Assembly: GCA_945865565.1 (NCBI GenBank)
Contig: CAMBEK010000001.1
Coordinates: forward strand, 62,001 to 126,000
Source: Pseudobacteriovorax antillogorgiicola
GTDB lineage: Bacteria; Bdellovibrionota_B; Oligoflexia; Oligoflexales; RGVZ01
Reading direction: 5' to 3'
Length of the DNA stretch: 64,000 nt
In this document: one piece after another, positions 1 through 64,000 of the stretch
Position numbering within the stretch: the stretch's first letter is position 1
Layout of the letters: each line of letters begins with the position of its first letter
Position numbers and translations under genes: made by a program
Notes under the pieces: model-generated
Database searches by the model: none
Told to the model about the DNA's origin: nothing
What the model saw: only the letters and a program-made list of their open reading frames with translations

Positions 1-1696
1 CCTCTCCACCTAGCTGCTCGTGGGCGGCCGACTCGCGGGCAAACTGCACGTGGAACCCATTAACATCAGAAACAAGGCGGACCTTCTCGTGGGTATGACG
101 ACCTGCCAGAACAGCAAACTCGCTTGCCATCACCTGCCGGTCTGCCCGCCAGGCAGAAACATTGACTGGTCCCGGATCGATGTTAAACCAACAAGTCCGA
201 CCGGCCTCGAGTGTCGCGCTTGCCGCGTGATCTAAAACCCCGTCGCTGTTGAAATGAAACGGGCCCTGGGACTTCACATCAAGTTGGGCTCTGATTGCAT
301 CAACTTGTTTGCCCGTGAAATCAAGACACATCGATCCAAGAGCCGGGTCCTGTACCAAGCCTGCCATCCTCGTCCATGCATCAAAAGCAAAGGTCCTGGG
401 AACGATCAACTCACGCTGATAAACTCCGGCGCGATTTTGAGCGGCAGGAATATCTACCGTCGCAGCGGTCCGCACGTAGGTGCCGCTTGGATCATTCGAT
501 GCAATCAGAAGAGATGCGCCCGCCGGCAAATCAGAAAGCGCCACGACTCCGTGAGCGTCGCTTGTTGAAGAAAATTCAGCGCCCGCAACATACACCTGTG
601 CCGCAGACACTGGATAGGCTCGGTCCCCACTGGATGGGGTCCGGTCATCAGTCAACTTCAGCCTGAGGCTGCTGCGACTGGAAGGTGCTGAAACCCGGCG
701 GAGTTTAACCTCCTGCGCAGCAGCATCATCTCCAGTGCGGGCCGCGTCTTCTTTGGTGGCGTGAATTCCAACCGTACCCGCAGCCGCTTGTAATTGATCT
801 TTGGAACCGCTGTCGCCAACGGCGAGCATGGCATGTTTGGAACCACCGGATGTGGGAAGGCGAACAAGCTCTGGTGGTAAGGCTAGTTGCTGCTGATTCG
901 CGGCAACAATGCCAGGGATCGCTGCCGGCGTTCCCGTGATCACGGGAACAACAACCAGCTGACCTGCGCGTGCAACGTAAAGCTCGGTGCGAACATGGTT
1001 GGCCGTCGCGGTCAAAATGCGCGTCTTGGCATCCCAGTGAAGGAGTGCGGGGTCGCGGGGATAAATTTGAATCGTCTTATCGTTGATCACACCAGAAAGT
1101 TCATCAATTGAAAACTCAACGGCCGAGCCGCTGTGGGAAAAAACGACTTCCGCCGGCTGCACGGAAAGCCCAACGCTTGTAGATAAAACATGAACAACCG
1201 GATGTTCGTCACCAAGGCTGATTGAAATTCCGCGATGTTCTGGTTCGTTGAATTCTGTTGGATCCAGATCTTCTACGGTAACGATAGCGTTCTTGCGCTC
1301 GACGTTTCCTGAGCGATCCTTTTTTTCTACGGCAATCAAAATTCCCTCAGACTGGTCCGCTACGTCAACTGATTGAACTGCGCCGGTCACGACAACCTGA
1401 GTAAATTGAGATGCCGTCATCGAGCCGGACCCCAGGATGTCGGCCAACACGGTCTTGGACGATGGCTTTAACGAGCGCTGTGTTTTTGAGGACTTTGGTT
1501 GAACCTGCACCGATCCATCGAGCGACGGCAAAAGTTCTGACTCTGTCATTTCAATCGCTGCAAAAGCACCATCGAGATTTTTTTTATGAGCGTACGCAGT
1601 TGCAGATATAAAATTTAAAAAAAGAATTGCCGCGGCCATCACCTCTACGAGTGATTGCGTGAACGTTGCCGCTGTGCGAATTACTGGCTTCATCAT
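1..1696 (-). CDS. Secreted protein with carboxypeptidase-regulatory-like (Ig-like) domain, C-terminus cut by window edge
   Basis: An open frame on the minus strand runs from ATG codons at 1696/1693 to the window edge with no stop, about 565 codons. It starts with a signal peptide: a basic n-region, hydrophobic VMAAAILFLNF and a likely cleavage after AYA near residue 36. The middle is rich in Ser, Thr, Val and Gly, as in beta-sandwich surface proteins. Around residues 375-430 a segment (AAQVYVAGAEFSSTSD, then GVVALSDLPAG) fits the carboxypeptidase-regulatory/Ig-like fold that introduces polypeptide-derived decoration domains. I do not recognise a full-length family, and the C-terminal function is not visible. 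A TATAAT box lies at 1750-1755 about 50 nt upstream. The ribosome binding site is weak, so either ATG could be used. The gene runs head to tail with yqeY but is separated from it by a terminator. Confidence 0.75.
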   Translation of the reverse strand, partial: MMKPVIRTAATFTQSLVEVMAAAILFLNFISATAYAHKKNLDGAFAAIEMTESELLPSLDGSVQVQPKSSKTQRSLKPSSKTVLADILGSGSMTASQFTQVVVTGAVQSVDVADQSEGILIAVEKKDRSGNVERKNAIVTVEDLDPTEFNEPEHRGISISLGDEHPVVHVLSTSVGLSVQPAEVVFSHSGSAVEFSIDELSGVINDKTIQIYPRDPALLHWDAKTRILTATANHVRTELYVARAGQLVVVPVITGTPAAIPGIVAANQQQLALPPELVRLPTSGGSKHAMLAVGDSGSKDQLQAAAGTVGIHATKEDAARTGDDAAAQEVKLRRVSAPSSRSSLRLKLTDDRTPSSGDRAYPVSAAQVYVAGAEFSSTSDAHGVVALSDLPAGASLLIASNDPSGTYVRTAATVDIPAAQNRAGVYQRELIVPRTFAFDAWTRMAGLVQDPALGSMCLDFTGKQVDAIRAQLDVKSQGPFHFNSDGVLDHAASATLEAGRTCWFNIDPGPVNVSAWRADRQVMASEFAVLAGRHTHEKVRLVSDVNGFHVQFARESAAHEQLGGE

Positions 1697-1749
1697 CACC
1701 CGATGAATCGGCGCAAAAGCGCGCTTCTTTACTTAGTCTGTGTACTTAA

Positions 1750-1755
1750 ATTATA
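1750..1755 (-). promoter_or_regulatory. Putative -10 box for the gene ending at the left edge
   Basis: The minus strand reads a consensus TATAAT here, 54 nt before the ATG at 1696. No convincing -35 hexamer is visible at 16-19 nt. The box sits just after the yqeY terminator, which fits an independent start of transcription. Confidence 0.4.
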
Positions 1756-1770
1756 GCTTATTGCTGAACG

Positions 1771-1801
1771 AAAAGCCCCCGCAGCAGACGCCAGCGGGGG
1801 C
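1771..1801 (-). terminator. Intrinsic terminator after yqeY
   Basis: Arms GCCCCCGC (1775-1782) and GCGGGGGC (1794-1801) pair perfectly around an 11-nt loop. On the minus strand the hairpin is followed by TTTTCGTT. It lies 22 nt after the yqeY stop and would end the psd-pyk-CYTH-yqeY transcript. Confidence 0.85.
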
Positions 1802-1823
1802 CTAGGGAAGTCGTCGAATTTGG

Positions 1824-2261
1824 CTATTTTGCTTCGATCCGCTTTTTAATCAACTCACTCACCATCTTACCATCTGCACCGCCACCGAGCTGGGCGAGAA
1901 CCTGTTTCATCAAGACGCCAAACGTCCGATCGGTCGTGGATGCGAAGACAGCTTCAATGGCTCGCGCAGTTTCCTCTGGTCCAATTTTTTTGGGAAGGTA
2001 GCGTTCTACCACTTCAATTTCTTTGTGAATTTCGGCTTTTTTTTCCGCATCTGGAAATTCATCCACGGCTTTCAGAAGTTTCTTCTGATATGAAGCCACC
2101 ACCTTCATCACTCCAGCCTCGTCAAGTTCCTCATGGATGTTGACGGCAGACTGCGCATATTTGACCTCGCTGAGAATCATGCGAAGAACGCTCATCGTTT
2201 TTTGATCGCGAGCCTTCATCGCCGTCTTCAGATCTTCGCTGAGTTTTTCCCTGGTTCCCAT
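1824..2261 (-). CDS. yqeY: GatB/YqeY domain protein
   Basis: This 145-aa protein matches the stand-alone YqeY family, whose fold is the tail domain of the GatB amidotransferase subunit, in both length and pattern: SEDLKTAMKARD near the N-terminus, ERYLPKKI in the middle and GADGKMVSELIKKR at the C-terminus. YqeY is thought to bind tRNA or stabilise tRNA-dependent amidation, but its exact role is unsettled. It is the last gene of a four-gene operon and starts 3 nt after the stop of the CYTH gene. A GGAG sequence lies just upstream of the ATG. An intrinsic terminator follows. The family call is firm and the cellular function is not. Confidence 0.9.
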   Translation of the reverse strand: MGTREKLSEDLKTAMKARDQKTMSVLRMILSEVKYAQSAVNIHEELDEAGVMKVVASYQKKLLKAVDEFPDAEKKAEIHKEIEVVERYLPKKIGPEETARAIEAVFASTTDRTFGVLMKQVLAQLGGGADGKMVSELIKKRIEAK

Positions 2262-2264
2262 TTT

Positions 2265-2861
2265 TTATCTCCGTGAATTCATGAATTTACGTACGTTATC
2301 CGGAAGCGACTCCGCAAAGAGCAGTTCGAAAAGGGAGTGGCTGCTGCGGCGTTCAGAATGAAATCCAAACAATACTTCAAAGTGGCCGATGGTAGACAAG
2401 GCTTCCTCGCGGGACGCTTTTTTCGTTGCCTCAAATTCGACACACTGAACCGTCTTTCCATCTCCAGACCGGGCGCTGTAGTGAACGACTTCACAATCGT
2501 CAAAATAGAAAACAAGGATATTTTTCTCAATACTTCCAGCCCAAAGCACGTTCAACGGCTGCAGAAATGCCTCTATTGCAGCCGACTGGTTGCCAGCCCT
2601 GAGGTCGAGGTTCAAATTGACTTCCGTCCGGCATTCAATGTCTGCGCCAGTGGACTTGATGGTGAGTTGTTGCAATTCCTTGTCGATCCGGTGACGGACA
2701 ACATGATTCGGCATGGCTTGGACGACATAATAGGTGTCGGTAACTTTGAGACTCTTGGATTGGGCCGGCTTCAGTTGCCTTGCAACGGCCGCAAACGCAG
2801 CCAGATCATAGGCGGCATCCACAAGATATTTATGCTCAATCTCTTGATACTTGAGCATCAC
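2265..2861 (-). CDS. CYTH-domain protein (class IV adenylate cyclase/triphosphatase superfamily)
   Basis: This 198-aa protein opens with EIEHKYLV, the ExExK metal-binding signature of the CYTH superfamily (CyaB-type adenylate cyclases, thiamine triphosphatases, inorganic triphosphatases). Alternating basic and acidic residues follow (VVRHRID, TIKST, CVEFEATKK), as expected for the triphosphate tunnel. Members hydrolyse or cyclise triphosphorylated substrates with a divalent metal. The substrate cannot be told from sequence. The start overlaps the end of the pyruvate kinase-like gene by 4 nt (ATGA), which implies translational coupling, and yqeY follows after 3 nt. A second Met is the next codon and could also serve. 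Confidence 0.8.
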   Translation of the reverse strand: MMLKYQEIEHKYLVDAAYDLAAFAAVARQLKPAQSKSLKVTDTYYVVQAMPNHVVRHRIDKELQQLTIKSTGADIECRTEVNLNLDLRAGNQSAAIEAFLQPLNVLWAGSIEKNILVFYFDDCEVVHYSARSGDGKTVQCVEFEATKKASREEALSTIGHFEVLFGFHSERRSSHSLFELLFAESLPDNVRKFMNSRR

Positions 2862-4321
2862 ACCAACTGTTGAACCGTGAACAGGTTCGAGGCCTCGCGC
2901 CCTAGTGACGAGATTGTCACGGAAATAAAAATAATCCGGTCACCCGCCTTCAGCCAGCTGTCACGCAACAGCCGATCGTTGACCACCGGCAAGACATCGT
3001 CGATTTTTGGATCCACACCAAGGACAAGTCCGTCAACACCACGAACCACGGACAGTTTTCGCAGGACGTCTGGTGAAAAGGTCACTGCAATGATTGGAAC
3101 CGGAGCGCGGAACGATGCGAGTTTCAAGGCAGTATTGCCAGCTTTTGTGATGCAGACAATTGCCTTGGCCTGCACCCGGCGCGCTGTCCGGTAGGCCGCA
3201 AATGACACGGCGTCCATTTCCGTGGCGACCGTTGGTGCGAGCTTTACCCAATTAGGCTCTTCGCCCGTCTTGCTTTCGATGTCTTCTATGGTCCGACGCA
3301 TGACCTGCAACGCCTGGGCGGCATATTTGCCGTGGGCGACCTCTTCCGAAAGGATGACGGCGTCCGTGCCGTCAATAACAGCATTTGCAATGTCGGAAAC
3401 TTCGGCGCGGGTAGGGGTCACATTGCGGCGCATGCTGCCCAGCATTTCACTTGCCGTCAGAACGAGTTTTGCGTGATCGTTGCAGCGCTGGATGATTTCT
3501 TTGGTAATCATCGGAATTTGCGCTGGATTCATTGACAGGGCCAGGTCTTTTCGCGAGATCAGAACACCGTCCACAACTTCCAGAAGTTGATCCAGGTTTT
3601 CATAGATACCAACTGAATCCACCCGCAGGATCATCCACGGAGCCGACGCCATTCCAAAGGACTTGGATTGGGCTGCAACAAATTTCCGAAAGTCCTGAAT
3701 CTCTTCCGAAGATTCAACCCCTGGTAAAACCAGAAAATCAAACCCCTTGGCCAACAACCCATCGAGTTCCGGTGACTTGTAGTCGGCAAGGACGGGGAGC
3801 TTTCTGGTGGCTGGGATGTGAATGTCGGTATCTGGATAAACCGTGCCACCTTGGACTGTCTCGGCTTCGATTTTGCGGCCTGCGGAGGCCGTTACCCGCA
3901 GCACAACATTCCCGTAACCGATGTATATCAAAGCATCTTTCTTGAATAGTCCGTCCCATTGCCGGCTTTGAATTTCAAAGGTCGCACGGGACCCCACTTC
4001 ACCAATCGTGACGCTTTCACCAAAGGAGATTTCCTTCGGTTCGGCCAAACCAACAATCGACGCGCGGGCGCCTTCTTGAAGGTCAATCATGATGGGCGGC
4101 ATGGTTTTTTTTGCCGTTCCGCCGGTTTTTTTAAATTTTTCAAAACCACTGCGCAGTTGATCAATGAACCTGGGCATTTGCTCTGCCGTTGCGCGATTTA
4201 AAACGAGTCGCAGTGCATCGACGTCCTCACCCAGAACCTGCTCGGCTCGGGCATCGTCCAAAACTCTGGATTCGAAGGACCATACAATCTTGGTGCGGCG
4301 ACCATCTTTTGTCAGAGACAT
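2858..4321 (-). CDS. Pyruvate kinase homologue with degenerate active site (probable pseudoenzyme)
   Basis: The 487-aa protein aligns along the whole pyruvate kinase fold: N-terminal RRTKIV, a B domain, PTRAEVSDIANAVIDGTD at about 303-320 and a C-terminal alpha/beta domain. Key residues differ. The RLNFSHG loop reads RLVLNRA (38-44). The catalytic Lys and metal-binding Glu of KIE are Arg233 and Asp235 (RVD). ARGDLG reads SRKDLA, and TATQML reads TASEML. The Asp of the DL motif and the Asp of KDL remain. Family knowledge makes phosphotransfer to ADP unlikely. A regulatory or substrate-binding role is possible. It is placed between psd (1-nt gap) and the CYTH gene (4-nt overlap), with a GGGAG ribosome binding site inside the psd end. 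A true pyruvate kinase would be expected elsewhere in the genome. Confidence 0.8.
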   Translation of the reverse strand: MSLTKDGRRTKIVWSFESRVLDDARAEQVLGEDVDALRLVLNRATAEQMPRFIDQLRSGFEKFKKTGGTAKKTMPPIMIDLQEGARASIVGLAEPKEISFGESVTIGEVGSRATFEIQSRQWDGLFKKDALIYIGYGNVVLRVTASAGRKIEAETVQGGTVYPDTDIHIPATRKLPVLADYKSPELDGLLAKGFDFLVLPGVESSEEIQDFRKFVAAQSKSFGMASAPWMILRVDSVGIYENLDQLLEVVDGVLISRKDLALSMNPAQIPMITKEIIQRCNDHAKLVLTASEMLGSMRRNVTPTRAEVSDIANAVIDGTDAVILSEEVAHGKYAAQALQVMRRTIEDIESKTGEEPNWVKLAPTVATEMDAVSFAAYRTARRVQAKAIVCITKAGNTALKLASFRAPVPIIAVTFSPDVLRKLSVVRGVDGLVLGVDPKIDDVLPVVNDRLLRDSWLKAGDRIIFISVTISSLGREASNLFTVQQLV

Positions 4322-4322
4322 T

Positions 4323-5279
4323 TCAAACTCCCTCCATGAGCGACTGGCCCATCAGTATAGGCCGGTTGCCGGCGGCTTGGACAGGTTTAAGGAATTTTGT
4401 CGCAGCATCGTTCAACACGATAACCACGGTAGACCCGAGAAGAAAGGCGCCCAATTCGTCACCTGCACCAACTTTCATCATGCCGCCAGCAGCGCTATGA
4501 CCGGCCTCTGGATTTCCGTTCAAATTCCAGTTTCTTTGGGCTTGGGGCCAGACAATGGCAGAGTTGGTGGAAAATCCCGGCAGAAGGTGGGTGGTCATCC
4601 GCCCGACATTGAATGCCCCGACCATGACGACGTGTGCCATCATCTGTTGTCCTTCTGGATTCGATTTTGCTCCGTCAAGGTCCGCCGTCAAAGCGATATC
4701 GAAAACAAGCCGCTCGTTCCGCAAAAAGAGATCTGGGAAAAACCGCACAAAGGGCTCATTGACGGGCCACAGGTCGCCGGGGATGTGTCGCACGGCTTGG
4801 ATCAGGCCGCTGACGGGAGCGTGAACCCGGTGGTAATTGTGTGGCGCCAAATAAACCGTCGTAAACCATTTGAAATTGGCAGATTGCGTCGCATGCAAAA
4901 CGGAATCATTACCCCAGACTAGCTCGGCAGGGTCATAGTCAATCCCCTTTGCCTGAATGGCAGCCCCGTGGTGCAGGGGAGCCGACCACGCAAGGTAGCC
5001 ATCGGCAGGCGAGACGTAACGAGAGCGGGCTGGCCGCAGTCCCGGGCGCAAGTGCCTGATGAACAAATCTTCGATGGAAGCATAGGAGCCAGGGTCAGCC
5101 ATTTGGGCTTCGCCCATATTCAAACGAAAGATATGCACAAACAGTGAGTTAGCCAATCTCTGCAGGGGCGCCGGAAGTTGCAGGCGCGCAAGCCATCCGG
5201 TGGCAAGGCTCACGGCATTTCTTGGAAGGATTCCCAAAAAGAACCGAAGGGTTACGAATCGAATTTGCAGAGTATTCAT
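4323..5279 (-). CDS. psd: Phosphatidylserine decarboxylase proenzyme
   Basis: The 318-aa protein carries the Psd signatures: SIEDLFIRHLRPGLRP, SPADGYL, YLAPHNYHRVHAPVSG and, near the C-terminus, ELGAFLLGSTVVIVL. The LGST motif is where the proenzyme cleaves itself, turning Ser into the pyruvoyl cofactor of the small alpha chain. The enzyme converts phosphatidylserine to phosphatidylethanolamine at the inner membrane, and its length fits the E. coli-type (type I) form. It is the first gene of the minus-strand operon and is divergent from trmFO across 129 nt that must hold both promoters. The pairing of psd with a pyruvate kinase-like gene and a CYTH gene is unusual. Confidence 0.93.
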   Translation of the reverse strand: MNTLQIRFVTLRFFLGILPRNAVSLATGWLARLQLPAPLQRLANSLFVHIFRLNMGEAQMADPGSYASIEDLFIRHLRPGLRPARSRYVSPADGYLAWSAPLHHGAAIQAKGIDYDPAELVWGNDSVLHATQSANFKWFTTVYLAPHNYHRVHAPVSGLIQAVRHIPGDLWPVNEPFVRFFPDLFLRNERLVFDIALTADLDGAKSNPEGQQMMAHVVMVGAFNVGRMTTHLLPGFSTNSAIVWPQAQRNWNLNGNPEAGHSAAGGMMKVGAGDELGAFLLGSTVVIVLNDAATKFLKPVQAAGNRPILMGQSLMEGV

Positions 5280-5408
5280 AGAACAAAATTGGTAGCACGG
5301 CAGGCGACGAAATCCTACCGCCTTCAGAACACTTGACGGTGGTAGGGCAACCTTCCTCGTGCTAGGAACAGCGCCTTATGAAACATCCATTCATCACGAG
5401 TAGGGTGC
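5280..5408. promoter_or_regulatory. Divergent promoter region between psd and trmFO
   Basis: This 129-nt gap separates two outward-facing genes. On the plus strand a TTGACG at 5333-5338 resembles a -35 hexamer, but no good -10 follows at the right spacing. CTACCGCC near 5316 and GGTGGTAG near 5338 nearly form an inverted repeat. No stronger signal is visible. Confidence 0.3.
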
Positions 5409-6854
5409 ATGACCATCAAAACTGAAGTCTCGTCGGGCGTCCGCAATCCTGAAAGTGTCGTGTCGGTTCATGTCGTCGGCGGTGGCTTGGCCGGGACCGA
5501 GGCTGCGTGGCAAATTGCGCGGGCTGGCATTCCGGTTACCCTGCACGAGATGCGCCCGGTCAAGATGACGGCGGCACATCAGACCGGCAACCTGGCCGAA
5601 CTTGTTTGTTCTAACTCCATGAAATCATTAGATGAATCATCGGCCCCCGGCCTCCTTAAATCCGAGATGACGGCCCTCGATTCCCTGATCATCCGATCTG
5701 CGACCAAAGCCCGAGTCCCGGCGGGGCAAGCCTTGGCGGTGGACCGGATCATTTTTGCTGAGGCCGTCAAAGAGGGACTTTTGGACTCTGGCCTGGTCAC
5801 CATTGACGGCCAAGAGGTTACCAGCCTGCCGACGCCCGAGGAGGCCGCCGCCCGAAACGAATACTGGATCGTTGCCAGTGGGCCTTTGACCTCGCAACCT
5901 TTGGCGGAAGCCATTCAAAAAATCACAGGATCGGAGCGAAGTTTATATTTTTATGATGCGATTGCTCCCGTCTTGGCAGCCGAATCGATCGACATGGAAC
6001 ACGCCTTTCGTGCTGACCGGTATGGCGATGCGGAGACTGGCGATTACCTCAATCTTCCTCTGAATCGTGAGGAATATGAGGCGTTTATCGACGCCGTAAT
6101 CGCTGCCGAGAAAATGCCCCTCCATGATTTTGAAGAGCCCAAATATTTTGAATCCTGCCTGCCGATTGAAGTGATGATCGAGCGTGGGCGGGACACCCTG
6201 CGCTTTGGCCCCATGAAACCAGTCGGTCTGACCGACCCTCGGACTGGGCACCGTCCCTGGGGAGCGATTCAACTGCGGCAGGAAAATCAGGAGGCCACCA
6301 TGTACAGCATGGTCGGGTTCCAAACCAAAATGAAGTGGCCCGAACAAAAGCGGGTTTTTTCGATGATCCCGGCCCTGCGTCAGGTCGAGATCCTGCGCCA
6401 CGGTTCCATCCACAGGAACACCTACCTGAAGAGTCCGGAATTCCTGGCCCATGACTTCTCTTTTAAGGGTTCACCAAGAGTGTTTTTGGCGGGTCAAATC
6501 AGTGGCGTCGAAGGCTACACCGAGTCTGCAGCGATCGGACTGCTTGCCGGACGCGCCTGCGTTGCAAAAATCCGGGGCGAGTCCTTTGTCATGCCGCCGC
6601 GCGACACGATGATCGGAGCCCTTGGCCGGTATGTAACAGAAGGCTGCCTTGGGCCGTATCAGCCGATGAATGCGAATTTTGGCTTGCTGCCGCCACCAGC
6701 GGCCCCTGAATCAAATCAAGGTTCTGGCGAAGCACCACGCAAAAAAATAAAAAAGTTAAGCAAGGCTGACCGCAAGTCAGTGATGGCCGACCGCGCCAGG
6801 TTGTCATTTACGACATGGCAGCATTGCACATCGCCGCAAAATCAGCAGCTTTAA
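5409..6854 (+). CDS. trmFO: Methylenetetrahydrofolate--tRNA-(uracil-5-)-methyltransferase TrmFO
   Basis: TrmFO uses methylene-tetrahydrofolate and FAD to make 5-methyluridine at position 54 of tRNA. The 481-aa protein has the FAD-binding VVGGGLAGTEAAWQIA near residues 22-37, HEMRP, AELVCSNSMKS with the catalytic-type Cys at 67, SCLPIEVMIERG, and the C-terminal GVEGYTESAAIGLLAG. All are family signatures. The tail after the family core is long and basic (RKKIKKLSKADRK), and its end overlaps the convergent tpiA gene by 47 nt. This folate-dependent enzyme occurs in Firmicutes and several deltaproteobacterial lineages and replaces TrmA, which helps with the taxonomic guess. Confidence 0.95.
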   Translation: MTIKTEVSSGVRNPESVVSVHVVGGGLAGTEAAWQIARAGIPVTLHEMRPVKMTAAHQTGNLAELVCSNSMKSLDESSAPGLLKSEMTALDSLIIRSATKARVPAGQALAVDRIIFAEAVKEGLLDSGLVTIDGQEVTSLPTPEEAAARNEYWIVASGPLTSQPLAEAIQKITGSERSLYFYDAIAPVLAAESIDMEHAFRADRYGDAETGDYLNLPLNREEYEAFIDAVIAAEKMPLHDFEEPKYFESCLPIEVMIERGRDTLRFGPMKPVGLTDPRTGHRPWGAIQLRQENQEATMYSMVGFQTKMKWPEQKRVFSMIPALRQVEILRHGSIHRNTYLKSPEFLAHDFSFKGSPRVFLAGQISGVEGYTESAAIGLLAGRACVAKIRGESFVMPPRDTMIGALGRYVTEGCLGPYQPMNANFGLLPPPAAPESNQGSGEAPRKKIKKLSKADRKSVMADRARLSFTTWQHCTSPQNQQL

Positions 6855-7623
6855 GGGAAGCTCCGCCGACCAGTCCGCCGTCAATGTCTGGCTGGCTCAA
6901 CAAACCGGCGATATTGGCCGGGTTGGCACTGCCGCCGTAAAGGATGCGCGCTCGCACCGCAAATTCGCTGCCAAGAATTTCATCGCAAACTTTTCGAATG
7001 AAACCGTGAACTTCCTGCGCCTGTTCCAGCGTTGCAGAAAGTCCGGTGCCGATGGCCCAAACTGGTTCATAGGCAATCACAATGGAATCCGAAAGGTCGC
7101 CTGGATAAAACCCCTCGCGGTTTTGAACAGGTCCGTGATTTTTTAGTGCATTCAACACCGCACCCAACTGGTGGCTGACGACCTGAAAGGTCGCCCCAGA
7201 TTTTCTTTCCTCCAGGGTTTCGCCAACACAGACAACAGGAGTGACTGCATTTGATATGGCAGTAATCGTTTTTTTTGCGACCGAATCATCCGTCTCGGCA
7301 AAATACTGACGGCGCTCACTGTGCCCAACGAGCGTGGTGCGAATGCCAATATCGGTCAGCATCATTGCCGAAACTTCACCGGTGAATGCTCCACTGGCCT
7401 CAAAGTGCATGTTTTGCGCAGCGGCAGCAAACCCGCGTGCGCGCGTGGCAGCAAGCGTTGCATGAAGTTGCGTAAACGGTGCCGCAAATAATATGTCGAC
7501 GTGGTTGCTGACCCCGGGTCTGAGGGCCGCAGAAAATGCCGTGAAAAAAGGTTCTATCTCCGCCAGGCGCATGTTCATCTTCCAGTTGCCGGCGAGCAGT
7601 TTTTTTCTCTTCGATGCAGTCAT
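6808..7623 (-). CDS. tpiA: Triosephosphate isomerase
   Basis: The 271-aa TIM-barrel enzyme interconverts dihydroxyacetone phosphate and glyceraldehyde 3-phosphate. It shows LAGNWKMN near the N-terminus (catalytic Lys), VGHSERR (catalytic His), AYEPVWAIGTG (catalytic Glu and loop 6) and ILYGGSANPANI with DGGLVGGASL (phosphate binding). GGAG lies 8 nt before the ATG. It is downstream of pgk with a 16-nt gap, so the two glycolytic genes form an operon. No gapA is adjacent on this side. The 3' end overlaps trmFO. Confidence 0.96.
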   Translation of the reverse strand: MTASKRKKLLAGNWKMNMRLAEIEPFFTAFSAALRPGVSNHVDILFAAPFTQLHATLAATRARGFAAAAQNMHFEASGAFTGEVSAMMLTDIGIRTTLVGHSERRQYFAETDDSVAKKTITAISNAVTPVVCVGETLEERKSGATFQVVSHQLGAVLNALKNHGPVQNREGFYPGDLSDSIVIAYEPVWAIGTGLSATLEQAQEVHGFIRKVCDEILGSEFAVRARILYGGSANPANIAGLLSQPDIDGGLVGGASLKAADFAAMCNAAMS

Positions 7624-7639
7624 GAGGCGTCTCCAATAA

Positions 7640-8830
7640 CTACTTCAAAAGCACCTTGATGCCAGGCAATGCGCGGCCTTCCAGGAACTCAAGCGCCGCA
7701 CCACCACCGGTGGAAATGTGCGTCATTTTGGCTGCAACCCCCGCCATGTTGACGGCAGCAACGGAGTCTCCACCACCGATGACCGTTTTACCAGGACAGG
7801 CCGCCATGGCGTGAGCCACAGCCATCGTGCCCTTGGCGAATGCTGGCCACTCAAAAACTCCCATCGGGCCGTTCCATAAGATGGTACGCGAACGGCGGAT
7901 GACGCCCTCATAGGCGGCAATTGTCTTGGGACCGATATCGAGACCCATCAGCCCTGCGGGAATGTCCGGGCCGCCGACTTCGACTGCAGCAGAATTTTCA
8001 GAAAACTCGGCAGCGCAGACATGATCGACTGGCAGGTGCACCATGACACGGCGCCGGTCGGCAGTCCGCATGATGGTTTCCACGAGGTTCATCTTGTCTT
8101 CTTCAACCCGCGACTTACCAACGTCGACACCCTTGTACTTGAGGAATGTGTAAGCCATTGCACCGCCGATGACGAGGTTGTGGCAATGGTTGAGGAGGTT
8201 CATGATGACCCCGATCTTGTCGGAAACTTTCGATCCACCCACAATCACCGTGAACGGTGGCTCTGCAGACCTCAGGAGCGACTCAAGGGCGTTGACCTCG
8301 CGCTGAATGAGAAGTCCAGCTCCGCGTTTTTCTGGTGGAAAAATTTCTGCCGCAGCATCAACCGACGCATGCTCACGATGAACGGTGCCAAAGGCATCGT
8401 TGACGTAGAAATCAAAACCCTCGGTCAAGACACGGGCGAAGTCTTTGTCGTTTTTTTCCTCGCCGTCTTGATAGCGCAGATTTTCCAGTAGCATGATCTG
8501 ACCAGGGTCAAGGCGGCTCAAAACCTGGATGGCTGGCTCGGTTCCGTAGTCCGCACAAAAGACAATGTCACGTCCCAGAAGTTCGGCAAGGTGAACACCA
8601 ACTGCCTCCAAGGAATCGTCTGGCGAATGGGCACCTTTTTTGGGACGGCCCAAATGACTGCACATGACTAATTTGGAAGTATGCTCAAGGATATACTGGA
8701 TCGTTGGCAGGGCTTCGCGAATCCGGGTGTCGTCCGTGATAACCCCGTTCTTGATGGGAACGTTAAGGTCTAGTCGCAAGAATACTTTCTTGCCGCGAAT
8801 ATCCAGATCTTCAAGCCTGCGAAGTTGCAT
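7640..8830 (-). CDS. pgk: Phosphoglycerate kinase
   Basis: The enzyme transfers phosphate between 1,3-bisphosphoglycerate and ADP. The 396-aa product has KKVFLRLDLNVPIKNG at the N-terminus, SHLGRPKKG, LLENLRYQDGEEKND, FTVIVGGSKVSDKIG, WNGPMGVFEWPAF and GGGDSVAA near the C-terminus, so both Rossmann-like lobes are complete. The frame is open upstream to 9220, but the ATG at 8830 has a good ribosome binding site (CAGGAG, 6 nt away) and gives the normal family length, so the upstream extension is rejected. It is transcribed with tpiA and diverges from the gshB-like gene. Confidence 0.96.
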   Translation of the reverse strand: MQLRRLEDLDIRGKKVFLRLDLNVPIKNGVITDDTRIREALPTIQYILEHTSKLVMCSHLGRPKKGAHSPDDSLEAVGVHLAELLGRDIVFCADYGTEPAIQVLSRLDPGQIMLLENLRYQDGEEKNDKDFARVLTEGFDFYVNDAFGTVHREHASVDAAAEIFPPEKRGAGLLIQREVNALESLLRSAEPPFTVIVGGSKVSDKIGVIMNLLNHCHNLVIGGAMAYTFLKYKGVDVGKSRVEEDKMNLVETIMRTADRRRVMVHLPVDHVCAAEFSENSAAVEVGGPDIPAGLMGLDIGPKTIAAYEGVIRRSRTILWNGPMGVFEWPAFAKGTMAVAHAMAACPGKTVIGGGDSVAAVNMAGVAAKMTHISTGGGAALEFLEGRALPGIKVLLK

Positions 8831-8936
8831 GGCGGTCTCCTGTTCGTTACAACCGGCCTCAATGTACCGGAAGCGGTTCAAGGCGCAATAGTAAGGCGCA
8901 TTGTTAAGGCACAATATAAAGGAAGGGGTCTTTTCC

Positions 8937-9920
8937 GTGTCACAAAAACATCTTTTCATCGCCGACCCGTTGGAAGGGCTGAATTTGCCGCTGGATTCCT
9001 CGCTGCGGATGGCCAGAGCCCTTGCCGCCCGCGGACACCGGGTCTTTTTCACGACCATCCAGGATCTAAGTTGGAGGTCGGACAAGGGTGCTGCCTCGGC
9101 CCGAAGCGTGGAGGCCACTTTTGCCGGCGAGGGCCTCAGACCAGCGCTCTCCGCCAAGGGCTTGCACAGTTTGTCTGAATTCCAGGCAATCCACATGCGC
9201 AAGGATCCCCCCTTTGACATGGCCTACATTGAGGCCACCTGGCTCCTTGATTCAGTGGCCTCAAAGGTCCACATTTATAACCATCCGGAGGCCCTGCGGA
9301 ACTTCAACGAAAAGGTCTCCATCTTGATGTTCCCCAACGACATTCGGCCAGCCCTCGTCAGCTCTGACACTGCCGAAATCATTGATTTTATTGCAAAAGA
9401 TTGTGCCGGAGATGCCGTCATCAAGCCCCTTGCCCTGTTTGGCGGACGCGGGGTGGAGCGGATCTGTATCGGTCCGAAGGGTCTGGAAATGGGCGAGGCC
9501 GCAAAACGAATCACCAAGGTTACCGGCGATGGCCGCGAAAAACGCATCGTGCAGCCGTTTGACGAACGGGTTTTTTCCGGCGAAGTCCGGGCGTTCTGCA
9601 TGGGGGGAGAGCCCATCGCCTGGTGCCTGAAAAAACCGGCGCCCGGGGAATTTCTGGCCAACACTCGAGCCGGAGCAACTTTGGAGTCCTACAAACCGGG
9701 CGCCGAGGAGCTCGCCCGCGTCAAGAATGTTGCTTCGCGTCTGGCCTTAATGGGTGTCCAAGTGGTTGGGTTTGACCTGATCGGGGGCTACATTTCTGAA
9801 ATCAACCTGACGAGTCCCCGCCTTTTACTGCCGGCCGGGGATGTAGCCACAGAGCAAGCCGTCTATGAACGGCTTGCCCTGTGGCTGGAGCGGGATGCGG
9901 GAAAGGCGATGAGTCCCTAG
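8937..9920 (+). CDS. gshB: Glutathione synthetase-like ATP-grasp protein
   Basis: The 327-aa protein begins KHLFIADPLEGLNL, close to the GshB N-terminus. It has an ATP-grasp core with AVIKPLALFGGRGV near 160-175, RIVQPFDERVFSGEVRAF and the C-terminal VGFDLIGGYISEINLTSP, which carries metal-binding Glu and Asn. GshB ligates glycine to gamma-glutamylcysteine. The GDKR motif of typical GshB is GEVR here, so another gamma-glutamyl or amino-acid ligase activity is possible. The start is a GTG with a strong GGAAGGGG site 8-9 nt upstream, preferred over codons further upstream. Its end overlaps the next convergent gene by 4 nt. Confidence 0.8.
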   Translation: MSQKHLFIADPLEGLNLPLDSSLRMARALAARGHRVFFTTIQDLSWRSDKGAASARSVEATFAGEGLRPALSAKGLHSLSEFQAIHMRKDPPFDMAYIEATWLLDSVASKVHIYNHPEALRNFNEKVSILMFPNDIRPALVSSDTAEIIDFIAKDCAGDAVIKPLALFGGRGVERICIGPKGLEMGEAAKRITKVTGDGREKRIVQPFDERVFSGEVRAFCMGGEPIAWCLKKPAPGEFLANTRAGATLESYKPGAEELARVKNVASRLALMGVQVVGFDLIGGYISEINLTSPRLLLPAGDVATEQAVYERLALWLERDAGKAMSP

Positions 9921-10303
9921 ATACACTGTTGGATGTCACGCCCTGCAAGGCGGTTAAGGATCACCACATCCAAGGCAGACTTTCTAGCAACGACCCTGTT
10001 CTTAAAAACTTCGACCTGGGCCTCTTCGACCTTCATGGTCGCATAATCTCGCTTGTACTCGTCCATGGTGATGGCTTGTTTTGCCAAAAGCCTGTTGGAA
10101 GTCTCGAAATTATGTAGCGCTAATGCATATTTGGCCTCTTGTGCGATCAACTCGCTGTTTGCCTCGTCCAATTTGGATTGATACATCACAACGAATGGAT
10201 CGTTATTGATGTCGGAATCGTCTGCCATCAGCGGCTGATTCATTCCGGTCAACAGCAGCACCGCCACAATAAAGTTTGCAAACAGGATCTTTGATACCTT
10301 CAT
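9917..10303 (-). CDS. Small secreted helical (coiled-coil) protein, unknown function
   Basis: This 128-aa protein has a signal peptide (ILFANFIVAVLLLTG) followed by an almost fully helical region, residues 35-120, rich in Glu, Lys and Ala with heptad-like spacing. The segment resembles the hairpin coiled coils of periplasmic adaptor or TolC-like proteins, but it is too short to be either. The ATG at 10303 is chosen because GAGGGG lies about 8 nt upstream; an ATG two codons earlier abuts that site. The first seven residues (MKVSKIL) echo those of the next gene (MQVSKIL). It is the last gene of the minus-strand cluster that begins with the glycosidase-like gene. No function is assigned. Confidence 0.7.
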   Translation of the reverse strand: MKVSKILFANFIVAVLLLTGMNQPLMADDSDINNDPFVVMYQSKLDEANSELIAQEAKYALALHNFETSNRLLAKQAITMDEYKRDYATMKVEEAQVEVFKNRVVARKSALDVVILNRLAGRDIQQCI

Positions 10304-10340
10304 TGCCATCCCCTCAATCTTCTTTGTCCAACTTTACAAA

Positions 10341-11759
10341 TCAGCGAACAATCCGGGTCAGTGTTTGAGCGAAAATTTTCTCAACACCGATGCGAGCCCA
10401 ACGTCCTTGAGCCACCAACTGCTCCTGACCCATGCTGGATTCGACAGATTCCTGCATCGTGTATTCGGCGACACCAAAGTTCTTGCCGTTGGCGATGGCC
10501 ACGACGATTTGGTCGCCAGTGCGAATGGCGATGCCTTTGAAGGTGAATTCCTGAACCTTAAAGGACATGTCATAGGTTTCGCCCTTGGCAACAACTTCGA
10601 CGGTGCCCTGCATTGAACCAAGAGCCTCGGTCTGGGCCGTAAAATTGAACTTGCCTGTCATCGCATCCAGGGACATTTCTGGAATGCTGACGGAACCTTG
10701 ATCAGGATTGGAGGAACCATTGAGCATGGTGCCCACCATTCCGCCCTGCTGTGCTGATTCAAGGGTGGCGATGCCAATGTCTTGGCCCCTGACGTTCCAA
10801 GCCGCAAGGAGTCTTCCGGCAACCAAAACCGCCGGACCAGCAAACTGAGTCTGTCCAAGATTGACACCCAATTGAAGGTACTGACCCATTGAACTGATGG
10901 TCATCTTACCAGTCTGAGCCTCATGGCCACTGAAGATCGAAGCCCATTCACCCTTGAATTCGTTGGGAATGAGCCATTCAATCCAAAGCGGTGCCAGCTG
11001 CTTGCTGACTTCGATGTTTTTTCCCTGGGAGAAGAAAAAGTGCATTTGCTCGCGTCCGTCCTGGGTTTTCACCAGAGCCGCGGCGACACTTTTCTGGCCT
11101 TCCTGGGTGCTGATGTCGCTAAAATACAAGATCGGCTTCGCAATGCTCTGATCGGTAACCTGAGCCGGGTAACGCCAAGCGTTGGCCAATTGCATTTGTC
11201 CAACCTGAGCAATCCCAGGCATCGCAATGCTTGCTTCCTGACTTACTTCCAGTTGGGTGGCATCGCCGGTTGCCTGACCAACAGGCGCCATACCGATTTC
11301 TTGGGAAGGCGAAGAATAAAGCGAAAGACGCTTCACTTGATTTTTGGCTTCGTAGGTCTGCAGTTCAGACCATTGTTCGACGCTCAATCCAGAAACCCAG
11401 AGTCCCTGATTGTTTTCAAAAAGGAGCTTGTCGTTCGTCAAGACGATCGCCGAGTAGCGCGGCGCCCCGTCGCTGGATTCCAGACCCAATTTCTGAGCCG
11501 ACTGAATCTCTCCGCCTTGCGTTGCAACAAAACGGTCGTACGCCACACCCTGTTTTTCCAGGGCTTCCGTGGCTAATGCGATGCCCTGATCTGCGGCCAA
11601 ATTGTCCGTCGCCGAAACAATCAGAACCCGCTGCTGCGATGCGCCCTGGCGAGATTCGCTGGCTGAACGTGGGACGTCATCACGTCCCATGGCTGGCAAA
11701 CCGGCACCAAGACCGGCGGCAAAAAGAACAGATCTCGACAGTATTTTGGAAACTTGCAT
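10341..11759 (-). CDS. Secreted protein with Agd3-type N-terminal region and no deacetylase domain
   Basis: The 472-aa protein has a signal peptide cleaved near residue 25. Residues about 43-270 align with residues about 115-345 of the CE18-like deacetylase at 16619-18838. Both begin with an S-A-T strand (VLIVSATDN against LLLLSATRS). Both have a Y-x-x-I-x-L core leading to LWVSGLSVEQWSELQTYE, against TWLSSLTMDQWAQLREYE, and end with LAPLWIEW against VAPLWINW. The deacetylase DD and HxxxH motifs are absent. In place of the catalytic domain are beta-rich segments with repeated starts (FKGEW, MTGKFNF), possibly two small barrels. The N-terminal part of Agd3 is a carbohydrate-binding module in fungi, so I infer polymer binding. 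GGAGAAG precedes the ATG. Confidence 0.75.
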   Translation of the reverse strand: MQVSKILSRSVLFAAGLGAGLPAMGRDDVPRSASESRQGASQQRVLIVSATDNLAADQGIALATEALEKQGVAYDRFVATQGGEIQSAQKLGLESSDGAPRYSAIVLTNDKLLFENNQGLWVSGLSVEQWSELQTYEAKNQVKRLSLYSSPSQEIGMAPVGQATGDATQLEVSQEASIAMPGIAQVGQMQLANAWRYPAQVTDQSIAKPILYFSDISTQEGQKSVAAALVKTQDGREQMHFFFSQGKNIEVSKQLAPLWIEWLIPNEFKGEWASIFSGHEAQTGKMTISSMGQYLQLGVNLGQTQFAGPAVLVAGRLLAAWNVRGQDIGIATLESAQQGGMVGTMLNGSSNPDQGSVSIPEMSLDAMTGKFNFTAQTEALGSMQGTVEVVAKGETYDMSFKVQEFTFKGIAIRTGDQIVVAIANGKNFGVAEYTMQESVESSMGQEQLVAQGRWARIGVEKIFAQTLTRIVR

Positions 11760-11823
11760 TATTCTTCTCCTGTATTCATGAACAAGACATCAGGCCGGGC
11801 ATTATGCAGGAGGCGTGCCGTAA

Positions 11824-13293
11824 TTATAGATTGAGGAGGATTGTCCCTGAGCGGGCACCGAGCCACAATTCATCAACCATCGCTCCATCATTGAAGGTCG
11901 GGTCGGCTACGCCCTTTATTTTCTTCATCGATCGCGGAAGTTTCAAAAGCACTGCACTCTGGCCGGGATTCACAAAAGCGGACCCGTGTTCAAAGGCTCG
12001 CCACCAGGTCAGCCCACTTGCAGCGGCATCCGCGCCGGGAGTTCCTTCGTCCATCAAAGCGCTGTACAGGGTTTTTTTCGCATCGTTAAATTCAACAGCT
12101 TCAGACATGGGTTTGCCAAGGTAGCCTTTCGTTGATGAGCCCTGTTCGGATTGACCCGTCTCCAGGTTCACAGCGTACTCATCAAACCACCATGCACTGG
12201 CATAGGGCCTGTGGCCGTTTGATGATGACTGCTCGTTGGTAAACGAAAAGTAGCCATCAAACATCAGGGTCGAGGCCAGCGCAAAACGCATCGCGCCGAA
12301 ATCCCTCGGGGAGTCAGAGCTGCCCATGACAATCGATACCCTTGGTTCGGGGGCCGTCCGCATGAAAGAGGCATAATTACGCATGATGGCGCGCCACCCA
12401 AATTTTGATTGGTCGACTTTTTCGGCTCCAAGAAATTGTTCGACCATGATCCCATTGAGGTTATGGACATACGGGTGTCCCGAATTCCATCCACCATTGC
12501 CGACAAGAATCGTCTCGGGCGGAAATAACTCGCGCGAATTCTGAATCATGTTTTTATAGCCTTGGGTCCAAGCAGCGTCGGTGGCAACATCCGAAAGGGG
12601 ATGACCGTCGCCATTGATTGCGATCGCTTGGTTGCCATATTGGTTTTTTAACCACGCGACGGAAGAGGTCGCCCAGTCAAAAAAAATCCCGTCCACCATT
12701 CCCGTAACGATGATATTTTCATTCACGAATCCCGGCAGAAATTTCTGAAGGCTCGTTGTCGGATTTTGAGCGTGATGCCAGACGCCAGGACGCGGTTCGA
12801 ACATGCGAATGGGACGGCCATGCGCATCTCGCATCAGCCATTCAGGGCGCAACTGGGCGACGTACTCTTGAAACAAAGTTGTCGTGGATTGATTCGACCA
12901 GTCGGTGGGGACATCACCCGCAGAGAAATGGGCCAACGTGACGATGTCGGGGTTGCGTCGGCGCCACTTCCCGTCTGGACCAAGATAGGCCGTAAACCTG
13001 CGGACAGCCTCGGAATCAACGATACCCAAATCCCACAGGTGCAACTGGTCAAAAAGAATTTGAGCCTCTCCTCCCGGAAGTCCATATGGATCCGAGATCT
13101 GATAGATGTTCGCCAGCTTGGGAAATCGGTGGCGGCTCAATCGGGCGACCGTCGATGCCTCACGTGCCGTCACGGTGGAACCTCCCTTGCATGGGAGCGT
13201 CAAAATGCCAGCCAACCCCAAGCCCACCAAAAGGCAAAGGCTGCCGAGGAAGATTAGAAGGCGGGTAGTAAACAGGGACTTAAGTTTGTTCAT
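11824..13293 (-). CDS. Secreted or membrane-anchored glycoside hydrolase candidate (GHL15-like TIM barrel)
   Basis: This 489-aa protein starts with a hydrophobic segment (LLIFLGSLCLLVGLGLAGIL) that is a signal peptide or anchor. The body looks like putative glycosidases of the GHL15 type: FDQLHLWDLGIVDSE early, TLAHFSAGDVP, a stretch ending VDGIFFDWATS (acidic residue at the end of a barrel strand), then VGNGGWNSG, GIMVEQFLGAE and SIVMGSSDSP. Substrate and catalytic residues cannot be fixed by eye. Its place beside PelF-like and Agd3-like genes suggests that it acts on the same polymer. The ATG at 13293 has GGAG 5 nt upstream; a longer frame to 13440 lacks a ribosome site. It leads the minus-strand trio and diverges from the glycosyltransferase gene by 77 nt. 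Confidence 0.65.
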   Translation of the reverse strand: MNKLKSLFTTRLLIFLGSLCLLVGLGLAGILTLPCKGGSTVTAREASTVARLSRHRFPKLANIYQISDPYGLPGGEAQILFDQLHLWDLGIVDSEAVRRFTAYLGPDGKWRRRNPDIVTLAHFSAGDVPTDWSNQSTTTLFQEYVAQLRPEWLMRDAHGRPIRMFEPRPGVWHHAQNPTTSLQKFLPGFVNENIIVTGMVDGIFFDWATSSVAWLKNQYGNQAIAINGDGHPLSDVATDAAWTQGYKNMIQNSRELFPPETILVGNGGWNSGHPYVHNLNGIMVEQFLGAEKVDQSKFGWRAIMRNYASFMRTAPEPRVSIVMGSSDSPRDFGAMRFALASTLMFDGYFSFTNEQSSSNGHRPYASAWWFDEYAVNLETGQSEQGSSTKGYLGKPMSEAVEFNDAKKTLYSALMDEGTPGADAAASGLTWWRAFEHGSAFVNPGQSAVLLKLPRSMKKIKGVADPTFNDGAMVDELWLGARSGTILLNL

Positions 13294-13370
13294 TTCGTCT
13301 CCACAGCTGCGGGCGACATCCACAAACCGTGCCGTAGAGGGCCAAAGCGGGGACGAAGGGAGAGTCGGGG

Positions 13371-14645
13371 GTGATTGAAAAGAACATGAGCCAACTTTTG
13401 CCGGTCGATGTCGCAATCTATGTTGAAGGGACGTACCCATTCCAGATCGGCGGGGTCTCTTCTGCCATCCATGGGATCATCGAAGGATTGCCGGATGTCA
13501 GGTTTGGGATCGTCCACTTGGCGTGGACCACTGAAACGACAGGCGAAATGCAATATCCGCGACCGGGAAATCTGGCATGGATAAAAATCATCAGGCTTGG
13601 AAAATTCATCAATGCCTTCGCTGACCTAGTGGGTGAAGCTTATCCCGTGGCCAAGGTGCATCATTCCCATACTTGCGGACTTGCGGGCCTCGCCGCAACC
13701 TTCGCCAAGGATCAACATCCGGGCAGCCGCATGATCCTCAGTGAGCACAGCCTTTACGTGCGTGATGTGCTTCAGGCCTTGGAGAAGGCTGGCTGCAGCC
13801 ACAAGGCGGGACAGGACCTGATCGCTGCGAATGAGGTTCCACCCATCGGTGCTGGCCAGGGAACCCTCAATGAAATGAAAGAGGCGGTGCTGGCCACGGG
13901 GAGGCAAGTGTATGAAAATGCAGACACCATGACCTATCTCTACTCCAGCATCAGAACGGAGGCGCTTCAATACGGTGCAGACATGACTCGCTCCATGATC
14001 ATCCCAAACTCCGTCGATTCGCAAAGATTTGAAAGCGTCTCCCAAAAAAACAAGACAGCCCATGGGGCCTGGCAGTTGGCAGTCATTGGCAGGGTGGTCC
14101 CGGTGAAGGGAATTATTGAGGCCATCGAATGTGCGCGAAAACTGGCTGACAGGGGCTTTGACTTTGAACTGAACATCATCGGCCCCGAAAACGAAGTGCC
14201 TTGCTACGCCGCCTTTTGCCGTGAAAAGGTTGCCCACTTTGGCCTTGAAAACCGTGTCATCTTTAAGCCTAGCATGTCGCCAGAAAAAGCCCTGGAAGGC
14301 ATCGATCTGTTGTTGCTGACGAGTCAGTCAGAGGCCATGCCCCTTGTGGTGCTCGAGGCCATGGCGGCATCGGTTCCCGTGGTGGCCCATGATGTCGGAA
14401 ATGTAGGCGACCTGCTTGGCTCGAATTCGCGAAGCGAAACCACCAGTGCCCCGGCCGGAATCATCGCACCATCGGGTGCGAATCAAAGAAATCCGACGCC
14501 GGCCGAACTAGCTGGCGTCGTCATCGACGTCTTGGGAAACGAAGGGTCCTACCGCGCCATGCGCGCCGCGGGCCCCCAAAGGGTAAAACAATTCTTTGAC
14601 AGGACCGAAGCCTCCAAGGCATGGAAAGCCCTGTATTCCGCCTAA
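13371..14645 (+). CDS. PelF-like GT4 glycosyltransferase (short form)
   Basis: The 424-aa cytosolic protein has the two-lobed GT-B fold of GT4. The PelF-like N-terminus reads VEGTYPFQIGGVSSAIHGII, the linker has ILSEHSLYVRD, the C-lobe starts AVIGRVVPVKGI, and the EX7E motif is present as EAMPLVVLE. It is clearly paralogous to the second PelF-like gene at 22463 (both have a HLAW strand after the first Rossmann turn and a similar C-lobe), but lacks about 110 residues in the first lobe. PelF polymerises UDP-GalNAc in Pel synthesis, so I infer a related hexosamine transfer. The start is GTG with GGGAG upstream; ATG at 13386 is an alternative. The 3' end overlaps the convergent periplasmic gene by 4 nt. 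Confidence 0.85.
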   Translation: MIEKNMSQLLPVDVAIYVEGTYPFQIGGVSSAIHGIIEGLPDVRFGIVHLAWTTETTGEMQYPRPGNLAWIKIIRLGKFINAFADLVGEAYPVAKVHHSHTCGLAGLAATFAKDQHPGSRMILSEHSLYVRDVLQALEKAGCSHKAGQDLIAANEVPPIGAGQGTLNEMKEAVLATGRQVYENADTMTYLYSSIRTEALQYGADMTRSMIIPNSVDSQRFESVSQKNKTAHGAWQLAVIGRVVPVKGIIEAIECARKLADRGFDFELNIIGPENEVPCYAAFCREKVAHFGLENRVIFKPSMSPEKALEGIDLLLLTSQSEAMPLVVLEAMAASVPVVAHDVGNVGDLLGSNSRSETTSAPAGIIAPSGANQRNPTPAELAGVVIDVLGNEGSYRAMRAAGPQRVKQFFDRTEASKAWKALYSA

Positions 14646-16459
14646 TTGTCGGACGAATCGTCCGACACTTTGACGAAGGTGACATCAACCGGATTGCGGC
14701 GACCACCAATAATGTATTGGCCGGTGATTTCGCCGCGTTCAAGTTGCCCCCGAACCTGAAAGAATACCGTTCGTTGACGGCTAGTTAGGTATATGACGCC
14801 TGTTTCAAGGTCGAGATAAACTAAATCAAGTGTCACAAGGTGCTTCTGGATCTTGGGACTGATCATGATGCTGGCGACGTGAGATTTACCATTGCGGGAA
14901 ATTTTAAGTGACGCATCGTAACCAAGAAATTTCCCCTCGTAGCTTCCTTCAAAATCCGAGAACGACATCGGATCAACATTTTGGGCGATCAGATAATTCT
15001 TAATGGAATTCACCCGTCTCCCTGAAAAATTTTGCTCCCGGTGCCCAATCCTCAGAATACCTTTCACAATCAAGTCATCAGAACCTGCCGGACCAGAAGA
15101 AATCCGAAACATCGCGTGCTGCACAGGAATGTCCTGCTGACCCGTTGTAGAGTCACTTAGAGTCGCCGTTTCCTGAACGCTGGTGGCGTGAATTATTCCT
15201 GTGGACCGATCGAAGCTGCTGTAGGCCATCGATGCTGTTATATGCCCGTAGCCCGCCGCCACAATAACCCCCATGGTGTCTGGGCGGGCCACTGAAAAGA
15301 CGCCTGGTCGGCCTTCTATCTCAATTTCGTAAATACCTTCCAGATCCTTTTCGTTAACCATAGCGCCAAGATCGAAGTGATCGGCCAAAGATCGCATCAC
15401 TTTCTCTTGGGACGGCATTCCGTAAGCACCGTACCGTGCTGACAAGTCCCCGGCAATTTCAGCGAGGAATCTAAACTGAGACGGCTTTTGTCGAGCCAGA
15501 TCGAGAGCACGAAAGCTGGCTCCAAGCGCGTCAAAATGATTCGGGTCCATAATCGACATGGCTTTCTTGCCCACCTCAACTTCAAGAGACCCGCCGGTGT
15601 CAATCAGCTTCAGGATAATCAAAGAAACAATCGTCCCTGGTCGCATGGCGACCTCTTCGGGAACATGCCCTGGCAACTGGTCCAACCGCAACTTCGTCAA
15701 GACCAACATCTGGGCAATCTTTGAGAGCAGCGTCTGGTCCTTTTGAAGGTATACTGAACGATTAAACGATTCAAAGGCACTCTGGCAGACCATCGGGCCG
15801 TGAACACCACTCAAGAATTTTTCATAGTCCGCCACCGTCAATTCGCCCAAATAGTTCTCGATCAATGTCTGATGCAATCGGGCCTGAACCCTCGAAAAAT
15901 CATCCGTCGATGGAAACGGGGCCTTGGTCAAAGGTAACGGCTTGTTCAAGGCTTCGATGATTTTCCCCATCCGATCGAACATCGAATAAATCTCCTTGAT
16001 CCCGCTCGCACGCGATGCAATCTTTTCCTGATTCAAGTTGAATTTCATGCGGGTAAGGTCCTGGGACCAACGGGCAAATTCGATCAGAAGCCAGTCAGGA
16101 TCATCCGCAATACTCAGCAGAGGCTCAATTGCCACGGTCATCTTGTCTGCCAAGTCCGTAATCATATCAATGTCCAGCGAACTGAACTTCAGCTCAACCT
16201 GAATTTCAAGGAGCTCGTCGAGAATCTTGAGATAGGGACCTAATTTTTCTTTCGACATGTCAGGGACTGAAGACCGCAACTCAAAAATCACGTCACTCAT
16301 CTCGCTGCGACTAACCCTAGCGCGTTCGATAACAGCCTCTGGTGAAGGCACAATTTCTTGCGCAGTAAGTGGCAAAGCTAGGGAAAAAAATGCTGTGCAG
16401 GTGAACCCCGCGATTTGCATCAAATGGTAGATCGGCTTTAAAAAAGTTCGCACTTTCAT
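14642..16459 (-). CDS. Large secreted protein with helical N-terminal half and beta-rich C-terminal half, unknown
   Basis: The product is about 605 aa and starts with a signal peptide (TCTAFFSLALPLTA). Residues about 35-375 are mostly helical. The last 230 residues are beta-rich and contain two similar openings, LEGIYEIEIEGRPGVF and FEGSYEGKFLGYDASL, each followed by alternating strands, like small lipocalin or avidin-like barrels. The beta segments of the gene at 10341 start in the same way (FKGEWASIFSGHEA), so a shared domain is possible. No catalytic motif is seen. The start is uncertain: ATG at 16459 has GAAGGA directly against it, and the frame is open upstream to 16783. It is divergent from the deacetylase gene and lies inside the polysaccharide locus. 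Confidence 0.65.
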   Translation of the reverse strand: MKVRTFLKPIYHLMQIAGFTCTAFFSLALPLTAQEIVPSPEAVIERARVSRSEMSDVIFELRSSVPDMSKEKLGPYLKILDELLEIQVELKFSSLDIDMITDLADKMTVAIEPLLSIADDPDWLLIEFARWSQDLTRMKFNLNQEKIASRASGIKEIYSMFDRMGKIIEALNKPLPLTKAPFPSTDDFSRVQARLHQTLIENYLGELTVADYEKFLSGVHGPMVCQSAFESFNRSVYLQKDQTLLSKIAQMLVLTKLRLDQLPGHVPEEVAMRPGTIVSLIILKLIDTGGSLEVEVGKKAMSIMDPNHFDALGASFRALDLARQKPSQFRFLAEIAGDLSARYGAYGMPSQEKVMRSLADHFDLGAMVNEKDLEGIYEIEIEGRPGVFSVARPDTMGVIVAAGYGHITASMAYSSFDRSTGIIHATSVQETATLSDSTTGQQDIPVQHAMFRISSGPAGSDDLIVKGILRIGHREQNFSGRRVNSIKNYLIAQNVDPMSFSDFEGSYEGKFLGYDASLKISRNGKSHVASIMISPKIQKHLVTLDLVYLDLETGVIYLTSRQRTVFFQVRGQLERGEITGQYIIGGRRNPVDVTFVKVSDDSSDN

Positions 16460-16618
16460 TCCTTCGCAATAAAACGTTTGAGCCCGCATGAGGCAAAGTG
16501 CCGCAACAGCATCTTTACTAAAGCAATTTCCAGTCCGTTCAAAAAAACATACCCAATGTGGAACAGTAATTGCTCTCGACTGGATCATTGTTGTCAGTAG
16601 ATACAACTCTGGAGAAAG

Positions 16619-18838
16619 ATGATGATCTGTAGGAAAGTTGCCAGTGGGCTCATCGTGGCCGCTTGTTCCCTGATCGCCCTGTCTCACACGAAGAACCTGC
16701 CGGCGGACCAATCCATCGGTGAAGCGTGTGGCTTGAATTACAACCCACCAAGCCCACAACCCAACACACAGCCGTTTTGGCACGGTGGCGCCATCCCGCT
16801 GGACTTATCCGCCGCTAACGCTGAAATTAACCGGATCGCAATTGATGAGACGAAGGGGTCGGCAAATTTTCTGAAGACACCCGAGCCATGGGTACGGAAC
16901 GCCGTTGAGCGCCCCGCGGTCGGAGAGCATCTGATCAACCCGGCGGGACAAGAAGTCGAGATGAAATTGCTGCTGCTTTCAGCAACCCGGAGCAATAATC
17001 AAGAGCCAGCCCTCCGCCTCGTCAAGGAGGCGCTGGATGGAATTGGAATACCATTCAACCACGTCCACCTCACGGTGGACGGCGCGCGTATTTCAAGTGA
17101 CCCCCTGGACATGGAGTTTCCGTCGCAAGGCGCAGCTCGGCGTGGACGGTATTATGGGATCATCTTGATCAGTGATCTATTGGCTTTCCAGGATAAGGAA
17201 GGGACATGGCTCAGCTCACTAACGATGGACCAGTGGGCGCAACTCAGGGAGTACGAAAAACACTTTCAAGTCCGTCGCGTCGCTGTCGCTGCATATCCGC
17301 GCCCAACCTATGGCGTGGAACCATCGGGAGAACCGTTGACCGTAAAAAATACAATTCTTATGCAGAAGTCCGCCGAACGCTTCTCCACCGGAATGGTCAA
17401 AGAGGCCACGTTGCCGCTGATAGGCTCCTTTCAAAATCCTGCCAAAGTCATCGATCCAACCCTCGCAACACCCATCGCATTGTTCGGCAATCCTGACTCC
17501 AATGGCAACCCAAACCCTGTCGCCGCGGCGATCACTAATTTTCCTGACGGGAGGGAACAACTGAATTTCTACTTTGCGCAAAGTCCATTTCTAATGGCGA
17601 GTTACTATGTAGCACCGCTCTGGATCAATTGGGTGACGCGTGGCCTTTACCTCGGGAAGCGCCGTATCTATCTTAACTTACAGGTTGATGATCTCTTCTT
17701 GCCGAACGGAATGTGGAATGTGCAGAAAAGAATACCGATGGATGACGGACACAGGGAATACCGCGCCACACCCGACGATTTAGATGAACTCGTACTCTGG
17801 CAAAAAGATCAGCTCCAGCGTCTACCGAAGGGAAGCACCTTCAAGGTCGAAATGGCTGTGAACGGAAAAGGAGTGTGGGAGCTTGGGGGCTACACAAAGG
17901 ACGCACTTTATAAATCTGCAAAAAAAAATATTCCCGAATTTCACTGGGTCAGCCACACATTCAGCCACCCCGATCTGGATCGCATTTCGTTCAAACAGAT
18001 GACCGCAGAGATCGTCGCAAACCAAAACTTTTTGCAAGATTTCATTGATGTCGACCATAAAAATTTTTCTCCACATTCCCTTGTAACGCCCCACATTAGC
18101 GGGATTTTCAACAAGGAAGCACTACGGGCACTATTTGAGAAAGGTATTTACAGCATCGTTGGCGACAACAGCCGCCGTGAACTCTGGCCACTTAATCCTT
18201 TCCATGGATTTTTTACGGCTGAACAGACCAATGGATTTGAGGGGATTTTCGTTATACCGCGCCATGCCACAGTCGCCCCCGTAAGCGCCGGACCGGTCCA
18301 GTACCTGCACTCATTTTACAACAGCCTCTATCATGACTTCTGGGGTAAGGACCTGACTTCAGCAGAAATCTTGCAGCTCGAGGCCGAGCGCGTAACCAAA
18401 GCGATCATCGCCTGGCGCCACGATCCGTATATGTTCCACCAGGGAAATCTTTGGTTCTTCAAGTGGATGGACAACCCCGGGCTCGATGGCCGAACGAGGC
18501 ACAGCATCCTGAGTTTATGGACGGAGTTTGTGCTGGCCGAGATCCAACGGTATACAACCTTGCCGGTTCTCAGCTTGAAAATGGATGATATGAGCCTCGC
18601 CCTTCAAGAACGAATGCAAACCGATCGTTGCGACATTCGCCTATTCCTGTCAACAAACCCGCGCCGTCGAATTCGAGTTCATACCAAGTCGGCTTGCAAA
18701 GTGCCTATCACTGGACTTTCCGTTTCTGGAAATCCTGCCGTGACACAGGATGTCTACGGTCCGGACGTGACATCCGTCATTAGCGCTCAACCAAATACTT
18801 CCGTTGAATTTATCCTTCCAACCGACAACCGGATCTAA
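16619..18838 (+). CDS. Agd3-like secreted polysaccharide deacetylase (CE18-type)
   Basis: The 739-aa protein has a signal peptide and then the layout of the fungal deacetylase Agd3. The N-terminal carbohydrate-binding-like region is at about 115-345 and the catalytic region starts at LNLQVDDLFLPNG, with the metal and base aspartates at 357-358. The metal-binding histidines follow in SHTFSHPDLD (His446, His450). Later strands include TPHISGIFNKEAL and a C-terminal beta domain. Agd3 removes N-acetyl groups from galactosaminogalactan; PelA and PgaB do the same for Pel and PNAG with different domain plans. I infer deacetylation of a GalNAc-containing polymer in the periplasm or outside. GGAGAAAG precedes tandem ATGs. 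It heads an operon with the LRR gene (4-nt gap) and the dehydratase gene. It is not PelA: no hydrolase domain is present. Confidence 0.85.
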   Translation: MMICRKVASGLIVAACSLIALSHTKNLPADQSIGEACGLNYNPPSPQPNTQPFWHGGAIPLDLSAANAEINRIAIDETKGSANFLKTPEPWVRNAVERPAVGEHLINPAGQEVEMKLLLLSATRSNNQEPALRLVKEALDGIGIPFNHVHLTVDGARISSDPLDMEFPSQGAARRGRYYGIILISDLLAFQDKEGTWLSSLTMDQWAQLREYEKHFQVRRVAVAAYPRPTYGVEPSGEPLTVKNTILMQKSAERFSTGMVKEATLPLIGSFQNPAKVIDPTLATPIALFGNPDSNGNPNPVAAAITNFPDGREQLNFYFAQSPFLMASYYVAPLWINWVTRGLYLGKRRIYLNLQVDDLFLPNGMWNVQKRIPMDDGHREYRATPDDLDELVLWQKDQLQRLPKGSTFKVEMAVNGKGVWELGGYTKDALYKSAKKNIPEFHWVSHTFSHPDLDRISFKQMTAEIVANQNFLQDFIDVDHKNFSPHSLVTPHISGIFNKEALRALFEKGIYSIVGDNSRRELWPLNPFHGFFTAEQTNGFEGIFVIPRHATVAPVSAGPVQYLHSFYNSLYHDFWGKDLTSAEILQLEAERVTKAIIAWRHDPYMFHQGNLWFFKWMDNPGLDGRTRHSILSLWTEFVLAEIQRYTTLPVLSLKMDDMSLALQERMQTDRCDIRLFLSTNPRRRIRVHTKSACKVPITGLSVSGNPAVTQDVYGPDVTSVISAQPNTSVEFILPTDNRI

Positions 18839-18842
18839 AGAT

Positions 18843-20312
18843 ATGACCCAGCACAAAGTTCCCCTCATGATTTATTTTCTATCTGCAGTTCTGCTTCATT
18901 CGGGAGTCTGCTTTGCCCAAGCCATACCAGGCGCGGGGCGTGGTGCATTTCTTGAAAATTGTCTTGCGGGCGACAGCAAGCCCGACGTCATGCACACCGT
19001 GCGAGTCATCATGAAAGCCGTTGGCGCTAACGACTGCGAAGGTGCAAACCGAATCCTGAGCAAGACCAAGGAGCTGATTATCACGTCCAGTGAAATTTCA
19101 GACCTGACGCCGATTGCGGATCTCACTCACTTGGAAGTTCTTTCCATTGACGATAATGCAGTGCATGATCTTTCGCCCCTTCTCGGACTCACCGAGCTGA
19201 AAGGCCTTTCCATCATTCGAAATCATGTCGCGAATCTGTCAGGACTTGCGAACTCAACCAAACTTGAATGGCTTTTCCTTCAAGACAACAATGCGCCGGC
19301 CCTTGATTTGTTGCCACTCCATGCCATGACCAGGATGCAAATTTTAGATGTCTCAAGAAACTCTGTTGGTTCCGTTTCTGCCTTATCGACCATGAAAGGT
19401 CTGCGAAGCCTCATTGCAAATCAGGCGAAGATTTCCGACATCTCTCCACTTGAGGAGCTGGAGACGCTAACGAGCGTCTCACTTGGGTTAAACGAAATAG
19501 GCGATATTCGTCCCTTGAATCGATCGTCTCGCCTGGAACGGATTCATATGCGAGAAAATCGTGTCGCCGACTTGAGCGTGCTGGCATCTCTGCCTCAACT
19601 TCGCGAGATTGATTTTTCAGGAAATCTCCTCAAAGACTTGAGTCCGGTTTCAGGCCAGGATTTTCTCAGCAATATAGACATTTCCAACAACGGCATCGAA
19701 TCCCTCTCGTTTATTGAAACATTGCCCAGACTTCAATGGTTGAAGGCCGGTGGCAACATCATCAAGGACCTCACACCACTCACGCAGTCCAGCGGTCTCC
19801 TGACTGTCCTGGACCTTTCAAGAAACAAAATTGTGGACCTCACGCCCCTCACAGGCATGAGGGAGATTGAGTGGCTTGATGTTTCTGGCAATCAAATTTC
19901 AGACATAACCACGATTGGTACCGTCCCTTTCTTGAAACGGCTCAACATCGCCAGAAACCAGATTCAAGATATTTCGGCACTCGCAAAGCATCCGACCCTC
20001 ATGATCCTCGACATGTCGGAAAATAAAATAGTCGACCTCTCGCCGATTGCCAAAAAGGCCCTGATGAAGAACTTGATCCTTTCGGGAAACGAAGTGGTTG
20101 ACGTTTCGCCTATCGGAACGCTGCGGGTGCTCAAGCACCTTGACCTTAGCCGAAACAAAGTTGAGGACTTGTCGCCCCTGCTTACCTTTGAAAATTCTGG
20201 GATGAAGGTTTTTACTGCGGAAGCCAATCCCATCATCAAAGACGACGCCCACTGCCCCAGGGAGGGCGGTTCCTATTTGATGCGCTTGTTTTGCCGTGAC
20301 TATTTAAAATAA
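18843..20312 (+). CDS. Secreted leucine-rich-repeat protein
   Basis: The 489-aa product has a signal peptide (LMIYFLSAVLLHSGVCFA) and about 16 leucine-rich repeats of 21-22 residues from about residue 70 to 465. They are of the SDS22/internalin type (for example LTHLEVLSIDDNAVHDLSPL and LKHLDLSRNKVEDLSPL). Cysteines flank the array on both sides (two near 45-65 and two near the end), possibly as capping disulfides. Such solenoids bind proteins or glycans; there is no enzyme motif. It starts 4 nt after the deacetylase stop, so the two are co-translated, and its role is probably tied to the exopolysaccharide or its surface assembly. The ATG at 18843 is chosen because it sits directly before the signal peptide. 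Confidence 0.85.
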   Translation: MTQHKVPLMIYFLSAVLLHSGVCFAQAIPGAGRGAFLENCLAGDSKPDVMHTVRVIMKAVGANDCEGANRILSKTKELIITSSEISDLTPIADLTHLEVLSIDDNAVHDLSPLLGLTELKGLSIIRNHVANLSGLANSTKLEWLFLQDNNAPALDLLPLHAMTRMQILDVSRNSVGSVSALSTMKGLRSLIANQAKISDISPLEELETLTSVSLGLNEIGDIRPLNRSSRLERIHMRENRVADLSVLASLPQLREIDFSGNLLKDLSPVSGQDFLSNIDISNNGIESLSFIETLPRLQWLKAGGNIIKDLTPLTQSSGLLTVLDLSRNKIVDLTPLTGMREIEWLDVSGNQISDITTIGTVPFLKRLNIARNQIQDISALAKHPTLMILDMSENKIVDLSPIAKKALMKNLILSGNEVVDVSPIGTLRVLKHLDLSRNKVEDLSPLLTFENSGMKVFTAEANPIIKDDAHCPREGGSYLMRLFCRDYLK

Positions 20313-20351
20313 TCGCGAATTTCAGCTGATTCATGCCAGAAAGGGTCTGCA

Positions 20352-21542
20352 ATGAGTTTATTGTCCCACGTGCCGAATTTCGATGTGAAACACCTGCTTG
20401 ACCGGCCCCTGAAGGCGATCGATGAGGCCATGGTCCGGAATTATTTTCTCGGGAAAACGGTCCTCGTCTCGGGGGCTGGAGGCAGCATCGGATCTGAAAT
20501 TTGCATGCAGGTCGCCAGGTTCGGAGCACGTAAATTGATCATGGTCGAATCGTGTGAATTCAACCTTTATCAAATTGATCTTAAAATCCGCGAATCGGGA
20601 ATTGCTGAAAATTCAGCAATTGAAATCCACAGCATCTTGGAGTCTGTGACCCACCGCACTGCGATCCGCAGGATCTTCAAGCGGCACCGGCCTGATACGG
20701 TTCTTCACGCTGCTGCGTTCAAGCACGTACCCCTAGTGGAATGTAATCCCATCTCGGGAATTAAGAATAATCTAACCAGCACCATGATCCTTGCGGAGGC
20801 CGCACTCGATTTTAAAGCCTCTGCATTCCTGTTGATCAGCTCGGACAAGGCTGTGAATCCCACGAATATCATGGGATTAACCAAACGATGCTGCGAACTG
20901 GTGATCCAATCCATGGACCGCGCCCACCCTGGGCGGGTCCGTTTCATGGCGGTCCGGTTCGGCAACGTATTGGCAAGTTCAGGCAGCGTCATCCCACGCT
21001 TTCTCGCCCAGATTCAAAATGGTGGACCCGTCACGGTGACGCACCGGAATGTGACCCGGTTTTTTATGATCATCAGTGAAGCCGTAGGTCTCGTGCTTCA
21101 ATCGGTTGCCATGGCCTCAGGCGGAGAGATCTTTGTTCTCAATATGGGGCAACCCGTTCTGATTAAAGAACTTGCCGAGCAAGTTATCAGGTGTGCTGGC
21201 CTGGAACCGCATAAAGAGATCAAAATAGAATTCACCGGTCTTCGCCCCGGTGAAAAACTCTACGAGGAGTTGATCCTGGAGGGTGATGAAAAGGCCACAA
21301 CCCACGGCGATATCTTCGTCGCAATCCCAAAGGCCATCGATCACGGGGAGGTTCTTGCTTCTCTCCGGCATCTTCTTGATCTTGCAGAAAGCGAAGACGC
21401 AGAGCCTTGTTTGAGCGCCCTACGCGAGATTGTCTTTGGTGGCCGGGAGGAAGCCATGACGGCCATCATGCAGAATGCTCAAAGGATGCGGGTATCAGGT
21501 CTGGTATCTGAAAATGCTGGGTCAAGTAAGCTGGCAAGCTGA
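20352..21542 (+). CDS. Soluble UDP-N-acetylglucosamine 4,6-dehydratase-like protein (PglF/CapD family)
   Basis: The 396-aa protein is a short-chain dehydrogenase-type enzyme with VLVSGAGGSIGSE (NAD binding, about 36-48), LHAAAFKHVPLVE, SSDKAVNPTNIMGLTKR (Met takes the usual catalytic Tyr position, as in PglF/CapD), MAVRFGNVLASSGSVIP and FTGLRPGEKLYEEL. It lacks the four-helix membrane domain of PglF or WbpM, so it is the short soluble form. Members convert UDP-HexNAc to a 4-keto-6-deoxy sugar. Here it probably supplies or modifies a sugar nucleotide for the locus. GAAAGGG lies 7 nt before the ATG. The 3' end overlaps the convergent epimerase gene by 77 nt, and a hairpin follows the stop at 21554. 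Confidence 0.88.
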   Translation: MSLLSHVPNFDVKHLLDRPLKAIDEAMVRNYFLGKTVLVSGAGGSIGSEICMQVARFGARKLIMVESCEFNLYQIDLKIRESGIAENSAIEIHSILESVTHRTAIRRIFKRHRPDTVLHAAAFKHVPLVECNPISGIKNNLTSTMILAEAALDFKASAFLLISSDKAVNPTNIMGLTKRCCELVIQSMDRAHPGRVRFMAVRFGNVLASSGSVIPRFLAQIQNGGPVTVTHRNVTRFFMIISEAVGLVLQSVAMASGGEIFVLNMGQPVLIKELAEQVIRCAGLEPHKEIKIEFTGLRPGEKLYEELILEGDEKATTHGDIFVAIPKAIDHGEVLASLRHLLDLAESEDAEPCLSALREIVFGGREEAMTAIMQNAQRMRVSGLVSENAGSSKLAS

Positions 21543-22332
21543 TGAAGCCAGCTGGCAGGATCGTTGCGATCCTGCCGGGATTCGCGCAGCTATACTTCGG
21601 TCCCGGCCGAAGTGCATGCGTTATCCTTAATGCTGGGTTGACGCGTTGCATGGCCGACACAATGTCTGCGATCTGCACAGCCTCGCCGGTACCAACGTCG
21701 ATCTCCTTCCACGCCTGATCGAGCGTAGCCAAGGATACGATTGCCCGCGCGGCGTCAGCCACGTGAATGAAGTCACGCCATTCCTGACCGCCATTGTTCA
21801 AGATAAACGGGCTATCTGAACGAATGGCCTCGTCCAGGTGATGCAGAATCGAGAACCGGTCGTCGCCTCCGTACAGATTGAATACGCGGCACGTCACATG
21901 CTCAATTTTATTTGCGGCACAGAATGAGTCGATCATCATTTCGTTCAATTTTTTTATTTTTCCGTAGGGTGTCGCCGGGGGCTGGTTTGTGACTTGCCGT
22001 CCCTCCGCGTCCTCACCGTACACGGCACAGGTGCTGACATAGCAAAACCTGCTGATTCCATGCCTCTTTGCAGCCGTCAGAAGGCGGGCGGTCGTCATGA
22101 TGTTAGACTGCACCACCGACTCGGGATCAGAATCAACCCTTGCGGTCAGATCATAGGCACCATGGATGATCGTGTTTACTGGCCTGCCATTTCGATTTCC
22201 GCCGCTTGCTCCAGAACACAATCCGTCAAGGTCGGTCCAGTCCTCGCGATTGAGCTCGACGATCTCAAAATCTGACTGGGCCATGATCGCGCGGCCCAAA
22301 TTTCCCTTCGCCCCTGACAACAAAATCTTCAT
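21466..22332 (-). CDS. NAD-dependent epimerase/dehydratase (sugar-nucleotide SDR)
   Basis: The 288-aa extended SDR has ILLSGAKGNLGRAI at the N-terminus (GxxGxxG), VNTIIHGAYDL, CYVSTCAVYG (catalytic Ser/Thr) and TPYGKIKKLNE (Tyr-x3-Lys). A C-terminal substrate lobe includes VFNLYGGDDRFSIL and WRDFIHVADAARAI. This is the layout of GalE-type C4-epimerases. In Pel and galactosaminogalactan pathways such an enzyme makes UDP-GalNAc or UDP-Gal, and that is the inferred role. ATG at 22332 has GGAGG 5 nt upstream, which decides the start against a longer frame to 22413. It is divergent from the second PelF-like gene. Confidence 0.82.
   Translation of the reverse strand: MKILLSGAKGNLGRAIMAQSDFEIVELNREDWTDLDGLCSGASGGNRNGRPVNTIIHGAYDLTARVDSDPESVVQSNIMTTARLLTAAKRHGISRFCYVSTCAVYGEDAEGRQVTNQPPATPYGKIKKLNEMMIDSFCAANKIEHVTCRVFNLYGGDDRFSILHHLDEAIRSDSPFILNNGGQEWRDFIHVADAARAIVSLATLDQAWKEIDVGTGEAVQIADIVSAMQRVNPALRITHALRPGPKYSCANPGRIATILPAGFISLPAYLTQHFQIPDLIPASFEHSA
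21554..21576. terminator. Hairpin just past the dehydratase stop (possible terminator)
   Basis: Perfect 10-bp arms GGCAGGATCG and CGATCCTGCC enclose a TTG loop, 12 nt after the stop of the plus-strand operon. There is no U-tract, so a Rho-independent role is unsure. The sequence also codes for the end of the antisense epimerase gene. Confidence 0.4.
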
Positions 22333-22462
22333 GCGTGCCTCCGATGAGGTCGGGGTCAAAGCAAAAATGATTCCTGAATTGGGCTTTTTCGTTAGCCAAA
22401 ATTTACAGCTCAATCTGGTACGGAACGTGCAGCCGAATCAACTCACGGAGGAATTGCCCGGC

Positions 22463-24145
22463 ATGGATCCCAATCAAGAATCGGTCGACGTCGTGATGGT
22501 GACCGAGTGCGGATTTCCATACGTGAGGGGTGGAGTCGGGGGGGTTGTCAATCAAACGCTACGAGGCCTCCCCGAGACAACATTTGGCGTGATCCATTTG
22601 GCCTGGAACAAAAAGACAACCGATGCCAGACGGTACGAAATTCCTCCTAATGTAAAGTGGATTCAGGACATCTATTTATCGCCTGAGGAATTTGATCATG
22701 CGCCCCGCTGGATAAATCTCAGATTCCCATTTCGAAAGTCAGAAAGAATCCACAATGCATCGCTTGCACTGCGCTTCTTCGAATGGATCGATGAAGCAAT
22801 GAAGGGCAATTACGAGCCTCTTATTGATGCTTACTGGCGCTACATGAACCCGAAGACCAGAACCGTGGATCTTTGGCAGATGTTACGGTGTCCGGAATTC
22901 GTTGTGGAATTTGAATCCCGCATCGCAGACCTCGGAATGCCTCTGACCACAACCTTCTGGTTGATGGAAAACTTCCTTTCCATTACCCGAAATCTTTGCG
23001 GGCGCATTTATCCGGTGGGCCAGGTTTATCACTCCCAAACCCAACTGTACGCAGGCCTTGTCGCAGCACTTGGAGCCATGCAACACGGCCGGGAGATGAT
23101 TCTCACCGAGCATGGACTTAATGTTCGTGACAGCATCCACTACATCCGTGAGGCAGGCCACGGCGTTCCCCCAAAAGGACGACCGGGGGATCCAATCAAA
23201 GACGCTTGGGTTTCATGGTTTTGTGAACTTGGCAGATTTGTCTATGGGCAGGCCACGTTTGCCACCTATCAATACCAGCGCAACGTGGATGAGGCGGTTT
23301 CCCTAGGTCTGCCCAGGTCAAAAGTCGAAATGATCTCCAACGGAATTGTTCCCGAGGATTTCGCTGCAGCCCGCAAGCAACGTCATGTGGCAAACACGAT
23401 TCGCAGCGCTGTACTTGATGAAAGGCGTCTGGGGCATCTTTGGCGGCTCGCCTACGTTGGACGCATGATTCCTGCCAAGGGAATCCTTGATCTGATCGAG
23501 GCAGCAGGGATTTTGTTCAAGCAAGGAGATGTTCGTTTCGCACTTGATTTCATTGGTCCGGCGGAAGGGGTTGATGATTTTCTTGCAGAATGCAGAAAAG
23601 CCATTGCCGCAATTGGAATCGAGGAGATTGTCAGTTTCACGGGAACAAAGGATCTCACGCACGCCTTTGGCGTAGTGGATATCATGATCCTGCCAAGTCA
23701 CGCCGAGGCCCTGCCCATCGTGCTCCTGGAAGCGATGGCTTCCTCGGTTCCTATTGTGGCCACGGACGTCGGCAGCATCATGCAGGTGATTCATAACCCG
23801 GTGGCTTGCGAAGGTGAGTTCCGTGACTCCATTGGGCCTGCGGGCTTGGTAGTTCCCCCCATGAATCCCGTCGCGCTGGCAGATGCGATCTCACACCTTG
23901 TCTTGAATCGAGAGTTATATGAATCCTGCTGTGAAAATGGGCCTCTCCGAATTGCTCAAAATCACCGCGCCGAGGACATCATGCGGCAGTACCTGGAACT
24001 CTACCAATCCGTCGCCGAACGCCAAAATGCTGCGTATTCTGGCAATGAAGTTGCGCGCCTTGCGGGCAGCAGCACCCAAATCACGCCGAGAGCTGCTGCA
24101 ACAAAAGTAATGATGTTAAATAATTCGAAAGTCGGTTCAATCTGA
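22463..24145 (+). CDS. PelF-like GT4 glycosyltransferase (long form)
   Basis: The 560-aa cytosolic GT-B enzyme opens with MVTECGFPYVRGGVGGVVNQ, the PelF-type donor-lobe start. It continues with VYHSQTQLYAGLVAALGA, ILTEHGLNVRD, YVGRMIPAKGILDLIEA and the EX7E motif EALPIVLLE. The length is close to Pseudomonas PelF (about 500) and it carries the insert missing from the gene at 13371. PelF uses UDP-GalNAc to build the Pel polymer inside the cell; I infer the same kind of reaction. The start at 22463 has GGAGGA 10 nt upstream, although the frame is open from 22166. The last 145 nt are antisense to the end of the PelG-like gene, and the extra C-terminal tail (after YLELYQSV) lies in that overlap. 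Confidence 0.88.
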   Translation: MDPNQESVDVVMVTECGFPYVRGGVGGVVNQTLRGLPETTFGVIHLAWNKKTTDARRYEIPPNVKWIQDIYLSPEEFDHAPRWINLRFPFRKSERIHNASLALRFFEWIDEAMKGNYEPLIDAYWRYMNPKTRTVDLWQMLRCPEFVVEFESRIADLGMPLTTTFWLMENFLSITRNLCGRIYPVGQVYHSQTQLYAGLVAALGAMQHGREMILTEHGLNVRDSIHYIREAGHGVPPKGRPGDPIKDAWVSWFCELGRFVYGQATFATYQYQRNVDEAVSLGLPRSKVEMISNGIVPEDFAAARKQRHVANTIRSAVLDERRLGHLWRLAYVGRMIPAKGILDLIEAAGILFKQGDVRFALDFIGPAEGVDDFLAECRKAIAAIGIEEIVSFTGTKDLTHAFGVVDIMILPSHAEALPIVLLEAMASSVPIVATDVGSIMQVIHNPVACEGEFRDSIGPAGLVVPPMNPVALADAISHLVLNRELYESCCENGPLRIAQNHRAEDIMRQYLELYQSVAERQNAAYSGNEVARLAGSSTQITPRAAATKVMMLNNSKVGSI

Positions 24146-25752
24146 TCCTGGAAAAGAAAGGCGCCAAGAATCGCCATTTGTGCGATTACAAATCCGATGG
24201 CAGGACCCTCTGCGTTGAGCAGGTAAAGGTGGCATGCCAAAATAAATACCAGACTTGAAAGTCCTGACGAGTAGATGAGCATCCGGTACTGGTCAATCTC
24301 GCTGGGAAATTGCCAGGCAAAAATTCCAAGCGTGAATATCCAGGCAACTTGAACGGCAATAAATAACTCCAGACACATGCCAAGGAACATCATGGGAAGA
24401 ATTTTTCTTGTGGCCTGAAACACAGGGACGCTGCTTTCAGACATCGATCTAAACGCGATCGTCCACATCCTCGACATCCCTGGCGCCAATCGGAGGAAAT
24501 ACCAGTTGCAGAGGATGATCGCAGGCAGCGTGGCTGCAAGAAACTGGGTCGCATTGTGTCCACCGGTAGCCATTTCAGGGAAAACAAAAAGGATCAAGAT
24601 CTTGTCGCCCCAAAATATCGACCCGAGTACCAGGCCGCGTTTGATCTGGGCCCACTTCAAGACCGGGGAGCCTAACTTTAACCCGTCAGGATCTGCATTC
24701 CTTCCAAACATCCGGGCATCGGAAAAAAATGGCCCTGACAAAACCGCACATGCGGCCAATGGTGGAAGAAACCAAACCTCTGGCATCGCGGCTAGAACCA
24801 GAGCATACGCCGCCCACGCACCAATATAGAACTTGTGTTTTTGTTGGGCGAATATATGGACCATCATTAAGGCGAGCAAAAGATGCAGTACCGAAGACGT
24901 GATAAATTCAACTTGGAACCCGGAATCAGTTCCGATGGCGTGGGGCCTGGGGAGTAACACTCCCAATACTGCGGCGATAACGGCTCCTCCAATCATGGCC
25001 CACGGGATTCTCTTCATCAAACAATAGGCCGACCCCGCCAAACCCCGAATAAAAATGTCGTCACCCAGGGCCAAAGAGACTGGCATGATGATCACGTACG
25101 CCAGCCACGGCATGGTGGATCCAGAAGCAAGCCAAAGATCTATTACCGGTGTGCCACCAATACCAGCGCAGGCACCGCCATGGCATTTGGCGCCTCCCGC
25201 TGCGAAGGCAAAAGACACCAGGACTACGGCCATCAATTGAAGGCAGGTCGCCCTCCACCATCCAGAACTTAACGAATTCCCCTGCTGGCCTCCCGGCATT
25301 CCGGACAATTCCAACTTGAACCGGGTCGTGCGAAAACGGGAGTTCAAGGAGTCGACAAGCAGCAGGGCGGACTCGCGGCTGAAATTTGACGGAAGTAGCA
25401 GTGAAAAAATCCGTCGTCCCGATTCGTTGGTGAGGCTGAACCAGCTGCCCGCTTCTTCCCGAGGGTCAAAAGGCTTAGGATAATTCGCGACCACCAACTG
25501 ACCTGACCCGGGTGAACTGATCGTCATGGCTTGTCCCCGAAATCTTGCCTTTAGGGACTGGCCATCGTGGAGTGGCAGATGCGCATTTTTCTTCTCATAT
25601 TTGTCGGGATGCAAATCGAATTCCCGGCGCATTTCGCGGATGACTCCGCCGTTCAATGCGGCCTTTTGTTTAAGCAGACTCGGCCATAAAAAAAATTTTG
25701 CGAGTAACGCGGATAAAGCGAGCACTGCTGTGTGGAGCTGAAATTCTGTCAC
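24001..25752 (-). CDS. Polytopic membrane protein resembling PelG (polysaccharide transport)
   Basis: The protein of about 583 aa has one N-terminal membrane segment (ALSALLAKFFLW), a soluble region of about 130 residues, then about 9-11 further hydrophobic helices. The part around FWGDKILILFVFPE, then a stretch ending with LAATLPAIILCNWYFLRL, resembles the Wzx-like PelG family, which is predicted to move polymer across the inner membrane with PelF. Overall similarity is modest and the soluble insert is unlike PelG, so the call is tentative. The start is GTG 25752 with GGGA 5 nt upstream; an upstream TTG (25830) lacks such a site. The 3' end overlaps the PelF-like gene by 145 nt in a convergent arrangement. 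Confidence 0.6.
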   Translation of the reverse strand: MTEFQLHTAVLALSALLAKFFLWPSLLKQKAALNGGVIREMRREFDLHPDKYEKKNAHLPLHDGQSLKARFRGQAMTISSPGSGQLVVANYPKPFDPREEAGSWFSLTNESGRRIFSLLLPSNFSRESALLLVDSLNSRFRTTRFKLELSGMPGGQQGNSLSSGWWRATCLQLMAVVLVSFAFAAGGAKCHGGACAGIGGTPVIDLWLASGSTMPWLAYVIIMPVSLALGDDIFIRGLAGSAYCLMKRIPWAMIGGAVIAAVLGVLLPRPHAIGTDSGFQVEFITSSVLHLLLALMMVHIFAQQKHKFYIGAWAAYALVLAAMPEVWFLPPLAACAVLSGPFFSDARMFGRNADPDGLKLGSPVLKWAQIKRGLVLGSIFWGDKILILFVFPEMATGGHNATQFLAATLPAIILCNWYFLRLAPGMSRMWTIAFRSMSESSVPVFQATRKILPMMFLGMCLELFIAVQVAWIFTLGIFAWQFPSEIDQYRMLIYSSGLSSLVFILACHLYLLNAEGPAIGFVIAQMAILGAFLFQDQIEPTFELFNIITFVAAALGVIWVLLPARRATSLPEYAAFWRSATDW

Positions 25753-25931
25753 GAGAGTCCCATTCTGTTCACGCACGGGTCGAAAATTTTTAAGTGCAAG
25801 AACAGGGTCAACGGCAGGGATCTTGCACAAAAAGAATCAACTAAAGTTTCGCCGCCGGAATATCGAAGGACCGCTGCGACTGAAGTGTTGGCATTCGCCG
25901 GTTTTAAAATATTTCTTAGAGGAGAAACAAA

Positions 25932-27368
25932 ATGGTCAAAAGAATCTGGTGGGCATGGATACTCGCATCGACTGCGCTATCCACATTTCTTTTCAGCGCC
26001 TGTGGTGCTGAGAATCTTTCTTCCATGCGAAGGTCTGGTGCGAGTACAGCCGCTAACGGGTTGGATGCATCGGCGTCGATACAGACGATTGATCTGACAT
26101 CAACGGCTGTTACTACGCTGACCCCTTCATTGATTCAGGTAAAGCGTGGGACCGTGAGCAAGCAACCCCTGTCTGTCCTGGCAAAAAAGGAGCAATCTGG
26201 GACGGCCGACGACTGGAACACCTATCTTGAATTTACACCGGCAACCTCGGGATCTGCCGCCGTTTTTACGTTCAACCTGCCATCAACGGTCAATGTATCC
26301 AGCATCACGTCCATCAAAGTGTCTACCAATTACAAAGGCCCTGGCCTGAGCACACAGCAGTGGTCATTTCTTTTGTATGACTACACGGCTGCCAAATGGG
26401 TTTCCGTTGGCAATAATAGCCTGGCTGGCAACTGGACGTGGACGTCTTTTGATCTGGCGGGCAAGGGAATCCTGTCGCGTTTTGTGAATGCCACTAAAAA
26501 AATTAGCCTGCGTTACGAGACCTCTACTGCAGTGGACAGCAGTGACATTGATTACCTCGTGATCAACGTAGAGAGTGGTGTCAGCCCTTCTCCAACTCCT
26601 TCGCCGACACCGAGTCCGTCGGCATCTCCGACACCCACTCCAACGCCCCCGGTGAGCGGAGCATGGTGGAAGCCGATTCCGGGAATGAGCTGGCAGATGC
26701 AGTATAGCGGCACTATCGACACCAGCCTGAATGTCCAAATATACATGCTCGACATGTTTGGCACCTCGGCGACAACCATCAGTGCCTTGCAGGCACGGGG
26801 CGTGAAAGTTTTTTGCTACATCGACGGCGGGAGCTGGGAGAGCTACACGCCTGACGCGGCAAACTTTCCGGCTTCGATCATTGGCAAGGAAGTTGGAGGG
26901 TGGCCCGATGAAAAATGGCTCGACATCCGCAGCAAAACTTTGCTTTGGCCGATCATGCGCGCCCGGCTGGACCTGGCCAAACAAAAAGGCTGTGACGGCA
27001 TCTACCATGACTGGGCCGATAGCTACGCAGGAGACACGGGATTCCCCCTCACGGCTCAAGATCAGTTGGTCTACAACCGCGACTTCTGGGTGGTCGAGGC
27101 GCACGCTCGCGGACTGAGTGCTGGTCTGATCAATGATCTCGTTCAAGTCAAAGATCTTGTAACTTACTACGATTGGGCTGTGAACGAGCAGTGTGCGGAG
27201 TACGGCGAGTGCGCCTCCCTAAAGCCATTCATTGATGCCAACAAACCGGTATTCAGTCTGAATTACAGCGGAAATACATCAACAGTCTGCGCGGCTTTGA
27301 ACGCGCTGAATTTCGACGCAATCTTCAAAGATGTAAATTTGGGGGCGTATCGTTTGCCATGCAGATGA
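25932..27368 (+). CDS. Lipoprotein endo-alpha-1,4-polygalactosaminidase-like GH114 with beta-sandwich module
   Basis: The 478-aa protein has a lipoprotein signal (STFLFSACG, lipid Cys near residue 24). A Ser/Thr-rich beta-sandwich resembling a carbohydrate-binding module covers about 45-215, a Pro/Ser/Thr linker 218-240 and a GH114 TIM barrel 245-478. GH114 features are SWQMQYSG at the start, VFCYIDGGSWESY with a likely catalytic Asp298, GCDGIYHDWADS, and YDWAVNEQC with a likely catalytic Glu419. GH114 enzymes (fungal Ega3, bacterial polygalactosaminidases) cut alpha-1,4-galactosamine chains and favour deacetylated regions. In this locus it may trim or release the polymer. GAGGAGA lies 6 nt before the ATG. 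The barrel-type outer-membrane gene follows with a 10-nt overlap. Confidence 0.9.
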   Translation: MVKRIWWAWILASTALSTFLFSACGAENLSSMRRSGASTAANGLDASASIQTIDLTSTAVTTLTPSLIQVKRGTVSKQPLSVLAKKEQSGTADDWNTYLEFTPATSGSAAVFTFNLPSTVNVSSITSIKVSTNYKGPGLSTQQWSFLLYDYTAAKWVSVGNNSLAGNWTWTSFDLAGKGILSRFVNATKKISLRYETSTAVDSSDIDYLVINVESGVSPSPTPSPTPSPSASPTPTPTPPVSGAWWKPIPGMSWQMQYSGTIDTSLNVQIYMLDMFGTSATTISALQARGVKVFCYIDGGSWESYTPDAANFPASIIGKEVGGWPDEKWLDIRSKTLLWPIMRARLDLAKQKGCDGIYHDWADSYAGDTGFPLTAQDQLVYNRDFWVVEAHARGLSAGLINDLVQVKDLVTYYDWAVNEQCAEYGECASLKPFIDANKPVFSLNYSGNTSTVCAALNALNFDAIFKDVNLGAYRLPCR

Positions 27369-28246
27369 TGAAATCTAGTTCGCACGCAATTCGCTTTGTC
27401 AGGTTATGGATCCCCGTGGCCGGCGCCGTGAGTATCATCACCGCGAGCGTCGGCCATGGGGCCGCCACAGAAATCCAAGGAACAGTAGCCCGCCAGACCA
27501 CACGTGGAGAAGGCCGTGATGACTTTCAGGCCCTACGCATGGGAGCGACTTTTTCCGAAGGGGCTTATGGATTTTGGGGGTTCGTTGAAGGCCTGCACGA
27601 CGGCCATGGAGATCAGGCAACCTACGGCGAATTGGCCGGTGTCCGAAGCTTTGGCCACTGGTCATTGAGTGGGGCTGGGGCTGGCGGCACGGATCCAAGG
27701 CTTCGGCCATCCAACATGGTTGTAGCTGATTTAGCCCGGCGCATACCGGAACTCGCAACGAGCATTTACGCTGGATACACAAGAAGCGCTTATGACAGCA
27801 GCGTTCAATCCAGTGATTCGTCGATCTACCGGTTCTACAGAGTGGGCGCCGTGGTGGCTTTCCCCCCGGACTGGAACCTCAACGTTTCCGTTCAACGAAT
27901 CCAAAGAGAGATACTGGGAAATTCAGGAGGGCGGCGAGGCTCGGCCGGTGGACTTTCCCTGACCCGATCTTCCGGAGATCACCGGATCGGGGCAAGTTTG
28001 GCGGCATCGTGTCTGGCCCTTACGGTTTTTTGTCGCGGTGGATCTTTGGAGCGCTACGCAGAATTTTTTATGGACGGGCGCATTGCTCTTGCGCCGCAAT
28101 ACGGATTGATTGGGCGTATGGGCTTTATCAATCAATCAAGTGGCGCGATTGCACCCCCGACGGAAGGATTAACAGAACTGGCGAGCATCCAAAAACCAGA
28201 CACCCGCAGGACTCAGATCTGGTTGGGCGGTTACCGCAAGCTCTGA
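27359..28246 (+). CDS. Probable outer-membrane beta-barrel protein (YaiO-like)
   Basis: The 295-aa protein has a signal peptide ending near HGAA (residue 36). Amphipathic strands follow, alternating with Gly and Asp turns (FQALRMGATFSEGAYGFWGF, ATSIYAGYTRSAY, YRFYRVGAVVAF, YGLIGRMGFI), with aromatic residues at strand ends. The C-terminus is IWLGGYRKL, without a classic terminal Phe. The pattern resembles YaiO-type outer-membrane barrels. As it overlaps the GH114 gene by 10 nt, it is probably co-translated and may help exported polymer or its hydrolase at the outer membrane. Start candidates are ATG 27359, 27365 and 27368. The barrel call rests on strand pattern only. Confidence 0.55.
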   Translation: MQMMKSSSHAIRFVRLWIPVAGAVSIITASVGHGAATEIQGTVARQTTRGEGRDDFQALRMGATFSEGAYGFWGFVEGLHDGHGDQATYGELAGVRSFGHWSLSGAGAGGTDPRLRPSNMVVADLARRIPELATSIYAGYTRSAYDSSVQSSDSSIYRFYRVGAVVAFPPDWNLNVSVQRIQREILGNSGGRRGSAGGLSLTRSSGDHRIGASLAASCLALTVFCRGGSLERYAEFFMDGRIALAPQYGLIGRMGFINQSSGAIAPPTEGLTELASIQKPDTRRTQIWLGGYRKL

Positions 28247-29151
28247 CTCGAAATGAACAAACCACCATGGGCCGTTGCTCCTGCAAAGGTCATGGCCTCG
28301 GTGGTCCATGAAATATTCCACGACCCATCCGATGCAAGGGCGATCCACCCGTATTCACGCGCGCGGGATTTCGCCTCGGCAAAACATTTTGCCGCGGAAG
28401 CATCTAGCCTTGCGCCATCACGAACCCGCGATTCAATTCGAACGGCAAGTCCGTCATCAACAATTTCCTCGCCGACTCCCGTTGTGGAAACCGCAGCAAA
28501 TTTTGATGCGTAGGTTCCAGCCACCGTTGCGGCGTCGCTGACGCGGCCGGGACTTTCAAACCCACGCCCGCCTGTGCTTGTCCCGCAAAAAAGCTCGCCG
28601 TTTGCCGTCATCACCACACAACCAACCGTGTCAAAATCATGAGGTGTCTGATCTTTTTTGGCCTGCTCCCACCGCGCAAGACGCTCTGGCGTGATTGGAG
28701 ACTGCTTCGGCAGACCTGCCAAGCGTGCAAGTTCTGCGGTTCCCGGAGGACAAACCACCCGCGTTGATTTTCCCTGCAACAGCAGGGCAAGGGTGCTGGG
28801 GTGAATGGCCCCCTCAAGGCCCATGACACCGGAAAAAATTTGATCAGGACCACTCATGACAGCGGCCGTCAAACGAGCTTGCCCATCCGACTGAAGGGCG
28901 GCCCCAAGGCCGGCATTGAAGCAAGGTTCTGATTCCAATTCAAACAGGCACTGTTTGACCACGTCCAGCCCAGAAGCCCCGTCGACCAACGCTTTCGCGC
29001 CGCGATCTGCAATGCCTTCGATGACTTTTGATGCTGCCGTGTGGCCGGCTCCGCGCGGGTCCTGGCTGCCTGCGCCGCCGTGAACCAAAACGGTTCCACC
29101 GGATGTTTTTAGGTCAAACAGACCGTTGCATTGAGGCGATTTATCCAGCAT
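28231..29151 (-). CDS. Isoaspartyl peptidase/L-asparaginase (N-terminal nucleophile hydrolase)
   Basis: The 306-aa proenzyme has [12 protein letters not shown] at the N-terminus, [13 protein letters not shown], then [10 protein letters not shown] with the Thr that becomes the nucleophile after self-cleavage (near residue 173), and [16 protein letters not shown] for substrate binding. These are the plant-type asparaginase/IaaA signatures. The enzyme hydrolyses isoaspartyl dipeptides and asparagine. Its C-terminus overlaps the barrel gene by 16 nt. ATG 29151 has AAGGAT upstream; a TTG seven codons earlier is possible. It is divergent from the FKBP gene. Confidence 0.92.
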
Positions 29152-29184
29152 GATATTGAAATCCTTAAACAAAGGAGCTTCAGG

Positions 29185-29697
29185 ATGAAACTTACAAAAC
29201 GCATTGGCCTCATCACATTGGCAGCTTCTGGTGCACTTGCACTGTCGAGCATAACCGCTTGCACCAAATGCTCAAAAACCGGCGATAACGCAAGCACTCA
29301 GCAAGGACAGTCTCCAGCCGACGCGGTTGGGGGGAGCCAGGCAACGGCTGGGCAACCCGCTGGACAGGCCGCTGGACAGCTGGAAATCGTTGAAATTACT
29401 GCTGGAAATGGCGCTGCGGCTGCCGACGGCAAGCGCGTCACCGTGCACTACACGGGGACCCTGGAAAACGGCACCAAGTTTGACAGCTCTCTTGACCGTA
29501 ACGTCCCGTTTTCATTCACACTTGGTCAAGGCCAAGTGATCTCCGGATGGGACCAGGGCGTCAAAGGGATGAAGGTTGGCGGCAAGCGCAAACTGGTGAT
29601 CCCGCCACAGTTGGGATACGGGGAAAAGGGCGTTGGCGGTGTGATTCCTCCGAACGCAAAGCTGCTGTTTGAAGTTGAGCTGCTCAAAGTCGAGTAG
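29185..29697 (+). CDS. FKBP-type peptidyl-prolyl isomerase lipoprotein
   Basis: The 170-aa protein has a lipoprotein signal peptide (LSSITAC, lipid Cys near residue 26) and a Gln/Ala/Gly-rich tether at about 30-65. A single FKBP domain follows: [48 protein letters not shown] and [17 protein letters not shown]. It should speed proline isomerisation of envelope proteins while tethered to a membrane. GGAG is 8 nt before the ATG. An intrinsic terminator follows at 29733-29774. Domain and catalytic pocket residues (YTG, FDSS, IPP) are intact. Confidence 0.95.
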
Positions 29698-29732
29698 GTT
29701 CAGTCGAAAAACGAGCAGGACGTTTTACTTGC

Positions 29733-29774
29733 AAAAAGCCACCCCCGGAGGTTATCCGAAGGGTGGCTTTTTTT
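29733..29774 (+). terminator. Intrinsic terminator after the FKBP gene
   Basis: AAAAAGCCACCC and GGGTGGCTTTTTTT form a GC-rich stem preceded by A and followed by seven T, so it should work on the plus strand and perhaps on both. The loop is about 16 nt. The alaS start is 50 nt downstream. Confidence 0.88.
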
Positions 29775-29823
29775 ATCCCGGGACATCCGGTATTTCGCGC
29801 ACGATTTGAAGGGGTTTCACGCC

Positions 29824-31602
29824 ATGAAAAGCACCGTGACGGCAGCATCGATCCGCAAAAAATATCTGGATTTTTATAAGGCTCACGAGCACGCCCAGAT
29901 TGCCTCCGCATCGTTGCAGCCAGAAAACGACCCGACGGTGCTTTTCACGACAGCCGGCATGCACCCACTTGTGCCATACCTGATGGGCGCACCACATCCG
30001 CTGGGCAAGCGCCTCGTCAATTCTCAAAAATGCGTGCGCACCCAAGACATCGATGAGGTCGGCGACGACTGGCACTGCACTTTTTTCGAAATGCTCGGCA
30101 ACTGGAGCCTTGGCAACTATTTCAAAAAAGAAGCCATCGTATGGACACACGAGTTCATTACCAAACAACTCGGCTTTGACCAAAACCGCCTGGCGGTGAC
30201 CGTTTTTGGTGGCGATGAAAATACGCCCGCAGACGAAACGAGCTATGAAGTTTGGCGCAGCATCGGATATCCCCCGGAGCGGATTTTCCGTCTTGGCCGC
30301 AAAGATAACTTCTGGGGACCGGTTGGCGCATCTGGCCCATGCGGTCCGGATTCGGAAACCTTTTTCATCACCCGTGACTACTGCACGAAGAACGATCCCA
30401 AATGTTCGCCCGCCTGCAACTGTGGACGCTACGTTGAAATCTGCAACAACGTCTTCATGGAATACAACAAGCAGGCAGACGGAACGTTCAACAAATTGCC
30501 GCAACCCAATGTCGATTTTGGGATGGGGCTATTGCGTGTTGCCTCGATCATGAGCGGCGCCAGCAGCGTTTACGAATCCGACATCTATGCCAAGGCGATG
30601 ACGTATCTAAAACAAACCGCGCCGGGGCTTTCCGCTAAATCCCAACGGATCGTAGCGGACCATTTGCAGGCTGCTCTTTTTGCCATCGCCGACGGCGTTA
30701 CGCCGTCCAATGTCGGCGCCGGTTACATTGTGCGCCGCGTGCTGCGCCGCGCGTTCCGTCTTGCCAACCAGGTCAATCTTGAGCCGCATTACATCGATGC
30801 TATCGTCGACAGTTTCATCGACGTCTATTCATCGCACTATGAAGACTTGCTTAAAAAGCGCAACGGCATCATTCACGAGATTCGCGACGAAGAACAAAAA
30901 TTTGCCAAGGCTCTTGGCCAAGGTCTGAAGCATCTTGAAAAAGAACTGACACGACTCGCTGCGGGAGAGACAGTAATTCCAGGCCAACTGGCCTTCTTCA
31001 TGTTTGAGACCTACGGCTTTCCACTGGAAGTCACCCAGGAAATCGCCAACGAACGCGGGCTGAGTGTCGATGTCGACGCCTATGAAAAAGCCTATGCCGA
31101 ACACCAGGCAAAGTCCCGCATGGCTGGCGAAAAGCTGTTCAAAGGCGGTCTCGCCGACTCATCCGAAGAGACCACCCGTCTGCACACGGCAACCCACTTG
31201 TTGCACGAAGCCCTGCGCCGCGTGCTTGGTCCACATGTCGAGCAAAAGGGCAGTAACATTACCCCAGAGCGCCTTCGTTTTGATTTTTCACACGCAGAGA
31301 AGATGACCAAGGAACAGGTTGAAGCCGTTGAAAAGTTGGTCAACGAGGCCATTACCAAGTCCCATGAAGTGCACCTGGAAAACATGACGGTAGATCAGGC
31401 CAAGGCCCGCGGTGCCATCGGACTCTTCGAAGACCGTTATGCGGACCGCATTAACGTCTACTTTATCGGTGATTTTTCGACGGAAATCTGTGGCGGCCCC
31501 CACGTTCGCAATACCCGTGAACTCGGCCAATTCAAGATTCAAAAGGAAGAGGCGTCGTCACGCGGCGTGCGCCGGATCAAGGCCGTGTTGATACAAGGGT
31601 AA
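29824..31602 (+). CDS. alaS: Alanine--tRNA ligase, short form lacking the C-terminal domain
   Basis: The 592-aa protein covers the class II aminoacylation core (FTTAGMHPLVPYLMG, RTQDIDEVGDDWHCTFFEMLGNW, DFGMGLLRVAS), the tRNA-binding helices and the editing domain (TATHLLHEALRR with its HxxxH, and CGGPHVRNT). It ends there: the coiled coil and C-Ala (DHHA1) part of ordinary about 870-aa AlaS is absent. A Cys-rich insert (CTKNDPKCSPACNCGRYVEIC) in the core could bind zinc. ATG 29824 has GAAGGGG about 9 nt upstream. AlaS charges tRNA-Ala, so this could be the essential enzyme or a second copy. The gene after it is convergent, with one nucleotide between. Confidence 0.9.
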   Translation: MKSTVTAASIRKKYLDFYKAHEHAQIASASLQPENDPTVLFTTAGMHPLVPYLMGAPHPLGKRLVNSQKCVRTQDIDEVGDDWHCTFFEMLGNWSLGNYFKKEAIVWTHEFITKQLGFDQNRLAVTVFGGDENTPADETSYEVWRSIGYPPERIFRLGRKDNFWGPVGASGPCGPDSETFFITRDYCTKNDPKCSPACNCGRYVEICNNVFMEYNKQADGTFNKLPQPNVDFGMGLLRVASIMSGASSVYESDIYAKAMTYLKQTAPGLSAKSQRIVADHLQAALFAIADGVTPSNVGAGYIVRRVLRRAFRLANQVNLEPHYIDAIVDSFIDVYSSHYEDLLKKRNGIIHEIRDEEQKFAKALGQGLKHLEKELTRLAAGETVIPGQLAFFMFETYGFPLEVTQEIANERGLSVDVDAYEKAYAEHQAKSRMAGEKLFKGGLADSSEETTRLHTATHLLHEALRRVLGPHVEQKGSNITPERLRFDFSHAEKMTKEQVEAVEKLVNEAITKSHEVHLENMTVDQAKARGAIGLFEDRYADRINVYFIGDFSTEICGGPHVRNTRELGQFKIQKEEASSRGVRRIKAVLIQG

Positions 31603-31603
31603 T

Positions 31604-31990
31604 CTATTCGAGAAGGAAATTGGCGGCAAACAGTGGCGCGTACTTGTTCCTGATGCGTTCCACAATTTGACTTGCCATTTTTTCGTCGTACACGTGGGCT
31701 GCTTGATTGCGGTCCACAATCATCTCGAGCCATACGTCCTGCTCCCCCAGGTAACCTAGCTGGTAAGCTTTGGTGAAGACGTCTTTTGCACCAAGGGACT
31801 GGTGACCATCTTCCAAGATTTTTTTCTTAAGCACCTTCCAGGACAATTCGTAAACCATTTCAAAATCTTTGATGATTCCGGACAAATCCCGAGGTTCAGT
31901 CACCGGAGTTGATAAGGATCGTGTCAAATTCTGGAAGGATTTCTTTAGGTTTTCAAAGCTACTTGAGCTCTGAAGGCTGATTTTTGTCAT
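31604..31990 (-). CDS. HepT-like nucleotidyltransferase substrate-binding/HEPN protein
   Basis: The 128-aa all-helical protein belongs to the HI0074/NTase-substrate-binding type: FENLKKSFQNL at the N-terminus, DFEMVYELSWKVLKKKIL and the C-terminal motif RNQAAHVYD. That motif is RX4HXY, which in HepT is the RNase active site and the site of AMP addition by MntA. The start overlaps the end of the upstream nucleotidyltransferase gene by 32 nt. I infer a MntA/HepT toxin-antitoxin pair with this as the toxin. It is convergent with alaS. Confidence 0.85.
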   Translation of the reverse strand: MTKISLQSSSSFENLKKSFQNLTRSLSTPVTEPRDLSGIIKDFEMVYELSWKVLKKKILEDGHQSLGAKDVFTKAYQLGYLGEQDVWLEMIVDRNQAAHVYDEKMASQIVERIRNKYAPLFAANFLLE

Positions 31991-32294
31991 AAATGCAGTA
32001 CCCGTCCCTGTTGATGGCCTCGCGAAAACCCTGGGCTAGCGTATCGGTTACAAGTGTAAGATCCAACCCACAAAGAGTCGGTGCGTTTTCTTTCACCTCG
32101 TCGGCCCACACAGCCCACTTGTTGTGGCTTAAACCAGGCGCAAAGATCGCTACGTCGAAATCCGAACGCTCGCCACCATCCCGGCGGGAGCGCGATCCAA
32201 ACAGCAGGGTTCTCTCGATTTCCGGAAGCTTGCCGGACTCTTCGACCAAGTATTGAATCACGCGTTTTTCGTTTTCGGTCCATGATTTTTTCAT
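31959..32294 (-). CDS. MntA-like minimal nucleotidyltransferase
   Basis: The 111-aa protein has FGSRSRRDGGERSDFDVAIF, which is the GSX10DXD motif of MNT-type nucleotidyltransferases, and a later third Asp in GLDLTLV. In characterised pairs MntA adenylylates HepT to neutralise it. The gene is upstream of and overlaps its HEPN partner. A consensus TATAAT lies 7 nt before the ATG at 32294, with no ribosome site between, so a leaderless transcript is possible. An in-frame TTG at 32309 would place the start upstream of that box. Confidence 0.85.
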   Translation of the reverse strand: MKKSWTENEKRVIQYLVEESGKLPEIERTLLFGSRSRRDGGERSDFDVAIFAPGLSHNKWAVWADEVKENAPTLCGLDLTLVTDTLAQGFREAINRDGYCIYDKNQPSELK

Positions 32295-32300
32295 AGGGGA

Positions 32301-32306
32301 ATTATA
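32301..32306 (-). promoter_or_regulatory. Putative -10 box directly before the mntA-like gene
   Basis: The minus strand reads TATAAT ending 6 nt before the ATG at 32294. If used, transcription would begin at or near the start codon (leaderless mRNA). No clear -35 hexamer is visible. Confidence 0.35.
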
Positions 32307-32431
32307 CAAGGAGAATCACCCGAAATCACTGCTGTAATTTCGTAAATTTGCGTTTTGACTAAAGTTTTCTGGAACGCGGACGATCAGTAGAGTGTCGGTT
32401 CGTTTCGGGCTGGACGACCATCGGGGGATTC

Positions 32432-33271
32432 ATGAACGTCGGCGTCAGATACGGTTTTGCGGTGGGCAGCGTGGCCTTTCTCTTCGGCAATTTTATTGCC
32501 TGTGGAGCGCAAATGTATCGCGTGTCGCTGACGGACGACCACAACGCCGCGCAAGTGAGCATCGAAGCGACCGATCCTAATTCTCCAGCCTTTGGCCTGC
32601 ATTCGCCTCACGGATGGGTGAAACTTCCAATCGAATTTAAAGTCGGCAATAGCATGGACCCGGAACAAAAAAGTGGTCTTCTTGCCGCGATGAAGACGTG
32701 GGAAATTGCGACGGGAAAAACACTGTTCAAATACATTGGAGTTCAAGACGGGGTCGACGGCGATAGTTTTCCTGATCTGTACTCTTCGCTGAAAGATGCC
32801 GTGAACGGGCAGTATCTGGACGCGAATTGGAAAAAAACCGGCAAACCAGACGTGGTTCTGGCGACAACCATTTGGAACAACTCGACTCATGATTCAGCCG
32901 CAATTTCCACAGCCGACATCCGGTTTAATGTGCAGGGCTATGTTTTGGGTAACTCCCAGACCCTTAAAGGCGCCTATGTCGAGGCGACTGGTCAGTTCAA
33001 AGATCCTGTCGACATGCAGACATTGGCCCTGCATGAGCTTGGGCACCTGCTCGGGTTAGCCCACGTTAGCAGCGATATGGACGCCGTCTCCATCATGAAC
33101 CCTTACGTTTACATCGGAGAAGGGCTGACCAACCGGCACGTCTCGACGGGTGACATTGAGAGGATCCAAAAAATATATGGTTGCGAAGGCGCCGTTTGCG
33201 ACGTCGACAAGGCCTTGGATGCGGTTCTGGAATTCAGCAAAACAGACCCGACGCAAACTGCGGCCCACTAG
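32432..33271 (+). CDS. Matrixin-like zinc metalloprotease lipoprotein
   Basis: The 279-aa protein has a lipoprotein-type signal (LFGNFIACG, Cys near residue 24) and a metzincin catalytic domain. The zinc motif ALHELGHLLGLAH gives His201, His205 and His211 with Glu202 as base, and the Met-turn is in SIMNPY. The preceding region (GLLAAMKTWEIATG and GKPDVVLATTIWNN) fits the matrixin/peptidase M10A fold. There is no obvious propeptide cysteine switch. It probably cleaves proteins at the cell surface. It is convergent with the mannosyltransferase-like gene with a 1-nt gap and is probably monocistronic. Confidence 0.9.
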   Translation: MNVGVRYGFAVGSVAFLFGNFIACGAQMYRVSLTDDHNAAQVSIEATDPNSPAFGLHSPHGWVKLPIEFKVGNSMDPEQKSGLLAAMKTWEIATGKTLFKYIGVQDGVDGDSFPDLYSSLKDAVNGQYLDANWKKTGKPDVVLATTIWNNSTHDSAAISTADIRFNVQGYVLGNSQTLKGAYVEATGQFKDPVDMQTLALHELGHLLGLAHVSSDMDAVSIMNPYVYIGEGLTNRHVSTGDIERIQKIYGCEGAVCDVDKALDAVLEFSKTDPTQTAAH

Positions 33272-33272
33272 G

Positions 33273-34568
33273 TCAGCGTAAATTAAGCAACACAACCGGA
33301 ATTTCCTTCCACCCAACGAAACCAAAGGTCACGGGGGATGTGATCAAAAATCCGCAAACGATTAAAACCATTACGTGCCATGGTTTGATCCGGTTTGGCT
33401 TTGACGTTTGCGACAGCAAGATCGTCGCCAGCAAGATGACCCACATGAGAGGCGGCAGGTAGTGATAAAGAAAGAGGCCGCGCGACACGAAGGCATACGG
33501 GATGAATGAAGCGAACCAACCCAACGCCAAAAGGTTCGTCTGCATGGTACGGCGAAATCCCAGAAGGGCTAGGCAGACCATGTGGGCCCCCCACCAAACA
33601 GCTGGATTTCCGACAAAGTAGATACTCGCCCCTTGATCCACCCAGTAGTAAATTGGCTTTTGCATGATGGGCCACTCCCACCAAATGCTGGTCCATGGAT
33701 GGGCCGAGGTAATGCCGTTGTTGGCTTTCAGCATGATTTTGTGCAGGGCAAAAACGTCTTCCAGAAAATTTCCAGTCACCGCATAGAAGGCCGACCCTGG
33801 GCCGGGTTTGGTCAGCCAAAGAAAATGCAACCACCATCCCGCGAGATAAAGCGCGAGGAAGCCGGCGAGGGCGGCAAGGGCGGCTGCCGATGAGGTTCTC
33901 GTCCAACTCCATTTCATCCCGGAGTTCATGAAATTCTGGGCGAGTTGAAATCCAAGAATGGCGATCACGGCCAGTCCCGTGAATTTTGCACTGACGGTCA
34001 GGGCCAGGCTAAGTCCCATAAAAAGGCCAAATAGAATTTTTTTGCTGGATCGACGCGCGGCTAACATCTTTTCGCACATCAAGACACTGAGCAGGCTGCC
34101 AAGTAGCAGCTGGCCATCGAGGGCCATGATCCGAGTTTGAATCAGGATGCCATTTTCAAGGGCCAAGGCAAACCCGCCGATGAAGGCCCAGGCCAGAGGA
34201 ACCCGCCAGTGGCGGAGGAGCTTAAAGGCCACAAGAGGCAGCAAAGATCCCACCAATGCGGGCCACAGGCGAAAGGCAAAGATGGGAGCGCCAGCCAGCG
34301 ACTCGCCGATTGTCTTAAAGCCCACCCCTCCGTCGTAGCCCCAGAGTTTGACGATCCAGGCCATGACCAGCTTGGAATGAGGCGGATGGATGTCAAAAAT
34401 GGTCTCGTGAGAGCAGCAGTATGCGTTCACAAACTTGCCAAAATGGTATTCGTCAAAAACCACTTGGGCGGGCTGGGTTAAATGGATGAAATGCAAGGCA
34501 AATGAAACGGCAGCCAGGGCTGCAAAGGCGAGCATTTCGCGGTTAGCATGGGACAGATTTCGAAACAC
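33273..34568 (-). CDS. PMT-type (GT39) glycosyltransferase, polytopic membrane protein
   Basis: The 431-aa protein has about 9-11 hydrophobic helices. The first loop has VFDEYHFGKFVNAY and TIFDIHPPHSKL, the acidic and HPP motifs of dolichyl-phosphate-mannose--protein mannosyltransferases. The C-terminal side has FLYHYLPPLMW, also typical. Such enzymes use polyprenyl-phosphate sugars to glycosylate proteins or lipids on the outer side of the inner membrane. The MIR domains of eukaryotic PMTs are absent, as usual in bacteria. The start is GTG 34568 with GGAGGG about 7 nt upstream. It is divergent from valS. Confidence 0.85.
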   Translation of the reverse strand: MFRNLSHANREMLAFAALAAVSFALHFIHLTQPAQVVFDEYHFGKFVNAYCCSHETIFDIHPPHSKLVMAWIVKLWGYDGGVGFKTIGESLAGAPIFAFRLWPALVGSLLPLVAFKLLRHWRVPLAWAFIGGFALALENGILIQTRIMALDGQLLLGSLLSVLMCEKMLAARRSSKKILFGLFMGLSLALTVSAKFTGLAVIAILGFQLAQNFMNSGMKWSWTRTSSAAALAALAGFLALYLAGWWLHFLWLTKPGPGSAFYAVTGNFLEDVFALHKIMLKANNGITSAHPWTSIWWEWPIMQKPIYYWVDQGASIYFVGNPAVWWGAHMVCLALLGFRRTMQTNLLALGWFASFIPYAFVSRGLFLYHYLPPLMWVILLATILLSQTSKPNRIKPWHVMVLIVCGFLITSPVTFGFVGWKEIPVVLLNLR

Positions 34569-34678
34569 GGATGCAGACCCTCCAAGTCATCAGGCTGACA
34601 GCAAAAACCATTGCCGGCCAAGCGCAAAAACTAGACAATCACGAACCCCAAGTCGTTAAAGTTCCTGAGAGGCCCAGC

Positions 34679-37345
34679 ATGATTGAACTCGATCCAGTGT
34701 ACGACCCAAAAAAATACGAGAGCAAATGGTGGAACGCCTGGATGAAGGGCGGTTATTTCCACGCGCCCGTAGACAAATCCAAAAAACCGTTCACTATCCT
34801 GATGCCGCCCCCCAACGTGACGTCACAACTTCACATGGGCCATGGAACACTTTACACCGTCCAAGACATTCTTGTGCGCTGGCGCCGGATGCAGGGGTTC
34901 AATGCCCTGTGGCTGCCGGGGACCGACCATGCCGGGATTGCGACTCAAATGATGGTGGAGAAGGCCATTTTGGCGGAAGAGGGCAAGACCCGCCAACAGT
35001 TAGGCCGAGCTGAATTCGACAAGAGGCTTTGGGCCTGGAAAGAAAAATACGGTGGGATGATCACCGACCAGTTCCGCCGCATGGGTTTCAGCTGTGACTG
35101 GGACCGAGAAGCCTTCACCATGGATCCGGGGCTGTCCAAGGCGGTCCGGGCGATTTTCGTCGACCTGTTCCGCGCCGGACTCATCTACCGGGGCGAGCGT
35201 CTGGTCAATTGGGATCCGGCTTTGAAGACGGCGATCTCCGACGACGAACTCGAAATGAAGGAAATCACAGGGGCGCTTTACCACATCAAATATCCTCTGG
35301 CGGATGATCCCGAGACGACGATCACCGTGGCCACGACCCGTCCGGAGACCATGCTGGGTGATACGGCCGTTGCCGTGCATCCTGAAGATGAGCGCTACCT
35401 GCACTTGATCGGCAAAAAAATTAAATTGCCCCTCGTTGGCCGAGAAATTCCGATCATTGCCGACGACTATGTAAAAAGTGAATTTGGGACGGGTGCCGTG
35501 AAAATCACGCCCGCCCACGACCCAAATGACTTTGAAATCGGCAAGCGTCACAAACTGCCCTTCATCAACGTCATGAATCCTGATGCCACCATGGCAGACA
35601 ATGTGCCCGAGCGTTTCCGCGGAATGGACCGCTTTGTTGCGCGCAAGGAAGTGATCAAGGCCCTAAAGGAACTCGACCTGTATGAAAAGGACGAGCCAAC
35701 GCGCCACGCCGTTCCCCATTCGGAACGAAGCAAGGCCGTGGTGGAACCACGCTTATCCTTACAGTGGTTCGTCAAAATGCAGGAACTTGCGGGTCCTGCG
35801 ATCGAAGTCGCCCAAACCGGGAAACTGAAATTCTATCCAGACGCCTGGAAAAAAACCTACCTTCACTGGCTGGAAAACATTCAAGACTGGTGCATTTCGC
35901 GCCAGCTTTGGTGGGGCCACCGGATTCCAATCTGGTACTGCGCCGACTGCGAAGGAGTCACCACCGGGCTGGAAGATCCGTCAACGTGCGAGCACTGTGG
36001 CAGCACCAAGATCAAACAAGATGACGACGTGCTCGACACGTGGTTTTCGAGTTGGTTGTGGCCGATCAGTCCTTTTGGCTGGCCGGAAGAAACGGAAGAC
36101 CTGAAGTATTTTTATCCGACTGATGTGCTGGTCACGGCGTCGGAAATTATTTTCTTGTGGGTCGCCCGCATGGTGGTGGTTGGCCTCAAAACGCGCGGCG
36201 AAGTCCCGTTCAAGGACGTCTACATTGGGGCTACGGTTTGCGACAAACAGGGCCGCAAATTTTCAAAGACGCTCGGCAATGGAATCGACCCGTTGGAAGT
36301 GATTGAAAAGCATGGCACCGATGCCGTGCGATTTACGGGGACGGCACAAGCGCCCCTTGGCGGTCGCATCCGGATGGAAGTCACCGATTTTGAATCGGGC
36401 GCTCGTTTTGTGAATAAGATTTGGAACGCGTCGCGTTTTCTATTGAAATATGTCGACCCGAAAAAGCCGCTGAGAAAATTGGACGCGGAAAAATTGACGT
36501 TGCCTGAAAAGTGGCTGCTTGAAGATCTCGCGTCGAAAACCGAGCAAATCAACCGCTGCCTGGAACAGTACCGCGTCAACGAAGCCGTTGAGCTGATGTA
36601 TCACCTGATTTGGGGTTCGTTTTGCGACTGGGGCCTTGAAGTGGCCAAGGAAACCTTGAACGGCACCGACGAAGCCGCTCGTGAGCAAACCACCTCCGTT
36701 TTGGTTTACGTCCTTGAGGGCATCATGCGCCTTGCCAGCCCAGTGATGCCCTTTGTCACCGAAGAGATCTGGAATCACCTGCCGGTCCACCCGCAGTGGG
36801 CGCGCGGACCGAGCCTTGTCGTGACAAAATATCCCGACGCCGCGCAGTTGATGCGCTTTCCCGAGGCGGCGGCCGATTGGGCCAGCTTCCAAGACCTGGT
36901 CACTGGCATCCGGTCGATCCGCAGCCAGGCTGGCATTCCGCCCAAAGATGCCTTGGATGCCTTCGTTCATACGTCGACGGGATCGCTGAAAACTTTATTT
37001 GAAACCGAGGGCGGCCTCGTACGTCGTCTCGCCGGACTCAAATCACTCGTCGTAAGAACGGGCGATGGTGGCAGCAAGGGCCCGGCCTTGGTCTATGTCG
37101 GGAAAGGTTTTGAGGCGTACGTTCCTGCAGAAGGCATCATGGACGTCGCCAAGGAAGTGAAACGCCTTTCCGCCGATGTCAGCCGCGTGGAAAAAATTGT
37201 GGCCGGCCTGCAAGCCAAATTGGGGAATGAAAGTTTTGTGGCACGCGCGCCAGAGGACGTCATTGTCACAACGCGAGCACAACTCGACAACATGGCGACG
37301 CAGCTCTCAAGTTTGAAAAAAAACCTGGCTTCGCTGCAGGGGTAG
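34679..37345 (+). CDS. valS: Valine--tRNA ligase
   Basis: The 888-aa class I synthetase has the HIGH motif as HMGHG in PPPNVTSQLHMGHG, the editing domain (VATTRPETMLGDTAV, DYVKSEFGTGAVKITPAHD), a zinc ribbon (CADCEGVTTG, CEHCG) before DDVLDTWFSSWLWP, and the signature lysine loop as KFSKTLGNGIDP rather than KMSKS. The C-terminal 60 residues form the ValS coiled coil. It charges tRNA-Val and edits Thr-tRNA-Val. The ATG at 34679 has GAGAGG 6 nt upstream; 36 upstream codons are open but lack a good site. A 616-nt repeat-rich gap follows. Confidence 0.95.
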   Translation: MIELDPVYDPKKYESKWWNAWMKGGYFHAPVDKSKKPFTILMPPPNVTSQLHMGHGTLYTVQDILVRWRRMQGFNALWLPGTDHAGIATQMMVEKAILAEEGKTRQQLGRAEFDKRLWAWKEKYGGMITDQFRRMGFSCDWDREAFTMDPGLSKAVRAIFVDLFRAGLIYRGERLVNWDPALKTAISDDELEMKEITGALYHIKYPLADDPETTITVATTRPETMLGDTAVAVHPEDERYLHLIGKKIKLPLVGREIPIIADDYVKSEFGTGAVKITPAHDPNDFEIGKRHKLPFINVMNPDATMADNVPERFRGMDRFVARKEVIKALKELDLYEKDEPTRHAVPHSERSKAVVEPRLSLQWFVKMQELAGPAIEVAQTGKLKFYPDAWKKTYLHWLENIQDWCISRQLWWGHRIPIWYCADCEGVTTGLEDPSTCEHCGSTKIKQDDDVLDTWFSSWLWPISPFGWPEETEDLKYFYPTDVLVTASEIIFLWVARMVVVGLKTRGEVPFKDVYIGATVCDKQGRKFSKTLGNGIDPLEVIEKHGTDAVRFTGTAQAPLGGRIRMEVTDFESGARFVNKIWNASRFLLKYVDPKKPLRKLDAEKLTLPEKWLLEDLASKTEQINRCLEQYRVNEAVELMYHLIWGSFCDWGLEVAKETLNGTDEAAREQTTSVLVYVLEGIMRLASPVMPFVTEEIWNHLPVHPQWARGPSLVVTKYPDAAQLMRFPEAAADWASFQDLVTGIRSIRSQAGIPPKDALDAFVHTSTGSLKTLFETEGGLVRRLAGLKSLVVRTGDGGSKGPALVYVGKGFEAYVPAEGIMDVAKEVKRLSADVSRVEKIVAGLQAKLGNESFVARAPEDVIVTTRAQLDNMATQLSSLKKNLASLQG

Positions 37346-37350
37346 GAACG

Positions 37351-37456
37351 GGATCCTTTCGGTCGTCATCCTGATCCTTCTCGTCATCCTGAGCCGTAGG
37401 CGAAGGATCCTTTCTTAAGCGGTCATCCTGAGCCGCAGGCGAAGGATCCTTTCTTT
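37351..37456. repeat. Three copies of a GTCATCCTGA...GGATCCTTTC intergenic repeat
   Basis: Copies lie at about 37351-37381 (partial), 37382-37416 and 37421-37456. The last two share CATCCTGAGCCG, AGGCGAAGGATCC and TTTCTT with a single difference in the core. The form is that of the widespread intergenic repeat family read as GTCATCCTGAGCGCAGCGAAGGATC in many genomes. Each ends in a T-rich segment. Confidence 0.75.
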
Positions 37457-37623
37457 TTCCCCAATTCGTCATGGCATCTCGACACAAGGCGCAACGTATG
37501 TATCGCCAACAACCTTGTTCGCGCTTTCCCAGTCACCGCTCCACCAACGCAAGAATACACCATTCCCATCATCGAACGGGCCTTTAAGAACGTGAGTGCA
37601 AGCGCTATTTTCCGATCACGCTC

Positions 37624-37702
37624 GGAAAAAGTCAGGTTTTTTTCCGACCGGGGTAGGAAAAAGTCAGGTTTTTTTCCGACCGGGGTAGGAAAAAGTCTGA
37701 CC
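37624..37702. repeat. 32-nt tandem repeat with hairpin-forming units
   Basis: Two exact 32-nt units (37624-37655, 37656-37687) and a partial third (37688-37702) start with GGAAAAAGTCAGG and continue with seven T, then CCGACCGGGGTA. Within each unit GGAAAAA can pair with TTTTTTCC, so the array could form successive hairpins with U-runs and act as a transcription stop. Confidence 0.85.
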
Positions 37703-37715
37703 AGATGGCAAGAGG

Positions 37716-37745
37716 CTCAAAGCGGCTCAAAGCGGCTCAAAGCGG
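37716..37745. repeat. CTCAAAGCGG tandem repeat, three copies
   Basis: Three perfect adjacent copies of a 10-nt unit lie between the 32-nt tandem repeat and the palindrome. No function is apparent. Confidence 0.8.
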
Positions 37746-37822
37746 CCCGACGGCGGAGTGCTGGAGAGATACGTCAGCTAGCGTACGTGAATTTCCGATA
37801 AGCACACTTTACCCTTTTCAAA

Positions 37823-37867
37823 CTGCCTATTTTTATACCGTCACGGTGACGGTATAAAAATAGGCAG
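37823..37867. repeat. Perfect 45-nt palindrome (22-bp arms, 1-nt centre)
   Basis: The left arm 37823-37844 (CTGCCTATTTTTATACCGTC...) and right arm 37846-37867 are exact reverse complements around a single G. Outer sequences (ACTTTACCC left, GGGTAAAAAAG right) extend the symmetry imperfectly. It could be a bidirectional terminator for two converging genes, or a protein site or mobile-repeat end. No transposase is nearby. Confidence 0.85.
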
Positions 37868-37887
37868 GGGTAAAAAAGTTTAAGAGA

Positions 37888-37982
37888 GGATTCTTCGCTT
37901 CGCTCAGAATGACGGGGTGCGGCGCAGGATGACAGGGAGCGGCACAAGATGACGCGACGGCTCAAAATGATGCGACGGCTCG
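37888..37982. repeat. GTCATTCTGAGCG-type repeat followed by a degenerate about 20-nt tandem repeat
   Basis: Positions 37888-37913 match the inverted form of the common intergenic repeat GTCATTCTGAGCGAAGCGAAG. Four diverged units follow at about 37906-37925, 37926-37945, 37946-37963 and 37964-37982, each with an A-rich start, ATGA and a GC-rich tail. The last unit is inside the 3' end of the aminotransferase gene and codes for its final residues. Confidence 0.7.
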
Positions 37983-39233
37983 CGCAAGAAGTTCGCGTGA
38001 AATGTTGAGAGGCGGAGTCAGGGACAAAGACGTACCGCCGCTGCCAGACGCCAAGGCGATCACTCCAAGGGCGCGCAAGCGGTCCATTGCAGCGGCACCG
38101 GGTGCAACCCCTGCTGATTCGTTGTACTTGATGGCAATCATAAGTCCACCGCCCCAGCGGATTTCTTCGATATCAGGGCGGCCCATCAACTGATTGGAAA
38201 GCAATTCAAAAAGCCACGCACCGGTCTCGCGCGCTAGCCGGCAAATATCAATGCGCTTCATCTCGCGCAGTGATTCCGCCGCAACCTCGCACGAAAGGGG
38301 ATGGCCAAAGAAAGTTCCCGTGTGAATCGCCTCGCCCGTGCTCTTGGGCCAAGCCGACATCACAGCCTCTTTTCCAACACAAGCTGAAAGAGGCATGCCG
38401 CCGCCCAGAGCCTTACCAAAACAAACGAGATCGGCATCCACGGTTTCGGCTTCCGTCCATTTTCCACGGCGGCCTAAACCAGTGAGGATTTCATCGAGGA
38501 TTAAGACGCCGCCATGGGCATGCGCCGTTTTGGCAAGGCCGTCCAGCCAGTTCACCGGTGGATTGATCACACCACCACGACCCAAAACAGGCTCGGCAAC
38601 AATCCCGGCAAATCCACACGGCATGGACTTCAAGGTTTTCACCGCGTCATCTACAAGGTTGATGTCGCAGCCGTAGGGGAGTTCGATGGCAATGCGGTCG
38701 TTTAAGAATTTTTTAAACGGTAATTTGAAATCGCTGCGCGAGGTTACCGGCAAGACGCCCAAGTCGACACCGTGATAGCCGTCTTGAAAAGAAATAAATC
38801 CCGCCGCCCCAGAGTGAAGCATGGCCGTCTTCAGTGCGACCTCGACCGCCTGGCCACCAGAAATCGCAAGAGAGATGCGGGTCAGATGCGCCGGCATCAA
38901 CGAGCGAATGGTTTCCAGCAAATCAATCTTGGCGCGCGAGGGATAGACGTCGCCCATGCCGTGCATGATGGAAGGAAACTCAGATGGCGTATCGCCTGCA
39001 GCATGTTTGGCAAAAACACGCTGAACGCATTCGGCGTTGTGACCCAGGACGAGGGCACCAAATCCTGCGGAAAGGTCGATGTAGTCACGACCTTCAACGT
39101 CGCGAACGATTGACCCTTTGGCCGACGCAAAAATGAGAGGATGATTCTGCGCGGCGACGGGATAAGTCGCGTCCTGGCACTCAAGGGCCATGAGGCGTTC
39201 CAGCCACGCAGCATTGGAATTCTCTTGGCTCAT
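37962..39233 (-). CDS. Class III PLP-dependent aminotransferase
   Basis: The 423-aa protein has the fold type I layout: DYIDLSAGFGALVLGHN near the N-terminus, FISFQDGYHGVDLG, IVAEPVLGRGG, GGVLILDEILTGLGR (Asp binding the PLP pyridine N) and FGKALGGGMPLSA with the PLP Lys. It resembles 4-aminobutyrate and acetylornithine-type enzymes, but the amino donor and acceptor cannot be set by eye. The start overlaps the queE stop by 4 nt, so the two are coupled, although no link with queuosine synthesis is known. The last codons (ending AVASF) lie in an intergenic repeat unit, which suggests that the repeat redefined the C-terminus. Confidence 0.85.
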   Translation of the reverse strand: MSQENSNAAWLERLMALECQDATYPVAAQNHPLIFASAKGSIVRDVEGRDYIDLSAGFGALVLGHNAECVQRVFAKHAAGDTPSEFPSIMHGMGDVYPSRAKIDLLETIRSLMPAHLTRISLAISGGQAVEVALKTAMLHSGAAGFISFQDGYHGVDLGVLPVTSRSDFKLPFKKFLNDRIAIELPYGCDINLVDDAVKTLKSMPCGFAGIVAEPVLGRGGVINPPVNWLDGLAKTAHAHGGVLILDEILTGLGRRGKWTEAETVDADLVCFGKALGGGMPLSACVGKEAVMSAWPKSTGEAIHTGTFFGHPLSCEVAAESLREMKRIDICRLARETGAWLFELLSNQLMGRPDIEEIRWGGGLMIAIKYNESAGVAPGAAAMDRLRALGVIALASGSGGTSLSLTPPLNISRELLARAVASF

Positions 39234-39874
39234 ACGCCCTTTGCCCGTGGATGCCAGATGTACTTGTGCATTTGAAGTTGCATCCGGCCGGGGGCTTTAT
39301 CGGCTACCATCCAGTCGGCGAGGTCTTTGGGTTGAAGCAGGCCAAAGGCGCAGGAGAAAATAACCTGGCAACGTTCTGAAAGTTTATGTTTCGTGATGGT
39401 TTCCAATGCCCACTCAAAATCTTCGCGGTGGGCGAGAACAAATTTTATTTCGTCTGTGGGCTTTAGAAAATCAAGATTGGACCAGAGGTTTTTTTCAACC
39501 ATGCCACTACCGGGGCATTTGATGTCCATGATGACGTGGACATCGCGTGGAATCCGGTCGATGGACTCGGATCCACCGGTCTCGATCATGACGCGGTAGC
39601 CGCGATCCACGAGAGTCTGCATCAGGGGAACAGCGCCGGCTTGAGCCAGGGGCTCGCCGCCAGTGAGTTCAACGTGGTGCACACCAAATTCAGCGACTTT
39701 GGCCAAAACCTCGTCGTGGCTGAAGTCCTTGCCTCCTTCAAACCCGTATACTGTGTCGCACCACTTGCAACGAAGGGGGCATCCCGTCAGGCGAATGAAA
39801 GTGCAGGGAAAGCCGCTAAAGGCAGCCTCGCCTTGAATGCTGGCGTAAATCTCTGTAATCCTTAATGGACTCAT
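39230..39874 (-). CDS. queE: 7-carboxy-7-deazaguanine synthase
   Basis: The 214-aa radical SAM protein has CPLRCKWCDT (CX3CX2C for the 4Fe-4S cluster), YASIQGEAAFSGFPCTFIRL at the N-terminus, HHVELTGGEPLAQ, MIETGGSESID and IMDIKCPGSGM, all typical of QueE. It converts 6-carboxy-tetrahydropterin to 7-carboxy-7-deazaguanine in the queuosine pathway. No other queuosine gene is nearby. It overlaps the aminotransferase gene start by 4 nt, and its own start lies 16 nt from the divergent membrane-protein gene, so the two share a very short promoter space. The ribosome site is weak. Confidence 0.93.
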   Translation of the reverse strand: MSPLRITEIYASIQGEAAFSGFPCTFIRLTGCPLRCKWCDTVYGFEGGKDFSHDEVLAKVAEFGVHHVELTGGEPLAQAGAVPLMQTLVDRGYRVMIETGGSESIDRIPRDVHVIMDIKCPGSGMVEKNLWSNLDFLKPTDEIKFVLAHREDFEWALETITKHKLSERCQVIFSCAFGLLQPKDLADWMVADKAPGRMQLQMHKYIWHPRAKGV

Positions 39875-39890
39875 TTTTTGGAGCGCGCCC

Positions 39891-40811
39891 TTGGTGAATG
39901 AACTGGATCAGAAAACCGCCCGGTCTGCAAAGCTGGTCGGGTTATCGGAGCTTCTAGTCCAAGCCGTCCAAGCTTTCAAGTCAGGCGGGCGTCAAACCCT
40001 TGCCCTGGCTGCTTTTGGGATCTTTTTGCCCCAGCTCATGTCGACCTGGATCCTTGCTGTTCCGTCGGGGCGCACGGCATCGGGGTTGTGGAAGATCGCT
40101 TTGGCAACAAAATCGGACAGCGGAATTACCCCCGGTACCCTGCCCGCTATGATGGAAGAAGTATCGAGATTCTTTGGCCCTTTTCTGGTAACCGGGGTCG
40201 TCTGTTGGTTTGTTTTTGGCGTTTCCTACGCATCCCTCGTTTACTTGAGTCTGCATCATTTTCGCCCGTGGGCCTTTCCACGCCTGACTGCCAAGGAACT
40301 AACGGGTGATATGTCCCGACTGGTCTTGCGCCGTGGAATTCTGCTCGGTGGCCTCATCTTGTCGATGGGCTTTGCCACCCAGGCCTTTGCCTTGACCTCC
40401 CTCTTCCTTGCCGCGTTGTCTCTCATGGCTCCGGTCTTGATGATTGCTGAACACAAGAGCGCCCTGCGCAGCCTCACCCAATCCATCACGCTGCGCTACT
40501 CGCGCCAAACTCCGATGGGGGGATGGTCCGCCTTTCTTTCTTTGGTCACGCTGGGCGGACTTTTCTTTAGCCTTCAATTTGGTTTGGATTGGTTTGCAGG
40601 CTTGACCCTGAATTGGCTTGGCACTCACATGCCCCCTGGAATTTCAGCGCAAGTTCCAGACCTACCATTCACTTGGGGTTATGCGGCCATTGACGCCTTA
40701 CAGGCACTTGCCAGCACGGCGCTCATTGTTGTGCTCCCCGGCGCAACTGTAGCCCTCTATATGCAGGTTCACTTTCGCAATTCCAAACGCGACCTTTCAA
40801 TACGGGCTTGA
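39891..40811 (+). CDS. Polytopic membrane protein of unknown function
   Basis: The 306-aa protein has about six hydrophobic segments: TLALAAFGIFLPQLMSTWIL, FLVTGVVCWFVFGVSYASLV, ILLGGLILSMGFATQAFALT, LFLAALSLMAPVLMIA, a pair around FLSLVTLGGLFFSLQFGL and a C-terminal ALASTALIVVLPGATVALYM. An N-terminal amphipathic helix precedes them. The layout is like the membrane domain seen beside glycerophosphodiesterases and other small integral proteins, but no family is claimed. The start is TTG 39891 or GTG 39894, with GGAG at 39880-39883. The 3' end overlaps the convergent lplA-like gene by 43 nt. Confidence 0.7.
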   Translation: MVNELDQKTARSAKLVGLSELLVQAVQAFKSGGRQTLALAAFGIFLPQLMSTWILAVPSGRTASGLWKIALATKSDSGITPGTLPAMMEEVSRFFGPFLVTGVVCWFVFGVSYASLVYLSLHHFRPWAFPRLTAKELTGDMSRLVLRRGILLGGLILSMGFATQAFALTSLFLAALSLMAPVLMIAEHKSALRSLTQSITLRYSRQTPMGGWSAFLSLVTLGGLFFSLQFGLDWFAGLTLNWLGTHMPPGISAQVPDLPFTWGYAAIDALQALASTALIVVLPGATVALYMQVHFRNSKRDLSIRA

Positions 40812-41464
40812 AGGGCTGGAAATTGATCCGGTGCCGGAGAGGTAGCCTCTGATCCGAGCGCCGTCAAAACGTGACCTGAAAGTGCGACTGACAACCCGGC
40901 GAGAACCTGTTTCGGCGTGATGCCGGGGGCGAGGTCCGCCAGACCCGTCAGGAAATCACTGTGCTTGCGGCCGCGGCGGTACTCTGGCTCGCGACTGGGA
41001 TGGGCCAGATACCGGCCGATCATTTCAAAATCGCACTCAACAATGAGTGATGCCTGATAGAGCAGATAATTTCGGCTGCGGAACATGGATGTCCCACCGA
41101 ATTTTTTTTCGCCGGAGACAAGATCGCTGATTCCGGATTGAGTGAGGGGAGCCTTGAATTTGAAATTGGCATGCAGGGTTTGATTCACAGCGCCATTGAG
41201 AATTCTAAAATAGCGGTCGTTTTGGAAATGATCGGTGACCCAGCCCCCGATGGTGACGATGACGCATCCAGGGTAGAGAACTACGGTTCCGCCGCCTCCG
41301 TAGCGTTTTAGAATCGGAATCCCATCTGCCGCACAACGTCCGGCGTGGCACTCAACAGTGGGATCGTTGCTGCTTCCAAGGACAACCACCGTGGTGTCGG
41401 GAATCCATGTCCCTATGACGACAGGCTTGACGTACTGCTCAAGTATTTGATCGTCGATCCACAT
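40769..41464 (-). CDS. Lipoate--protein ligase A-like protein (BPL/LplA/LipB family)
   Basis: The 231-aa protein contains LKRYGGGGTVVLYPG, the Gly-rich loop with Arg that binds lipoate or octanoate, and SGEKKFGGTSMFRSRNYLLYQASLIV, which holds the conserved Lys of the adenylate-forming site. It should transfer lipoyl, octanoyl or a related group to protein lysine. The accessory domain of E. coli LplA is not seen. It sits directly downstream of mgtE (2-nt gap) in the same strand and overlaps the membrane-protein gene by 43 nt. Substrate choice (LplA, LipM or LipL-like) is open. Confidence 0.85.
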   Translation of the reverse strand: MWIDDQILEQYVKPVVIGTWIPDTTVVVLGSSNDPTVECHAGRCAADGIPILKRYGGGGTVVLYPGCVIVTIGGWVTDHFQNDRYFRILNGAVNQTLHANFKFKAPLTQSGISDLVSGEKKFGGTSMFRSRNYLLYQASLIVECDFEMIGRYLAHPSREPEYRRGRKHSDFLTGLADLAPGITPKQVLAGLSVALSGHVLTALGSEATSPAPDQFPALQARIERSRLELRK

Positions 41465-41466
41465 CC

Positions 41467-42900
41467 CTAGTGACCTACGGCAAACGTTCGCATGATCCAG
41501 GATGCGATTCCAAAATAAATGACAATCCCGGCCACATCAGAAAGAGAAGCGATAAAGGGTGACGAACTCACCGCAGGATCCAAACGGCAGGCCTTCATGG
41601 CAAACGGCATCATCGCCCCCAACATCCCGCCAAAAGCCACCACAATAACCAGGGTGAGTCCCACGGCTACCGCCACCCAGGACGATTGACCCCATGCCAC
41701 GGCGCGCAGAAAACCGATGACGCCCAGGATAAGGCCCAAGAACAATCCTGCAACGACCTCGCGCCGAAACACCCGGCCAAAGTCCTTTGGTTTCATTTCA
41801 TTTACCGCAAGGCCACGGATTACCAACGACGCCGCCTGCGATCCAGAGTTGCCGCCCGACGAAATAATGAGCGGCACAAAGTAGACCAGATAACGCATGG
41901 AAGCGATGGCTTCATCGTAATGCTTTAGGGCCGAAGTCGTAAAAATCTCGCCAAAAAAGAGCAAGGCGAGCCATCCCGCACGCTTTCTTACAAGGGTGGG
42001 CAGTGGTGTATCAAAGTAGGAATCCTCAAGGGTCGCCTGACCACCGAACTGCTGGATATCTTCCGTCGCATCTTCTTCGGCAACATCGAAAACGTCGTCG
42101 GCGGTTACAATTCCAAGCAAGACACCCGCTGCATCGCAAACGGGAATAACCGACTGGTCGTATTTTCTAAAAATATCAACGGCAGCTTCTTCGATATCCT
42201 GGGGCTTCAACGTGACGTTGGATGGCTCCATCGTCCATTCAATGGTGTTGCCGGGGGCATCGGCCAAAATCAGTGCCGCCAGGCTAACTTGGCCCTTCAA
42301 ACGGCCATAAGCATCCGTCACAAAAAGCTCTGCGGCAAGATCTGATGGATACACCGTATTCCACCGCAAATAATCGATCGCCTGCGACACCTTCATGTCG
42401 GCCCGAAGCGCGATGAACTCGGGGTTCATAAGGCGTCCAACGGAGTCTTCGGGATAACTTAATAGTTGCCAGGCGGTCTTGCGCTCTTCAGGCGAGAGTT
42501 TTAATAAAATCCGTCCGCGGATTTCTTCCGACAAATCCTCAAGAAGCCTTGTCCGGTCGTCGGCCTCCATTTCATTCATAAGATTACTGACGACGTTGTC
42601 GGGAAGGTCTTCCAAAAGACGTTCTTGGACGTCAAAACTCAAGTAAGCAAAAATTTCAGCACGACGCCGTTTTGGCAAAAGACGGAACAAGACAATCACT
42701 TCGGCCGAGGAAAGCCCGTCCACTGACTCCGCGATATCGGCAGGTTCCGCCAACCGGCAATGATTGCGCAAATGCCGAAACTGTCGAGAGCGCAGTTCGT
42801 GCTGGAACTGATCTCGCGTCAAGGCCTGGTGACCTTTCACGGCGCTGGTATTCAAGGGCATCATCATTGACGTCTTTTTCGACCAAAAACCACATATCAT
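41467..42900 (-). CDS. mgtE: Magnesium transporter MgtE
   Basis: The 477-aa protein has the MgtE layout: N-terminal helical superhelix (ADIAESVDGLSSAEVIVLFR, repeated LLEDL), two CBS domains at about 145-280 (YPEDSVGRLMNPEFIAL, SVIPVCDAAGVLLGIVTADD), the plug helix and five membrane helices with the signature SSGGNSGSQAASLVIRGLA. MgtE is a Mg2+-gated channel closed by Mg2+ binding to the N and CBS domains. The ATG at 42900 lacks a clear ribosome site; a run of three ATG (42861-42869) is an alternative start 11 codons in. Confidence 0.93.
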   Translation of the reverse strand: MICGFWSKKTSMMMPLNTSAVKGHQALTRDQFQHELRSRQFRHLRNHCRLAEPADIAESVDGLSSAEVIVLFRLLPKRRRAEIFAYLSFDVQERLLEDLPDNVVSNLMNEMEADDRTRLLEDLSEEIRGRILLKLSPEERKTAWQLLSYPEDSVGRLMNPEFIALRADMKVSQAIDYLRWNTVYPSDLAAELFVTDAYGRLKGQVSLAALILADAPGNTIEWTMEPSNVTLKPQDIEEAAVDIFRKYDQSVIPVCDAAGVLLGIVTADDVFDVAEEDATEDIQQFGGQATLEDSYFDTPLPTLVRKRAGWLALLFFGEIFTTSALKHYDEAIASMRYLVYFVPLIISSGGNSGSQAASLVIRGLAVNEMKPKDFGRVFRREVVAGLFLGLILGVIGFLRAVAWGQSSWVAVAVGLTLVIVVAFGGMLGAMMPFAMKACRLDPAVSSSPFIASLSDVAGIVIYFGIASWIMRTFAVGH

Positions 42901-42987
42901 TAGGGACTTCGCGATGATCCGGGAAGGAACCCACGCGGTCCCGCAGTCGTGCCAGCCAGAAGGGGTTTTGGCAAGCCCTGTAAAACG

Positions 42988-43395
42988 CTATTTTTTCGTA
43001 GTACCTAATGCGGCCTCAGCCCAATCGACAACATTCTGGCCCACTAAGATCGCCTGCTCAACGTCGGCTGCATCAATAATGGCTTTGCCTTCTTCGTAAC
43101 GAAAAATCTCAGCAAAATCGTTGAATTTCATCAGGTCATAATCATAGGGAGGATGTTTTTCGTCGGGCAGGCAACCGAGGAGCGCCCCGATGTCATGAAC
43201 CATGAGAAGCGGAATCTCATTATGACAAATGACGGCTTTTATCGATTTTTCAATGCACTGTTGCACATGAAACACGGTGGTTTCCGGGCGAGCTTTTTTC
43301 GTTCCGTGAAGAAGCCTGGCCGAATCCAAATCGCTTTTTGCAATTTTGAAAAGTTCTACAGCATATTCCTTTTTAAACTTCTGCCTTTTCGTCAT
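42988..43395 (-). CDS. HEPN-domain protein
   Basis: The 135-aa helical protein fits the HEPN family (PF05168 type): ELFKIAKSDLDSARLL, VFHVQQCIEKSIKAVICHN, VHDIGALLG and a C-terminal helix pair. The RNase motif RX4-6H (RX4HXY in HepT) is not present, so toxin activity is doubtful and substrate-binding support for the nucleotidyltransferase is more likely. Its start overlaps the stop of the upstream nucleotidyltransferase gene by 4 nt. Confidence 0.85.
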   Translation of the reverse strand: MTKRQKFKKEYAVELFKIAKSDLDSARLLHGTKKARPETTVFHVQQCIEKSIKAVICHNEIPLLMVHDIGALLGCLPDEKHPPYDYDLMKFNDFAEIFRYEEGKAIIDAADVEQAILVGQNVVDWAEAALGTTKK

Positions 43396-43754
43396 GCCGT
43401 CGCCTCGTAAATGGAAAAGCCTTGCTCATGGGCTACCATACAAACTCCTCCTACAGTACGAAGGATTTCATACTCATCCTTCGCAATAAAAATAAAATCG
43501 ATTGGAACCGGAGCAAACGGTTTTTTCAGGTTTTCGTAAATCCTTTTCCGGACGATCTTAATATCGCCGGCATCCCGGCAAATCACCAACACATCCAGAT
43601 CTGAATCCGCCGTCGCATTTCCGTCAGCGTAGGAGCCAAATACGATTGCTCTGAGAGGATCGGCCAAACGCAGCCGCGCCACCACCTCCGCGATCACTTT
43701 CTCCTTAAATTCTGTTGCGACCGGTACCTTCGGTCCAAAGATGTGTACAAACAT
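43392..43754 (-). CDS. MNT-type nucleotidyltransferase
   Basis: The 120-aa protein has FGSYADGNATADSDLDVLV, a GSX10DXD active-site motif, and a third Asp in VPIDFIFI. It pairs with the overlapping HEPN gene and is the second such pair in the window, but of a different HEPN type. ATG 43754 has a GGGGG stretch about 8 nt upstream; an in-frame GTG at 43763 is less likely. Confidence 0.85.
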   Translation of the reverse strand: MFVHIFGPKVPVATEFKEKVIAEVVARLRLADPLRAIVFGSYADGNATADSDLDVLVICRDAGDIKIVRKRIYENLKKPFAPVPIDFIFIAKDEYEILRTVGGVCMVAHEQGFSIYEATA

Positions 43755-43812
43755 CTGCAGCACCCCCCATCAACAACTTTGACGCGAACTGGAAGCAAAG
43801 CAATATATATAT

Positions 43813-44835
43813 TTAATCACAGACCATACGTAAGGTCTGCACCGTCGCGATCTCTGAATTCTTGTTGGCCCCGAGCCAGGCCATGAGGACTTTGGCCTTT
43901 TCAGGAATGGCCGGTTCAGGAGGGCAAGGAAAATCATTTCCGTCGTAAAGACCGGCGGCCAAAACTTCGGCGTTGTTCCACGCCCTGCCGCCAATAATGT
44001 CTGCACCCACGAATTTTGGCCTGCGATTTCTGGTGAAGTCCGTAAAGGCCTCGCCCTTCATGCGGAGGATCTCATCCACAGCGCGACCGGATTTATAGAT
44101 GACTTCTAACTCGCTGCGCAACGCCGTCAACCACACGCCGAATTTTCGACGATCTTCGAGGTCTGCGAGAAAATTGATTTTATCGTGATTGTCGCCGCGA
44201 TCGATATGAATGCTGTCGAGCCACGCAAGGGTAACGCGCCGTGCAAAAATCTCGGCAAGTCGTTCGTTGAAATCAGCACTGCCCTTTACCCAAACGGTCC
44301 GGTGCACCAACTCATGAAAAATAACGTGGGCAAATTCATCCCGCGAACGACGGGTCATCGACCGGTAAATTGGATCATCAATGATGCCAAGCATAGAGAA
44401 GGCCGTGGCAGAGCCTTTGGCGGTGTCGTAGCCCTTGGATTTCAGCCCTGCCTCTTCTTCGTCACGCTCTTCTTTCGAAAAAAATCCCAAGTAAGGCACC
44501 CGCCCAGAAAAGGGAAACCACCAGGTGACTGATTCGAGACGGTCAGGTTTTGCCGCGTAAACAAGCCATGACAGGGGTCTATCGCCGTTGTCGATATAGC
44601 GCCCATAAGAATTACCCGGCTCAAGTCCACAAGACTTTGCGAAGGCAAGAATCCCCGGCAATTCCTGCAAACGGGATTTGACTGAGGCGGGAGTCGACGG
44701 ATCCAAGACAACTTCTGAAACATCACGACGAGAACCGAGAAGTTTCCCTTGGTGCCAGGCAAGGCGGCTGACGTAGCAACCGCTCAGGCCCGAGAGAACC
44801 AAAAAAAATATAACAAGGCGGAGGGCGCCAAACAT
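43813..44835 (-). CDS. Predicted aminopeptidase lipoprotein (COG4324 type)
   Basis: The 340-aa protein has a lipoprotein signal (FFLVLSGLSGC). Features of the predicted zinc aminopeptidase family include WWFPFSGRVPYLGFF, a TAFSMLGIIDDPIY segment, and VIFHELVHRTVW with HExxH, followed by an acidic NERLAEIFA. It is probably a periplasmic or surface protease. The ATG at 44835 overlaps the ileS stop as TGATG, so it is translationally coupled to ileS. An in-frame TTG at 44853 is less likely. Confidence 0.85.
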   Translation of the reverse strand: MFGALRLVIFFLVLSGLSGCYVSRLAWHQGKLLGSRRDVSEVVLDPSTPASVKSRLQELPGILAFAKSCGLEPGNSYGRYIDNGDRPLSWLVYAAKPDRLESVTWWFPFSGRVPYLGFFSKEERDEEEAGLKSKGYDTAKGSATAFSMLGIIDDPIYRSMTRRSRDEFAHVIFHELVHRTVWVKGSADFNERLAEIFARRVTLAWLDSIHIDRGDNHDKINFLADLEDRRKFGVWLTALRSELEVIYKSGRAVDEILRMKGEAFTDFTRNRRPKFVGADIIGGRAWNNAEVLAAGLYDGNDFPCPPEPAIPEKAKVLMAWLGANKNSEIATVQTLRMVCD

Positions 44836-47800
44836 CACACTTTGCTCAACCAAATTTCAACCTCGTCGGCCTCCAGAGGAAATTTCTGATGATGAACACC
44901 AGAGGTCGAAACATCCATTGCACCGGCGCTATCTTGATCCACAGAAACGGCAAGGGTTTCATCACCGACGTAGGTTTTGAATTCTTGCAGCGCCAATGCT
45001 GCGCGTCCAGATACCTTAAAGGAAAGGCGAATCCTGTCGCTGACATTGAGGCCGGCATCTTTGCGCATGCGCTGGACACGATTGATCACTTCGCGGGCGA
45101 TCCCTTCGCGCAAAAGATCTTCCGTCAGATGGGTGTCCAATAAAACCGTGACACCCTTTTCCGTGGCAATCAGACGGTCGTCTTTCGGTCCGCGTTCGAT
45201 GAGAAAATCTTCTTCTGAAAGGCTGGCCCCAGCAACCTCAACCGTGCCAGCGGATTCAAGCTCGATCAAAAGCCGGGTCACGTCATCATGGCTGGCCGTG
45301 ATCTGCTCCAACTTCGTTCTTACTGCGTTGAGCTGGCCGCCAAGGCGCTTGCCGAGGGTTCTCAGGTTTGGCTTGACGCCAAGCCGAACAAAGCGTGCTT
45401 CGTCCGTGGAGAACTCAATGTTCTTGATGTTGAGTTCCTGGCGAATCGTGGCCGCACCGGCCTCGATGATTCCCCGGTCCGCCTCGCGGCGCGTGATGAT
45501 CATGATCGAGGGCAGGGCCTGACGCGTCTTGATTTGATGCTTGGCGCGAAGGCTTCGCCCAAGGTTGGTCACGCGGCGAACAAGGGCCATGCGTTCTTCA
45601 AGATCCAGACGGATCTGTTCTTGCTTCGGCAATGGCATATCAGCCAGGTGAACAGAATCGGGGACACCGGCCAGACCGGTGGTGAGGTTGTGGTAAATCC
45701 GTTCTGAAATAAACGGAGCAAAAGGTGCGAAAACTTTCGAGAACTCACACAAGACGTGAAAGAGCGTGGCATAGGCCATGGGGTCGCCCTTGTCCAAAGT
45801 GGCGTTGCCATTTGCACCGCCAGCGGCATCTGTCTGGTTTTCATCATCCTCCGAAGCCTGTCCGCCAGCTGCACCCCAAAAACGGCGGCGGCTGAGGCGA
45901 ATGTACCAATTGGTAAGGTCCTCGATAAAACCAACCACGAGAGGCACGACAGCATAGAGGTGGTATTCCTCCATTTGTTGCTGCACGCCGGCCAAGAGTG
46001 ACTGCAAGCGCGAGAGGATCCACAAGTCCATTTCGTCCGTCGCCTTGGGCGCAATGCCCTTGGCAAGGGCGGCATCTGGGCGCCAGCCATCGGCGGCGGC
46101 ATAGGTGGTCAAAAAACTGTGGGCGTTCCAAAGGGGCAACAGAACCGCACGGGTTGTCTCTAGCACGCCGCGGTCAGAGAAGATCAAATCTTCACCGCGC
46201 AAGATCGGGGAGTTGAGCATGTACAGCCGAACGCTGTCCGAACCGTACTTTTCAAGCAACGCTTCCGGTGCCGTGTAATTCCGATGGCGCTTGGACATTT
46301 TGCGCCCGGATTCGTCCAAGATGATTCCGTTGACCACAACATTCTTAAATGCAGGCCGGTTGAACAGGGCCGTCGATAGAACCGACAGCGTGTAAAACCA
46401 ACCGCGGGTTTGATCCAGACCCTCGGCAATGAAATCGGCGGGGAAAATTTTCTCCAGACGTTCTTTATTTTCAAACGGGTAATGGAGTTGAGCGTAAGGC
46501 ATTGATCCTGACTCAAACCAGCAATCGAAAACCTCGGGAACCCGGCGCATTTTCCCCGAACATGTCGGACAATCAACTTCCAGGTCGTCGACAAAATGCT
46601 TGTGCAAGTCATCAATTTTTTTCGACGTCGCCTTCTCAAGATCTGCAACCGATGAGAAGATGCGGACGTGATTTTGATCGTTTTGACATTCCCAGATTGG
46701 CAGGGGAGTGCCCCAAAAGCGGTTGCGGCTGATGGCCCAGTCGCGAGCATTCTCCAGCCATTTGCCCATCCGCCCGTCTTTCAAGTGACCGGGCACCCAG
46801 TTGATCTGTTGGTTGTTGGCAACGAGATCCTTGTTGAGTTTCTCGACGGCGACATACCAGGCGGGGATTGCACGGTAGATAAGCGGCGTGTCGGTCCGTT
46901 CACAAAAGGGATAGCTGTGGACGATGACGTCTTGCTTATAAAGTTTTGACTCGGCCTTCAGGCGCTTGATGATTTCCTTGTCGGCGTCCTTGACAAACAT
47001 GCCCGCATATTCAGGAATCACTGGCCGAAAGCAGGCTTCCTCGTCCAAAGGGTCCACGAGCTCAATGCCGCCCTTGCGGCAAATGCGGAAGTCGTCTTCG
47101 CCATAGGCCGGTGCCTGGTGGACGATTCCTGTACCGTCTTCTGTCGTGACATAGCCGTCAGCGAAAATGCGAAATGCGCCAGGCTGGTCTTTGAAGTAGG
47201 GAAAAAGTGGCTCGTAGGTTTTGGCGGTGAGCTGGGCGCCCGTCATCGTCGCCAAAATTTCAAACGGCTCTTCGGTAACGCCTTTGGCCTTTTTGAAATA
47301 GGCAGGCAGGCGCGCTTCGGCCAAATAAAGAGTCTCCCCGGAAGCCTTTTCGCGGACTTTGGCGTAGGTGATTTCAGGGCCGACGGCGAGGGCCAAGTTT
47401 GAAATCAAGGTCCACGGGGTGGTGGTCCATGCCAATAAAAAAGCGTCTTCTCCGCGCAATTTGAATTTCACCGTGATCGCGGGATCTTGGACATCCTTGT
47501 AATTCTGGTTGGCTTCAAAGTTGGAAAGCACCGCCGTGATGCGAGGCGAATAGGGGACAACTTTATAGCCGCGGTAAACGAGGCCTTTTTCAAACAATTG
47601 ACCGAAGACCCACCAGACCGACTCCATGAAGGACTTGTCCATCGTCCGGTACTGATTGCCCCAGTCCACCCAACGGCCAAGGCGCGTGATCGTCTTCTGC
47701 CATTCTGCCGTGTAGTGCAGAACAGAGGCGCGGCATTCCTCGTTGAACTTTGCGACGCCCATTTCAAGGATATCTTTGCGGCCTTTGAGCTTGTCGCGCT

Positions 47801-48089
47801 TTTCGATTTCAAATTCCACTGGCAGGCCGTGGCAATCCCAGCCAAAACGGCGGTCCACGCGATAGCCCCTCATCGTCCAGTACCGGGGAACCGTGTCCTT
47901 GATGGTGTTGGCCAAAAGATGGCCGTAGTGGGGCAAGCCGTTGGCAAAGGGCGGACCATCGTAAAAAGCAAATTCAGGAGCTTTCTGGCGTTGGTCGATC
48001 GATGCTTGAAAGGTTTTTTGATTTTCCCAGCCCACCAAAACTTCGCGTTCCATGGTGGGAAAATTTACGTCAGACCCGACCGGCTTCAT
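44835..48089 (-). CDS. ileS: Isoleucine--tRNA ligase (type 2-like)
   Basis: The 1084-aa class I synthetase has FANGLPHYGHLLANT (HIGH region), the editing domain (LLAWTTTPWTLISNLALAVG, GTGIVHQAPAYGEDDF), FDCWFESGSMPYAQLHYP and the signature loop KMSKRHRNYT. The long C-terminal part and the KMSKR form point to the eukaryote-like IleS2 class, members of which can resist mupirocin. The usual C-terminal zinc Cys set of IleS1 is not seen. GGGAG lies 6 nt before the ATG, with a TATAAT box at 48132-48137 about 45 nt upstream. Confidence 0.93.
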   Translation of the reverse strand: MKPVGSDVNFPTMEREVLVGWENQKTFQASIDQRQKAPEFAFYDGPPFANGLPHYGHLLANTIKDTVPRYWTMRGYRVDRRFGWDCHGLPVEFEIEKRDKLKGRKDILEMGVAKFNEECRASVLHYTAEWQKTITRLGRWVDWGNQYRTMDKSFMESVWWVFGQLFEKGLVYRGYKVVPYSPRITAVLSNFEANQNYKDVQDPAITVKFKLRGEDAFLLAWTTTPWTLISNLALAVGPEITYAKVREKASGETLYLAEARLPAYFKKAKGVTEEPFEILATMTGAQLTAKTYEPLFPYFKDQPGAFRIFADGYVTTEDGTGIVHQAPAYGEDDFRICRKGGIELVDPLDEEACFRPVIPEYAGMFVKDADKEIIKRLKAESKLYKQDVIVHSYPFCERTDTPLIYRAIPAWYVAVEKLNKDLVANNQQINWVPGHLKDGRMGKWLENARDWAISRNRFWGTPLPIWECQNDQNHVRIFSSVADLEKATSKKIDDLHKHFVDDLEVDCPTCSGKMRRVPEVFDCWFESGSMPYAQLHYPFENKERLEKIFPADFIAEGLDQTRGWFYTLSVLSTALFNRPAFKNVVVNGIILDESGRKMSKRHRNYTAPEALLEKYGSDSVRLYMLNSPILRGEDLIFSDRGVLETTRAVLLPLWNAHSFLTTYAAADGWRPDAALAKGIAPKATDEMDLWILSRLQSLLAGVQQQMEEYHLYAVVPLVVGFIEDLTNWYIRLSRRRFWGAAGGQASEDDENQTDAAGGANGNATLDKGDPMAYATLFHVLCEFSKVFAPFAPFISERIYHNLTTGLAGVPDSVHLADMPLPKQEQIRLDLEERMALVRRVTNLGRSLRAKHQIKTRQALPSIMIITRREADRGIIEAGAATIRQELNIKNIEFSTDEARFVRLGVKPNLRTLGKRLGGQLNAVRTKLEQITASHDDVTRLLIELESAGTVEVAGASLSEEDFLIERGPKDDRLIATEKGVTVLLDTHLTEDLLREGIAREVINRVQRMRKDAGLNVSDRIRLSFKVSGRAALALQEFKTYVGDETLAVSVDQDSAGAMDVSTSGVHHQKFPLEADEVEIWLSKV

Positions 48090-48409
48090 CGCTGTCTCCC
48101 GTCAAACGGTAAGATAAAATCTATTACAGTTATTATACTAGAATCTTGCAATTCTAATACAATCTATATAAAAGCACTGTGGTGATTAAAGCTCGAACGT
48201 GTCAAGTCTCTAGGCAGCTGGGGGTGACGGGCTCGAGGCGCTAAAAACCAACAAAGTTAGTTACTTAACGTTGAACAGCTCGCTTGGACCAGCAATTGCA
48301 AATCGCTCCACAGGGCTTCCGCGCCCGGTTTTAACAAAGTTCCGTCGCGGAGTCGCCCCTTAAGGCGCTGATTTTGAGCTGTTTCCGTTGCTGCTGCTGG
48401 ATGGTTGAG
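48090..48409. other. Intergenic region between ileS and a secreted-protein gene
   Basis: The ileS side (48110-48180) is AT-rich and carries the likely ileS promoter. The rest (48180-48409) holds no supported gene, tRNA or recognised riboswitch. CGCC and GGCG around CCTTAA near 48355 could form a small hairpin upstream of the plus-strand gene. Confidence 0.6.
48132..48137 (-). promoter_or_regulatory. Putative ileS promoter (-10 box)
   Basis: TATAAT on the minus strand lies 43 nt before the ileS ATG in an AT-rich stretch. A TTGTAT hexamer is found 19 nt further upstream. An inverted repeat TAGAAT/ATTCTA falls between the two hexamers and could be an operator. Confidence 0.45.
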
Positions 48410-49666
48410 ATGCGAATCAAAGACGAAAAAAAATTCCAGAATCAAAGCATGAGGCCGTCGCTTTGGGCAGCCTTGGCGGCTGTGGCCTCTGCGGTTGGGA
48501 CCATCTCCGGCGTCGCCCACGGAGATCCCGCAAAACCAGCGAGGTCGTTAACTGGTCCGCCACCCACAGCCACGGCTACCCGAAATTGGACCATGGAAGA
48601 GCTTCTGCCACCTCAAAGCCTGAATGCCACCAAAACCGAATCCGTGTCCGATTGGTCGGACCGCAACGCGACCGGTGTCATGACGAAAATGACGAGCTCG
48701 CAGTCAGGGAACAACCAGGCCCTCAAAGGATTTTTTGATCGCCAAGGTGTGGTCGCGGAACGAGACCAAAAAATTCGTTTGGCGGCCCTCAAAGACGTCA
48801 AACAACCGGAATTCCTCGAACAACGTGACCTTTCGAGATACCTGTTGAATCAATTGGGGAGGGCTATTGGCGATCATGCCCGTGATAACTCAGAATTCAT
48901 TCGCACCCTAGGCCAAGGGCTCTCGTTCAAAGTCGATAGCAAAGGCGTCGCCGCAAGCAGCTCTGGCGCCGCCGGCAACTCAGAGGTCCGCTATGGCTTG
49001 ATCTTGAAACAGGTCAAACCATCCGGCCAAGGGGTCCACGTTGCCGCACTGACCATGGATGAGAGTTATATGGAACACATTCTTGCCAGCAAAAAGAAGG
49101 CACAAGTCGACTGGACTATTGGTCCGATTTCCGAGCGAAATGAAAATTTGCTTTTCCCCGGAATCGACAATCCGGCATCGCTTGACGCTCCTGCGCCAGT
49201 AAAAGCCCAAGGACTGTTTGGCATGCGTCCAGACTTCAGCCTGCGAGGTAAAGTCGAGCCCAATTTCAACGCGGGCACCGCTGGAAAACCGGGCCTCCGC
49301 CTGCGTTTTGAACAACCGCAGGGCCTTTACCGCATGGAAATGCTGACGGGCGGCACGTCCAAGAACAAGCAGATGCAGCACGAAGTGCGCCTGCCGGTTT
49401 ACGGGAGTTTTGTGCTCATGCGCCAGCTCAATTCGGTCATGGACCCCACCAAAACATCACTGCTCAATGTTTTGGGGTTCTCTGAGATTCTTGGCCAGTA
49501 TCCACTTAACGTTCATTACATCCACTCAGACTATAGCCTGAAGGCAGAAACGGGTTTTAATCTGATTAACGGGCGACTCGGAATTGAGGCCAACATGGCC
49601 AACCTTCACGACAAGCATGCGTCTTCCATTGGCACTTGCGCCGTCAATTACGCCCGCGGATTTTGA
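48410..49666 (+). CDS. Secreted protein of unknown function
   Basis: The 418-aa protein has a signal peptide (LWAALAAVASAVGTISGVAHG) after a short basic leader. Residues 40-190 are polar and mixed. The second half is rich in beta-type segments (EVRYGLILKQVKP, GVHVAALTMDESYM, KPGLRLRFEQPQGLYRMEML, LPVYGSFVLMRQL, YPLNVHYIHSDYSLKAETGF), possibly a barrel or repetitive sheet. The C-terminus has Cys in SSIGTCAVNY. No family or motif is recognised. ATG 48410 is used; ATG 48449 directly before the hydrophobic core is an alternative. It is convergent with the EEP gene by one nucleotide. Confidence 0.65.
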   Translation: MRIKDEKKFQNQSMRPSLWAALAAVASAVGTISGVAHGDPAKPARSLTGPPPTATATRNWTMEELLPPQSLNATKTESVSDWSDRNATGVMTKMTSSQSGNNQALKGFFDRQGVVAERDQKIRLAALKDVKQPEFLEQRDLSRYLLNQLGRAIGDHARDNSEFIRTLGQGLSFKVDSKGVAASSSGAAGNSEVRYGLILKQVKPSGQGVHVAALTMDESYMEHILASKKKAQVDWTIGPISERNENLLFPGIDNPASLDAPAPVKAQGLFGMRPDFSLRGKVEPNFNAGTAGKPGLRLRFEQPQGLYRMEMLTGGTSKNKQMQHEVRLPVYGSFVLMRQLNSVMDPTKTSLLNVLGFSEILGQYPLNVHYIHSDYSLKAETGFNLINGRLGIEANMANLHDKHASSIGTCAVNYARGF

Positions 49667-49667
49667 A

Positions 49668-50495
49668 TCATTCCCAGATCAGATCGGCAAACACTGGAAA
49701 GTGATCTGAATTCTTAATCGCGGTGTCGACAAAGATGCGTTCAATCGTTAGACCCCGGACAAACACCTGATCCAAGGCGCCCAACACGGGACGCGGATCA
49801 TTCGGGATTGGGACATATTCCAGACCAATGCCCCGCAAGCATTTTGAAATTGCCTCCAAATAACCAACCGTAAAAGTGTTGAAGTCCCCCGCTAAAATAA
49901 TGGGGCCATCATGTTCGGGAAGGTTTGCAATCAAATGTTCGATCTCTTCAAGGGCGGACTTCACCCGCCGGATCAATGTCGCATGGATGTTGATCACCAT
50001 CAGCGACTGCTCGCGGCCCTGCATCCGGTAAAAAGTCACAAGGGCAACCTTGGGAGTCTTGAATACCGGCTCAGGATACTTGCAAACAATTCGGTGAGTG
50101 GCTGGCGTTGAACTAACGCGGGCAACCGTCATTACCCCGTCACGAACCCCGTCGCCGCGCCGGTAGGAAGCTGCGTGGATGGCCTCAAAACCAGGTTCAC
50201 AAAACGTGACAAGGCCCTTTTCGGAGAGAAGGGCTTCTTGGGTCAAAATCAAGTCGGACCGGTAACAAACCATCCGGTAGTCGTGCTCAAACAAACCGCC
50301 CCCTGCACCTTTGCAAAGGTTCCAAACCGCCAGCCGGATTCGTCCACTCTCAAATTGAAATGCCTCACAGACCCCAATCCGCCAAAGGGCGACAGGATCC
50401 TTCAGCAATTCAATCTTCCAGACGTGGCGCAAGCTTTCAATCACAGCCCGATAAGAGCGTGGGGGGGTCTTTGGTTTTATTTTTTTTACAGCCAA
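49668..50495 (-). CDS. Endonuclease/exonuclease/phosphatase (EEP) family hydrolase
   Basis: The 275-aa protein has the EEP metal-dependent core: AVWNLCKGAGGG, LTQEALLSE (metal-binding Glu), VINIHAT, ILAGDFNTF, LDQVFVRG and NSDHFPVFADL (catalytic His). Members cut DNA, inositol phosphates or sphingomyelin. This one is cytosolic by sequence and close to the YafD/EEP hydrolases of unknown substrate. It starts 4 nt after the glpD stop, so the pair is an operon. Confidence 0.88.
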   Translation of the reverse strand: MAVKKIKPKTPPRSYRAVIESLRHVWKIELLKDPVALWRIGVCEAFQFESGRIRLAVWNLCKGAGGGLFEHDYRMVCYRSDLILTQEALLSEKGLVTFCEPGFEAIHAASYRRGDGVRDGVMTVARVSSTPATHRIVCKYPEPVFKTPKVALVTFYRMQGREQSLMVINIHATLIRRVKSALEEIEHLIANLPEHDGPIILAGDFNTFTVGYLEAISKCLRGIGLEYVPIPNDPRPVLGALDQVFVRGLTIERIFVDTAIKNSDHFPVFADLIWE

Positions 50496-50499
50496 CCGG

Positions 50500-51750
50500 T
50501 TAACCTTCGAACCGCTTTACGGCATCCTGAGGCGTCGAATAAGAACTCTCGTCTGAAAACCACACGTCGGGCTGGGTTGTCCGACTTCTTGATTCGTCAC
50601 CAAAATGGGTGCAAATCTTGGTTCCAATTTCTTCGGCAAGGGCGCGATAGGTTGAAAGTTTCCCGCCATAAAGGGTCCACATCATTCCACGTCCCGATCC
50701 GATTGCGCCGAGTACGTGGGATCTTGAAGTCTTTGAGATTGTAAAACCCTCCTCAACGGCGAGCCAGCGCAATCCAGCAAACGTCGCTTCGATATTTTCA
50801 CGGCGCAAAGGAGTGCTCAGGTAGCGATTGCAATGATCGAGAAGGTAATCGACCTCATCATTGGTCACGACAACCTGATCAGGATTGCCAGAAAATATCT
50901 TTTCCGTTGTCCCGACCAGGGTTTTTCCCAGCCACGGAAGCACGAAGAAAATCCGGTTGTCCTCCGGTGACTGAAGGAACAATCCGGCCTTGAGTCCAAT
51001 GTCGGGGAAAACCAGATGAGACCCCTTGTTGTTGATAGCCTTGTGGGTTGGTTCAATGTCGCTTGATTCCAAAATCTTGTTCGCCCACGGCCCCATCGCA
51101 TTCACGATATATAGACAAGAAATTTGAGCCATCGTTCCGTCTGGCGCGACGACATCAACCAGCCAGCCGTCATTGGCCCGAGAAATTTTTGCGACCTGGT
51201 GCCATTCGGAAACGCCTGCTCCGAGTTTCACGGCGGAATGAGCGGCGCGACGAACAAGGGCCAGATCATCCGTCTGGCAATCCCAAAAGCTGAAATAGCC
51301 GGAAAATTTTGTGGGATCAATCATTGGCGCGCGAGCGAGGGCTTCAGACTCTGCAAGCCTGTGGTGGCGCCCGACATTCTGCCGGCCAGCAAGAAAATCG
51401 TACAGAGACAATCCGACTTTGACCTTGATGCGGGAAGCCCCGCCCGATTTTAAAATTGGAAATACAAATTCGAGTGGATGAACAAGGTCGCCTGCGACCT
51501 GCATCAAGACCTTGCGTTCGCGCAGTGCCTCGGCCACCAGGGGGAAATCATGAATGCGCTGCAGGTAACGCAGCCCACCATGAATCAGTTTCGTTGAACG
51601 CGAGCTGGTGCCATGGCCAAGGGTGTTTTTCTCGATCAAATGGACGTCTTGCCAACCCCTGGAGGCCATGTCATGCAGGATTCCCACGCCATGGATTCCT
51701 CCACCGAGGATCAAAACCCGAACCCGCTGCGGCAATGGCTGCTGAAACAT
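50500..51750 (-). CDS. glpD: FAD-dependent glycerol-3-phosphate dehydrogenase
   Basis: The 416-aa flavoprotein has VLILGGGIHGVGILHDMASR (FAD binding), GTSSRSTKLIHGGLRYLQ, IVNAMGPWANKIL, GSHLVFPDI, LPWLGKTLVGTTE and GLRWLAVEE, all GlpD/GlpA signatures. It oxidises glycerol 3-phosphate to dihydroxyacetone phosphate at the membrane and feeds electrons to quinones. It is shorter than E. coli GlpD (501 aa) and lacks most of the C-terminal helical domain. Dihydroxyacetone phosphate would enter the tpiA step. AGGGG is just upstream of the ATG. Confidence 0.92.
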   Translation of the reverse strand: MFQQPLPQRVRVLILGGGIHGVGILHDMASRGWQDVHLIEKNTLGHGTSSRSTKLIHGGLRYLQRIHDFPLVAEALRERKVLMQVAGDLVHPLEFVFPILKSGGASRIKVKVGLSLYDFLAGRQNVGRHHRLAESEALARAPMIDPTKFSGYFSFWDCQTDDLALVRRAAHSAVKLGAGVSEWHQVAKISRANDGWLVDVVAPDGTMAQISCLYIVNAMGPWANKILESSDIEPTHKAINNKGSHLVFPDIGLKAGLFLQSPEDNRIFFVLPWLGKTLVGTTEKIFSGNPDQVVVTNDEVDYLLDHCNRYLSTPLRRENIEATFAGLRWLAVEEGFTISKTSRSHVLGAIGSGRGMMWTLYGGKLSTYRALAEEIGTKICTHFGDESRSRTTQPDVWFSDESSYSTPQDAVKRFEG

Positions 51751-51868
51751 GAGGCACCCCTGGGACGTATCAAAGCCAGTACCGGCGACATGGACGAGAC
51801 TGGGAAGCGTACCGTATGATTATAACTCCCTCGCAGTTAGTTTCCAGAGGGGATGACGGGAAGTTGCA

Positions 51869-52222
51869 ATGCAAAGACCAGACAGGGTTTTTTCTCATGC
51901 ATTCGTCGAGGCCAGAACGGTCCGCTGGCTGCCGATTTTTTGCCAGAGCGGAATCCTACTCGATTTCAGCCTCAGTGGTTTCAAAATTGAAATCATGGGG
52001 TCGCTCAAGCACAAGGCTAACGACCGCTTTTGGCTTCATCTTCCGCTGCTGCCCTTTGGCATTCATGATCTGGCGAGCATTGACCTTCGCGCTGAAGTAA
52101 AATGGGTTGATGAGGACCATTGCCGGATAGGCGGTATTTTTGTTGACCTAGATCCGAACTCCAAGGAGATCGTGGAACGGATCCTTTTGGCAATTTCCAT
52201 AAAACCAAACCACAAACTTTGA
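51869..52222 (+). CDS. PilZ-like domain protein
   Basis: The 117-aa protein fits a lone PilZ domain: an N-terminal strand, LLDFSLSGFKIEI matching the D/NxSxxG c-di-GMP motif, FWLHLPL, LRAEVKWVDEDHCRIGGIFVDL and a C-terminal helix. The RxxxR half of the binding motif is not clear, so c-di-GMP binding is uncertain. GGGAAG precedes the ATG. It is upstream of fadI (39-nt gap) and may be in that operon. Confidence 0.7.
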   Translation: MQRPDRVFSHAFVEARTVRWLPIFCQSGILLDFSLSGFKIEIMGSLKHKANDRFWLHLPLLPFGIHDLASIDLRAEVKWVDEDHCRIGGIFVDLDPNSKEIVERILLAISIKPNHKL

Positions 52223-52261
52223 TCCAGACGCCCCGTCAAATTCCATGCGGAGTCCATTCCA

Positions 52262-53578
52262 ATGACTTTCAAGTACAGCACAAATCAACTCACTGGAAAC
52301 CGGGTTCCCGTCATCATTGAGGGCGCGCGGTCGCCTTTTGTAAGGTCCTTCGGCGTGCTGGGTGATTGTGATGCGCTCGAACTTTACAGCCGGACGATCG
52401 ACGGATTGATCCGAAAAACGGATGCACCAGTGGAAGCCTACGAAGAGATCATCTGCGGTGTCGTCACGCCACAGGTGAAGAACACGAATGTTGCCCGCGA
52501 CACCATCTTGAACTTGGGGCTGCCCCATCATATCCACGGCTATACGTTGAACCGGATGTGCACGAGCAGCCTTGAAACAATCGGAAACGCTGTAAAAAAC
52601 GTGATGACCGGTCATGCCCGCATGATCCTCGCCGGCGGGGTCGACGTGCTAAGCGACGTCCCCATTACCTACACAAAAGATGCGAGAAAATCCCTGCTGC
52701 GCCTGAACAAGGCAAAGACAACGGGGGAAAAGGCTTCCGCCATGGGCAGCTTTATCCCGAAAGCCTTGGCACCCAAGGCACCTGGAATCACGGAGCCCCT
52801 GACAGGCATGACGATGGGCGAGCACGCCGAGGTCATGGCCAAACTCAACGGCATCTCGCGCCGCGATCAAGACGCCTTCTCGGTCCTGTCCCACCAGCGC
52901 GCCGCCGCGGCTCAAGAATCGGGAATATTCCGTAAAGAAATCATCCCCGTCTGGCCGTCACCAGGGTTTACATCCTGTATCGACAAGGACAACATCATCC
53001 GTCCCGACTCGTCCATGGAATCACTAGGGCAACTGCGTCCGGCCTTTGACCGTAAATATGGAACCATTACGGCTGGCAATGCATCGTCTTTGACCGACGG
53101 GGCCGCCGCCGTCATCATTGCCGATGAGGCCCACGCCAAAAGCCTTGGACTGAAACCAAAGGCTAAAATCAGGGACGTCGTCTTTGTTGGCGTGAATCCC
53201 TATGAGCAACTTCTGATTGGACCAGCGCTCACAATTCCAATGATTCTGATGCGAAATAAGCTTGGCATCACCGACATCGACCTGTTTGAAATTCACGAGG
53301 CCTTTGCCGCTCAAGTCCTTAGTTGCCTTCGTTCGATGGAATCTGCTGATTTCTGCTCGCGCCACCTTGGGCTGTCGAGTGCCTTTGGCGCGATCCCCGA
53401 AGATAAGATCAACGTCAATGGCGGTGCCATTGCCATCGGGCATCCATTTGGCGCAACCGGGGCAAGGCTGGTTTTGTCGATGACCAACGAGCTTGAAAAA
53501 CGAAGCGCCAAGTTTGGCGTCATAGCGATCTGTGCCGCCGGTGGAATGTCGGGCGCCATGCTGATCGAAAGGATTTAA
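52262..53578 (+). CDS. fadI: Acetyl-CoA C-acyltransferase (thiolase)
   Basis: The 438-aa thiolase has the nucleophile Cys in LNRMCTSSLETIGNA, the second active-site region NVNGGAIAIGHPFGATGAR and the C-terminal ICAAGGMSGAM. The N-terminal VIIEGARSPFVRSFG and the overall length match the FadI subfamily. It cleaves 3-ketoacyl-CoA in fatty acid beta-oxidation. The fadJ-type gene begins 2 nt after its stop, so the two subunits are made together. Confidence 0.93.
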   Translation: MTFKYSTNQLTGNRVPVIIEGARSPFVRSFGVLGDCDALELYSRTIDGLIRKTDAPVEAYEEIICGVVTPQVKNTNVARDTILNLGLPHHIHGYTLNRMCTSSLETIGNAVKNVMTGHARMILAGGVDVLSDVPITYTKDARKSLLRLNKAKTTGEKASAMGSFIPKALAPKAPGITEPLTGMTMGEHAEVMAKLNGISRRDQDAFSVLSHQRAAAAQESGIFRKEIIPVWPSPGFTSCIDKDNIIRPDSSMESLGQLRPAFDRKYGTITAGNASSLTDGAAAVIIADEAHAKSLGLKPKAKIRDVVFVGVNPYEQLLIGPALTIPMILMRNKLGITDIDLFEIHEAFAAQVLSCLRSMESADFCSRHLGLSSAFGAIPEDKINVNGGAIAIGHPFGATGARLVLSMTNELEKRSAKFGVIAICAAGGMSGAMLIERI

Positions 53579-53580
53579 CA

Positions 53581-55743
53581 ATGACCAAATTTTTTAGTTA
53601 CGAAACAGGAACCGACGGCGTCGCCATTTTGACCTTTGATCGCCCCGACAAAGAGATGAACATCCTTTCTGAAGATGTCTTACGCGAATTAAATGATCGC
53701 CTGGATCAATTCGCTGGCGATCTCGACGCAAAGGGCATGGTGATCACCAGCGGCAAGGATGGCCAGTTCATTGTTGGGGCAGACATCACCGAAATCCAGC
53801 GCCTTAAGACCGAGGCCGAGGCAGCCAACGGTGCAGCGATGTTACAGGCTCTTTTCAGCAAAATTGCCAGACTGCCAAAACCAGTCGTAGCGGCCATCAA
53901 TGGGACTTGTCTGGGTGGCGGACTTGAAATGTCACTGGCCTGTTCCTGGCGCGTTGCCAATGCCAACCCAAAAACAAAAATGGGGTTGCCTGAGATCCAG
54001 CTGGGACTTTTGCCAGGCGCCGGCGGAACGCAACGCCTGCCGCGTTTGGTTGGGATACAAGCCGGCCTGGACATGGTCCTCACCGGAAAAAGGGTAGATG
54101 GCGCGCGGGCCTTGAAGATAGGGCTGATTGACGCCTGCGTCCCCGACCGGATGATGCTGGATGTCGCCCGGCAGTTTGCATTGAAGGGAATGCGCCCGGC
54201 TGGGTATCGCGCCACGCCCGTTTCGTTTTCACAGCGGATGACCGCACTAGCCCTGGAATCGAATCCCTTGGGTCGGCGATTTATTGGAAAAAAAGCCCGG
54301 CAGATGGTGATGAAGCAGACGAAGGGTTTTTACCCCGCAGCATTCAAAGCCATCGAGTCGGTCATTGAAGGTTTCGACCTGCCGATCAGCAAGGGCCTTG
54401 AGTTGGAAGCCAAATTGTTTGGATCGCTGGTGCCAACTCGCGAGTCCAAAAGCCTGATTCATTTGTTTCATGCGACGACCGCCATCAAAAAACACGTTTA
54501 CAAAGACGCAGGAAAAGAAAAGTTTTCTTCCAGAAAAATCAATTCCGTTGGCGTCGTTGGTGCTGGATTTATGGGTGCAGGCATTGCAACGGTATGTGCC
54601 GACAAGGGCATTCGCGTGCTGCTCTCTGATCCGAGTCCGGAATCACTGGGAAGGGCTTTGGGACAGGCCGCCTCGTTTTTTGGGAAAAAATTAAAACGCC
54701 GGCGCATCAAGAAATTTGAAATGGACCAGCGACTGGCTCATATCTCCCCAGGCATGAGTCCCACAGGATTCAACCGGTGTGACATCGTGATTGAGGCCGT
54801 CTTTGAAGACGTCAACTTGAAGCGAAAAATTCTGGCTCAACTTGAATCCCAAAACATCCATGACGATTGGATTTTTGCCAGCAACACGTCTGCCCTGCCA
54901 ATCCACGAGATCGCGGCAGAATCAAATCACCCGGAGCGCGTACTCGGCATGCATTTTTTCTCTCCCGTGGAAAAAATGCCCCTTCTTGAGATTGTGATTA
55001 CAGAGAAAACAGCGCCTTGGGCTGTGGCGCGTGCCTTTGAACTCGGCAATGAGATGAACAAGCAGATCATAATCGTCAAAGACGGGCCTGGTTTTTACAC
55101 AACGAGGGCTTTGGCCTTCTTTCTGGCCGAGGCTTCGCTGATCCTTTCTGAGGGAGCGAAAATCGAAACGATCGACGGCGCCCTGACCGGATTCGGATTT
55201 CCGGTTGGCCCGATCACGTTGATTGATGAGGTTGGTATCGACGTCGGAACCCACGTCCTTGAAACGATGGACAAGGCGTTTCCCGACCGCATGAAGGCAC
55301 CTCCAGGACTTGACGTGGTTAAGTCGTCTGGGCGCCTTGGACGGAAAAATGGCAAAGGCTTTTACCTTTATGAAAAAGGTGAAAAGCAGGGACCGGATCC
55401 TGAGATCTATAAGTTTTTGGACCCAAAAAGCGCTTCCAGTGCAAATGCGACCCCAGACGAAATTGCCATGCGCTGTGTCTTAGTCTTTGTGAATGAATCG
55501 GCACGCTGCCTGGAGGAAGGAATCCTGCCGTCGGCCTATGAGGGGGACGTTGGTGCCGTCTTTGGTCTCGGCTTTCCACCGTTCCTTGGTGGGCCGTTCC
55601 GTTATGTCGACCACGTCGGAGTCGGAGTTGTGGTGGAAAAATTGCGCGAGCTTGAAGCCATACACGGATCACGATTCAAACCGGCGAAAATCCTGATGGA
55701 TCATGCCGAAGGAAAAAAACTGTTCTTTCCTGACGAGGGCTGA
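53581..55743 (+). CDS. fadJ: Bifunctional enoyl-CoA hydratase/3-hydroxyacyl-CoA dehydrogenase
   Basis: The 720-aa protein has an N-terminal crotonase domain (FIVGADITEI, AINGTCLGGGLEMSLACSWR, LPEIQLGLLPGAGGTQRLPR with the two catalytic Glu). An NAD-binding domain follows at about 318 (GVVGAGFMGAGIATVCADKG), and the dehydrogenase C-domain has HFFSPVEKMPLLEIV and GFPVGPITLIDEVGID. It hydrates trans-2-enoyl-CoA and oxidises the product. It is the second gene of a fadI-fadJ operon. A hairpin repeat that may stop transcription starts 11 nt after its stop. Confidence 0.95.
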   Translation: MTKFFSYETGTDGVAILTFDRPDKEMNILSEDVLRELNDRLDQFAGDLDAKGMVITSGKDGQFIVGADITEIQRLKTEAEAANGAAMLQALFSKIARLPKPVVAAINGTCLGGGLEMSLACSWRVANANPKTKMGLPEIQLGLLPGAGGTQRLPRLVGIQAGLDMVLTGKRVDGARALKIGLIDACVPDRMMLDVARQFALKGMRPAGYRATPVSFSQRMTALALESNPLGRRFIGKKARQMVMKQTKGFYPAAFKAIESVIEGFDLPISKGLELEAKLFGSLVPTRESKSLIHLFHATTAIKKHVYKDAGKEKFSSRKINSVGVVGAGFMGAGIATVCADKGIRVLLSDPSPESLGRALGQAASFFGKKLKRRRIKKFEMDQRLAHISPGMSPTGFNRCDIVIEAVFEDVNLKRKILAQLESQNIHDDWIFASNTSALPIHEIAAESNHPERVLGMHFFSPVEKMPLLEIVITEKTAPWAVARAFELGNEMNKQIIIVKDGPGFYTTRALAFFLAEASLILSEGAKIETIDGALTGFGFPVGPITLIDEVGIDVGTHVLETMDKAFPDRMKAPPGLDVVKSSGRLGRKNGKGFYLYEKGEKQGPDPEIYKFLDPKSASSANATPDEIAMRCVLVFVNESARCLEEGILPSAYEGDVGAVFGLGFPPFLGGPFRYVDHVGVGVVVEKLRELEAIHGSRFKPAKILMDHAEGKKLFFPDEG

Positions 55744-55754
55744 AGGCCTGCCGT

Positions 55755-55783
55755 CGTCATTTTGAGGCTGACTCAGAATGACG
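55755..55783. terminator. GTCATTNTGAG-type hairpin repeat between fadJ and PAP2 genes
   Basis: Arms CGTCATTTTGAG (55755-55766) and CTCAGAATGACG (55772-55783) pair with one G-U wobble around a 5-nt loop. The sequence is of the same repeat family as 37888-37913. It probably ends both converging transcripts. The left arm contains the PAP2 stop codon, and the PAP2 C-terminus (RHSESASK) is a translation of the repeat. Confidence 0.7.
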
Positions 55784-56347
55784 GACCGAACGCAGCCGAA
55801 CCGTTGCCTGGGCCGCAGCACAACCAACGGTCAAACCAAACAGCAGGCCAGCCGTGACGTCCAACGGATAGTGCACCCCAAGCCAGACGCGACTGATTGC
55901 GACCGAGGCTGCCAAGGCCAAGGCGCAAAAAATCAACCTCATCCCCAACTGCTTGCGGTAAATGAGAAGGACGCCGCAAACGGCGCCGGCATTGACTGCA
56001 TGGTTAGAGGGAAAGCCGAAAAATCCACCGCACTTTCCGGTTGGCAGGATAACTCCCAAAAGTTCATGACACGGGCGCACCCTGGCAAACCATGGTTTCA
56101 AGACATACCCTGAAAAGGCATCGCTGCATCCAACCGTGATCAGAATGGTGCCAAGAAGCCACCAAAGTCCGCGATCCTTCTGGCGCCAGGCATAAACTAC
56201 GGCCACAAAATAAAGTGAAAGCCATAGGGCGTGGCTCGACAAAACAATCGCAATTCCGTCGGTCCAAGGGTTGTGAAGTCCACTTTGGTTGAGGGAGGCA
56301 AAAAGCTGGTGGTCCGCCGCGAAAAAATCCAAAAGGAAAGACTCCAT
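55757..56347 (-). CDS. PAP2-family membrane phosphatase
   Basis: The 196-aa protein has about five membrane helices and the three PAP2 motifs: KPWFARVRP, the PSNHA form of PSGH, and SRVWLGVHYPLDV (catalytic His nucleophile and support). It resembles undecaprenyl-diphosphate or lipid phosphatases acting on the outer side of the inner membrane. Asn replaces Gly in PSGH, a known minor variant. The final residues are coded by an intergenic hairpin repeat. It is convergent with fadJ. Confidence 0.88.
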   Translation of the reverse strand: MESFLLDFFAADHQLFASLNQSGLHNPWTDGIAIVLSSHALWLSLYFVAVVYAWRQKDRGLWWLLGTILITVGCSDAFSGYVLKPWFARVRPCHELLGVILPTGKCGGFFGFPSNHAVNAGAVCGVLLIYRKQLGMRLIFCALALAASVAISRVWLGVHYPLDVTAGLLFGLTVGCAAAQATVRLRSVRHSESASK

Positions 56348-56477
56348 GCGAGCTGAAATGGGCTTTGAATGGGCTTGGCCCGACTAGGCAGGTTTTGGTT
56401 GACCGGCCAGCCAATTATTGATAGTCCCTGTAATCAATACCAAATTTAGCAAAAACGGGGAAGGCTAACTTGCAGCC

Positions 56478-56906
56478 TTACGGGGTCAGGTCGTCGGCGA
56501 CTTTGCCAAAAAAGTCCGCACGGATGGACTCATTCCGGATGCGGGCACCCTGAAAAATCTCCGCGTCGCGGGCGAATTTTACTCGCGGCTGGACGTTGGA
56601 ACCGTTGACTGAGATCCGGTTGAATCGCAATCGCTGCGGCACAAACCTCTGGACGACCTTCTTGATAACCTTCTGGGCTGGTTCCGGATCGTCTGGCCCG
56701 ATGGCAAAGGTCGGTGTTTTCAGGGTTCGTCCGGTGGGATTTGACTGCAAGGATTCATCCTTTATCGTCGCCGGAGCACCCGGAATTTCAGGATTGATGA
56801 CGTAGGTGCGTGCCTGGCAAATGCCAGCCATCGCAAGGAAAACAACAGGGGCCAAAACCCACGCCGCCAGACCAAATCCCTTTTGATTCATTCCCCGGAA
56901 TCCCAT
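56478..56906 (-). CDS. Small secreted protein, unknown function
   Basis: The 142-aa protein has a signal peptide (WVLAPVVFLAMAGICQA) and a mostly polar mature part. The segment YVINPEIPGAPATIKDESL after the signal peptide resembles YSVVNTEFPVVPATIDDPSL of the ExbD-like protein encoded at 59529. The basic stretch QKVIKKVVQRFVPQRLRF follows. ATG 56906 has GGAGGG 5-6 nt upstream. It is divergent from the FHA/HD-GYP gene. No family is claimed. Confidence 0.65.
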   Translation of the reverse strand: MGFRGMNQKGFGLAAWVLAPVVFLAMAGICQARTYVINPEIPGAPATIKDESLQSNPTGRTLKTPTFAIGPDDPEPAQKVIKKVVQRFVPQRLRFNRISVNGSNVQPRVKFARDAEIFQGARIRNESIRADFFGKVADDLTP

Positions 56907-57032
56907 AACGACCCTCCGCACTATGGTCCTGTTGGAATATCGGACGAAATTCCGGGGACTTGAACCCTGGCACCGGTAAGTCATCGTTAATATTTCTCGA
57001 ATTCTGCCGAAATGGGCCAGGGAGGCAGAGTT

Positions 57033-58619
57033 TTGATTTTTCTCAAAATACATTCCGACAATGGTGGACATTCCCGGGTTTCGGTAACCCAGTTCCCCGT
57101 GACCGTTGGGCGCGACGATGCCAATCAGATCTGCATTCCGGACGATCAGATGTCGCGCTTTCACGCGAGGATCAAGCGCCGCGGCCGCCTGCTGATTGTC
57201 GAAGACCTTGATTCACGAAACGGCACGTTCCTTAACGGAGACCGTATCGTCAATGCCGTCGTCCGGACTGGAGACAAGATCCACATTGGATCCACAGAAA
57301 TAGCCGTCTTCTCAACTGAGGCCGAGATTTCTCTGGATCCGGGGGATCTGCGCCGCCTCGGAAGGAACGAAGGTCCGGAGATCACCGTTCAACCAGCAAA
57401 AATGAGCGAAAACGAGCCTGAATTGGCCGCCGCTGCGCGGATTCCCCTGCAACTCGACCCTGCGATATTACAGTCCAACCGGGTCACCCAAAGCATCTAT
57501 GAGGCGCAAGGCGACATGCTTTTGAGTCGCACGGCAGATGACGCAGGAAGAACAATCCTGAAGTCACTTCACAGGTTGTTGCCGTGGATCCAACGTTCCG
57601 CCGTATTCCACTGGCATCCCGAATCCAGGAAACTGACGCCCCTTGCCACCAGAGGCGAAGATGCAGGCACGTCCGTTACGCTGGTTCAAAAGGCCCTCGA
57701 AGACGCCATCAACCGTACCTGCGGAATCTACCTGGGACAGAAATCTGATGGCACCTCGCCGGGCAAAACCCAAACCCACCAAGACATCGCCAGATTTGTT
57801 CTGCCAATGGTCAGTCGCGACAGGATTGCCGGGGTGGTCCACATCGAGGCGGACCCCGCCCGGATTGACGATGCCCATGGCCAGATTCAACCCGCTCTCG
57901 CATTACTGGAGAGGGTCGCAGCCACATTGGAAACATTTTTGCTGCGCCTGGAACTTGACGGCTGGATGATTGGGGTGATCGACACGCTTGTTGCCACCAT
58001 AGAAGCCAAAGACACCTATACCCACGGCCATTCAGACCGGGTGAGCCGCTACAGCCTTGCCATCGCCGACGAGCTCAAATTGAGTCGTGACCTAAAGCGG
58101 CAACTTCTCATCAGCGCCTTGTGCCACGACATCGGAAAAATCGGGGTCCCTGATTCCGTGCTTAAAAAGGCTTCGCTTTTGTCCGCCGAAGAATACCAGG
58201 AGATGAAACTGCATCCCGTCTTGGGCGCAGAAATTGTCAAACGCCTGCCTGGATCATCGCGCTTTGTTTCAGGGATCAAGTACCACCACGAACGTTGGGA
58301 CGGGACCGGCTATCCCGATGGCCTCAAGGGCGAGGACATTCCTTTTTTCGGACGGATTGTCGGAATTTGCGATGTTTTTGACGCGATGGTTTCAGGGCGC
58401 GCCTACTCGGGATTCATCGACCAGTCAGATGCCCTGGAAAGGCTACATGAGGAACGCGAACTTTTTGATCCTGAAATCTTGAAAGCTTTTAGCCGTGCCC
58501 ACGATCGGGGAACCCTCACCATCAAGACCTCGACCCAGGAAAATCGTATCGGCGAGGACCGGTCGCTCCTCAAAATCGAACTTGATAATTCATCAAAAGA
58601 TACCCGCAAACGCCGTTAG
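57033..58619 (+). CDS. FHA domain plus HD-GYP phosphodiesterase
   Basis: The protein of about 528 aa has an FHA domain at residues 10-100 (VGRDDANQICIPDDQMSRFH, EDLDSRNGTFLNG), which binds phosphothreonine. A GAF-like middle part lies at about 165-300 and a C-terminal HD-GYP domain follows (THGHSDRVSRYS, ALCHDIGKIGVPD with His365-Asp366, HHERWDGTGYPDGL). HD-GYP enzymes degrade c-di-GMP, so the protein may join Ser/Thr kinase signals to c-di-GMP level. A TTG at 57033 has GGAGG 7 nt upstream and is preferred; ATG 57012 (7 codons earlier) lacks a site. ExbB/ExbD-type genes follow. Confidence 0.9.
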   Translation: MIFLKIHSDNGGHSRVSVTQFPVTVGRDDANQICIPDDQMSRFHARIKRRGRLLIVEDLDSRNGTFLNGDRIVNAVVRTGDKIHIGSTEIAVFSTEAEISLDPGDLRRLGRNEGPEITVQPAKMSENEPELAAAARIPLQLDPAILQSNRVTQSIYEAQGDMLLSRTADDAGRTILKSLHRLLPWIQRSAVFHWHPESRKLTPLATRGEDAGTSVTLVQKALEDAINRTCGIYLGQKSDGTSPGKTQTHQDIARFVLPMVSRDRIAGVVHIEADPARIDDAHGQIQPALALLERVAATLETFLLRLELDGWMIGVIDTLVATIEAKDTYTHGHSDRVSRYSLAIADELKLSRDLKRQLLISALCHDIGKIGVPDSVLKKASLLSAEEYQEMKLHPVLGAEIVKRLPGSSRFVSGIKYHHERWDGTGYPDGLKGEDIPFFGRIVGICDVFDAMVSGRAYSGFIDQSDALERLHEERELFDPEILKAFSRAHDRGTLTIKTSTQENRIGEDRSLLKIELDNSSKDTRKRR

Positions 58620-58747
58620 AATCGCGACTTTCCCCGTCAGGCGTCCCGCCTGCACCAGCGACAACAACGAATCCGCCGGTTTTGAGATACAATGGTGGAA
58701 GTACCGTATTGTTTTTTCACGGTTTTATAACCTCCTGGAGATCTGCC

Positions 58748-59587
58748 ATGTGGGCTGAACTCGCATTGAGTTTCAAACAGGGCAACACTTATGTGTTGGC
58801 GCTGTTTGGAATCGGATTCATATCAGCGATGATTTTCTTTGAACGATTTGTGATGGTGCAGTTTGTCTACAATCTGAATTTCGACCGCTTTTTGCTCAAT
58901 ATTCGACGAGCGATTGCCGCGGAAGATTTGGATCGCGCCGTTTCACTTTGCAAGAACGCAGGCCGCACATCTTTACCGCTGATTGCCTTAAAGGCCCTTG
59001 AGGCTGCCGAGTCTGACCCGACCACCGTACGCGGGGCGATCGAAGAAGAAACCATTCACTTTCTGCCGCGACTGGAAGCCCGTCTGACGCTCCTTCCCGC
59101 ACTGGCGACTCTTGCCATGATGATCGGCGTTCTTGGAACGCTCGAGGGAATCTGGTCCACCTTTCACTCGATCGATGTTCTGGATTCGGCGAAGAAGCAG
59201 GCCACGATTGCGAAGGGACTGGCGGGTAGCCTCAATCCAATGGCGATGGGCATTCTGATTTCAGCATTGACCATCTGTGCCCAGCAGATTCTGAGAGGTT
59301 ACGCACTGCGGGTTATCGAACGCGTGCACTTGGGGGTCTCTGTTTTAAACAACCTCTTGGTTCCGAGCGAATCAACAGCATTTGTTCCGATCGCGGCAGC
59401 CGGCATGGGTGGCGGCATGGGTGGCGGTATGACTGGTTCAATGTCTGGGGCGGGCTTTGGAGCCGGCGGGGCTCATGGTGGAGCCGATTCTGGCAAGGGC
59501 GCTGAAAACGCATCAGGAGCAACAGCAAATGCGACTCCAGTCGTCACTGCAAGCGAAGATATCAAAGACGAAGAAGAGATTATCTAA
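58748..59587 (+). CDS. MotA/TolQ/ExbB-family proton channel protein
   Basis: The 279-aa membrane protein has one N-terminal helix (LALFGIGFISAMIFF), a cytosolic region (FDRFLLNIRRAIAAEDLDRA) and the two-helix TolQ/ExbB core (LPALATLAMMIGVLGTLEGI, GLAGSLNPMAMGILISALTI). The C-terminus is Gly/Met- and Ala-rich (MGGGMGGGMTG) and ends acidic. It should form a proton-driven stator with the ExbD-like proteins. GGAG is 7 nt before ATG 58748. Its end overlaps the next gene by 59 nt. Confidence 0.88.
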   Translation: MWAELALSFKQGNTYVLALFGIGFISAMIFFERFVMVQFVYNLNFDRFLLNIRRAIAAEDLDRAVSLCKNAGRTSLPLIALKALEAAESDPTTVRGAIEEETIHFLPRLEARLTLLPALATLAMMIGVLGTLEGIWSTFHSIDVLDSAKKQATIAKGLAGSLNPMAMGILISALTICAQQILRGYALRVIERVHLGVSVLNNLLVPSESTAFVPIAAAGMGGGMGGGMTGSMSGAGFGAGGAHGGADSGKGAENASGATANATPVVTASEDIKDEEEII

Positions 59588-60092
59588 GCCAGTCACCCTT
59601 ATCCCAGGCCTGATCGGGCTTGTTGGTGCGGCGGCATGCATGATGGGCCTCATGGCGTTGGTCATGGCCCCTGGATCCTATTCGGTGGTGAATACAGAAT
59701 TTCCAGTGGTGCCAGCGACGATTGACGATCCATCGTTGCATCGTTTCACGGAAAGGCCGGAGCACTTCATCAAGGCAACGACGCCGGCCGTGGTGATGAC
59801 GATGGATGCCATTTTCCTCGGGGACATGGATTCCTTTTCGAACCACTATATCGACTCGAGAAGTAAAATCAGAATTGCCCACAGCGACCGGGCACCTCAG
59901 GTTGGAAAGTTGCTCGGGGCAATGAAAAAGTGGATTGCGACGCGCAAGGAGACGCGCGGTTGGCGTAATGAGGGAATCCTAGTTTTTGCGCCAGCCAGCA
60001 ACATTCCCGCGGCGATTGTGATTCAGATGCTCAATGCCCTGAAGTCTGACGGGACATTTGAAAAGGTAATCCTTGCAGGTGGGTTGATATAA
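59529..60092 (+). CDS. ExbD/TolR-like protein (first of two)
   Basis: The 187-aa protein has a short basic cytosolic start, one membrane helix (LIPGLIGLVGAAACMMGLMA) and a periplasmic part ending in the ExbD/TolR pattern (GILVFAPASNIPAAIVIQML). The usual Asp early in the helix is not evident. GGAG lies 8 nt before ATG 59529, inside the upstream gene, which explains the 59-nt overlap. It contains the segment shared with the small secreted protein at 56478. It ends 2 nt before the next gene. Confidence 0.75.
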   Translation: MRLQSSLQAKISKTKKRLSKPVTLIPGLIGLVGAAACMMGLMALVMAPGSYSVVNTEFPVVPATIDDPSLHRFTERPEHFIKATTPAVVMTMDAIFLGDMDSFSNHYIDSRSKIRIAHSDRAPQVGKLLGAMKKWIATRKETRGWRNEGILVFAPASNIPAAIVIQMLNALKSDGTFEKVILAGGLI

Positions 60093-60094
60093 TC

Positions 60095-60655
60095 ATGATC
60101 TTGCCAGGCAAAAAACATGTCCGTCTTTTTGAGGAGGCCACTGATCGCGCGATCACAAGGCACCACGACGAACTTGTTCCAGATATGATGCCTGGTTTTG
60201 TTGCAGCGTTTGTGGTTCTCATTGTCGGCCTTGCCTGTGCGATAAAGGCCTTTGAGGCAGTCAACCCAAGGCTTTCATATCCAGCACAGCCGATGGCCCT
60301 CGAGGCTGACAGCGATGACTCCGGCCGCGGCATCTGGTTTTCTCTCAGTGCGCCGGCCAAAAGCATTGTTGTTACAACCGACGATCAAAAGATTTTTGAG
60401 TGGCCCCTGGACCCATTGAAGGCCCTCCAAAGCAAAAGTTATCTTGAATTTAAGGATTACCTTCGAGGCCGCCGCAAACAGGTGGTTGAGGATCTCGTCT
60501 TGTCGATGGATCAGGAGGGAATCGAGTCAAAATCTCGAGCCGTCATCGCTGTCGATGAACACCTGACCTACGCCCACTTTAAGCCAATCATGCTGGCCCT
60601 CTCCAGTGCCGGCATTCGCTCGTATGGATTTGAAACCAGATCGGATGGGGATTGA
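60095..60655 (+). CDS. ExbD/TolR-like protein (second of two)
   Basis: The 186-aa protein has a cytosolic N-terminus, one helix (FVAAFVVLIVGLACAIKAF) and a periplasmic domain with VVTTDDQKIFEWPL, LVLSMDQEGI and AVIAVDEHLTYAHF, the strand order of ExbD. It follows the first ExbD-like gene by 2 nt and overlaps the AgmX-domain gene by 11 nt. Two different ExbD-like partners beside one ExbB is common in Tol/Exb-like motility or envelope systems of deltaproteobacteria. Confidence 0.78.
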   Translation: MILPGKKHVRLFEEATDRAITRHHDELVPDMMPGFVAAFVVLIVGLACAIKAFEAVNPRLSYPAQPMALEADSDDSGRGIWFSLSAPAKSIVVTTDDQKIFEWPLDPLKALQSKSYLEFKDYLRGRRKQVVEDLVLSMDQEGIESKSRAVIAVDEHLTYAHFKPIMLALSSAGIRSYGFETRSDGD

Positions 60656-62321
60656 CGCCGTGGCCATGGCCGTGAACAACAAGGGCATGATGCTCTATGT
60701 GGAGGTGCTGCAAAATGGCGCGCCCGTTGCCTCGCTCGTGCGCCCAATGGGACGCACCGGACACATATGGATCAGCGGCGGCAACTCTGGCCCGTTGCCG
60801 ATTCCGCTTTATGGCGACCGTGCAAACACGGATCTATTTCACTCCCGGGGCGGAAAAACCTTTCTTGAACTCGACCGGTTCTGGGTTGGTATTGTGGTGT
60901 CCGGCGGCGAAGTTACCGATGTGACCAGAAAACATCGCCCAGCGGGACCACTCGAAGTCCGCAAGGGGGATTACGGCAGCCTTGGTAACGGCGACCTAAC
61001 GTTGCTCTACCGGGTTGGGCCAAAACGAAAGGTGATCAAGCATTCGATTTTGAGAATCTACCGTCCGGGTTTTTTTAGCGGCCTGATTCGCGATCGGATG
61101 GAAATCCCGGTGGCTGCCTATGCGATGCTACTTGCGGGATTGCTGGTTGGTGGATTTGGAATAGGCCTGCTGCAGCATCCCGGAGTTCCCAAGTTGAGTT
61201 TTGAAAATCTTGATCCGGAATTCAATTTACCATTTATTGCTCCAGGGCATTTTGAGACGGCCCCGGAAGCCCTGCAAAATAATCTTGTCCGTTCGAGCCT
61301 CACACGCAGCGTCGTGCAATTTTACCGTTCTGTGATCGCAGGACTTAGCGGCCAAGGCAAGGATTCAGACAAGATGACCTTTCCGCAGTCGCGCAAACTG
61401 GCCAGCACTGCACATCAGGCCCTGGAACGCGAACTCTCTGAAATGCGCGAGGCCCAAGCCCGAATGACTGCCGCGGTTTTGAAAAAACCTGCTTCGGCGA
61501 TGGTTGCCATCCCGGCCATGGAGGGCACCACCATCTCGGGCGAGATCCAGAGGATTCAAGACAAGATTGAGATCTTCCAAAAAGGCCTTCTGCGGAATCA
61601 GGAAATGAAACGCAAGGTGGGCGGCCTTTTCCCAAAGGATGCCATTTACGATTTCAATCTTTACCGGGACCTCAAGCCAGGCCAAAAGGGGATGTTCAAT
61701 GAACAAGCCCTTGCCGCACTGGGCAAGATACGGCCATTTGATGACATGACCGACGAAGAAGCCATGTACTTTCAGGCGAAGACGGCTGGCCAAATGTCGA
61801 GGGCCTATGCAAAGTCACAATCAGGAAAGGGACCGTCCAAGCCTGACGCCAACGCGAAATCCAAGAGCGTGAGCCTGCCCGTGGGACTTTCCAGCAAATT
61901 GTCCTTTGCGACCTATGTGTTTGCCCCCGACAAGATTTTCGACGACTCCAAGGCTGACGCCCTTCAGGGCTCCAGCATTGACCCCAAGGCGGCCAAGATT
62001 CAGCGAGTTGTCGAGCCCCTCATTGGTGAGATCGATCCGACTCTCGTTGAAGCCACCATTCAAAAATACCGCTACGAATTGCAGGCTTGCTTTGAGGGGA
62101 CCCTCAAACGCGACCGGTTCACAAGGGGTGTCATGGAGTGGCGCTGGCAGATCGACTCGCGGGGGCTGATGAGTGAACTTGAGCTGGTCAAGTCCAACAT
62201 TAACGATCCGGTCATGTCGCGCTGCGTCCGTAAGAAGATGAGCGCCTGGCGATTCCCAAAACCACGTCGCGGCAGCATCGAAATCACCTATCCGTTTGAA
62301 TTCAATCCCACACGCGGATAG
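60645..62321 (+). CDS. AgmX/PglI C-terminal (TonB-like) domain protein
   Basis: The protein of about 558 aa has a cytosolic N-terminal beta-type domain (residues 10-145, with LYVEVLQNG, HIWISGGNSGPLPIP), one membrane helix at about 153-175 (YAMLLAGLLVGGFGIGLL), a long helical region (LERELSEMREAQARM, ISGEIQRIQDKIEIFQ) and a C-terminal AgmX/PglI domain at about 460-558 (YELQACFEGTLKR, WRWQIDSRGL, CVRKKMSAWRFPKP). This domain is TonB-like and spans the periplasm to pass force from the ExbB/ExbD complex. Start choice is uncertain: ATG 60645, GTG 60660 and ATG 60666 are in frame. It is the last gene of the Exb-like operon. Confidence 0.85.
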   Translation: MGIDAVAMAVNNKGMMLYVEVLQNGAPVASLVRPMGRTGHIWISGGNSGPLPIPLYGDRANTDLFHSRGGKTFLELDRFWVGIVVSGGEVTDVTRKHRPAGPLEVRKGDYGSLGNGDLTLLYRVGPKRKVIKHSILRIYRPGFFSGLIRDRMEIPVAAYAMLLAGLLVGGFGIGLLQHPGVPKLSFENLDPEFNLPFIAPGHFETAPEALQNNLVRSSLTRSVVQFYRSVIAGLSGQGKDSDKMTFPQSRKLASTAHQALERELSEMREAQARMTAAVLKKPASAMVAIPAMEGTTISGEIQRIQDKIEIFQKGLLRNQEMKRKVGGLFPKDAIYDFNLYRDLKPGQKGMFNEQALAALGKIRPFDDMTDEEAMYFQAKTAGQMSRAYAKSQSGKGPSKPDANAKSKSVSLPVGLSSKLSFATYVFAPDKIFDDSKADALQGSSIDPKAAKIQRVVEPLIGEIDPTLVEATIQKYRYELQACFEGTLKRDRFTRGVMEWRWQIDSRGLMSELELVKSNINDPVMSRCVRKKMSAWRFPKPRRGSIEITYPFEFNPTRG

Positions 62322-62368
62322 ACTCAGCCCCCCGGGATGACCCGCCACGAGCCAATTAGGGGCCTGCA

Positions 62369-64000
62369 TTGAATCCATTAGACAACGACACCGTCCGAAT
62401 CATTCCCTTTGGCGGATGCGGGGAATTCGGGATGAACCTGACCGGTTACCTGTTTCGCGGCAAGCTCTTCGTTGTCGACTGCGGGATCATGTTTCCCGAC
62501 CCGTCAAAACTTGGCGTCGAAGCCATCTATCCCAAAATCGACACCTGGTTTGAGCAGTTGGGGGGCGTTCACGCCTATCTGATCACCCATGGCCACGAGG
62601 ACCACATCGGGGCCTTGCCCTACGTGCTCGACCGCTGGCCCGCGCCACTCTACGCCACTCCGTGGACCGCAAGCCTGATCGAGGCAAAATTTCTACGCCG
62701 CAAAATCTCGGGAAAATTTCCTGTGACCCGCATAAACCCGGGAGACCGCACCACATTCAAAGATGTCGCCATTGACTGGATCCCCGTGAACCATTCGATC
62801 CCAATGGCCTCTGCTCTGCTCATGAAATTTGGTGACAACACCGTCTTTCATACTGGTGACTTTCGAATCGACTTCGAACGCCAATACGAAGCTCCCGTCG
62901 ACCTTGAGAGCCTTCGCAAGATCGGCGCGCGTGGAGTCGACCTCCTGATCGCAGACAGTACGAATTCTGAACGCCCCGGAATGGGCCCGAGCGAAAGGTC
63001 CGTGGTGGAGCCCCTTGGCAACCTGATGGCAAATGCCACGGGTGCCGTGATCATCACGACCTTTGCCAGCAACTACTGGCGGGTCAAAACGATTGCTGAT
63101 TTATGTGAAAAATTTGGCAAGAAACTTCTGATCCTTGGCGGTGGGTTTGAACAGGGCATCCGGATCGCAGACGAGCTTGGATTCGATCCCCTGCCCGAGA
63201 AAATCCGGGCACCCGAAGATCAAGTGGGGCTCGGCAACATCCCCCGGGACCGCTTGGTTGTACTGGCCTCTGGAAGCCAGGGGGAATGGCGCTCGGCCAT
63301 GTCAAGGCTCAGCGCTGGCGAGCACCGCAGTTTTAAAGTCGCTCCGGGCGACACCGTCGTGTTTTCTTCACGCATGATCCCCGGCAACGAAAAAAGTGTT
63401 CTTTGGTTGATCAACAACTTTAACCGCTTGGGCGCCAAGGTTGTCACGTCACGCGACGCGCCAGGAATTCATGTGAGCGGGCATGCGTACCGGGGTGAAA
63501 TCAAAACGCTCATCGAACTATTACAGCCACGCAATTTCATTCCAATGCACGGAACATTCACCCACCTGAACGCCAATGAAAGCATTATTGCCGAGCTTGG
63601 GATGGACGGCACGGCAACCCTGCTGATCGAAGACGGCGACATGGTAGACCTGTCGCCCGCCGGTTGTGTCGACGCTGGATCGATCAATGTGGAAACCCTT
63701 TTCGTTGATTCAGACTCGTATGCTTCAATGACAAAAGAAGTCCTGCGCGAAAGGCTACGCCTGGGCGAGGGTGGCTGTGCCATTGTCAGTGGCGTGTTTG
63801 ATGTCGATGGAAAACGTTGGCTTCGTTCACCGGACATTATCCTACAAGGAATAGAGTTTCGGCCTGAGGAAGGACACGCGGGACCAGTCGCCAAAGATTT
63901 TTGGATTGAAGAGGCCTGCATGTATGTGGCCGATGCTGTGGTCCGCATGGCAGAGCAGCAGCCAGGATCAAGCGCTGAAGATTTCGAGGAAGAAGCCCGG
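62369..64000 (+). CDS. rnj: Ribonuclease J, C-terminus cut by window edge
   Basis: The frame starts at TTG 62369 (GGGG about 6 nt upstream) and stays open to the window end, 544 codons. It shows FGGCGEFGMNLTGY, VDCGIMFPD, the metallo-beta-lactamase motif THGHEDHIGALPY (His74, His76, Asp78, His79), FHTGDFRID, IADSTNSERPG, the beta-CASP part (VVLASGSQGEWRSAMSRL, VFSSRMIPGNEKSV) and SGHAYRGEIKTLIEL. These define RNase J, a 5'-3' exonuclease and endonuclease in mRNA decay and rRNA processing. The C-terminal domain is partly present. Confidence 0.95.
   Translation, partial: MNPLDNDTVRIIPFGGCGEFGMNLTGYLFRGKLFVVDCGIMFPDPSKLGVEAIYPKIDTWFEQLGGVHAYLITHGHEDHIGALPYVLDRWPAPLYATPWTASLIEAKFLRRKISGKFPVTRINPGDRTTFKDVAIDWIPVNHSIPMASALLMKFGDNTVFHTGDFRIDFERQYEAPVDLESLRKIGARGVDLLIADSTNSERPGMGPSERSVVEPLGNLMANATGAVIITTFASNYWRVKTIADLCEKFGKKLLILGGGFEQGIRIADELGFDPLPEKIRAPEDQVGLGNIPRDRLVVLASGSQGEWRSAMSRLSAGEHRSFKVAPGDTVVFSSRMIPGNEKSVLWLINNFNRLGAKVVTSRDAPGIHVSGHAYRGEIKTLIELLQPRNFIPMHGTFTHLNANESIIAELGMDGTATLLIEDGDMVDLSPAGCVDAGSINVETLFVDSDSYASMTKEVLRERLRLGEGGCAIVSGVFDVDGKRWLRSPDIILQGIEFRPEEGHAGPVAKDFWIEEACMYVADAVVRMAEQQPGSSAEDFEEEAR

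What the first reader, a model, noticed from the sequence alone, without database searches (positions are those of the whole stretch)
9917..28246. Exopolysaccharide locus joining Pel-type synthesis with fungal galactosaminogalactan-type enzymes
Within 18 kb lie two PelF-like GT4 enzymes, a PelG-like membrane protein, a C4-epimerase-like SDR, a CE18/Agd3-like deacetylase, a GH114 (Ega3-like) lipoprotein and a second TIM-barrel glycosidase candidate. In the fungus Aspergillus the galactosaminogalactan cluster has an epimerase, a GT4 protein, a CE18 deacetylase, a GH114 and a GH135 hydrolase, so the set of functions matches. Canonical PelA, PelB, PelC, PelD and PelE were not recognised. I infer a bacterial pathway for a cationic galactosamine-rich polymer that is neither standard Pel nor PNAG.
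Basis: partly seen in the sequence, partly recalled or inferred. Interest (0 to 1): 0.92.

Follow-up and report, generated by a model that had tools for sequence, protein, structure and literature searches.

The report
Bacterial galactosaminogalactan-like polysaccharide island
An uncultured Oligoflexia bacterium carries an 18-kb, 13-gene island that very likely makes a partly deacetylated, positively charged sugar polymer with a mix of Pel-type and Aspergillus-type enzymes; such mixed sets are already known in other bacteria, but here the deacetylase is unusually close to the fungal one and several parts differ.

Summary
The Agd3-like protein has every CE18 catalytic residue plus CBM87; GH114 keeps both catalytic acids; both GT4 proteins pass the PelF cut-off; a GHL15 TIM-barrel and a CBM87-only protein are present. 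All 13 genes are syntenic in a second MAG of the genus and partly in a third; in a fourth, gshB and asparaginase are adjacent (empty site). It is a discrete island under purifying selection.

Corrections: the 'C4-epimerase' at 20352 is a PglF/WbpM-type UDP-GlcNAc 4,6-dehydratase with a second SDR beside it. 'PelG' shows no detectable kinship to PelG; it matches only a membrane protein in a PelF/GHL15 cluster on a Paenarthrobacter plasmid. GH135 is absent.

Novelty is limited: bacterial clusters with a glycosyltransferase, membrane protein, agd3 and GH114 were published in 2020, and I re-found them on Deinococcus, Streptomyces, Kocuria and Thermus plasmids. New here: a separate PelF/exporter/GHL15 lineage, a CBM87-only partner, and an Agd3 that groups with the fungal enzyme (support 100/99; alternatives rejected, p 0.003) in a small sample, which bears on the proposed bacterial origin of the fungal cluster. 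Polymer chemistry is inferred.

The parts
9917..10309 (-). small secreted/periplasmic protein, 130 aa, function unknown
   Evidence: ORF; no credible Pfam; ortholog 69% in G003, 95% in G001
10341..11759 (-). CBM87-only protein, 472 aa: Agd3-type carbohydrate-binding module without deacetylase domain, plus C-terminal region of unknown kind
   Evidence: PF25116 113 bits; matches 6NWZ CBM only; one of two CBM87 in the genome; no aligned catalytic residues
11824..13293 (-). GHL15 TIM-barrel glycoside hydrolase-like protein with hydrophobic N-terminal anchor/signal
   Evidence: PF14885 74 bits; found only in the island-bearing genomes of the phylum sample
13371..14645 (+). PelF-like GT4 glycosyltransferase 1 (424 aa)
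   Evidence: NF038011 209 bits, DUF3492; own clade
14642..16459 (-). secreted protein of unknown function, about 605 aa
   Evidence: no Pfam/NCBIfam/plasmid match; 46% ortholog in G003; start inferred, ORF open to 16783
16619..18838 (+). Agd3-like (CE18) carbohydrate deacetylase with CBM87, probable lipoprotein
   Evidence: PF25115 214 bits, PF25116 112 bits; 6NWZ E 8e-53; D377, D378, H510, H514, R613, M666, H668 conserved
18846..20312 (+). secreted leucine-rich-repeat protein
   Evidence: LRR_4 E 4.6e-45; 50% ortholog
20352..21542 (+). soluble WbpM/PglF-type UDP-GlcNAc 4,6-dehydratase
   Evidence: PF02719 363 bits; PDB 5bju-type WlaL E 4.5e-86; SDK...Mx3K motif
21466..22335 (-). second SDR, C4-epimerase or 4-keto-reductase type; 77-nt convergent overlap with the dehydratase
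   Evidence: PF01370; galE model 66 bits, cut-off 262; best solved hit 6wjb
22463..24145 (+). PelF-like GT4 glycosyltransferase 2
   Evidence: NF038011 199 bits; best plasmid match Paenarthrobacter PelF-like protein E 8e-82
24001..25830 (-). polytopic membrane protein (about 12 hydrophobic segments, with a soluble region near the N-terminus), candidate polymer exporter; 145-nt convergent overlap with PelF2
   Evidence: hydropathy; match to Paenarthrobacter membrane protein beside PelF; no PelG family match
25932..27368 (+). GH114 endo-alpha-1,4-polygalactosaminidase-like lipoprotein with GH114_assoc domain
   Evidence: PF03537 242 bits, PF14741 121 bits; Ega3 6OJ1 E 5e-46; catalytic D and E conserved
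27359..28246 (+). secreted 295-aa protein, possible outer-membrane beta-barrel (unproven)
   Evidence: no family; AF2 model unusable, pLDDT 28.5; 58% ortholog

Best explanation
The 18.3-kb island makes, exports and remodels a partially de-N-acetylated amino-sugar exopolysaccharide of the Pel/galactosaminogalactan class. Inferred order: UDP-HexNAc precursors come from housekeeping GalE plus the island's dehydratase/SDR pair; the two PelF-type GT4 enzymes polymerise on the cytoplasmic side; the 12-span protein passes the chain through the inner membrane; the Agd3-like lipoprotein, perhaps helped by the CBM87-only protein, removes acetyl groups and makes the chain cationic; GH114 (and GHL15) cut or remodel it; an unidentified outer-membrane factor, perhaps the 27359-28246 product, lets it out. 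Shown: the gene set, catalytic residues, synteny, purifying selection and the island/empty-site structure. Inferred: the polymer, the order of steps, the exporter and the sugar identity (GalNAc/GalN most likely, possibly with a 6-deoxy-HexNAc such as FucNAc or QuiNAc).
For: CE18 + CBM87 with all catalytic residues (residue roles from PMC7229062); GH114 with both acids; two PelF above the NCBIfam cut-off; dehydratase with WbpM/PglF motif. All 13 genes syntenic in G003, left part in G001, empty site in G002. pN below pS in every island gene. Linked pelF-membrane protein-agd3-GH114 clusters, several with SDRs, on Deinococcus, Streptomyces, Kocuria and Thermus plasmids; a linked PelF-membrane protein-GHL15-GalE cluster on a Paenarthrobacter plasmid.
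Against: No chemistry or expression data. Genes are on both strands in turn, so they are not one operon. The exporter is not demonstrably PelG, and canonical Pel outer-membrane proteins were not recognised. The two AF2 models were unusable. The CBM87 ligand residues W292, W344 and D242 of Agd3 are F, F and A here, so ligand preference may differ. 4,6-dehydratase pairs also serve O-antigen and glycoprotein pathways.
Confidence: 0.72

Rival explanations
1. The island mainly makes a 6-deoxy amino-sugar polymer (FucNAc/QuiNAc rich) rather than a GalNAc/GalN polymer: the PglF/WbpM-type enzyme and the second SDR produce UDP-FucNAc or UDP-QuiNAc, and Agd3/GH114 are adapted to that backbone.
For: The dehydratase is unambiguous. 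Deinococcus and Streptomyces agd3 clusters also carry a 4,6-dehydratase-type SDR (LegB model, 454-468 bits, just under the 475 cut-off) and an NTP-transferase, unlike the fungal cluster with Uge3. CBM ligand residues are substituted.
Against: Genome-encoded GalE could supply UDP-GalNAc. The Paenarthrobacter PelF/GHL15 cluster has a true GalE and the Kocuria agd3 cluster lists no SDR at all. The second SDR's solved relatives include C4-epimerases.
Confidence: 0.3
2. A degradation/foraging locus: the GH114, GHL15 and CE18 proteins let the bacterium digest Pel or galactosaminogalactan made by other bacteria or fungi.
For: Three secreted polymer-acting enzymes and an extra CBM87 protein.
Against: Two conserved glycosyltransferases, nucleotide-sugar enzymes and a membrane protein in the same conserved block; no sugar uptake or sugar catabolism genes recognised within it.
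Confidence: 0.1
3. An O-antigen, capsule or protein-glycosylation locus that happens to include polymer-active enzymes.
For: WbpM/PglF-type dehydratase plus SDR is typical of such loci (and general knowledge).
Against: No Wzx/Wzy, initiating phosphoglycosyl transferase, ligase or PglB family recognised in the block; both GTs are PelF type; CE18 and GH114 are tied to exopolysaccharides.
Confidence: 0.08

Closest known systems
Bacterial agd3-containing exopolysaccharide clusters (Bamford et al. 2020, PMC7229062; e.g. Deinococcus sp. QL22, D. ficus, Streptomyces californicus, Kocuria rosea plasmids)
   Same: CE18/CBM87-type deacetylase, GH114, PelF-type GT4 and a polytopic membrane protein linked together, in several with a 4,6-dehydratase-type SDR
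   Different: Here two PelF paralogs of another PelF clade, an exporter candidate unlike theirs, GHL15 and no spherulin-4/GH135, an extra CBM87-only protein, an LRR protein, mixed gene orientation, PglF/WbpM-type dehydratase instead of LegB type
Paenarthrobacter aurescens TC1 pTC2 cluster (PelF-like, membrane protein, GHL15, GalE)
   Same: Same PelF clade (100/100), the only match of the exporter candidate (E 4e-8), GHL15 next to the PelF gene
   Different: No CE18, CBM87 or GH114 recognised among the cluster genes tested; canonical GalE present
Aspergillus fumigatus galactosaminogalactan cluster (uge3, gtb3, agd3, ega3, sph3)
   Same: Agd3 27-30% identical and closest in the sample; Ega3-type GH114 (E 5e-46); a glycosyltransferase
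   Different: No GH135, no Uge3-type epimerase in the island; GT and exporter candidate are separate proteins
Pel (pelABCDEFG) of Pseudomonas
   Same: PelF-type GT4; deacetylase and glycosidase functions
   Different: Deacetylase is CE18, not the PelA type (CE21, PMC12022489); no PelG, and no other Pel component recognised in the block; PelFs outside the canonical pel clade

Membership tests
CE18 (Agd3) | Catalytic motifs CM1-CM4: D377, D378, H510, H514, R613, M666, H668 | tested here: met
   all identical in the window and G003 proteins
CE18 (Agd3) | N-terminal CBM87 followed by CE domain | tested here: met
   PF25116 and PF25115
CE18 (Agd3) | metal-dependent deacetylation of alpha-1,4-GalNAc | not testable with these tools
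   needs enzyme assay
GH114 | family profile and the two catalytic acids (D189/E247 of Ega3 by recollection and alignment numbering) | tested here: met
   242 bits; D and E aligned; source paper not held
GH114 | hydrolysis of alpha-1,4-galactosaminan | not testable with these tools
   needs assay
Pel system | PelF glycosyltransferase | tested here: met
   two proteins over NF038011 cut-off, but outside the canonical pel clade
Pel system | PelG transporter | tested here: not met
   no PF16933 match in the genome (controls rang); hhalign negative on shallow profiles
Pel system | PelD c-di-GMP receptor | tested here: inconclusive
   no hit, but no control rang either
Pel system | PelA, PelB, PelC, PelE | tested here: inconclusive
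   none recognised by Pfam/NCBIfam among the island proteins scanned; genome not searched for them
GAG cluster | agd3 and ega3 homologs linked to a GT | tested here: met
GAG cluster | sph3 (GH135/spherulin-4) | tested here: not met
   no such Pfam match in the block; GHL15 instead
GAG cluster | Uge3-type C4-epimerase | tested here: inconclusive
   one SDR is a 4,6-dehydratase; the other scores 66 bits against galE (cut-off 262); a true GalE lies elsewhere
Bacterial agd3 clusters (Bamford 2020) | agd3 with a cytoplasmic GT, a multi-spanning membrane protein and usually GH114 | tested here: met
   for the definition; here

The most novel reading that the evidence does not exclude
The Oligoflexia island descends from the bacterial lineage closest to the source of the fungal galactosaminogalactan deacetylase: its Agd3 is sister to the fungal enzyme to the exclusion of other sampled bacteria, in both domains independently, and the island combines this with a separate PelF/exporter/GHL15 module. 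That would make the proposed bacterial origin of the fungal cluster directly testable.
Probability: 0.25. Interest if true: 0.75.

Novelty: new variant of a known kind. Interest (0 to 1): 0.48.

Why it matters
It adds Bdellovibrionota to the groups with a Pel/GAG-like polymer locus and suggests that the synthesis module (PelF, exporter) and the modification module (Agd3, GH114) can be swapped between lineages. Its Agd3 is the nearest bacterial relative of the fungal virulence-linked deacetylase in the sample, which bears on the suggestion (PMC4817252, PMC7229062) that the fungal cluster came from bacteria. GHL15 and the CBM87-only protein are concrete, uncharacterised proteins to test as polymer hydrolase and polymer-binding partner.

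Tried and rejected
PelG identity of the membrane protein: rejected as a homology claim (Pfam, genome search, hhalign against canonical PelG and against Deinococcus/Streptomyces exporters all negative). The alignments were shallow, so very remote kinship is not excluded. AF2 of the exporter candidate (pLDDT 36) and of the 295-aa protein (pLDDT 28.5) were unusable, so no fold search was run on them. The genome-contig scan returned only the already known G003 contig (peptide patterns too specific). The plasmid search with GHL15 found nothing, although a GHL15 gene turned up beside the Paenarthrobacter PelF. A fungal-specific GH114 affinity was considered and rejected: other bacterial GH114s are equally close (up to 47% identity; unresolved fork). 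MAG contamination was rejected: same block at the same chromosomal site in separate assemblies, plus an empty site. The PelD search had no working control. Taking a plasmid locus as search centre was not possible.
Full report
WHAT IS THERE. Thirteen genes fill 9917-28246. Pfam and NCBIfam confirm two PelF-type GT4 proteins, an Agd3-type protein with CBM87 and the Agd3 deacetylase domain, a GH114 protein with its associated N-terminal domain, and a GHL15 TIM-barrel protein. The Agd3-like protein matches solved Agd3 (6NWZ) at E 8e-53. All residues that the Agd3 paper (PMC7229062) ties to catalysis (D377, D378, H510, H514, R613, M666, H668) are present, while the CBM residues D242, W292 and W344 are A, F and F (the R613 row used a wrong column and is replaced). 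The GH114 protein matches Ega3 at E 5e-46 and keeps both acids that align with Ega3's catalytic pair (the numbering D189/E247 is from memory, the paper was not held).

TWO LABELS TO CORRECT. The SDR at 20352 is a Polysacc_synt_2 enzyme closest to PDB 'WlaL' entries 5BJU-5BJY (WlaL is the older name of Campylobacter PglF, from my own knowledge). It carries SDK...Mx3K, the pattern the dehydratase review gives as TDK...Mx3K for WbpM/PglF UDP-GlcNAc 4,6-dehydratases (PMC8987622); the first position is S here instead of T. The second SDR (21466-22335) has the GxxGxxG and YxxxK motifs but only 66 bits against galE (cut-off 262). Its best solved relative is 6WJB (from memory this is the Pel-linked epimerase PelX), so it may be a C4-epimerase or a 4-keto reductase. 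A true GalE is elsewhere in the genome. The 'PelG-like' protein has about 12 hydrophobic segments but no PelG signal by Pfam, genome search or profile comparison. Its single outside match is a Paenarthrobacter plasmid membrane protein (E 4e-8) whose neighbours are a PelF-like GT4, a GHL15 protein and GalE.

IT IS A DISCRETE, CONSERVED ISLAND. In a second MAG of the genus (G003; public record titled Pseudobacteriovorax antillogorgiicola isolate; Oligoflexia, Bdellovibrionota) all 13 genes occur in the same order and orientation, between the same neighbours. In G001 the left part is present at about 89-97% and the contig ends inside the block. In G002 gshB and asparaginase are adjacent with about 74 bp between them: an empty site. 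Agd3 is found in only 2 of 58 genomes of the phylum sample, GHL15 only in the three island-bearing genomes, and DUF3492 (PelF) in G000, G003 and one short fragment elsewhere. Island genes are under purifying selection (pN 0.19-0.44, pS 0.66-0.83). At fourfold sites most island genes tested differ more (0.59-0.74; one small gene 0.37) than most flanking genes (0.45-0.56; one short gene 0.63). This fits an older or exchanged history for the island, but housekeeping codon bias could add to it. The genes lie on both strands in turn, with convergent overlaps (145 nt between PelF2 and the exporter candidate, 77 nt between the two SDRs), so this is not a single operon.

HOW IT COMPARES. Bamford et al. 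2020 (PMC7229062) already reported bacterial agd3 homologs in operons with a glycosyltransferase, a multi-span membrane protein and GH114, some with spherulin-4, and Gram-negative ones with Pel outer-membrane genes. I found such clusters on plasmids of Deinococcus, Thermus, Streptomyces and Kocuria, where the set is flanked by two copies of one transposase. So the joining of Pel-type and GAG-type enzymes is a known kind. Differences here: both PelFs belong with the Paenarthrobacter protein in a clade (100/100) apart from canonical pel PelFs and from the agd3-operon PelFs of Deinococcota/Actinomycetota; the exporter candidate follows the same affinity; GHL15 is present and GH135 is not; there is a CBM87-only protein; and the dehydratase is of PglF/WbpM type where Deinococcus and Streptomyces have a LegB-type SDR.

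THE FUNGAL LINK. The window Agd3 and its G003 ortholog are mutual closest matches with fungal Agd3 in this sample: 205-226 bits against 66-98 for other bacteria versus the fungal protein, and 27-30% identity. They form a clade with it (100/99). The CBM87 part alone (97/96) and the CE part alone (100/98) give the same result. Trees placing Burkholderia Agd3 with either side to the exclusion of the other are rejected (p-AU 0.0026). Limits: one fungal sequence, assembled from printed stretches of 6NWZ; about ten bacterial sequences, mostly from plasmids; no root; long branches; the test groups were named after the tree was seen. GH114 shows no such specific link. I therefore give the shared-origin idea 25%.

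MECHANISM. Most likely: precursor supply, polymerisation by PelF-type enzymes, passage through the 12-span protein, deacetylation by Agd3 outside the cytoplasm, trimming by GH114 and GHL15, and release through an outer-membrane factor not yet identified. Gene functions by family and catalytic residues are shown; the order, the exporter, the outer-membrane step and the sugar are inferred. GalNAc/GalN is the default from the known specificity of Agd3 and GH114; the dehydratase makes a 6-deoxy-HexNAc component a serious alternative.

VERDICT. The remaining interest is in the swapped synthesis module, the uncharacterised GHL15 and CBM87-only proteins, and the fungal-like deacetylase.

Noticed in passing
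window 24001-24145, 21466-21542: Convergent genes overlap by 145 nt (PelF2/exporter candidate) and 77 nt (dehydratase/second SDR); overlaps of 145 and 71 nt are present in G003 although the proteins are only 38-70% identical.
   Followed up: partly
window 9917-28246 against L006/L007: Most island genes are more divergent at fourfold sites (0.59-0.74) than most flanking genes (0.45-0.56), suggesting an older or recombined history of the island relative to the chromosome.
   Followed up: partly
L050 4815-13883 (Kocuria rosea plasmid): A compact agd3-pelF-membrane protein-spherulin-4-GH114 set flanked by two copies of the same transposase on a mobilizable plasmid: a possible mobile galactosaminogalactan-like cassette.
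   Followed up: no
L030 8571-16919 (Paenarthrobacter aurescens pTC2): A PelF-like/membrane protein/GHL15/GalE cluster with no CE18, CBM87 or GH114 recognised, on a conjugative plasmid; possibly an uncharacterised polysaccharide system with GHL15 as its hydrolase.
   Followed up: partly
window 10341-11759 and 14642-16459: C-terminal regions of both proteins seem, by eye, to hold similar repeated small beta domains; not tested.
   Followed up: no
window 18846-20312: Secreted leucine-rich-repeat protein inside the polysaccharide island, conserved in G003 at 50%; role unknown.
   Followed up: no

Follow-up and report, generated by a model that had tools for sequence, protein, structure and literature searches.

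We identified in the window (the whole stretch of DNA analysed, 64,000 nucleotides) a gene for a CBM87 domain that stands without the CE18 deacetylase domain and is joined to a beta-rich half. CBM87 is described as a part of CE18 deacetylases that grips their substrate; here, in an Oligoflexales-type bacterium, it is free and selected for, in a locus whose gene content (CE18, GH114 and two PelF-type genes) looks Pel/GAG-like. Taking all analyses together, we consider it probable (about 60%) that the product is secreted and, without catalysis of its own, binds an alpha-1,4-GalNAc/GalN polymer and acts in trans with the locus enzymes. The identity of the domain, its fold match, the missing enzyme half, the purifying selection and the conservation of the gene trio are direct results; secretion, ligand, partner and role are inferred. 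The first-pass annotation had described a stand-alone module joined to new beta domains, related to a deacetylase encoded nearby, which looked like a duplicated binding module turned into a polymer-binding or scaffold protein. We retain the stand-alone module, joined to another domain and under selection, and a probable polymer-binding role, and do not retain "duplicated" in the sense of a copy of the neighbour. Coordinates of all features are given in Table 1.

Table 1. Features of the stand-alone CBM87 gene and of its neighbourhood (positions in the window)
Feature	Coordinates	Strand	Evidence and remarks
Stand-alone CBM87 protein	10341..11759	-	ORF, 472 aa (472 codons)
Probable Sec signal peptide, residues ~1-26	11682..11759	-	MQVSKILSRSVLFAAGLGAGLPAMG; by-eye reading of the sequence
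CBM87 domain, residues 44-262	10974..11630	-	Pfam PF25116 (CBM87_Agd3); fold match 6NWZ
Beta-rich half, residues 266-472	10341..10964	-	Probably two LIC10280-like repeats, ~266-362 and 363-472
GHL15 family glycoside-hydrolase-like protein (trio gene 1)	11824..13440	-	PF14885, 73 bits
130-aa helical protein, probably secreted (trio gene 3)	9917..10309	-	Adaptor-hairpin likeness
PelF-type GT4 glycosyltransferase	13371..14645	+	NF038011, 209 bits (cut-off 100)
~600-aa protein, probably secreted, locus-conserved	14642..16444	-	Orthologue L009 5350-7164
Agd3-type deacetylase (CBM87 + CE18), catalytic motifs present	16619..18838	+	PF25116, PF25115; 6NWZ, E 8e-53
Second PelF-type GT4 glycosyltransferase	22166..24145	+	NF038011, 199 bits (cut-off 100)
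Multi-spanning membrane protein	24001..25830	-	Hydrophobic segments read by eye
GH114 endo-alpha-1,4-galactosaminidase with GH114-associated N-terminal domain	25932..27368	+	PF03537, 242 bits; PF14741, 121 bits

A CBM87 domain without an enzyme half

The gene, for which the first-pass annotation named no strand, lies on the minus strand; its ATG is immediately preceded by an AGGAG ribosome-binding site, and the opposite (plus) strand across 10341-11759 contains several stops. The protein matched PF25116 with 113 bits over profile positions 4-214 of 214 (curated cut-off 27.6 bits), and the Agd3-type deacetylase of the window (hereafter local Agd3) matched it with 112 bits. Residues 42-263 aligned to residues 114-339 of local Agd3 with 31% identity (E 4e-36), and the aligned stretches include a shared motif (LAPLWIEW in the stand-alone protein, VAPLWINW in local Agd3). 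This bears out the earlier statement that the two N-terminal halves are related and share an APLWI.W ending, and the distance between the two genes, put at 5 kb, was measured as 4.9 kb. A phmmer comparison with the solved Agd3 structure 6NWZ gave an E-value of 4.5e-11.

Beyond the CBM/CE boundary the two are no longer alike: local Agd3 goes on with TRGLYLGKRRIYLNLQVDDLF and the stand-alone protein with IPNEFKGEWASIF. The catalytic DD and HxxxH residues are missing, as had been noted: PF25115 (Agd3_CE), which scored 214 bits in local Agd3, did not match the stand-alone protein, and its sequence holds no counterparts of the VDD and HxxxH motifs of CE18. Profile searches recognised no catalytic domain of any kind in the chain. 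We also considered GATase1-type enzyme activity and rejected it, because the protein has no cysteine anywhere (count 0) and a Cys-His-Glu triad is impossible without one.

We built an AlphaFold2 model of the protein on six sequences (mean pLDDT 57, with about 72 for the CBM87 part and lower values for the C-terminal half). When the model was compared to the PDB with Foldseek, 6NWZ ranked first (E 1.1e-12), and VIA-align superposed the two with a Z-score of 22.1 over 216 residues (rmsd 2.7), followed by human NDST1 (16.6), ThuA-like proteins (14.0) and, lower, PelA (12.2). The first-pass annotation had named the lack of a structural match to the N-terminal domain of CE18 enzymes as the result that would refute it. 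The superposition gave the opposite outcome: the best match in the PDB is to that domain of 6NWZ. In the model, the CBM87 domain is a seven-stranded alpha/beta/alpha, GATase1/ThuA-like fold, as published for the CBM87 of Agd3 (PMC7229062).

The CBM87 of Aspergillus Agd3 (6NWZ) shares with the stand-alone protein the Pfam family, the alpha/beta/alpha fold and residue W292, and has a similar type of gene cluster (CE18, GH114), but the stand-alone protein is without CE18, has Tyr in place of D242 and Asn in place of W344, and carries after its CBM87 a beta-rich half of other origin. The CBM114 of Bacillus cereus PelADA and the alpha/beta domain of PelA resemble CBM87 in general fold and in their link to deacetylases of alpha-1,4-GalNAc polymers (PMC13254593, PMC12022489), but they are separate sequence families as these papers describe them, and both lie within an enzyme chain.

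Origin of the module

In a tree of CBM87 domains, the stand-alone proteins grouped with the Agd3 of a Bacteriovoracaceae genome (L010; support 89/93), apart from local Agd3. Forcing the stand-alone proteins and local Agd3 together cost 8.1 log units (AU p 0.107), and the same constraint after removal of L010 and the fungal row cost 3.2 (AU p 0.148). On these sequences, a copy of the neighbouring Agd3 is disfavoured and not rejected; the AU tests point away from a local copy yet fail to reject it, and therefore the "duplicated" of the first-pass annotation, which the tree does not support, cannot be stated as fact.

The C-terminal half

Both AlphaFold runs, one of them on the C-terminal half alone (pLDDT 40), predicted with low confidence only strands and a final helix for residues 266-472, in agreement with the earlier reading of a different beta-rich half after the module. 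It is distinct from CE18, as that reading had it; the word "new" holds less well, because the half may consist of LIC10280-like repeats, a weak likeness. Used as the sole query, the half matched NCBIfam LIC10280_fam, a family of small Leptospira proteins, at residues 382-421 (E 9.5e-5). The orthologue from a Pseudobacteriovorax genome (L009) matched it as a whole protein in two stretches (E 1.2e-5), and its repeats, each taken as sole query, gave E-values of 0.013 and 0.0017, with overlap between the profile stretches that they matched, so that both L009 repeats and repeat B of the window have a weak profile match (20-25 bits). The scores as a whole, 18.4-25.5 bits, come nowhere near the 100 bits that the family requires and indicate distant likeness only. 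An hhalign comparison of repeat A with repeat B gave a marginal p of 0.087, and shuffle tests for an internal repeat (p 0.02-0.39) and a repeat-B HMM were likewise suggestive at most. We read the half as probably two LIC10280-like beta domains of about 100 aa each.

We tested whether this half is homologous to the C-terminal end of the ~600-aa neighbour (14642-16444) and found no support for it. Searches of 43 genomes of the order and of plasmids yielded no convincing homologues of the half beyond the genus. A LIC10280-like protein of L034 had matches to SAKe proteins, which we take to be designed repeat proteins and set aside.

Gene neighbourhood and probable site of action

The gene lies 64 bp after the GHL15 gene and 31 bp before the gene of the 130-aa helical protein. 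The order GHL15, CBM87, hairpin protein is conserved in L009 (where the orthologue of the hairpin protein is at 11433-11843), and GHL15 followed by CBM87 was seen in the second orthologue-bearing genome, L008. Judging by the spacing, the trio is presumably co-transcribed. The 130-aa protein resembles a lone alpha-hairpin of RND_mfp/MacA periplasmic adaptors, without a lipoyl or barrel domain; against NCBIfam TIGR01730 (RND_mfp) it gave an E-value of 3.6e-4 and its orthologue 2e-4, with 1.4e-4 for MacA, all below cut-off.

The wider locus fits the published pattern of bacterial Agd3 operons, which combines CE18, GH114, a glycosyltransferase and a membrane protein (PMC7229062). The two PelF-type glycosyltransferases of this one locus differ from each other, and each exceeds the PelF equivalog cut-off. 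The membrane protein at 24001-25830, without significant match in Pfam or NCBIfam, is possibly a PelG-like exporter. The ~600-aa protein matched no Pfam or NCBIfam family either; a 713-aa ORF start listed for its gene, at 16783, overlaps the start of local Agd3, the orthologue has 604 aa, and the listed start is probably too long. Directly 3' of local Agd3 lies a leucine-rich-repeat protein (18804-20312, plus strand), kept in L009 (1530-3008), and 3' of the GH114 gene a 295-aa protein (27359-28246, plus strand) that reads like an outer-membrane beta-barrel and has no family match.

The stand-alone CBM87 protein is probably secreted, as suggested by the signal peptide; reading the N-terminus by eye, we found no lipobox Cys. 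This signal, the division of the chain into two parts with probable C-terminal repeats, and other products of the locus that may act at the surface, the leucine-rich-repeat protein among them, would suit an extracellular matrix protein or adhesin whose CBM87 grips released polymer and whose beta repeats grip the cell surface or a substrate. We regard this as unlikely: no export signal besides Sec was recognised in the protein, and its ties to a hydrolase gene and an adaptor-like hairpin gene fit the periplasm better. The neighbouring genes slightly favour the periplasm over the outside as the site of action.

Cleft residues and ligand

The CBM87 of Agd3 binds hexamers of alpha-1,4-GalNAc/GalN when expressed alone, with weak measured affinities (Ka 180-400 per M) (PMC7229062), and the module can therefore bind without an enzyme half. 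The analogous domain of B. cereus PelADA binds acetylated and partly deacetylated oligomers (PMC13254593). We mapped the published aromatic and acidic cleft residues of Agd3, D242, W292 and W344 (the mapped chain positions hold exactly D, W and W) onto the stand-alone protein, where Y148, W195 and N248 are the equivalents and only W292 is identical.

Of the three positions mutated in fungal Agd3, D242 and W344 differ here. These differences count against sugar binding, as do the weak affinities, and they are among the arguments for its main rival: that the CBM87 fold has lost sugar binding and serves as a protein-interaction platform in a periplasmic export or modification complex. The same fold family holds many GATase-like domains that do not bind sugar, an adaptor-like hairpin gene adjoins the CBM87 gene, and for the comparable alpha/beta domain of PelA a contact with PelB has been proposed, either in place of sugar binding or in addition to it (PMC12022489). 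We nevertheless rate such a platform as improbable, if less so than the adhesin. The six aligned CBM87s share Y136-E137, Q129-W130 and D234-G235-R236 without variation, and W195 is retained. At position 242 most of the bacterial CBM87s examined carry Tyr or Phe, and at 292 they carry Trp or Tyr, so that Y148 and W195 are nothing unusual for a bacterial member, and Asn at the W344 position was also found in two Agd3s (L010 and L038). Local Agd3 itself deviates more, with Ala, Phe and Phe at D242, W292 and W344, and in this it stands apart from almost every other CBM87 examined. By comparison of residues, the pattern favours a retained cleft in the stand-alone protein.

For polymer binding in trans, we propose the following course. 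The PelF-type transferases would make an alpha-1,4-linked GalNAc/GalN polymer, part of which the neighbouring Agd3 would deacetylate. The CBM87 domain of the stand-alone protein most likely holds this polymer, and its C-terminal beta repeats most likely touch a partner, which could be another protein of the trio (GHL15 or the adaptor-hairpin protein), the cell surface or another chain of the polymer. The protein may in this way hold or guide the polymer in trimming, export or matrix assembly. A more specific and rather doubtful version is that the trio of GHL15, stand-alone CBM87 and lone hairpin forms a periplasmic accessory complex, of a kind not described before, in a Gram-negative system that is Pel/GAG-like, with the CBM87 protein as a separate guide subunit on which local Agd3, with its A/F/F residues, depends. 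The guide subunit would then pass the chain to the hydrolase or exporter, polymer binding having moved out of the deacetylase.

The free module suggests that polymer holding and deacetylation may be separable onto different proteins. This small natural protein lends itself to testing what the cleft does in the absence of an enzyme, and is a candidate probe for alpha-1,4-galactosaminan.

Conservation and distribution

Only two further genomes, both of the same genus, yielded a full-length orthologue: L008/G001 (labelled Oligoflexales, 97%) and L009/G003 (labelled Pseudobacteriovorax, 67%). The genus has a fourth genome, G002, of which about 10% is possibly missing; it had no match to the CBM87 gene, CE18 or GHL15. 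We computed dN/dS by the Nei-Gojobori method: between the window and L008 it was 0.08 for the CBM87 part and 0.10 for the C-terminal half (dS 0.20 and 0.13), and between the window and L009 it was 0.08 and 0.13, values that are rough because dS is near saturation. Both halves are under purifying selection in these three genomes of one genus. The lack of the catalytic domain that the other examined CBM87 proteins have could suggest a functionless remnant of a broken Agd3 duplicate, but the selection data, with dN/dS about 0.1 for each half, already contradict this. The ORF is moreover intact in three genomes, has a fixed place in the gene trio and keeps a long conserved second half that is not CE, so we consider a remnant highly improbable.

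A search for other proteins with CBM87 and no deacetylase domain, which the first-pass annotation had suggested and which covered plasmids, 58 genomes of the phylum and 369 from the phylum to which L011 (a Bdellovibrionales genome) belongs, returned only the orthologues of this genus; this is a limited sample of bacteria, since the one broad scan of genome contigs detects close relatives only. Viral contigs yielded no relatives of the stand-alone protein or of local Agd3 and none of a LIC10280-like protein, and phages yielded none of local Agd3. Among the papers listed by searches for CBM87, in a collection with few subscription papers, no title or abstract concerns an enzyme-free CBM87. In usual CAZy wording a CBM is part of a carbohydrate-active enzyme, with stand-alone cases as allowed exceptions; this chain, in which no catalytic domain was recognised, departs from that wording. 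Stand-alone CBMs are known from other families, and a stand-alone CBM87 thus puts a known module into a new architecture.

Bacterial Agd3-like CE18 enzymes (Deinococcus, Thermus, Burkholderia, Bdellovibrionales) likewise have a CBM87, but all those examined keep CE18, which the stand-alone protein does not. The CBM87 enzymes on Deinococcus and Thermus plasmids have much the same gene company as the window locus, including PelF and endo-galactosaminidase genes nearby. Among ten Agd3-like proteins scanned from other genes and genomes, nine had CBM87 and CE18 matches (in two of them one domain was slightly below cut-off). The tenth, from L010, was scanned from inside its CBM87, which was found separately, and has a CE18 shortened by a stop: in this Bacteriovoracaceae MAG (L010 10001-11416) the Agd3 frame stops within CE18, the profile reaching only position 257 of 366, which reflects either a broken gene or an assembly error. 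One Bdellovibrionales genome carries two Agd3 paralogues (L030 1411-3345 and L011 9695-11875), and a Deinococcus aquaticus plasmid carries two adjoining Agd3-like genes (L039 5295-7457 and 7542-9860).
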